DNA of 20,517 bases. It comes from Baffinella frigidus (taxonomy: Eukaryota; Cryptophyceae; Cryptomonadales; Baffinellaceae). Below the pieces are notes generated by a model. That model was not told the DNA's origin and did no database searches. It saw nothing but the letters and a program-made list of their open reading frames with translations. A program made the position numbers and the translations under genes. Shown here one piece after another: positions 1-20,517 of this stretch. Each line of letters starts with the position of its first letter. Position 1 is the stretch's first letter. Where the stretch lies: contig MU646307.1 in NCBI GenBank assembly GCA_026770585.1, positions 1,924,285 to 1,944,801 of the forward strand, in the 5' to 3' direction.

Positions 1-54
<54 letters not shown>
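1..54. repeat. (GA)n microsatellite in intron
   Basis: About 27 GA dinucleotides ending at the donor of exon 57-152; in the transcript it is a (CU)n tract right after the GU. Confidence 0.97.
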
Positions 55-56
<2 letters not shown>

Positions 57-59
<3 letters not shown>

Positions 60-152
60 GGCTGCGAGGGTGATGGTGCCGGTGGGGAGGCGCATGTCGA
101 GGGAGGGAGAAGAGGACCACTCGAACAACATCTCCTTGTAGTCGCCCTCCAC
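57..152 (-). CDS. Exon: REJ region, last in window
   Basis: Acceptor AACACAG|GTGG, donor GCCCAG|GTCTCT; 32 codons, phase 0 to 0. VEGDYKEMLFEWSSSPSLDM then RLPTGTITLAAQ is the REJ strand that normally precedes a V.DalGa turn, so the gene continues beyond position 1. Confidence 0.85.
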
Positions 153-3100
153 CTGTGTTGGGTTAGAGTTTGGGGGTTAGGGTTTAGGGTTTAGGGTTTA
201 GGGTTTAGGTTTTAGGTTTTAGGGTTTAGGTTTTAGGGTTTAGGTTTTAGGGTTTAGGGTTTAGGTTTTAGGGTTTAGGTTAGTCGAACGCGATCGCCTT
301 TTAGCCACCTTGCACCTGGTAGCCCACGGGGGTCGTTTTGGGTTTCAGGTTTGGGGTTTGGGGTTTGGGGGATAGGGTGTGCTGCACCCTGCACCCTCGC
401 CGGGAGGGAGGCAGACCAGGTACTGCTTTATGCACCCTACACCCTCGCGGCGAGGTTGCAAGGCGTTTCTGCAGAACAAGTTCCAGTGTCCGCATGTGTC
501 GGGAGCTCGAAGAACCTACAGGGAGGCTGACCTGGTAGCCAAAGCGGTAGAGGAGGCCGCCGTCGGAATCTGCCCAGTTGTCGCACGAGACGCGCAGCAG
601 ATCGAAGACTGGCTCGCCGGTCGTGGCGCAGGCGCCCGTGGCATCGCCGTCGACGAAACACGCGCGGCAGGGCGCGCCCGCGGGCGGCGAGTTGACCACG
701 ACCACCTGCTCCGCGCTGCCCGTCGCCGTCTCGAGCTCGCCGGCCACGGTGCACTCCGACGTGATCAGGTAGCGCGCGCCCGGGACGAGGGCGTTGCTGC
801 CTTCGCCAAGGTAGAGCAGGGCGTGTGATGATGGTGAGGAGAACGCCGGGGCAGTGAGCGCCACGCTGGGATCGATGGACCAGGATTGCGCGCCGGGGAG
901 GGAGCAAGAGGCCGTGAGTGAGAAGACGGAGTTGGCGTTGATCTTGATCGATCCGTCCGTCTGCCGGAAGAACTCCCCCGACACCGCGAGCTCCACGTTC
1001 GGGATAGCCTGCAAATTTAGGGTTTAGGGTTAGGGTACCTACCAGGTTTGGGGTTTGGAGTTTGGGGTTCAGGGTTCAGGGTTCAGGGTTCAGGGTTCAG
1101 GGTTCAGGGTTCAGGGTTCAGGGTGTGGGGTTTAGGTTACCTACCACACCTGGCGGGGTTAGGGGTGAGGGCACCTGGGCCACAAGCGTGAGCGCGAGCG
1201 TGTACGCCGCGGGCGACTTGCCCCCCTTCGAGACTGTCACCGTGAACTGATACGGCGCGTCGGTTGTCGCCGGCATTGTCCCGGCCGGCACGTACAAGGT
1301 GGACGCGGTCCCGAGGGACAGTAAAGCGCCGGAGGAGTCGCGGCACGCCTGCGAGGACGTCCCGTCGGAGAGCGAGCATGCCCAGAAGAAGGCGAGGCCG
1401 TGGGCACCGAGGGACAGTAAAGCGCCGGAGTCGATGTCGGGGTCGCGCGACACGCCCGCGTCGAGTGCCAGGGCGGAGGAGGTTGACTGCTTTGGGGTTA
1501 GGGGTTAGGGTTTCGGGTGCCTGGTGTCTGGTGGAATGTTGAGAGTTGAGGGTTGAAGGTATGGGGTTTGGGGCGTGGGGTTGCCTGCTTGCGCGTGACA
1601 CCCCCCGTGATGCGCGCGATCAGCGGGAGCGATCCGACTGAGATGACCATCTGCGACGAAGACTGCTTCGAGACGTCGTCGCTCATGCTCACCTGGTGTA
1701 GGGTTTGGGGTTTGGGGTTTATGGTTTATGGCTTATGGCTTATGGTTTATGGTTTATATTTTATGGTTTGTAGTTTACGGTGTAGGGTTTAGGGTTGTTA
1801 ACCGTGAGCGCGACGACGTACGTCGCGTCGGCACGGAGCGTGCCTGGTTTAGAGTTTGGGGTTTAGGGTTTAGGGTTTAGGATGTAGGGTGTAGGGTGTA
1901 GGGTTTAGGGTGTAGGGTGTAGGGTGTAGGGTTAAGGGTGTAGGGTGTAGGGTTTAGGGTTTAGGGGAGCGTGCCAGGCGGTATGCGCAGCTGCGCGATG
2001 GTCCCGAGGAATCGCGCGGGGATCGTCGTTGGGCCAGAGACCTGGGGCGGGGTTCATGGTTGTTCAAGCGCCAGGAATCGGGGAAAGACCCTGGAGAGGG
2101 GGAATCAGGTGGGGCGGAAACGCCGGAAGCGGAAAGGCCGTTAGGGGACGGAGACCTGCGTCCACTGGAACACCATCTCGGACTTGGCCGCGGTGCACTG
2201 CGAGAAGACCGTCACCGCGCGCACCTGGTTGAGGGGTGAGGTTTTGGGGTTCAGGGTTCACGCTGTAGGCTTCCCGGGTTAAGGTTGAGGGTTCAAGGTT
2301 TGGGGTTTAGGGTTTAGGGTTTGAGGTTTGGGGTTTGGGGTTTAGGGTTTAGGGTTTAGGGTTTAGGGTTTAGGGTTTAGGGTTTAGGGTTTAGACGGAC
2401 CTCAACCATCTGGTCGCGCGTGACAGCCACGGAGGCAGGCTGGAAGTAGAGCTGGGGCGCGGGCGCCGACGCCTTGAACACCTTTTGGGGTGTGTAGGGT
2501 TTAGGGTTGAGGTTTTGTTGTTTAGCGTTCAGCGTTTGGGGTTACACCTTGAACACCACCTCCTTCGATACGGACCCGAACATGTCTGTGGCGGTCACGG
2601 AAATCTCGTACGTGAAGTCCAGGTCCTGGTTTAGGGTTGACGGTTCAGGGTTGAGGATTTAGGGTGTAGGGTGTAGGGTGTAGGGTGTAGGGTGTAGGGT
2701 GTAGGGTGTAGGGTGTAGGGTGTAGGGTGTAGGGTGCAGGGTGTAGGGTGTAAGGTTTAGGGTTGACCGTCATCTCCGGTGTGCCCGCCGCGAGGTTCAC
2801 CTCGCCGGTGGTAATCGCCCGCAGCGCCGAATCGACCCCAAGATGGTTGCGGCAGCGCCACGCGAAGTCAGGGGAGCGCGGCGAGTCCGAGGCCGCCTTG
2901 AGGTTGAGGAGCGCGCACTGGTCGATGGTCGTGGGGCCGGAGACCGAGAGGGAAGGCTCCTTGCGGAAGGCCGGGGCGCTCACGGTGGTCGCGGCGCTTC
3001 GTGAGTGGAGGGAGACGAGGTTAGCAGAGCGCACGCGGGTGGCGTGGAGGGTGAGCGTGTCGCCGGGGAGGAGCGTGGCGCCGACGCCCAGCATCACGTT

Positions 3101-6100
3101 GAGCGTCGTATCGGTCGCCCACACGCACTTGGCCGCCGTGATGCCAGACATCTTGGCGAAGGTGTCATCGTCGAGGAAGACGCGGGCGCAGGACTGGTCA
3201 AACGCGGTCATGCCCGCGCGGTCCGTCGCGTGGTCAAACGTCACGGCCAGCTGGAGGCCCAACGGGTCCATCGCGATGGCGCTGACGGTGGGCGCGGTCC
3301 AGAAGGAGAAGCGCGAGGAGGCGGCGCGCGAGGCGTCGGTGCGCGAGACCACGCCCATGTCGACTATCGCCTCGCCCGCGGCGTAGGAGCACGCGGCGCA
3401 GGTGTAGGGAGGCGGGGTGATGGAGAGGACGGTGCGGGCCGCGGTTGACGAAACGATGGCGACGGCCGTGGCGGCCTCGCTCCTAGGGTTTAGGGTTTAG
3501 GGTTTGGGGTTTGGGGTTTTGAGGTTTGGGGTTCAGGGTTTAGGGTTTAGGGTTTAGGGTTTAGGGTTTAGGGTTTAGGGTTTAGGGTTTAGAGTTTAGG
3601 GTTTAGGGTTCAGGGTTTAGTTAGGGTTTAGGGTTTAGAGCCTAGAGTTTAGGGTTGAGAGCGTAGGGTTTAGGTACCCGAAAGTCACGGTGAACTGGTC
3701 GGATGCCGCGCGGGTCGTAGAGAGGAGGAAGTTGGTGATGGTGACCTGGTTTAAGGTTTCACGTTTAGGGTCTTCAGGTTTGTCAAGGAGGTGCTCTTGT
3801 TTGGCAGCCCCCGATGGTAGCTTGATAGGGTGTGCGGATTGGGGTAGAGAGGTTAGGGCAACCTGGAAGGGCGCGCCGGAAGAGGAGGAGGCGCGGCAGG
3901 GGGAGCAGGAGAGGGTGATGCTGTCGTCGAAGAAGGTGAAAGCAAACGCGGCTGTGGACGGCACGGCCGCGTTGGCAGGCAAAACCGACATCTCGGCGAG
4001 CACTTCGCCCGCCGCGGCCGAAGGCACCGAGAACTCGAAGGCCGAGACGTCTTCTCCCTGGAACACCACGCGCGCGAGCGACGCGACGGCCGTGGCGCCC
4101 AGCGAGGCGGATATGCTCGCGTGCCCAACGCTCGCGTCCAGCGCGCCGGACAGCGCGTTGTACGCCACCAAAGGCGCGTGGCGCATCACGAGGGTCAGCG
4201 TGCCACCGCCGCGCAGGGGTGCCGCGTTCTCTTTCGGCTTTTCGCCATTGTGACAGCGGGCGTTGACAAGGCACGTGCGCCCCGCGTTGCAGGCCGCGCA
4301 CCACTGCACCGCCAGGACCTCAGGCAGCGGGATGTAGTAGGTGAAGGCGACGCGCGCGATCTTGGGCGCGCGGAGGTAGAGCTGTCCGGCGACCCCCCCG
4401 CGGGGGACGGGCTCGGCTCCGGTGTATTGGATCGTGAGCGGTACGATTCCGGGGGCGAGGTCCACGGCGGGAGGCACCCTCACCTGCAGAGAGAGCGATT
4501 TTAGAGAGCGAGAGCAAGAGAGCGAGAGCGAGCGAGAGGGAAAGAGGGAGAGAGGGGAGAGAGAGCAAGCGAGCGAGTGAGAGAGAGAGAGGGCCGTAAC
4601 CTGCAGCCACACACCGCCCTTGAAGTTGATGTAGGCAAGCACGGGTGACGCCACAGAGCCAAAGGTCACGGCCACGTCCGCGCCAGAGGCGATCGCGGGG
4701 AAGTTGGCGATGCGCAGGGCGGTGGATGCCCCGTCCTCGGCGGCTGACTGGCCCGTGACCGTCGCGTCGCCTTGCTCCAGGCTTGAGACGACAGGCGTGA
4801 TGAAATACTCGAATAGGAAGTCGGTGAGCAGCTCGGGGGAGGCCTTCACCAGCTTGACGCGGCACGTGAACACGCCCGCGCTGGAAAACGCAGGCATCGA
4901 CAGCGAGAGCGTCATTTCAGCGATAAGCCCGGCCTGCGTGTTTTCCGTGACGGCGAGCACGTTGGCGCTGCTGAGGGCTGTCTCGGTGGTGCCGTCGTCG
5001 ATCGTTACTAGCACCTCGCTCTGCGCGGGGATGGGATCGATGCCGTAGGCCTTGACAGTGACGAGTGTGCCGCCCGCCACCGACCCGTCGACCGGCGACA
5101 CGACTCTTGCAGGCGCGCGGTACGAGAAAGAGAACACGCCCGTGTCCACCCGCAACAACTCGCCCTCCGCAGCCGCCCACACCGTCAAGCTTTCTACCCC
5201 AATAACAGCCTTCGCGGGCGCATCCACCTGGATCAAGAGCATACCGTTGGCGGTCTCAATCATGCGTTCGCCCGGCGGAGCCACGTCAACAGAAGCTCCG
5301 TCGCGGCTAAAGCGCACGCGCGTCTGGCGCCGCACCGCTTCCGCCTTGCACGTGAGCGTGTCCTTGCACCCCGGGCGCGGGAAGTTTTTGAGGAAGATGG
5401 ACACGGTCCGCGAGCTTGCTGCCGAGCTGGTGGCGTTCGAGACTACGTACTGCCACTTGGGCGAGAAGCCGAGCACCGAGGGATCTCCTGTGGCGACGTA
5501 CTTGAAAGACCAGGAAAACATCTCGCCAGCCGCAGTGTGCGCCGAGAACGTGGCGGCCCCGCCGCCGTTGTCGGTCTCGTTGAGCGCCGGGGCGCGGAAC
5601 TTGACCTCAAAGAGCGAGCAGTAGGTGTGGAGGCACTTGCTTTTTTTGTTCGCCACCGAGAGGATCGCAACTGGGTACGTGTGTCCCTGGGCCGTCACGA
5701 GCTGTGCGGCGGTGAGGTCGGCGAGCTGGAAGCTGGGCGGCACATACTGGGCCGTCACAGCGATGGAATATGAGAGATCAGTTGACCCGTCGCTCGGGTA
5801 CGCGCCGACCACCGAGGGGGCGGGAGAAGCATCGACGGTGACAGTGTGGAAGCCGGCGGTGGCGATGCCGCGCGACACAGAGTAGGCGCGGATTTCGAGC
5901 GTGCCGGCCGGGAGCGTGGTCGTGGCCTCGACGGTGACCTTGGTGCGGTCGCGGTCCGACGACGTGATCTTCGAGACTGGGAGGTACTCCCCAGCGTCTA
6001 CTTTGACCATGATGTCGGTGAGGACGAAGGGGCGCGTGAGGCGCGGGACGTTGCCGAGGGAGAGCGCGAGCGAGACCGTGTCCGATACTGACGTCTCGTA

Positions 6101-9100
6101 CATGCTCTCCGGGGACACTTGCACAAACGTCGTCGCGCCTGGTTCAGGGTTCAGGGTTCAGGGTTCAGGGTTCAGGGTTCAGGGTTCAGGGTTTAGAGTT
6201 TAGGGTTTAGGGTTTAGGGTGTGGGGTTCAGGGGTTACCCGAGAGAGCAGGGAGGTAGTCGAACTGGAACGTCGCCTCTCGCCTCTCGGAATCGACCATC
6301 GTTGAAACCGTGAAGGTTACGAGCTCCGACGCCGAATCCACCGCCGGGGTCAGCATCACCAGCACGCCCTTGGAGAGGGAGAGGGATGCCCCCGGATCCT
6401 GCGTGAGGCTCACAACCTGGCCAAACGCCTTGGATACCCCCTCGCCAGCCACGACCTTGACATCGGCGGGCGAGAAGGCTGGCAGCCCCGCCACCTGGAG
6501 CGTGACGAGCGTGCCGCCCAGCACCAGACCCTCCGACGGCGACACCCGCAGGATCGTCGGGACCGAGATGTCCGTGGCCTTGATGCAGTAGCCGGGGTCG
6601 CACGCGATGGTCGGCGCGTCGAGCAGGCGCCGGTAGTCGACGAGGCGCCTCCTCGCGGCGCAGAGCGCCTGCAAGTCGCACGCCAGCTCATACCGGATGC
6701 CGAAGGTGAGCGGGGCGGGGAGTCCCGGGGCGGAGACGAAGAGGGTCTTGTCGCCGGGGGACGCGAGCGCCGGGGCGAGGAGCGTGACGAGGGTGCGGTT
6801 GCAGTCCATGGCGGTGGGAGAGCACGTCACGAGGTCGCGCACCTGGTTTGGGGTGTGGGGTTTAGGGTGTTCGGGTGGAGGGTGGAGGGTTCAGGGTGTA
6901 GGGTTCACCTGCAGCACGGTCACGTCCTCCGCACCGAGGGTCGCGACCACGTCCGCGGGAGAGAGGCCCTGCGGGAAGTTGGCGAGGATTCCGGACACCT
7001 TGGACCGCAGCTCGAGGACCCGCCCCCCCGCTGACGCCACGGTGGGCACCGTCTCCGGCCCGTAGGACACAACCTTGGGTGCGAATCCGTCGTAGACAAC
7101 GAATGCGTCGATGGCCACGGTCTTGCGGCCGCCGGTGTCGACGAGGGAGATGCGCAGTGTGTAGACGCCCTCGACAAGCGCCGCGGGCCGGAGCACGTCG
7201 AGCTGCGCCAGGTCGCCGACGCGGTTCACGTGCTGCACGGCGCACGAAGACGCCGCGCCGTCCGACGCCACAAGCGTCACGTTGAGCGAGGAGTACACGA
7301 GCGGGAACTTCTCGAGGGTGATGGTGGGCAGCGCCGGCTGCTGCTTCGCCATGCCGGAAGGCGGCGCCAGCAGCTCCGGCACCGTCGCGTCCAGGCTCTC
7401 GAACGCGAACTGCACCTGGTCCGCGCACGGATCTAAGCACTTCTTGGGCTTGATCACGACCGGGATGGCGCCAAGGAGGCCTGCGCGCGTGTTGAAGATG
7501 ACGAGTGAGGCCTTCTTGGTTGAGGAAGGGTGCACACTCGACGTGACCTCCTCGCCGCCGAAGGTCACGAGAACCGTCCCGGGGTAGGACAGGTACGCGA
7601 TCTGCACCTTGACCTCACACACAACGTCGTTGAGCCCCGAGGTTGGCGTGAAGGCTGAGACCGCAGGCGAGACCGCGATGTACGTGTACTGGAAGACGAT
7701 GGCTTGTCCGGGCTGCTTCTTGGGGGTCACGGTCACGTCGACGAGCGCCGAGGATGCCGTGTCGAGCGTCGTGCAGGATGGCGTCACCAGCGTCATCACC
7801 TGGGTTAGGGTGTGGGGTTTAGGGGTTAGGGTTTGGGGTTCGGGTTTTAGGGGTTAGGGATTAGGGTTCGGGGTTTATGGTTTATGGTTTATGGTTTATG
7901 GTTTATGGTTTATGGTTTATGGTTTATGGTTTATGGTTTATGGTTTATGGTTTCGGGGTTAGGGTGCACACCGTCTCCTCGGGCGACGACGACTGCAGCA
8001 TCAGGCTCCCTGGTTTAGGGTTCAGGGTTCAGGGTTTAGGGTTTAGGGTTTAGGGTTTAGGGTTTAGGGTTTAGGGTTTAGGGTTTAGGGATTAAGGTTT
8101 GGGGTGCGGGGCGAGACCTGTCTTCTCCCCGAACATCACCTCCGCGTCGTCGCCGGACGATAGCTGTTCGGGTTTTGTGTTTAGGGGTTTGAATTGAGGG
8201 ATTAGGGTTTAGGGTTTAGGGTTTGGGGTTAAGGGTTTAGGGATTAGGGTTTAGGGTCTAGGGTTTAGGGTTTAGGGTGTAGGGTTTAGGGTGCAACCTG
8301 CGGGAAGTTGGCGATGGACACGAGGATGAAGGCGCCGCCGATCTCTGGGCCGGAGAGTGGAGACTTGGCGGTGGCGATGGGCACGCGGTCGTCGTAGAGG
8401 AGGAGCGAGAAGCAGGCAGTCTGCACGCCCGGGCACGCGGTGGCACACGCGGCGGTCTCACAGCACGCGGCGACGCAGGAGGGCGACGCAGGGCCGAACG
8501 CGATCAACCCGTGCGTGACGCCCGCGGAGGCCTGTGGGGGGGAGGTGAGCACCACCTGCGCGATGCGCGCCGCGTCCACGGTCGCAAACGACACGCCCAC
8601 TGCCGCGCTGCCCACCACCGCCGAGTAGTCGGAGCTGGCCACGCCCGCGGGCGCCGTCTTGACCGTGATGGTCACCTCCGAGGACACGGACATGGGCACG
8701 GCCGCGCTGGTCTGCCCCGCGCCGTCCGGCCCCGCGACGGACATCACCTGCGGGAGCGCGTCGTCGTACATCACGAGGCCCGCCTGGAGCTCGACGAAGG
8801 CCCCGAACACGCGGTGGATGACGCGCACCGTCACGGCGCCCTCCATCGAGGAGGCGTCGTCAGGGTCCACGTCCACCGGGGACGCGACGTCCACGGACCA
8901 GTCCTGCACCGCGTACCTCTGCTTCTGGGTGTTCTTGCGCGCCACGGACAGGACGAGGAGGTCGAGCGTGGCTCCGCCTGGCCACACGAGCTGCACGGCG
9001 ATGTCGGAGGCAGCGTCCGTGCCAGGGAGGTTTGACACAGCGACGCGCGCGGTGCCGGATGCGCGGATCGAGGCCTTGGACGGCGACACCGAGGTGATCG

Positions 9101-12100
9101 CGGCTGGTTTCTTCTCGAGGTAGTCAAACGTCTTGGGGAGATCAAACGACTGCCCGGACGCGAGGAGATGCAGGCGCAGAGGCACGGCCCCTGCGGGTTT
9201 AGGGTATATGGTTTAGAGTTCAGGGTTTAGGGTGCAGGATTTAGGGTTCAGGATCTAGGGTTCAGGATTTAGGATTTGGGATTTAGGGTTTAGGGTTTAC
9301 CAGGCGTCGCGGTCGGCTCCGTCGGGATCTCGAAGGTGAGGACGCCCCTGCTCTGATCCGCGCTGAGGCATGTTGCATTGCTCCCAGCGAAGTCGAGGAT
9401 GGCCTGTGCGGGCGCCAGGTCCGCCGGGAGGTTCTTGACCTGCAAGGGGTGGAGTTAGAATCCATCCGGGAAATGCTCGTGTGAGCGGCCGACACGGGGT
9501 ACAGTAGTGGCACAATGCGTAGCATGTGCGGCGCTGACGCTAGTTGTTTGGCAATAAATTAGTGATCTCTCTTGACCTGCACGTCGATCCTGGTGCGGCC
9601 CGAAACGTACTCGCTCAGCGGGAAGAAGCCCGTCACGCGCACCGCATCCGGGTCGAGAAACGTGAACGTAAACGGCACCACCTTCTTCAGGCAGTTGGCG
9701 TCTGCGCTGGGGTCCACGCACGGCGCGAGCGTCATCGCGGCGTCGCCCGGGGTGGTGGACGTCAGCGTGAGGATCACCTCCATCGGGGAGCCCCCGATGG
9801 CGGCGTTGGCGATGGGCGCGGTGGCCCCGGCCTGACTGAGGAACACGGTGTCTCTCGCGGCGTAGCCCGAGTCGGTCAGGAATACCGAGACGAGAGTGGG
9901 GGACCGCGCGAAGCCCTGGTTGGGGAACGCGCCCACCAGCGTCGCGACCGTTGTGTCCTTGCACGAGAACGTGGAAACCACGACCTTGCTCGCGTTCGTC
10001 GACGACCACACACGCACCTCGTACGCGCCGCCGTCCAAGTCCTCGACGTCTGCGCTGAACTCGAACGCTGTCCCGGTCATGAACGACGACACCTTGCGCG
10101 GGGTCATGCTATTCCCGCCCAACGTCACTTGCAGGTGGGAGGGGTCGGTCAGCTCCCGGATCGAGTCGAGGCGAATCGAGACGGTGACAGGGGATCCGGC
10201 GCGGCATTCTCCGACCGACGGCTTCAGCTGTTTCACTTGCGGATTGCCCGTGGGGACAGCCACGAGATCGAGGGAGAAGGGCAGGGCGTTCTTGGTCGAC
10301 GTGTAGATGACGACAGCGGCTTTCCCTGCAGCACCAGCCGTGGTAGTAAACACCACAGTCGTGACCCCCACGGCGCTCCTGGCAGCGCTCACAACAGCGA
10401 ACGTGAGCTGCGTGCCGTCCGCGGCCGTCGCGGAAGCCGACACCTCCGACTTTTCTTGCACGTCCGGGAAGTCAGTCAGAAGGACCGTGACTGTGTGGCC
10501 ACCGTCAGCGTACACGCGCGCCGGCGAGAACGAGGAAGCTTGCGGGATCCGGTCATCGATGTAAGTAAAGTGGAAGGTAGCCGCGTTGCTCGCATCCGAC
10601 GCGTGGGCCACAGTGACATCGACGACGCCCGGAGATGAAGGCGGGACAAGCACAGTGATCCGCGCCCCGCTGCTGTCTCCCTGCAACAGCCGGAGCACCC
10701 TCGCAGAAGTTTCTCCGAACGTGACCGCGAGGCTCGCCTTGTTATACACGAGCGGGAAGTTGGAGAGGACGATCGTAAGACGCACGTTACCCGCCAACCC
10801 CGAAGAGAGCGTGAGGTCGTCCGTGTACGCCTCCTCGACGACCGCGGCGCCAACCGGCGGCGCGATCACGCCCAACTCAAAGTCGTGGTTCTGCATCGCG
10901 CCGCCCTGGAGCCACGCGGCCCGCCCGTTCTTTGCGCCGGCGGAACTGGGCGGAGTGCGCACGAGCATGAGCGCCGCGTCGGCGCTTGCCTGTCCAGGGT
11001 CAGCGTTGAGGAGGGTGGCCGTGGTGAGGGCGGAGGGGACCGCGAGGTACGCCCCGAAGAGGCTCTCGCTCGCCTGCGAGAACTGTTCGGCCGCGCTGAC
11101 TGCGGCGGCGTACTTGCTCCCCCTGGCGTTGTAGTCCGCGAGGGATATCACGTGCTCCACGGTCCCCTCCACCTCCGTCACCCCGCTGCCACTCTCGTGC
11201 CGCAGCGCGAACGAGACATCCCCCGCAGCGTACTGCTCCTGGAGGGTGCGCGCCTCGAGGAAGCCGAGGAGGAGGAGGGTGCCGCCCTGCGCGGGCGCCT
11301 CCGTCGGCGCGCCGGCAAGCAGGCGCGGCTGCGAGGTGTCGCGCGCCTCCAGCCACGCCCCGGTGCGCGAGCCGAGGTCGAAGGCGGACACGCTGAACCG
11401 CTTCTCGCCATTCTCGTAGATCCCGACGCTCACCCCGTACTTGGTTCTGGCCGAGAGCGTGGATGTGTTGAGCGCGAACACAACGCGGACCTTCGCGCTG
11501 TTGCCGAGGCTGCTGAAGGACACGGTTGACGTGCCCGCGTGGGGGATGTCCAGAGAGAGAGCGTCAAAAGCGCGGTCGTACGACGCGTGGAGGTTGCGGA
11601 TCACGCAGGAAATGTAGACCGAGGTGGCGTGCGACGCCGAAACCTGGGTCCGGGTTTCGGGTTTCGGGTTTCGGGTTTCGGGTTTCGGGTTGAGGGTGAA
11701 GGGGCAACGATTTTGGGGGTTAGGGTTTCGGGTTGAGAGAGACCCAGTCGCGCGCGTCGCCGTCGATCGTGAAGGAGTCTGCCTCGAGGAACATGGCGGG
11801 CGGCGCCGTATATTCCCACCCAAACGCAAGATCCTTGCCCGGTACGACGCCCGACACAACAATGGCGACCCGCCCGGCGAGAACAACGGAGAGCTCGGGG
11901 GTCCTGGCCGTGAGGAAGAGCTGGTTGTTGCCCGGGGAGAATGTGGCCTGGCTGACGGAGCACGCCGCGCCCGCGAGGGTGACGGTCGGGGTGGTGGTTG
12001 GCGCTGATTGGACGTTCTCGATGAATACGGCGATGGTGACGCCGCCCGACCTGCACCAGGGTTTAGGGGTTAAGATTTGGGGTTTGGGGTTTGGGGTTTG

Positions 12101-15100
12101 GGGTTTGGGGTTTGGGGTTTGGGGTTCAGGGTTTAGGGTTTAGGTTAGGGTTGAGGGTTTAGGGGTTGACCCCGGGTTGGTCATGCCGGACGGCGGCGTA
12201 ACAGAGGTGACCACGGTCCCCTTGTACGTGAACTGCAGCGTCTTGATCCCGCTGAGGTCCAGGAGCACTTCGCCCGAGGAGTAGGCGAGCGTGTAGTTGG
12301 CAACGCCTGGTTTCGGGTGTAGGATTTAGGGTTGAGAGGCTAGCGTTTGGGGTTTGGGGTTTAGGGTTTGGGGTTTGGGGTTTAGGGTTTAGGGTGTAGG
12401 GTTCAAGGGTTGGGGTTGACCCGCCGCGCACTGCGGCGCCGCGAACCGGACCACAAAGAGTGCCCCGCCCTTGGCCTTGAGGATGGCGTCCCGCGTCTTC
12501 ACGGCTTGCCCCGCGCAGTACACGTCGACCTGGGTTGGGGTTTGGGGATGAGGATTTAGGATTCAGAGCTTGGGGATTAGGGTTTGGAGTTTAGGGTTGA
12601 GTGTTTAGTTTGCAGGGTTTAGTGTTTAGTTTGTAGGGTTTAGGGGTTAGGTTTTAGGGTTTAGGGTTTATTGTTTAGGGTTTGATGTTTAGGCTTTAGA
12701 GATTAGGGTTCAGGGATGAGGGTCTAGGGTTTGGGGGTTAGGACCTGCAGCGCCGGGGCGTCAAAGAGGGAGAACAGCCCCGCCATGAATCGGCTCGGCG
12801 AGGTGGCGTCTCCTGGGTAGTCCTCGACCGTGAGAGACACGAGCGTGCCGCCCTGCTCGGACCCCTCGAGAGGGAACACCGACGTCACCGCCGGGCGCTT
12901 GTAGTTGAAGAACTGCACCGGGAGCCGCACGACCTTGCGCGCGTACGTTGTGGGGTACACGAGCAGCGTTGCCGCACACCCGGACGCGCACCCGCTGGGA
13001 AGCGCGGTTGGCAGGGGCACGCTGATCGACCTGGTTTAAGGTTCAGGGTTCAGGGTTCAGGGTTTAGGGTTTAGGGTTTAGGGTTTTAAGGTTATGGCGT
13101 TTGGGGTTTAGGGTTTTAGGGTTTTAGAGTTTAGGGTTTAGGGTTTAGGGTTCCGGGTTGACCGCACGCCAGCCGCGTTGGCGGCAGACACGGTCGTCAC
13201 GACGCTCTTGGTCTCGGTCGTGAACCTGGGTTTAGCATTGAGCGTTTAGCGTTGAGCGTTTAGGCGGCGTTTGGCGGCAGACGCGCGCTCTCTGTCGAGA
13301 ACCTGCACTCCAGGTGACGGGTTCAGGGCGTATGGTTCATGGGTGTGGTTCAGGGTTCAGAGTTTATGGTTTGAGGTTCAGGGTTTAGGGTTCAGGGTTT
13401 AGGGTTCAGGGTTTAGGGTTCAGGGTCCAGGGTTTGGGGTTAAGGGTTTAGGGCTGAGGGACAAGGGTGCAAGTGACCTGGCCTTCAGGGCCACCTCAAA
13501 ATTTGTATTTATTTTTGCTTCATGGGTGTGGTTTGTGGTTCAGGGTTTATGGTATATGGTGTAGGGTTCAAGCGACCTGAACTCTCCAGTGACGGCGTCG
13601 CCGGTTTCGAGCGCAGAGGGGAGCGAAAACACCGACAGCAATATGGCGCTCGGCACGTTTCTGGCGCCGTTCTGCCACACGTGGAACGCGGTTCCGGAGG
13701 ATGTGGTTCCGGATAATGTGGTTCCGGAGCCGGTTCCGTAGGGCCGTGCCACGCGCACCGTAGACGCATCGGTCAGAACCTGGTTTAGGGGTGAGAGTTT
13801 AAGGTTTAGAGTTTCGGGTTTTAGGGTTTAGGGTTTAGGGTTTTAGGGTTTTAGGGTTTGGGGTTTAGGTTGCGGGGTCTGTGTTGTGAGGCTTGATGGG
13901 GCTTAATGTTTCAGGGTCTGGACCCTGTGGTGCGGGGTCTGATTCGGGACTGTGGTGTGGGGCTTGATGGTTTAGGGTGTGGGGCGTGTGCTGTGGGGCT
14001 TGATTAGGGTTAAGGGTTTAGGTTTTAGGGTTTAGGATTTCGAGACCGGGAGCGTGAAGTAGTCTGCGAGGACGGGTGCCGCGAATTCCGCCACGCCCAC
14101 GCCGTTGCTGGTTTCGGGTTTGGGGGTTGGAGTTTGGGGTTTGGGGTTTGGATTTTGGGGTTTGGGGGTTTGGGTTTGGGGTTCAGGGTTCAGGGTTCAG
14201 GGCTTAGGGTTTAGGGTTTAGGGTTGCAGGTGGGGGTAGACAAACCTGACGCGGGCGCGCACGAAGTAGACGTTGCCCGTGGCGAGAGACGTGATCTGCA
14301 CCTTCTGGTACCGCCCGGACGTCGACGAGGACGCCAACTGCTGCGTGATGGAAGGTGTTGATGAGAGTTGTTGATGAAAGTTGTTGATGCCAGTTGTTGG
14401 ATGTCTGGCTGTCACAGTTGGTGGTGTAGTTCGCGGCACCGCGAACCTGCACGCCGCGAGCTGCAGGTTCGCCACTGGAGGACACGGGCACCGCGCATAG
14501 TGCGCGGAGGGCACGGGCAACTACACCCTCGCTACCTCCTTGCACAGCGCGCAGCCTAACCAAGGCTTTTTATTTCACAGCATCAAACCAGACGCTTCGA
14601 GCTGAGAGGAACCCCGCAGAACCGGCCAACAACCCGCGTGCAGGCCAGCGACAGAGGGCGCGGCGCACAAGATCGCAGACCAACCTAATTTTGCCTGTCC
14701 TCAGTAAAAAGACAGAGAAGGCGGGACCTGGTGCAGCTCGCAGGAACTCGAGCGCGCGAATGATGAGCATGTCGCTGCCTCCACCTGCCCCGAGAGAGAC
14801 ATTTCACATGCGACTAGTATTGTAGAAATGGGCTCCGCGCGGATTTTTAGAACGTGAGGTGAGGAAGCCAGGAACGTCAAAAAATCGATTTTTGGACGGA
14901 AAATCGATTTCGTGCTATGTTACGGGTAGTTAATTCTATTTTGGGCATCTTGCCCATGCCTAAGATAGCATAAAAGTTCATTCGACGTTTTTTATCTCCT
15001 GATCTTATTTCCTGACCTGACCTTGAATCCGCGCGGAACCCATTTCTACAATGCCCGGTTTCGTCATCATGGTTCAGTTCTTCGGAAGGACGCTTGGGTT

Positions 15101-18100
15101 AAGAGGGTTAGTCAAGCATCCTTGTAAAGGACTACCCTTTCGCGAGGTCCGATCTGAGAAAAGAATACATTAAGAGGATTAAGAGGAGACTAGGGAAAAC
15201 CTAAATATAACATTTAAGAAGATGAGGAAGCCTCGAGATGTTGGGAATCAGCAAATACCCATGGTCCTAATGCCCCCACACCTGGAGATGTAGGGTTTAG
15301 GGTTTAGGGTTTAGGGTTTAGGGTTTAGAGTTTAGAGTTTAGAGTTCACGTTTTGGTTGTTAGGGTTTAGGGTTTAGAGTGTAGAGTCTAGGTTTTGGGG
15401 TTTGTGGTTTAGGGTTTAGAGTCTAGGGTTTAGGGTTTAAGCCCGCACCTGGAGACTCACGAGTGGCGCGGAGGCATCTCAGGTCACCGACTATTCTCAA
15501 GGTAGGCCATCCGTAGGGACACAGGGTTGTTCCTACGGACATACTAACCAACTCTCGGTCATAATCCGCCCCAAAATCACTTCGTAGCCCGCTGTGTGGC
15601 TCTGCCGCACTTGGGTTGGCCGACTATTCTCAAGTTGGCATGCTGGGTGTGCGATACACATCCGTCATCTTTGGAGTGGGAACGAGCCCGGGCTCGCCTA
15701 ATTTTACAGCCCAAACAGACAGTGTCAGAGGTAAAAATCGCGGGCCTGCACCTGAATGCCCACGAGTGGCGCAGAGCCATCTCCGAGACCCGTGTCGGAA
15801 GGCACCATGAATGATACGTTCAGCGCCTGCGTTTGGGGTTTGGGGTTTAGGGTTTAGGGTTTAGGGTGTAGGGTTTAGGGTGTAGGGTGTAGGATGTAGG
15901 GATTGCGAACAACGAGAGAGCCCCCCCCCGCACGACGGCAACTCACCCGGGGCTATAACTGACCCGCGCAGGGTTTGTTTACAGACCACGGACCGGTCAA
16001 CCGTTGGTGGATTGGGGTAGGGTCTCGCGCCTCCAAAGTTCACGTTTAGCCACCTTTCTCACGCACCAACTCCTCAACCCCCATACCTGCAGCCCCCCCG
16101 CCGTCGTGACCTCTTGCGCGCTGAGCAACCGCACCGGGCCGGGCAAGTCCATCGCAAGGAGCGTTTGTGCCTCGGAGACGGGTCCGCTGAAGTAGCGGTT
16201 CGCGGCCGTGACCTGCAAACGAGGCGAGTTGACTGAACCGGGAAGTTTTGTACCAAGATGGTGACTGATCCGGCTTGGGGTTGTACCGGAAGATGCGAGG
16301 ATTAGTCAACAGTCGTGGGGTTCTGCGTGAGGGGGAAACAACGCGCGCGCGTTCACCAGAGCTGGCCTCGGGAAATGCATTCCCGGATAATTCAAACGTG
16401 GATTTTGAACAAGCATGTCCAGATTGTCAATGCATTGACCCTAACAAGGCAAACATCGGGAGGCGCACCGCAGTCAAGACTTGACGTTACTGTCAAGTGA
16501 TTAGTGTTTAGTGTTTAGTGTTTCGTGTTTAGTGTTTAGTGATCAGTGTTGAGACTTTAGCGTTGACGTCACTGTGTAGTCTTTAGTGTTTCGGTTTCAT
16601 GTTTACGGCTCAGTGTGCACAGTTTACGGTTCAGTGTTTCGGTTTCGTGTTGAGGGTGTAGGGAGCACCGTAGCAGTGAGCGCGGCGCCCTTGCGGCACC
16701 ACAGCAGCACATCGCCCCCCACCCGCAGCGCAAACGCGTCCCCGTGCCACTCAGCATCCAGCACAACCGCATCCACCCCCGCGCCCACCATCCACGACTG
16801 AGCCGTCGCATTCCCCTTCCCAGCGTCCCCAGCGGCTCCACTCGACGCGCCCGCGCACTCGAGCGAGACTTGATACCCGAGGAGCAAGATGCGGCGGGGG
16901 TCCGCGGCGCCCCGGGCGTCCCCAAAGTCGACCACGCGGCGCCACTCCACTCTGAAGCGCAAGACCGTTGCCTGCGCGATGGTCACGTCCGTCGGCGCGT
17001 CCGGTTTCCTGACGAAGGTGATGAGCCTCGCGGCGACAGCGGGGGGAGAGGCGCCTGCGGGGTTGTGCGCCTGGACGCGCGCGGCGAGCGTGACGCCGGG
17101 CGGGAGGATGTGGCCCAGGTTCGCGAACGTCACCTTGGTCACGCACGCGCGGGCGGAGAGCGCGGCGTCCGTGGAGCAGACGGTCTGTTCGGCGCCGACC
17201 TCCTGAGAGATGTTCCAGCCGTTGGACGCGAGGAGCGTGGCTGAGAAGCGTTGGATGTGCGCCACCTCCCCGGAGCCCTCCGCCAGCGCCTCGACCGCCC
17301 ACGACACCTCCACCCTCTCCGACAGAGACCCTCCAGCTGGACCGGATGCAAAGAGATCCGCGAGGGGGGTCTGCAGCTGCCGGATCGCCACCGCCAGCAC
17401 CTGCGCCGGGCGTTTGTACACTTCGAGGGAAAATATCATCGCCTCGGAGCGGTTCTCCCCCCCCCGCGCGACCCCGCCATCGTCCAAAAGCAGCACCTCC
17501 CACGTGGTGTTCCCCGAGCCCTGCCGCCCGAGCGCCGGCGCGAGCGTGGCCCAGAGCGTGCCGTTGCCGTCCACACGCGGCGCTCCTTCGGGAGCAAAGA
17601 GCATCACGCCCGCGCCGCCGACCTGCCGGATAAAGAACGAGAGGCGCTGCCACGCCTCGTCCAACGGCCCCGCGGAAATCCCCACCGCGAGCGCGAAGCT
17701 GACTGCCCCCGCGTCCTTGGTCGTGCGGAGGCGGGCCTGCGGGAGCGCGAAAGTGAAGGACGGCGCGTCGTTAACGGGCACCACGCGGATCGTCGCCACC
17801 TTGCGCCGCGTGACCGCCGGCGGCCCCCCAAGGTAGGAGGGGTCGGTGAGCGCAACCTCCCAGGTGGTCTCGCCGTTCGCATTCTGGAGGAGCGCGAGCG
17901 GTGCTGCGCCGTACGCCACCACGCCTGAGGCTGCCCCCGGGTGCTGCACCGCCTGGATTGGGAGTTGGGGGGTTAGGTGGTTAGGGGGCTAGGGGGCTGG
18001 GCCTGGCCGTACGCCACCACGCCTCAAGGGGAAGCTTCACCCGGGTGTTGCGCCGCCTGGATTGGGAGGTTGGGGAATTAGGGGGATAGGGGGATAGGGG

Positions 18101-20517
18101 GTTAGGGGCTGGGGTTAGCGGAACGCCGAAATGCCGGACGCCGCTTCCCCCGGGTGTTGCACCGCCTGGGTTGGGGGGTGGGGATTAGGGGGTTACTAAG
18201 GCATGTGAGGCGCTGGCGCTGGTTGTTTGGCACTAAATTACCAACCTCTCTCTTAGGGTGTTAGGGGTGAGGGTTTGGGGTGTAGGGGTTAGGCGTGAGC
18301 GCTACACCTGCAGCGGCGTCCGAAGATGGCTGAAGATGGAGGCGTTGCTACCGACGAGGCTGACGATCCAGGTGAAGTTGCCCGTGCCGAGAGCCGCAAC
18401 CTCGAAGAGCGTGTGCCTCACCTGAACAGCGCCCGCTCGCTTAGCGGAGGGATACGTTTTGCACCAGGGAAGGGCTGTGCATGTAAATGTGTGGACTGAA
18501 CCGGATTAAACATTGTGTTCCTGATACAACACGTGTCCTTTGGTTAACCGATCGGACACGATGAACTGCAACTCTGCATGCAGGAGCGGCGGTTGGGGGC
18601 GTTAAGGGTTGCAATCCCGTCGGGCTCGTAGGCCAAGACGCGGGGAGAGAAGGCGAGGGTCGAGGGTTTGAAGGGCTTCAGGTTGAGGGTGGAGGGTCGA
18701 GGGTGGAGGGTCAAGGGCGTACGGTTGCGGGTTACGGATTGCACTTTGCGGTTGGCGGGGTGCGGGAAGCGCACCGGAGCGGCGACCTCAAGCATTTTCA
18801 AGTCAAACGTTGGGGTTTGAGGTTTAGGGTTTGGGGTTGAGAGCTGAGGGTGTAGGGTGTAGGGTGTAGGGTGTAGGGTCAAGGTTTGAGGGATCAGGGC
18901 ACCGGAGCGGCGTCCTCCAGCATTTCCAAGTCGAACACTCTCCACTCGATCTCCCGCACCTCGCAGCCCAGCCCTGCCAGGGGTTAGGGTTAGGGTTAGG
19001 GTGTAGGGTGCAGGGTGCAGGGTGTAGTGTGTAGGGTTTAGGGTGCAGGCGCCTTTCCGGAATCGAGCCAACGCCCGCACGTCTCAACACCCCAGGTTCT
19101 ACCGCTAGAGCTCACCTTCCCAGGCTTTCCTGGCCAGAAGGACTTCTTATTCTCAGAGCCTTATATAAAGAGGTCAACTACTACCTAATACCGCTTTCGC
19201 CGAGGGGCGGGCTAGCAGGACTCACCTTCTGCGGCCGCGGTCTGGTACCCCAACTTGTTCACGCAGTCCGCGCCACACGGTTAGTACCTGAGGAAACACG
19301 ACTTTGTACCAGCAAGGGGATATACAATAGATGTATGGTGGATAGGGCGACATGTGTTGGGTACCTTGTGCGTCCGCCACAGCCGCGGGACAGTAGCCGA
19401 GCTTGCACGTGCACAGCGATCTACTACGGCCTAACACCGCTTTCGCCGAGGGGCTAGCAGGACGCACCTTCTGCGGCCGCGGCACGGTAGCCGCGCTTGC
19501 ACACGCAGTCTGCCACGGTGGCGCTCCGAGGCGGGCTCGTCGCGTTCTGGGGGCACGCGAGGGGGGGGGAGGCCGCGCCCGGGCAGAAGCTCCCCTCCAC
19601 GCACACGCTGTTTAGGGTTGAGGGGTTAGGGGTTAGGGGTCAGGGGTTGGGGTTTAGGGTTTAGGGTTTAGGGTTTAGGGTGCAGGGTGTAGGGTTTATG
19701 GTGCAGGGGGTGGGGGATGGGGGGTCGGGGGTGGTGAGGGGGTTGTGGGTGAGGGGTGAGGTGAGAGGTGAGTGTTGCCTGTCGATCGATACGGGGGCTT
19801 CCAGGTACGACGCCCGCCCTGTTCAGGGATGGTCGCGGCCCTATCACTCTGGTTCATAAAGCTCCGTTACATGGGTTACCCGCGAATGAGAACACGCACC
19901 GCCCCAGGGTCCTACAGTAGGCTATTCCAAGGATCATAGGACCGCTCTAGTCTCGGTGTGTGTTGGCAACCGCAAGTCACCCCTGTAGATCCCTGTAGAC
20001 ACCCCTGTTACACTCGTGCGGGGCGCGGGGGGGGGAGGTGCCTGCAGGTCGCGGCGCCGACTTCGCTGCTCGCCTCGCCCGGGGGACATGGCTCGCACGG
20101 CCCGCCCCCGGGGCCAGCGAAGCCGGCGGCGCAGAGGCAGACGTCGTGGTGTGGGACGGCGTCGCACCCGGGGATTGGCGCGGGGGTTGTGGTGGTGGCA
20201 AAAACTGGCGTCGTGGAAGTGGTCAGGCACGCCTCTGCACCCGCACCCGAGAAGCTCCCCGCGTGGCATGGCGTGCACGCCTCTCTCCCCAACGCGTCCT
20301 TGTACGTCCCCGCGTCGCACGCCACACACACCAAAACACTGCTCACCGACCAGCTCGCCTCGAAGCCGCTGAAGCTATCGAAACCATCTGACGTGAAGCG
20401 CAACCGCAGGTGCTGCCCCTCCCCCGCGGTGTATGTCCGCACATAAGGTAAGTCGTAGCCCGACAGCGTCGCGAGAACCGTCACCCCCGACGAGAACGAC
20501 GCGTCCCCGGACTCCTC
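57..20517 (-). CDS. Giant multi-exon gene: CUB / Cys-rich / cadherin-like / FN3 / IPT-TIG / REJ surface protein (partial at both ends)
   Basis: Model read on the minus strand as join of exons (plus coordinates, high to low): 20042-20517, 19468-19607, 18903-18973, 18736-18786, 18308-18421, 16669-17952, 16087-16212, 15752-15826, 14246-14460, 14047-14107, 13577-13779, 13163-13225, 12745-13030, 12421-12529, 12171-12306, 11744-12050, 9577-11643, 9301-9439, 8298-9190, 8118-8163, 7972-8009, 6909-7799, 6239-6842, 4601-6138, 3863-4483, 3678-3745, 2768-3482, 2548-2625, 2401-2481, 2156-2224, 1975-2041, 1803-1843, 1600-1692, 1175-1486, 532-1008, 57-152. Phases agree at every junction and no stop occurs in 4,217 codons. 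No start or stop codon is in the window. Domain calls rest on motif recognition: CxxC repeats, VNDAP, FN3 end motifs, repeated [LIV]xNFP and GGTLV of IPT/TIG, and REJ-like blocks. An extracellular or surface role is inferred. The 3 exons between 19467 and 18422 are the least certain part. Alternatively this could be two adjacent genes split in that region. Confidence 0.8.
160..280. repeat. TTTAGGG / TTTTAGG array
   Basis: Degenerate telomere-like 7- and 8-mers, on the plus strand always G-rich. Confidence 0.9.
280..315 (-). pseudogene. Optional or decayed REJ micro-exon with in-frame TAA
   Basis: After GGCTACCAG| (an 11-bp repeat of the donor region at 530-540) it reads VQGG, TAA, then KAIAFD. 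The residues would suit a REJ strand (GYQVQGG..AIAFDY), but there is a stop at 301-303 and no GT donor at the end. Skipping it joins FGYQ to VEGDYKEMLFEW in frame, so the main model omits it. Confidence 0.45.
532..1008 (-). CDS. Exon: REJ repeat
   Basis: 159 codons, phase 0 to 0; acceptor TTTGCAG|GCTA, donor TACCAG|GTCAGC. Starts AIPNVELAVSGEFFRQTDGS, then FSLTASCSLPGAQSWSIDP, YLITSECTVAGELETATGSA, APCRACFVDGDATGACATTG, and CDNWADSDGGLLYRFGYQ (the CxxWxDxDxpLxYxF motif of REJ). Confidence 0.92.
1017..1137. repeat. TTCAGGG heptamer array
   Basis: After a short TTTAGGG start, about eight almost perfect copies of ttcaggg run from ~1066 to 1122. Confidence 0.93.
1175..1486 (-). CDS. Exon: REJ repeat
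   Basis: 104 codons, phase 0 to 0; acceptor AAAGCAG|TCAA, donor GCCCAG|GTGCCC. Contains ALALDAGVSRDPDIDSGALL, FFWACSLSDGTSSQAC, STLYVPAGTMPAT and YQFTVTVSKGGKSPAAYTLA: the DaS.SxDPD, FxWxC, LxxxaGtl and YxFtvtvskg elements of REJ, in order. Confidence 0.92.
1600..1692 (-). CDS. Exon: REJ region
   Basis: Acceptor ACACCAG|GTGA; donor GGGGGT|GTCACG chosen because it is the one giving phase 0. VSMSDDVSKQSSSQMVISVG then LPLIARITGG is a REJ strand pattern with the P-L-x-A-x-I-x-G-G turn. Confidence 0.8.
1700..1798. repeat. TTTATGG heptamer array
   Basis: TTTGGGG units followed by tttatgg/cttatgg copies, then TTTAGGG close to the donor. Confidence 0.88.
1803..1843 (-). CDS. Micro-exon of REJ (41 bp)
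   Basis: Acceptor AAACCAG|GCAC, donor CTCACG|GTTAAC; phase 1 to 0. TLRADATYVVALT matches the REJ motif (pxGtLxaxxxYxvxlt). Confidence 0.82.
1853..1965. repeat. GTGTAGG heptamer array
   Basis: Mixed tttaggg and gtgtagg units in 7-base register, lying between the 10-bp direct repeats at 1835-1844 and 1966-1975. Confidence 0.9.
1975..2041 (-). CDS. Exon: REJ strand, GC donor
   Basis: Acceptor GCCCCAG|GTCT; donor read as GC (CCGCCTG|GCACGC) because no GT is available in frame and the flanking 10-bp direct repeat GGCACGCTCC fixes the joint. Encodes VSGPTTIPARFLGTIAQLRI then PP, continuing as GTLRADATYVVALT in the next exon. Confidence 0.78.
2156..2224 (-). CDS. Exon: REJ core (Cys/Trp)
   Basis: Acceptor CAACCAG|GTGC, donor ACGCAG|GTCTCC; phase 0 to 0. 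VRAVTVFSQCTAAKSEMVFQ then WTQ gives the C...FxW pair of a REJ repeat. Confidence 0.84.
2280..2394. repeat. TTTAGGG array (near-perfect)
   Basis: Around eight consecutive perfect tttaggg units at about 2338-2393, the cleanest plant-type telomere run in the window together with 3538-3592. Confidence 0.95.
2401..2481 (-). CDS. Exon: REJ region
   Basis: Acceptor CCAAAAG|GTGTTC, donor GTTGAG|GTCCGT; phase 0 to 0. Encodes VFKASAPAPQLYFQPASVAV and TRDQMVE. A later acceptor TTCAAG|GCG would drop VFK and undo the duplication VVFK-VFK at the junction. Confidence 0.78.
2548..2625 (-). CDS. Exon: REJ strand
   Basis: Acceptor AAACCAG|GACC, donor TTCAAG|GTGTAA; 26 codons, phase 0 to 0. DLDFTYEISVTATDMFGSVS is a typical REJ ending strand. 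The donor sits in an 11-bp direct repeat shared with the next acceptor, so the exact joint is ambiguous by VFK. Confidence 0.83.
2630..2764. repeat. GTGTAGG heptamer array
   Basis: More than ten consecutive gtgtagg units (about 2662-2750) with one gtgcagg variant; homogenised away from TTTAGGG. Confidence 0.95.
2768..3482 (-). CDS. Exon: last beta-sandwich and start of REJ-type region
   Basis: Phase 2 to 0; acceptor CCCTAG|GAGC, donor ATGACG|GTCAAC. Starts SEAATAVAIVSSTAARTVLS and has CAACSYAAGEAIV. Then WTAPTVSAIAMDPLGLQLAV with FDHATDRAGMTAFDQSCARV, a pattern seen at the start of REJ regions in protist proteins. It ends LSVSGPTTIDQCALLNLKAA and DFAWRCRN, a REJ repeat core (SGP...CxxxxLxA...WxC). 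Confidence 0.92.
3484..3675. repeat. TTTAGGG array
   Basis: Near-perfect tttaggg runs in the middle with tttgggg and ttcaggg variants at the edges; fills the whole intron 3483-3677. Confidence 0.95.
3678..3745 (-). CDS. Exon: IPT/TIG strand (68 bp)
   Basis: Phase 0 to 2; donor TTTCGG|GTACCT. Encodes VTITNFLLSTTRAASDQFTV then TFG, the [LIV]xNF ... VTFG signature of the TIG family. Confidence 0.85.
3746..3862 (-). other. Second 117-bp stop-free intron
   Basis: Bounded by TTCCAG|GTTGCC and AAACCAG|GTCACC. Also a multiple of three with no stop in frame. Removing it restores PFQVTITNFLLSTTRAASDQ, a proper TIG strand; retention would add 39 residues there. Only its acceptor end is telomere-like. 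Confidence 0.78.
3863..4483 (-). CDS. Exon: IPT/TIG repeats with CxxC loops
   Basis: 207 codons, phase 0 to 0; acceptor TCTGCAG|GTGA, donor TTCCAG|GTTGCC. Contains LPEVLAVQWCAACNAGRTC, a Cys-rich TIG entry, then RGGGTLTLVMRHAPLVAYNA, and ends DDSITLSCSPCRASSSSGAP followed by FQ. Confidence 0.92.
4484..4600 (-). other. 117-bp stop-free intron of CT-rich sequence
   Basis: Bounded by CTGCAG|GTTACG and CTCTGCAG|GTGAGG. In the transcript it is almost pure (CT)n/CTCG-type pyrimidine. Length is a multiple of three with no stop in frame; retention would add 39 Ser/Leu-rich residues between WLQ and VRVPPAV, in the middle of a TIG domain, so splicing is the better reading. Confidence 0.8.
4601..6138 (-). 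CDS. Long exon: about five IPT/TIG-like repeats
   Basis: 513 residues, phase 1 to 0; acceptor GAACCAG|GCGC, donor GCTGCAG|GTTACG. TIG starts: SVVGAYPSDGSTDLSYSIAV; SVLGFSPKWQYVVSNATSSA with FLKNFPRPGCKD; ARVVSPVDGSVAGGTLVTVK; TPVVSSLEQGDATVTGQSAA with LRIANFPAIASGADVAVTFG. Two Cys pairs (CLHTYC and CKDTLTC) probably stabilise loops. Confidence 0.94.
6139..6238. repeat. TTCAGGG then TTTAGGG array
   Basis: About seven ttcaggg units from 6143 to 6192, then tttaggg/tttagag to the donor; fills a 100-bp intron. Confidence 0.94.
6239..6842 (-). CDS. Exon: IPT/TIG repeats
   Basis: Phase 0 to 1; acceptor AAACCAG|GTGC, donor CTCGG|GTAACC. Contains PTILRVSPSEGLVLGGTLVT with LQVAGLPAFSPADVKVV, the most canonical TIG start in the window, preceded by a Cys-bearing loop (ACDLQALCAARRR ... 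ACDPGYC). Confidence 0.92.
6909..7799 (-). CDS. Exon: about three IPT/TIG-like repeats
   Basis: 297 codons, phase 0 to 0; acceptor AACCCAG|GTGA, donor CTGCAG|GTGAAC. TIG starts: PAVSAFTPTSGLNDVVCEVK with SYPGTVLVTFGGEEV; LLAPPSGMAKQQPALPTITL with KFPLVYSSLNVTL; PKVVSYGPETVPTVASAGGR with ILANFPQGLSPADVV. Confidence 0.93.
7800..7971. repeat. TTTATGG heptamer array
   Basis: About eleven consecutive perfect tttatgg units at about 7875-7951, flanked by TTAGGG-like units. Confidence 0.95.
7972..8009 (-). CDS. Micro-exon (38 bp)
   Basis: Acceptor AAACCAG|GGAG, donor GAGACG|GTGTGC; phase 1 to 0. Encodes GSLMLQSSSPEET. Supported by phase fit on both sides rather than by domain content. Confidence 0.72.
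8010..8117. repeat. TTTAGGG array
   Basis: About eight near-perfect tttaggg copies between micro-exons 8118-8163 and 7972-8009. Confidence 0.93.
8118..8163 (-). CDS. Micro-exon of IPT/TIG (46 bp)
   Basis: Acceptor GAACAG|CTAT, donor AGACAG|GTCTCG; phase 0 to 1. LSSGDDAEVMFGEKT supplies the VxF strand directly after SIANFPQ of the previous exon. Confidence 0.8.
8170..8297. repeat. Degenerate TTTAGGG array
   Basis: tttaggg, ttaaggg, attaggg and gtgtagg units up to the donor at 8297. Confidence 0.9.
8298..9190 (-). CDS. Exon: three IPT/TIG-like repeats with a Cys cluster
   Basis: 298 residues, phase 1 to 0; acceptor ACCCGCAG|GGGC, donor CCGCAG|GTTGCA. TIG starts: AAITSVSPSKASIRASGTAR with VSNLPGT, PQVMSVAGPDGAGQTSAAVP, and KSPLSGPEIGGAFILVSIAN followed by FPQ. 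Contains a Cys-rich loop (CVAACCETAACATACPG) that may form disulfides. Confidence 0.92.
9191..9300. repeat. Degenerate TTTAGGG / TTCAGGA array
   Basis: Heptamer register kept with ttcagga, tctaggg and tttagga variants; fills the intron. Confidence 0.88.
9301..9439 (-). CDS. Exon: IPT/TIG strands
   Basis: Acceptor CTTGCAG|GTCA, donor GCCTG|GTAAAC; phase 0 to 1. Encodes VKNLPADLAPAQAILDFAGS, then CLSADQSRGVLTFEIPTEP, continuing the TIG begun in the previous exon. Confidence 0.88.
9440..9576. other. Intron without heptamers, holding a dispersed repeat copy
   Basis: 137-bp intron with 12-bp direct repeats at its two ends (TCTTGACCTGCA) and a copy of a ~50-bp repeat also found at 18201-18254. 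It has no telomere-like array, unlike most introns here. Confidence 0.75.
9522..9573. repeat. Dispersed ~50-bp repeat, copy 1
   Basis: The first 40 bases match 18201-18240 at 36 positions (gcatgtg, ggcgctg, ttgtttggca and taaatta blocks in the same order), then both end in ctctctt. Confidence 0.8.
9577..11643 (-). CDS. Longest exon: about six IPT/TIG-like repeats
   Basis: 689 codons without interruption, phase 0 to 0; acceptor GACCCAG|GTTT, donor GTGCAG|GTCAAG. Successive TIG-like starts include LLAGAPTEAPAQGGTLLLLG, VRLTIVLSNFPLVYNKASLA, PQASSFSPARVYADGGHTVT with LLTDFPDVQ, VKQLKPSVGECRAGSPVTVS, VATLVGAFPNQGFA and VRVTGFFPLSEYVSGRT. Each is about 90-110 residues with hydrophobic alternation typical of beta sandwiches and a conserved VTF/FTY strand. 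Extracellular location is inferred from domain type. Confidence 0.94.
11644..11743. repeat. TTTCGGG heptamer array
   Basis: Six tttcggg copies at about 11653-11690, a variant dominant only in this intron. Confidence 0.92.
11744..12050 (-). CDS. Exon: IPT/TIG-like domain
   Basis: Acceptor GGTGCAG|GTCG, donor GACTGG|GTCTCT; phase 2 to 0. Encodes SGGVTIAVFIENVQSAP and VTLAGAACSVSQATFSPGNN, a divergent TIG followed by a stretch ending FTIDGDARDW. Confidence 0.86.
12051..12170. repeat. TTTGGGG heptamer array
   Basis: About seven tttgggg copies at 12075-12125, then tttaggg variants. Confidence 0.92.
12171..12306 (-). CDS. Exon: IPT/TIG end and start of next
   Basis: Acceptor GAAACCAG|GCGT, donor CCCGGG|GTCAAC; phase 1 to 2. 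Encodes VANYTLAYSSGEVLLDLSG then FTYKGTVVTSVTPPSGMTNP, a TIG boundary. Confidence 0.85.
12307..12420. repeat. TTTGGGG / TTTAGGG array
   Basis: Fills the intron between exons 12421-12529 and 12171-12306. Confidence 0.88.
12421..12529 (-). CDS. Exon: IPT/TIG middle strands
   Basis: Acceptor CAACCCAG|GTCG, donor GGCGG|GTCAAC; phase 0 to 1. Encodes VDVYCAGQAVKTRDAILKAK and later FVVRFAAPQCAAG. Confidence 0.85.
12530..12744. repeat. Highly degenerate heptamer array
   Basis: tttaggg-related units with tgtttag, gtttagt and gatttag variants; the most diverged array of this size in the window. Confidence 0.82.
12745..13030 (-). CDS. Exon: first clear IPT/TIG domain
   Basis: Acceptor AAACCAG|GTCG, donor GCTGCAG|GTCCTA; phase 2 to 0. 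After a Cys-containing segment (LPSGCASGCAATLLVYP) it carries PAVTSVFPLEGSEQGGTLVS, the canonical IPT/TIG start (PxVxSVxPxxGxxxGGTxV), then LTVEDYPGDATSPSRF. Confidence 0.88.
13031..13162. repeat. TTCAGGG / TTTAGGG array
   Basis: Fills a 132-bp intron; includes 8-mer ttttaggg variants. Confidence 0.9.
13163..13225 (-). CDS. Exon: FN3 F-G strands
   Basis: Acceptor AAACCCAG|GTTC, donor GTGCG|GTCAAC; phase 2 to 2. It reads FTTETKSVVTTVSAANAAGV, completing the fourth FN3-like domain. Confidence 0.85.
13226..13576. other. Intron with heptamers and a decayed exon copy
   Basis: 13264-13302 is a decayed copy of the next exon's 5' end. 13316-13560 is mostly TTCAGGG/TTTAGGG degenerate array, interrupted by an A/T-rich piece (13495-13520). 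Nothing else recognised. Confidence 0.7.
13264..13302 (-). pseudogene. Decayed copy of exon 13163-13225
   Basis: After an acceptor-like GAGTGCAG| it reads FSTES and later bases resemble TCTGCCGCCAACGC of the real exon (FTTET...SAANAA), but it is shortened and ends in TAA. Confidence 0.55.
13577..13779 (-). CDS. Exon: fourth FN3-like domain, N-terminal part
   Basis: Acceptor AAACCAG|GTTC, donor GTTCAG|GTCGCT; phase 0 to 2. Encodes VLTDASTVRVARPYGTGSG, a threefold ccggaaccaca-type repeat translating as SGTT/SGTTS/SGTA, then FHVWQNGARNVPSAILLSVF. Confidence 0.85.
13780..14046. repeat. Degenerate array with a longer internal unit
   Basis: 13780-13875 is heptameric; 13876-14005 instead repeats ggtctg/gtggggcttgatgg-like units of roughly 35-45 bases; 14006-14046 returns to tttaggg. 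Confidence 0.75.
14047..14107 (-). CDS. Exon: end of FN3 domain
   Basis: Acceptor GAAACCAG|CAAC, donor CTCCCG|GTCTCG; phase 2 to 0. With the preceding exon it reads VRARVSNGVGVAEFAAP, a textbook FN3 F-G ending, followed by VLADYFTLP. Confidence 0.83.
14108..14245. repeat. TTTGGGG / TTCAGGG array
   Basis: Fills the 138-bp intron between FN3 exons 14246-14460 and 14047-14107. Confidence 0.88.
14246..14460 (-). CDS. Exon: FN3 strands C'-F with a Thr/Ser/Gln-rich insert
   Basis: Acceptor AACCTGCAG|CTCG, donor GCGTCAG|GTTTGT; phase 0 to 2. It starts LAACRFAVP, matching VSLECAG at the same place in the preceding FN3, and ends RYQKVQITSLATGNVYFVRA. Between them is a low-complexity stretch (HPTTGINNFHQQLSSTPSIT) encoded by an imperfect gttgttgatgaaa tandem repeat at about 14355-14400. 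The acceptor lies in a perfect 11-bp inverted repeat (14441-14451 / 14462-14472). A shorter alternative starts at ACGCAG|CAGTTG and would also be phase 0. Confidence 0.72.
14441..14472. repeat. Perfect 11-bp inverted repeat at a splice acceptor
   Basis: gcgaacctgca and tgcaggttcgc separated by 10 bases. In the transcript the hairpin would hold the AG of the acceptor and the first codons of exon 14246-14460. Confidence 0.75.
14819..15052. mobile_element. MITE-like element with 27-bp terminal inverted repeats
   Basis: Left end 14819-14845 and right end 15026-15052 are inverted repeats matching at 26 of 27 bases (attgtagaaatggg, C/T, tccgcgcggatt). Each end contains the palindrome TCCGCGCGGA. 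The 234-bp element is much more A+T-rich than its surroundings and has no coding capacity. Internally, AAAATCGATTT occurs twice (14881-14891, 14900-14910). No clear target-site duplication was visible. Size, inverted ends and lack of ORF fit a non-autonomous DNA transposon; the superfamily is unknown. Confidence 0.8.
15291..15440. repeat. TTTAGGG / TTTAGAG heptamer array
   Basis: Starts with five near-perfect TTTAGGG units and then drifts through ttTAGAG and tctaGGG variants. Confidence 0.85.
15449..15478 (-). pseudogene. Decayed copy of the FN3 exon 3' end
   Basis: Reads DASAPLVSLQ followed by GTGCGG, compared with DGSAPLVGIQ followed by GTGCAG in exon 15752-15826. A stop lies two codons upstream and there is no acceptor, so it is not a usable exon. 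Confidence 0.6.
15752..15826 (-). CDS. Exon: FN3 strands B-C
   Basis: Acceptor AAACGCAG|GCG, donor ATTCAG|GTGCAG; 25 codons, phase 0 to 0. It encodes ALNVSFMVPSDTGLGDGSAP then LVGIQ, which fits exactly between GGLQ of the preceding exon and the LAACRFAV strand of the next. A decayed copy of its 3' end lies at 15449-15478. Confidence 0.85.
15832..15902. repeat. TTTAGGG / GTGTAGG array
   Basis: Acceptor-side part of intron 15827-16086; the remainder (15903-16086) is unique sequence with a run of nine or ten C. Confidence 0.9.
16087..16212 (-). CDS. Exon: end of FN3 domain and start of the next
   Basis: Acceptor TTTGCAG|GTCACG, donor CTGCAG|GTATGG; 42 codons, phase 0 to 0. Joined to the previous exon it reads ALTATVTAANRYFSGPVSEA, the G-strand end of an FN3 domain, then PGPVRLLSAQEVTTAGGLQ, the A/B strands of the next FN3. 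Confidence 0.88.
16228..16295. repeat. Imperfect tandem pair
   Basis: Two ~35-bp copies share tgactgaaccgg/tgactgatccgg and ttgtacc followed by agatg. A related piece (gtggactgaaccgg) is at 18491. Confidence 0.45.
16500..16668. repeat. TTTAGTG-type heptamer array in intron
   Basis: Repeated tttagtg/tttcgtg/tttcggt units every 7 bases in the first half, degrading towards the donor at 16668. Confidence 0.8.
16669..17952 (-). CDS. Long exon: cadherin-like (VNDAP) repeats followed by fibronectin-III-like domains
   Basis: 428 codons, phase 0 to 0; acceptor AATCCAG|GCGG, donor GCTACG|GTGCTC. Residues 25-65 of the exon carry NGETTWEVALTDPSYLGG and VVPVNDAPSF; residues 150-180 carry GSGNTTWEVLLLDDGG and RGGENRSEAMIFSLEV, the signature of cadherin-like/VCBS-type adhesin repeats. 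From about residue 185 FN3-like folds begin (RVEVSWAVEALAEGSGEV ... LAARVQAHNPAGASPP; then KPDAPTDVTIAQ ... RFRVEWRRVVDFGDARGA ... GYQVSLECAG). The second FN3 is completed by the next exon. Probably an extracellular adhesion segment (inferred). The last ~15 codons are GC-rich with a moderate donor. Confidence 0.92.
18007..18056 (-). pseudogene. Decayed exon-start copy 2
   Basis: After CCAATCCAG| it reads AAQHPGEASP then TGA. Past the stop it still resembles the real exon (cgtacgccaccacgcct is shared). Spacing to the functional acceptor at 17953 is about 104 bp. Confidence 0.65.
18118..18165 (-). pseudogene. Decayed exon-start copy 3
   Basis: After an acceptor-like CCAACCCAG| it reads AVQHPGEAASGISAFR and then TAA, compared with AVQHPGAASGVVAYG in the real exon start (17952). 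The acceptor motif itself is duplicated with it. Confidence 0.65.
18201..18254. repeat. Dispersed ~50-bp repeat, copy 2
   Basis: Partner of 9522-9573, same orientation, in a different intron of the same gene. Confidence 0.8.
18308..18421 (-). CDS. Exon: cadherin-like/VCBS-type repeat fragment
   Basis: Acceptor TGTTCAG|GTGAGG, donor GCTGCAG|GTGTAG; 38 codons, phase 0 to 0. It encodes LFEVAALGTGNFTWIVSLVG, which aligns by eye with NGETTWEVAL and SGNTTWEVLLLDDGG in the next exon, so it is one more copy of the same repeat. Confidence 0.8.
18422..18735. other. Unresolved stretch, intron in the model
   Basis: Contains a minus-strand open piece (about 18556-18640) reading VLAYEPDGIATLNAP then NRRSCMQ that looks coding-like, but I found no donor/acceptor pair in the right phase. 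18660-18720 is a GGGTCGAGGGTGGA-type repeat. 18491-18521 resembles a small repeat seen at 16228-16295. The attgtgttcctgatacaacac segment has short inverted arms. No other feature recognised. Confidence 0.4.
18736..18786 (-). CDS. Probable short exon (VAAPVRFPHPANRK)
   Basis: Read from acceptor TTGAG|GTCGCC to donor TCC|GTAACC, phase 0 to 0. The start lies inside the second copy of a ~38-bp duplication whose first copy is in exon 18903-18973. An alternative donor AAA|GTGCAA is also phase 0. The joint is plausible but weak; this is one of the least certain exons. Confidence 0.35.
18771..18936. repeat. ~38-bp direct repeat flanking a heptamer intron
   Basis: 18771-18808 and 18899-18936 match except for about four bases (gcaccggagcggcg ... 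agcattt ... caagtc). The sequence between them (18810-18898) is a GTGTAGG-type array. Confidence 0.85.
18903..18973 (-). CDS. Exon: linker after Cys-rich region
   Basis: Acceptor CCTGGCAG|GGC and donor GCTCCG|GTGCCC; phase 1 to 0, matching the phase left by exon 19468-19607. It encodes LGCEVREIEWRVFDLEMLED followed by AAP. No domain recognised; acidic, with regular hydrophobic spacing. Its 3' half is repeated at 18771-18809. Confidence 0.55.
18974..19060. repeat. TTAGGG / GTGTAGG array
   Basis: Short run containing three tandem TTAGGG hexamers at about 18984-19001, then gtgtagg/gtgcagg units. Confidence 0.85.
19226..19280 (-). pseudogene. Second partial copy of the Cys-rich exon
   Basis: Reads ADCVNKLGYQTAAAEG before a near-perfect donor GAAG|GTGAGT. 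One of the conserved Cys codons has become Asn, and the nearest acceptor (CCTCAG|GTACTAA) gives an in-frame stop in the homologous frame. It lies inside a block (19178-19280) that repeats 19421-19518, including the flanking intron bases. Confidence 0.5.
19365..19420 (-). pseudogene. Partial copy of the Cys-rich exon (alternative or decayed exon)
   Basis: The minus strand reads SLCTCKLGYCPAAVADAQG with a good donor ACAAG|GTACCC, clearly related to ADCVCKRGYRAAAAEG of exon 19468-19607. The possible acceptor (GTAGTAG|A) gives a phase that does not follow from the upstream exon. It may be a mutually exclusive alternative exon or a remnant; I left it out of the main model. Confidence 0.5.
19468..19607 (-). 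CDS. Exon: Cys-rich GCC2/GCC3-like repeat
   Basis: Acceptor CTAAACAG|CG and donor GAAG|GTGCGT; phase 2 to 1. It encodes CVEGSFCPG, then ACPQNATSPP, then ADCVCKRGYRAAAAEG, the classic CxxGxxCPG...CP...S...DCxCxxGY layout of ephrin-receptor-like repeats. Its 3' half has two relatives further downstream (19365-19420 and 19226-19280). Confidence 0.82.
19608..20041. other. Intron: G-rich heptamers then unique sequence
   Basis: 19611-19700 is a TTAGGGG/TTTAGGG array; 19701-19780 is G-rich; 19781-19975 is unique sequence with a ggtccta/taggacc inverted pair (about 19909-19944); 19976-20010 has three short cccctgta-type copies; 20026-20037 is a G run. No gene seen. Confidence 0.7.
20042..20517 (-). 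CDS. Exon: end of CUB-like domain plus Cys-rich ephrin-receptor-like repeats
   Basis: Open at the window edge. The first ~50 residues end in LRLRFTSDGFDSFSGFEASW, the usual C-terminal strand pattern of a CUB domain. Next come Cys-rich units (CVACDAGTYKD, CTPCHAGSFSGAG, CEPCPPGEASSEVGAATC) typical of GCC2/GCC3 or ephrin-receptor-like repeats, interrupted by a Thr/Pro linker (TTSTTPVFATTTTPAP). The donor is read as GC (CTGCAG|GCACCT) because this is phase 2 and joins the next exon so that the Cys spacing continues as C-S-V-C. A GT donor slightly downstream (ACGA|GTGTAA) would break that register. Confidence 0.8.

Follow-up and report, generated by a model that had tools for sequence, protein, structure and literature searches.

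Telomere-type heptamer arrays as predicted introns in a gene family of Baffinella frigidus

Introduction

How new introns arise is a long-standing question; most of the known cases are introners that resemble transposons, or individual events of break repair. The question is raised by a large gene, incomplete at both ends, that occupies the window, i.e., the whole stretch of 20,517 nucleotides analyzed here. A first-pass annotation had described most introns of this gene as degenerate TTTAGGG-type heptamers, and had suggested either repeated capture of telomeric or telomerase-like DNA, or an introner-like family with a telomeric core. TTTAGGG is the telomere repeat of plant/alga type. Where, then, do introns of this kind come from, and what allows them to persist in coding sequence?

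Results

Heptamer arrays in the gene model

Our dynamic-programming gene model comprises 45 exons and 44 introns and encodes 4,467 amino acids without a stop, including an Ephrin_rec_like motif (Pfam 7.4e-6), TIG domains (1.5e-12) and a REJ domain (2.9e-32); in the 5' third of the gene, above about 14,250, the model is weak. At least one array is present in 31 of the 44 modelled introns, an agreement that is partly circular because the model was trained with arrays as intron examples, and the other 13 introns contain none or only a weak one. In total, 34 degenerate CCCTAAA arrays account for 3,723 bp, or 18.1% of the window, and 122 of their 490 heptamers (25%) are exact. The match to CCCTAAA lies far above mononucleotide shuffles in all 31 array introns (z 11.4 to 77.0; 60 shuffles each), which bears out the heptamer-filled introns of the first-pass annotation, and its examples at 3483-3677, 6139-6238, 8010-8117 and 12307-12420 each coincide exactly with a modelled intron (Table 1). 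The CCCTAAA score is at most 7 in 33 of the 34 modelled exons of at least 60 nt; the remaining one (18573-18786), with a score of 34, is a modelling error. Runs of a single variant heptamer occur locally, indicating slippage.

Two observations back the array introns independently: the REJ profile matches over junctions, and paralogues are uninterrupted. The profile scores 112.3 bits on the spliced segment (residues 319-670), where it spans five junctions of which four are arrays, compared with 23.8 bits, from the sole matching exon of the region, when exons are scanned singly. GT/GC-AG ends restore the conserved frame at array introns, as judged by REJ over the junctions and by the paralogue frames. 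The arrays behave as introns, and their removal by splicing is predicted from the DNA sequence.

Table 1 Features of the window. Copies other than the window copy are C1298, C1181 and C647
Feature	Position	Strand	Array	Occurrence and remarks	Basis
Large gene	1..20517	-		incomplete at both ends	own dynamic-programming gene model, Pfam
Intron 44	153..289	-	160-279		gene model, heptamer score
Intron 43	298..394	-	335-378 (short)		gene model, heptamer score
Intron 41	1009..1174	-	1016-1136	window-only; empty in C1298, C1181, C647	paralogue comparison
Intron 40	1487..1584	-	1491-1582	window-only; GC-AG in model; 6-bp flanking repeat AAGCAG	paralogue comparison
Intron 39	1693..1802	-	1695-1796	also C1298; empty in C1181, C647	paralogue comparison
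Intron 38	1844..1974	-	1846-1966	window-only; GC-AG; 10-bp direct repeat	paralogue comparison
Intron 38 direct repeat, 10 bp, two copies	1835..1844, 1966..1975	+			
Intron 36	2225..2400	-	2227-2394	also C1298, C647; empty in C1181	paralogue comparison
Intron 35	2482..2547	-	2484-2543	window-only; 7-bp flanking repeat AAGGTGT	paralogue comparison
Intron 34	2626..2767	-	2628-2764	four of four copies	paralogue comparison
Intron 33	3483..3677	-	3484-3674	window and C1298 only	heptamer score, paralogue comparison
Intron 32	3746..3862	-	weak, outside the 34	clear in C1298; empty in C1181, C647	heptamer score, paralogue comparison
Intron 31	6139..6238	-	6141-6237	window and C1298 only	paralogue comparison
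Intron 30	6843..6908	-	6845-6905	window and C1298 only	paralogue comparison
Intron 29	7800..7971	-	7802-7965	window and C1298 only	printed sequence, array map
Intron 28	8010..8117	-	8012-8105	window-only	paralogue comparison
Intron 27	8164..8297	-	8167-8292	window and C1298 only	paralogue comparison
Intron 26	9191..9300	-	9195-9299	window-only	paralogue comparison
Intron 25	9440..9576	-	not an array	window-only; 51-bp dispersed repeat; 12-bp direct repeat flanks	
Intron 25 direct repeat, 12 bp, TCTTGACCTGCA, two copies	9433..9444, 9570..9581	+			
Intron 24	11644..11743	-	11652-11737	also C1298, C647; empty in C1181	printed sequence, array map
Intron 23	12051..12170	-	12058-12167	window and C1298 only	paralogue comparison
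Intron 22	12307..12420	-	12309-12417	four of four copies (C647 by printed sequence)	
Intron 21	12530..12744	-	12532-12742	taken as four of four copies (C1298 position hand-set)	
Intron 20	13031..13162	-	13033-13159	also C1298; empty in C1181, C647	paralogue comparison
Intron 19	13226..13576	-	three arrays	also C1298; empty in C1181, C647	paralogue comparison, array map
Intron 18	13780..14046	-	13782-14040	also C1298; empty in C1181	paralogue comparison (C647 unclear)
Intron 17	14108..14245	-	14110-14225	also C1298; empty in C1181	paralogue comparison (C647 unreadable)
Intron 14	14785..15789	-	15291-15439	long; inverted-repeat element; weak model	
Intron 13	15827..16086	-	15831-15904		gene model, heptamer score
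Intron 12	16213..16668	-	16487-16645 (degenerate)		gene model, heptamer score
Intron 9	18166..18307	-	18253-18293	copy of 51-bp dispersed repeat	heptamer score
Intron 7	18787..18902	-	18810-18899	weak model	heptamer score
Further array next to intron 7			18656-18740	in mis-called exon	
Intron 6	18974..19191	-	18993-19049		gene model, heptamer score
Intron 3	19608..19778	-	19610-19729	GC donor in model	gene model, heptamer score

Empty sites in paralogous copies

The 382-Mb genome contains four copies of the gene, i.e., the window copy, C1298, C1181 and C647, with nucleotide identities of 0.885 (window-C1298), 0.918 (C1181-C647) and 0.80-0.815 across the pairs. The dN/dS values between copies, 0.29-0.41, place the copies under purifying selection. 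Two aligned C1181 codons are stops.

An uninterrupted exon is present in at least one copy at 24 of 27 array positions compared, a count that covers residue 1227 onward, up to 4400, since beyond these limits the copies read N, align poorly or give an unclear picture. For introns 43 and 44 the copy state could not be used. Thirteen of the 27 positions are copy-specific (six window-only, three C1298-only, two C1181-only and two C647-only), although those of C647 at 1301 and C1181 at 4169 lack a clean empty site; eight are common to the window and C1298, one to C1181 and C647, two to three copies and three to all four. For introns 21 (C1298), 22 (C647), 24 (C1298 and C647) and 29 (C1298), the script's label 'empty' was set aside in view of what the array map and the printed sequence show. 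Given the arrays common to three or four copies, some intron loss in C1181 is likely. The presence and absence of arrays among the four copies upholds the earlier proposal that they are a source of intron gain.

Direct repeats at the intron flanks

Direct repeats were measured at 31 introns that have an empty homologue, including two non-array introns. Nine of the sites were placed by hand on the basis of printed sequence, and for intron 36 the donor was moved 6 nt relative to the gene model. Repeat length varies from 1 to 13 bp and is not constant; the mean is 4.97, against 3.49 for cross-paired ends, and none of 20,000 permutations reached the observed level. Repeats of at least 10 bp flank five of the 31 introns, compared with 0.2% in the cross-paired null, and since two of the five (C1181 and C647 at residue 2850) stem from one event, the repeats of 10-13 bp represent four independent events, three at arrays and one at a non-array intron. 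An initial flank test had found repeats of at least 7 bp in two of 31 array introns (null 3.3%) with a weakly raised mean (p 0.036).

Clear single-copy empty sites are seen for W38, W25, C3685 and the C1181/C647 site, and they are weak in many others; the intron 38 repeat is present once in the empty sites, with one base changed in C647. At many sites the repeat is as short as 1-4 bp (W26, 2; A2732, 1; B2712, 2 exact). Break repair with duplication is supported at the level of the group and not for most introns singly, many of which have short flanking repeats. An 11-bp repeat at intron 35 is not taken as a target duplication: C647, which lacks the intron, already has the repeated VFK, and only the 7-bp repeat given in Table 1 remains. 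The non-array intron 25 resembles an introner insertion: it is flanked by a 12-bp direct repeat and has a dispersed repeat of 51 bp in common with intron 9.

Orientation and composition of the arrays

All 34 arrays read TTTAGGG on the plus strand and CCCTAAA on the coding (minus) strand, with none reversed, and the count of sense arrays, 34/34 in the window, is 30/30, 12/12 and 14/15 in the stretches of the other three copies. Sense arrays contain 1.13 AG and 0.43 GT per 100 bp, as opposed to 10.2 AG and 14.4 GT when inverted; acceptor-like YYNYAG words differ little between the orientations (32 versus 56). The branch-point-like CTAAA is present in every perfect unit of a sense array, and CTRAH occurs near the 3' end of 26 of 31 introns, compared with 54 of 1,000 exonic stretches. 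An AG lies within 4 nt of the array end in 20/33 cases in the window and 39/55 in the paralogues (GA control, 9/33 and 10/55), and the arrays end at the second C in 18/33, 24/55 and, elsewhere, 15/47 cases.

The repeat in the rest of the genome

Exact overlapping matches to three TTTAGGG units number 53,120 genome-wide, compared with 27 for the reversed control. Of fifteen 10-kb stretches taken at fixed round coordinates, nine consist wholly or nearly wholly of N and the other six were used; among the six, L049 was treated apart because it holds a gene. Array density in the five remaining unselected stretches is 17.5%, compared with 18.0% in the window, and the common heptamer variants are the same in genic and unselected arrays. 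These stretches show little splice-site association of arrays, with AG within 4 nt in 13/37 (GA control 10/37) and GT before the array in 14/37 (TG control 8/37). Array orientation there is locally uniform, a uniformity for which known genes do not account. The codon score for the gene strand returned a single low-complexity segment in the six stretches (in L038) and missed the Deg protease gene of L049, so the stretches cannot be called intergenic. The first-pass annotation had proposed that an equal array density in intergenic DNA would speak for general genome expansion rather than intron gain: the equal density is found, in stretches that may or may not be intergenic. Arrays as a mark of introns only are rejected on the basis of this density and the little splice-site association. 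The arrays are a genome-wide repeat, some copies of which become introns, and the empty sites indicate that the repeat makes introns although it is present throughout the genome.

In the second, unrelated gene, the Deg gene of L049, nine of ten arrays are in sense orientation, and their ends are not near AG (3/10; GA control 5/10). Duplicated exon pieces adjoin arrays in L049.

When 13 arrays were searched for in about 114 kb of readable sequence, no near-identical source array was found; for five of them the match elsewhere, at 78-90% identity, surpassed all 15 heptamer shuffles. In viral contigs with three TTTAGGG units (22 loci), the runs do not exceed about 110 bp, and arrays as dense and degenerate as those described here were not found.

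Purity of the arrays and telomere-like loci

Exact heptamers make up 22/81 units of the copy-only arrays in the window, 5/35 in C1298, 14/32 in C1181 and 1/13 in C647, with mismatches per base of 0.156, 0.245, 0.112 and 0.240, respectively. The neutral ceilings of 0.136 (window, C1298) and 0.078 (C1181, C647) are exceeded in every group, slightly so in the window and C1181. Copy-specific arrays are no purer than common ones; intron 28 is nearly pure, with nine of 13 heptamers exact. The new arrays do not show the purity of insertion as exact telomere units, unless arrays outpace synonymous sites in evolution, and the notion that they are all fresh telomerase product is rejected on account of this degeneracy. 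The earlier reading is supported in part, as to intron gain and an introner-like effect; our data do not support its telomere or telomerase origin, since the young arrays are degenerate and the long perfect runs are not placed like chromosome ends.

Exact TTTAGGG runs of 20 units occur at three loci, which are not telomere-like as they have TTTAGGG on the minus strand and lie at least 88 kb from the contig start. TTAGGG runs occur at four loci. The contig starts of C1-C5 read N throughout, which places the chromosome-end repeat of the species outside the readable data.

Discussion

The explanation that we favor, with some confidence, is that arrays were inserted into exons, probably as filler in break repair, and are predicted to be spliced out. 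Parsimony on the four copies argues for insertion and not loss, and the variable direct repeats, some of 10-13 bp and single-copy in the empty site, suggest repair of a staggered break. The captured filler would have been array DNA that was already degenerate, young arrays being no purer than common ones. Being common genome-wide, the heptamer repeat would land in exons in either orientation. A quiet interior, with about 1 AG and 0.4 GT per 100 bp, is a property of CCCTAAA-sense copies alone, and these also offer CTAAA motifs resembling branch points; inverted copies would be full of splice dinucleotides. A selective filter may operate here, in that sense copies alone would be cut out cleanly and so survive in exons, and the duplicated target, often AGGT-like, would give part of the donor and/or acceptor. 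For the wider claim, that a plain tandem repeat without a transposon is the main intron-making material of this genome and its sense heptamers are ready-made introns, so that any piece of it placed in an exon by repair could be converted by the spliceosome, we see the chances as evenly balanced.

Addition of TTTAGGG by telomerase at breaks within exons, with the added arrays turning into introns, is unlikely: the unit is of plant/alga telomere type, intron 28 is nearly pure, and interstitial telomeric repeats do go into mammalian breaks, some with target duplications (PMC2246262), but most copy-specific arrays are degenerate, every group exceeding its neutral ceiling, and the only three loci with perfect 20-unit runs are not telomere-placed. 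The biased 3' phase (second C in 18/33 window arrays), which would agree with telomerase, would likewise result from a requirement for YAG. Reverse splicing of array introns into transcripts, with return to the genome via cDNA, would yield the sense-only, precise insertions with unchanged coding that are seen at most sites. We nevertheless judge it rather improbable, as it creates no direct repeats of 10-13 bp (W38, C3685, C1181/C647 2850) and does not account for unselected stretches in which arrays are equally dense and have little association with splice sites.

Presence/absence, target duplications and the many copies, together with the insertion-like appearance of the non-array intron 25, would also fit a conventional introner, in which arrays form the core of a non-autonomous transposon family. 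When the printed ends of the 44 introns are inspected, however, no common sequence beyond heptamers and no terminal inverted repeats are seen, and with direct repeats of no fixed length this origin is very unlikely. It is more doubtful still that the introns are old, the heptamers having expanded inside them and other copies having lost them precisely. Local slippage, the positions present in three or four copies and the likely loss in C1181 are in line with such a history, but each of the 13 copy-specific positions would need at least two precise losses, every copy has private positions (two without a clean empty site), and flanking duplications mark insertion. That the arrays are no introns at all but a product of a pseudogene, the assembly or the model is hardly credible: the introns are predicted from DNA sequence, the model is poor in its 5' third and two aligned codons of C1181 are stops, yet purifying selection, the REJ match over junctions and the long frame without a stop speak against it.

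Insertion of arrays as break-repair filler has partial counterparts in known systems. Introners are described as including families with target duplications and splice site(s) taken from the target; GC donors occur, and terminal inverted repeats are not required of all families (Gozashti et al. 2022, PMC9860276). The introns studied here resemble them in rapid, recurrent gain and in GC donors, but have only a 7-mer consensus, variable duplications and no terminal inverted repeats seen; presence/absence was found, alignable family sequence and duplications of constant length were not. In that survey low-complexity candidate families, whose similarity could stem from, e.g., microsatellite expansion, were filtered out, so a class of array type would go unreported there. 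New Daphnia introns have direct repeats of 4-12 bp, attributed to staggered breaks and end joining (PMC4202315; review PMC3443670). Short direct repeats flank the new introns here as well; the account in PMC4202315 names no single common filler, whereas mostly one tandem repeat in one orientation is found here. Nergadze et al. (2007, PMC2246262) report target duplications at six of 130 rodent and four of 25 primate loci with interstitial telomeric insertions, and favor insertion as exact telomeric hexamers. Those sequences and ours are both short telomere-type arrays at putative breaks, but ours are degenerate, exonic and oriented, and their telomeric identity is putative. In the chlorarachniophyte Amorphochlora (PMC12730881), the authors see no introner behind lineage-specific introns, of which nine lie at AG|GN and about half contain [AT]n; AT dinucleotides occur in some of those introns, whereas the heptamer fills the intron here. 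Tandem duplication of AGGT can supply both splice sites from its two copies (PMC3443670), unlike the present case, where the intron bulk is an unrelated array and not duplicated exon. Among the titles and abstract beginnings listed from open-licence literature, no report of introns made of telomere-type heptamers was found.

Within one gene family of one genome, more than a dozen apparent gains can be set against empty sites, and the simple rule of orientation and splice-dinucleotide content is directly testable. Should it be true genome-wide, simple repeats would count among the origins of mass intron gain, and those surveys that filtered for low complexity would need to be redone. Among about 100 listed of 7,001 matches, those in which CCCTAAACCCTAAACC precedes a non-C base and the third base is not T continue as AGG in ten cases and as AGA or AGC in none; this is suggestive of splice-like ends, but most of the other places are array variants.

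Array-filled predicted introns of the minus-strand gene

The window spans 20,517 bp at the very end of a contig of 1.94 Mb, in a genome of 382 Mb, and the gene model on its minus strand comprises 45 exons and 4,467 amino acids with no stop. The modelled protein has an Ephrin_rec_like motif near its start, TIG mid-protein and REJ near its end. Arrays of degenerate TTTAGGG heptamers (34 in number, 18.1% of the window) are located in 31 of the 44 modelled introns, which bears out the claim of the first-pass annotation that most introns of this gene are largely heptamer-built; many arrays reach within a few bases of both splice sites of their intron. All 34 share one orientation, with CCCTAAA in the coding strand. 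Of the 490 heptamers, 122 match this unit exactly, and the frequent variants CCCCAAA, CCCTGAA, CCCTACA, CCATAAA, CCCGAAA and CCCTCAA also predominate among the variants of the paralogues and of the other stretches examined. Local runs of a single variant, e.g., TTCAGGG, TGTAGGG or TTTATGG, point to later slippage in the arrays.

The predicted splicing of the arrays is supported by two independent lines of evidence. Scanned by itself, the single exon of the region that matches the REJ profile reaches 23.8 bits; the spliced segment reaches 112.3 bits, and its match runs in order over five junctions, four of them arrays. Furthermore, three paralogues in the same genome (C1298, C1181 and C647) continue as in-frame, uninterrupted exon at many array positions of the window. 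The array-filled predicted introns are a strong, real observation.

Probable gain of arrays among four gene copies

The closest named proteins are from Baffinella frigidus, one of them 96% identical over 419 amino acids, and 86–95% beyond, to a same-genome paralogue; by protein identity, the source is likely Baffinella or a near relation. Over one exon, the three paralogues are 83, 78 and 76% identical to the window copy, which is nearest to C1298, while C1181 is nearest to C647. The dN/dS of the four copies (0.29–0.41) indicates purifying selection in all, and stop codons occur at two aligned codons of C1181.

From residue 1227 onward, 27 array positions were compared among the four copies, with some presence/absence assignments made by eye, overruling the script label. 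Six are found only in the window copy, three only in C1298, two only in C1181 and two only in C647; eight are shared by the window copy and C1298, one by C1181 and C647, two by the window copy, C1298 and C647, and three by all four. The 13 copy-specific positions are most simply read as gains, and the two positions lacking an array in C1181 alone suggest that loss occurs too.

Direct repeats were assessed in 31 introns with an empty homologue, i.e., 29 with an array or weak array and the non-array introns 25 and 37. The exact repeat across the junctions averages 4.97 bp, versus 3.49 bp when the two junction ends are paired across introns, and the observed mean was reached in none of 20,000 permutations. 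Repeats of at least 10 bp flank 5 of the 31 introns (0.2% in the null), representing four independent events, one of them intron 25. The cleanest array case within the window is intron 38, whose repeat (GGCACGCTCC) occurs twice around the array and once at the empty site in every paralogue, the C647 copy differing by a single base. Equally clean are a site occupied only in C647 (AGGTGCTCGC) and one shared by C1181 and C647 (GTGCGACCCC, 13 bp in C1181). At many other sites, however, the repeats are just 1–4 bp, the length expected from the splice consensus alone. An initial flank test that allowed small offsets only gave a weak result (p 0.036), and a looser one gave p 0.0004 but took in at least one repeat later found to be ancestral. 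Staggered-break repair is thus supported in part, at some sites, and we infer it for the remaining ones.

Intron 25, present only in the window copy, contains no array, is flanked by a 12-bp direct repeat and holds a 51-bp repeat recurring in intron 9. DNA other than arrays can therefore also turn into intron, and intron 25 may exemplify another kind of inserted intron, one that lacks arrays. Near residues 730–745 the Baffinella protein P0002 reads VKNLPAEVKNLPA, where the window has a single VKNLPA adjoining intron 25; possibly the target of this intron was duplicated into the protein as well.

Orientation of the arrays

Arrays are in sense orientation in 34 of 34 cases in the window copy, 30 of 30 in C1298, 12 of 12 in C1181 and 14 of 15 in C647, where the single antisense array lies past the aligned 3′ end. 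Across 90 arrays of the four copies (10,042 bp), the sense strand contains 1.13 AG and 0.43 GT per 100 bp, versus 10.2 AG and 14.4 GT for the same arrays inverted. A sense array is thus internally quiet and readily removed; an inverted one would offer splice dinucleotides in nearly every unit and be selected against, a filter that would leave the sense arrays. The fuller acceptor-like word YYNYAG gives a smaller contrast between orientations (32 versus 56). The branch-point-like word CTRAH is enriched in the 3′ part of the introns (26 of 31, versus 54 of 1,000 equal-length exonic stretches) because it is built into the repeat unit.

The repeat in the genome and its source

Three tandem TTTAGGG units give 53,120 matches in the genome, overlapping ones counted, versus 27 for the reversed pattern. 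In five unselected 10-kb stretches (26.8 kb readable), arrays occupy 17.5% and the two orientations number 11 and 26. By the refuting condition of the first-pass annotation, equal density in intergenic DNA would speak for general genome expansion rather than a route of intron gain. The density is indeed similar to that of the window, in stretches that may harbour unrecognised genes, since the Deg protease gene of a sixth stretch, L049, likewise escaped the coding score; the empty sites, however, still point to gain. With both orientations present at this density, the repeat is not intron-specific, and intron formation would be the outcome when a genome-wide repeat lands in exons. Splice-site association is weak in the unselected stretches, with an AG following the array end by no more than 4 nt in 13 of 37 cases (control GA 10) and a GT preceding the array in 14 (control TG 8); the values are 20 of 33 (9) and 21 of 33 (10) in the window, and 39 of 55 (10) and 26 of 55 (12) in the paralogues. 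Array ends in L049 show no closeness to AG (3 of 10, control 5 of 10).

Orientation is nearly uniform within a 10-kb stretch even without a recognised gene (TTTAGGG:CCCTAAA 8:1 in L036, 3:0 in L038, 0:3 in L040, 1:5 in L043, 12:1 in L044 and 1:9 in L049), which could stem from transcription, replication direction or local duplication. In the Deg gene, 9 of 10 arrays are sense, and the exception lies between duplicated exon pieces. Many duplicated exon fragments adjoin arrays there, as if arrays had inserted with long flanking duplications or the fragments were decoy exons.

TTTAGGG is the plant-type telomere repeat, and of the telomeric origin proposed in the first pass this identity of the unit stands. 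Searching the readable sequence for 20 exact units returned three loci (contigs C32, C350 and C365), each at least 88 kb from the contig start and each carrying TTTAGGG in its minus strand; none is thus placed like a telomere, and no tie of the arrays to chromosome ends was found among these long runs. Runs of ten TTAGGG units were located at four loci. Copy-specific arrays retain 22 of 81 exact units in the window copy, 5 of 35 in C1298, 14 of 32 in C1181 and 1 of 13 in C647. In every group the mismatch of these arrays lies above the neutral ceiling, by a clear margin in C1298 and C647 and a slight one in the other two, assuming that arrays evolve no faster than synonymous sites. Since these arrays are already degenerate, capture of pre-existing array DNA, which would be the source of the new introns, is preferred over synthesis by telomerase.

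Relation to known intron gain

The introner-like family suggested earlier holds as a mode of gain, as the array introns work in the same way as introner-driven gain, but not as a family, because they have neither a shared family sequence nor a fixed duplication length. They are likewise similar in mode to break-repair gain in Daphnia, for which repeats of 4–12 bp are described (PMC4202315). A survey of thousands of genomes excluded low-complexity introner families ahead of its analysis (PMC9860276). The closest parallel among the literature found is Amorphochlora, with gained introns bearing AT repeats (PMC12730881). No introns made of the TTTAGGG heptamer turned up in searches of the open-licence literature, and the heptamer-array introns would be a new variation on intron gain.

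Other repeats

Within the long intron 14, a 234-bp element resembles a small transposon. The local tandem duplications at 17936-18192, 19174-19513 and 1311-1430 comprise units of about 104 bp, a 98-bp pair (81%) and a 24-bp identical pair, and the GA-rich stretches are probably a different repeat type within intron or exon.

Coordinates of repeats and duplicated segments in the window and in L049
Sequence	Position	Feature	Detail
Window	2-55	(GA)n run	opens the window
Window	1311-1430	tandem duplication	in or near exons
Window	4503-4591	second GA-rich stretch	
Window	9522-9572	51-bp dispersed repeat	intron 25; 84% identical to 18201-18251
Window	14819-15052	234-bp element	intron 14
Window	14819-14866 / 15009-15052	inverted repeats bounding the element	imperfect, 48 bp, 81%
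Window	17936-18192	tandem duplication	in or near exons
Window	18201-18251	51-bp dispersed repeat	intron 9
Window	19174-19513	tandem duplication	in or near exons
L049	1430-9121	Deg protease gene	
L049	3404-3464	duplicated fragment	repeated at 3669-3728, array between
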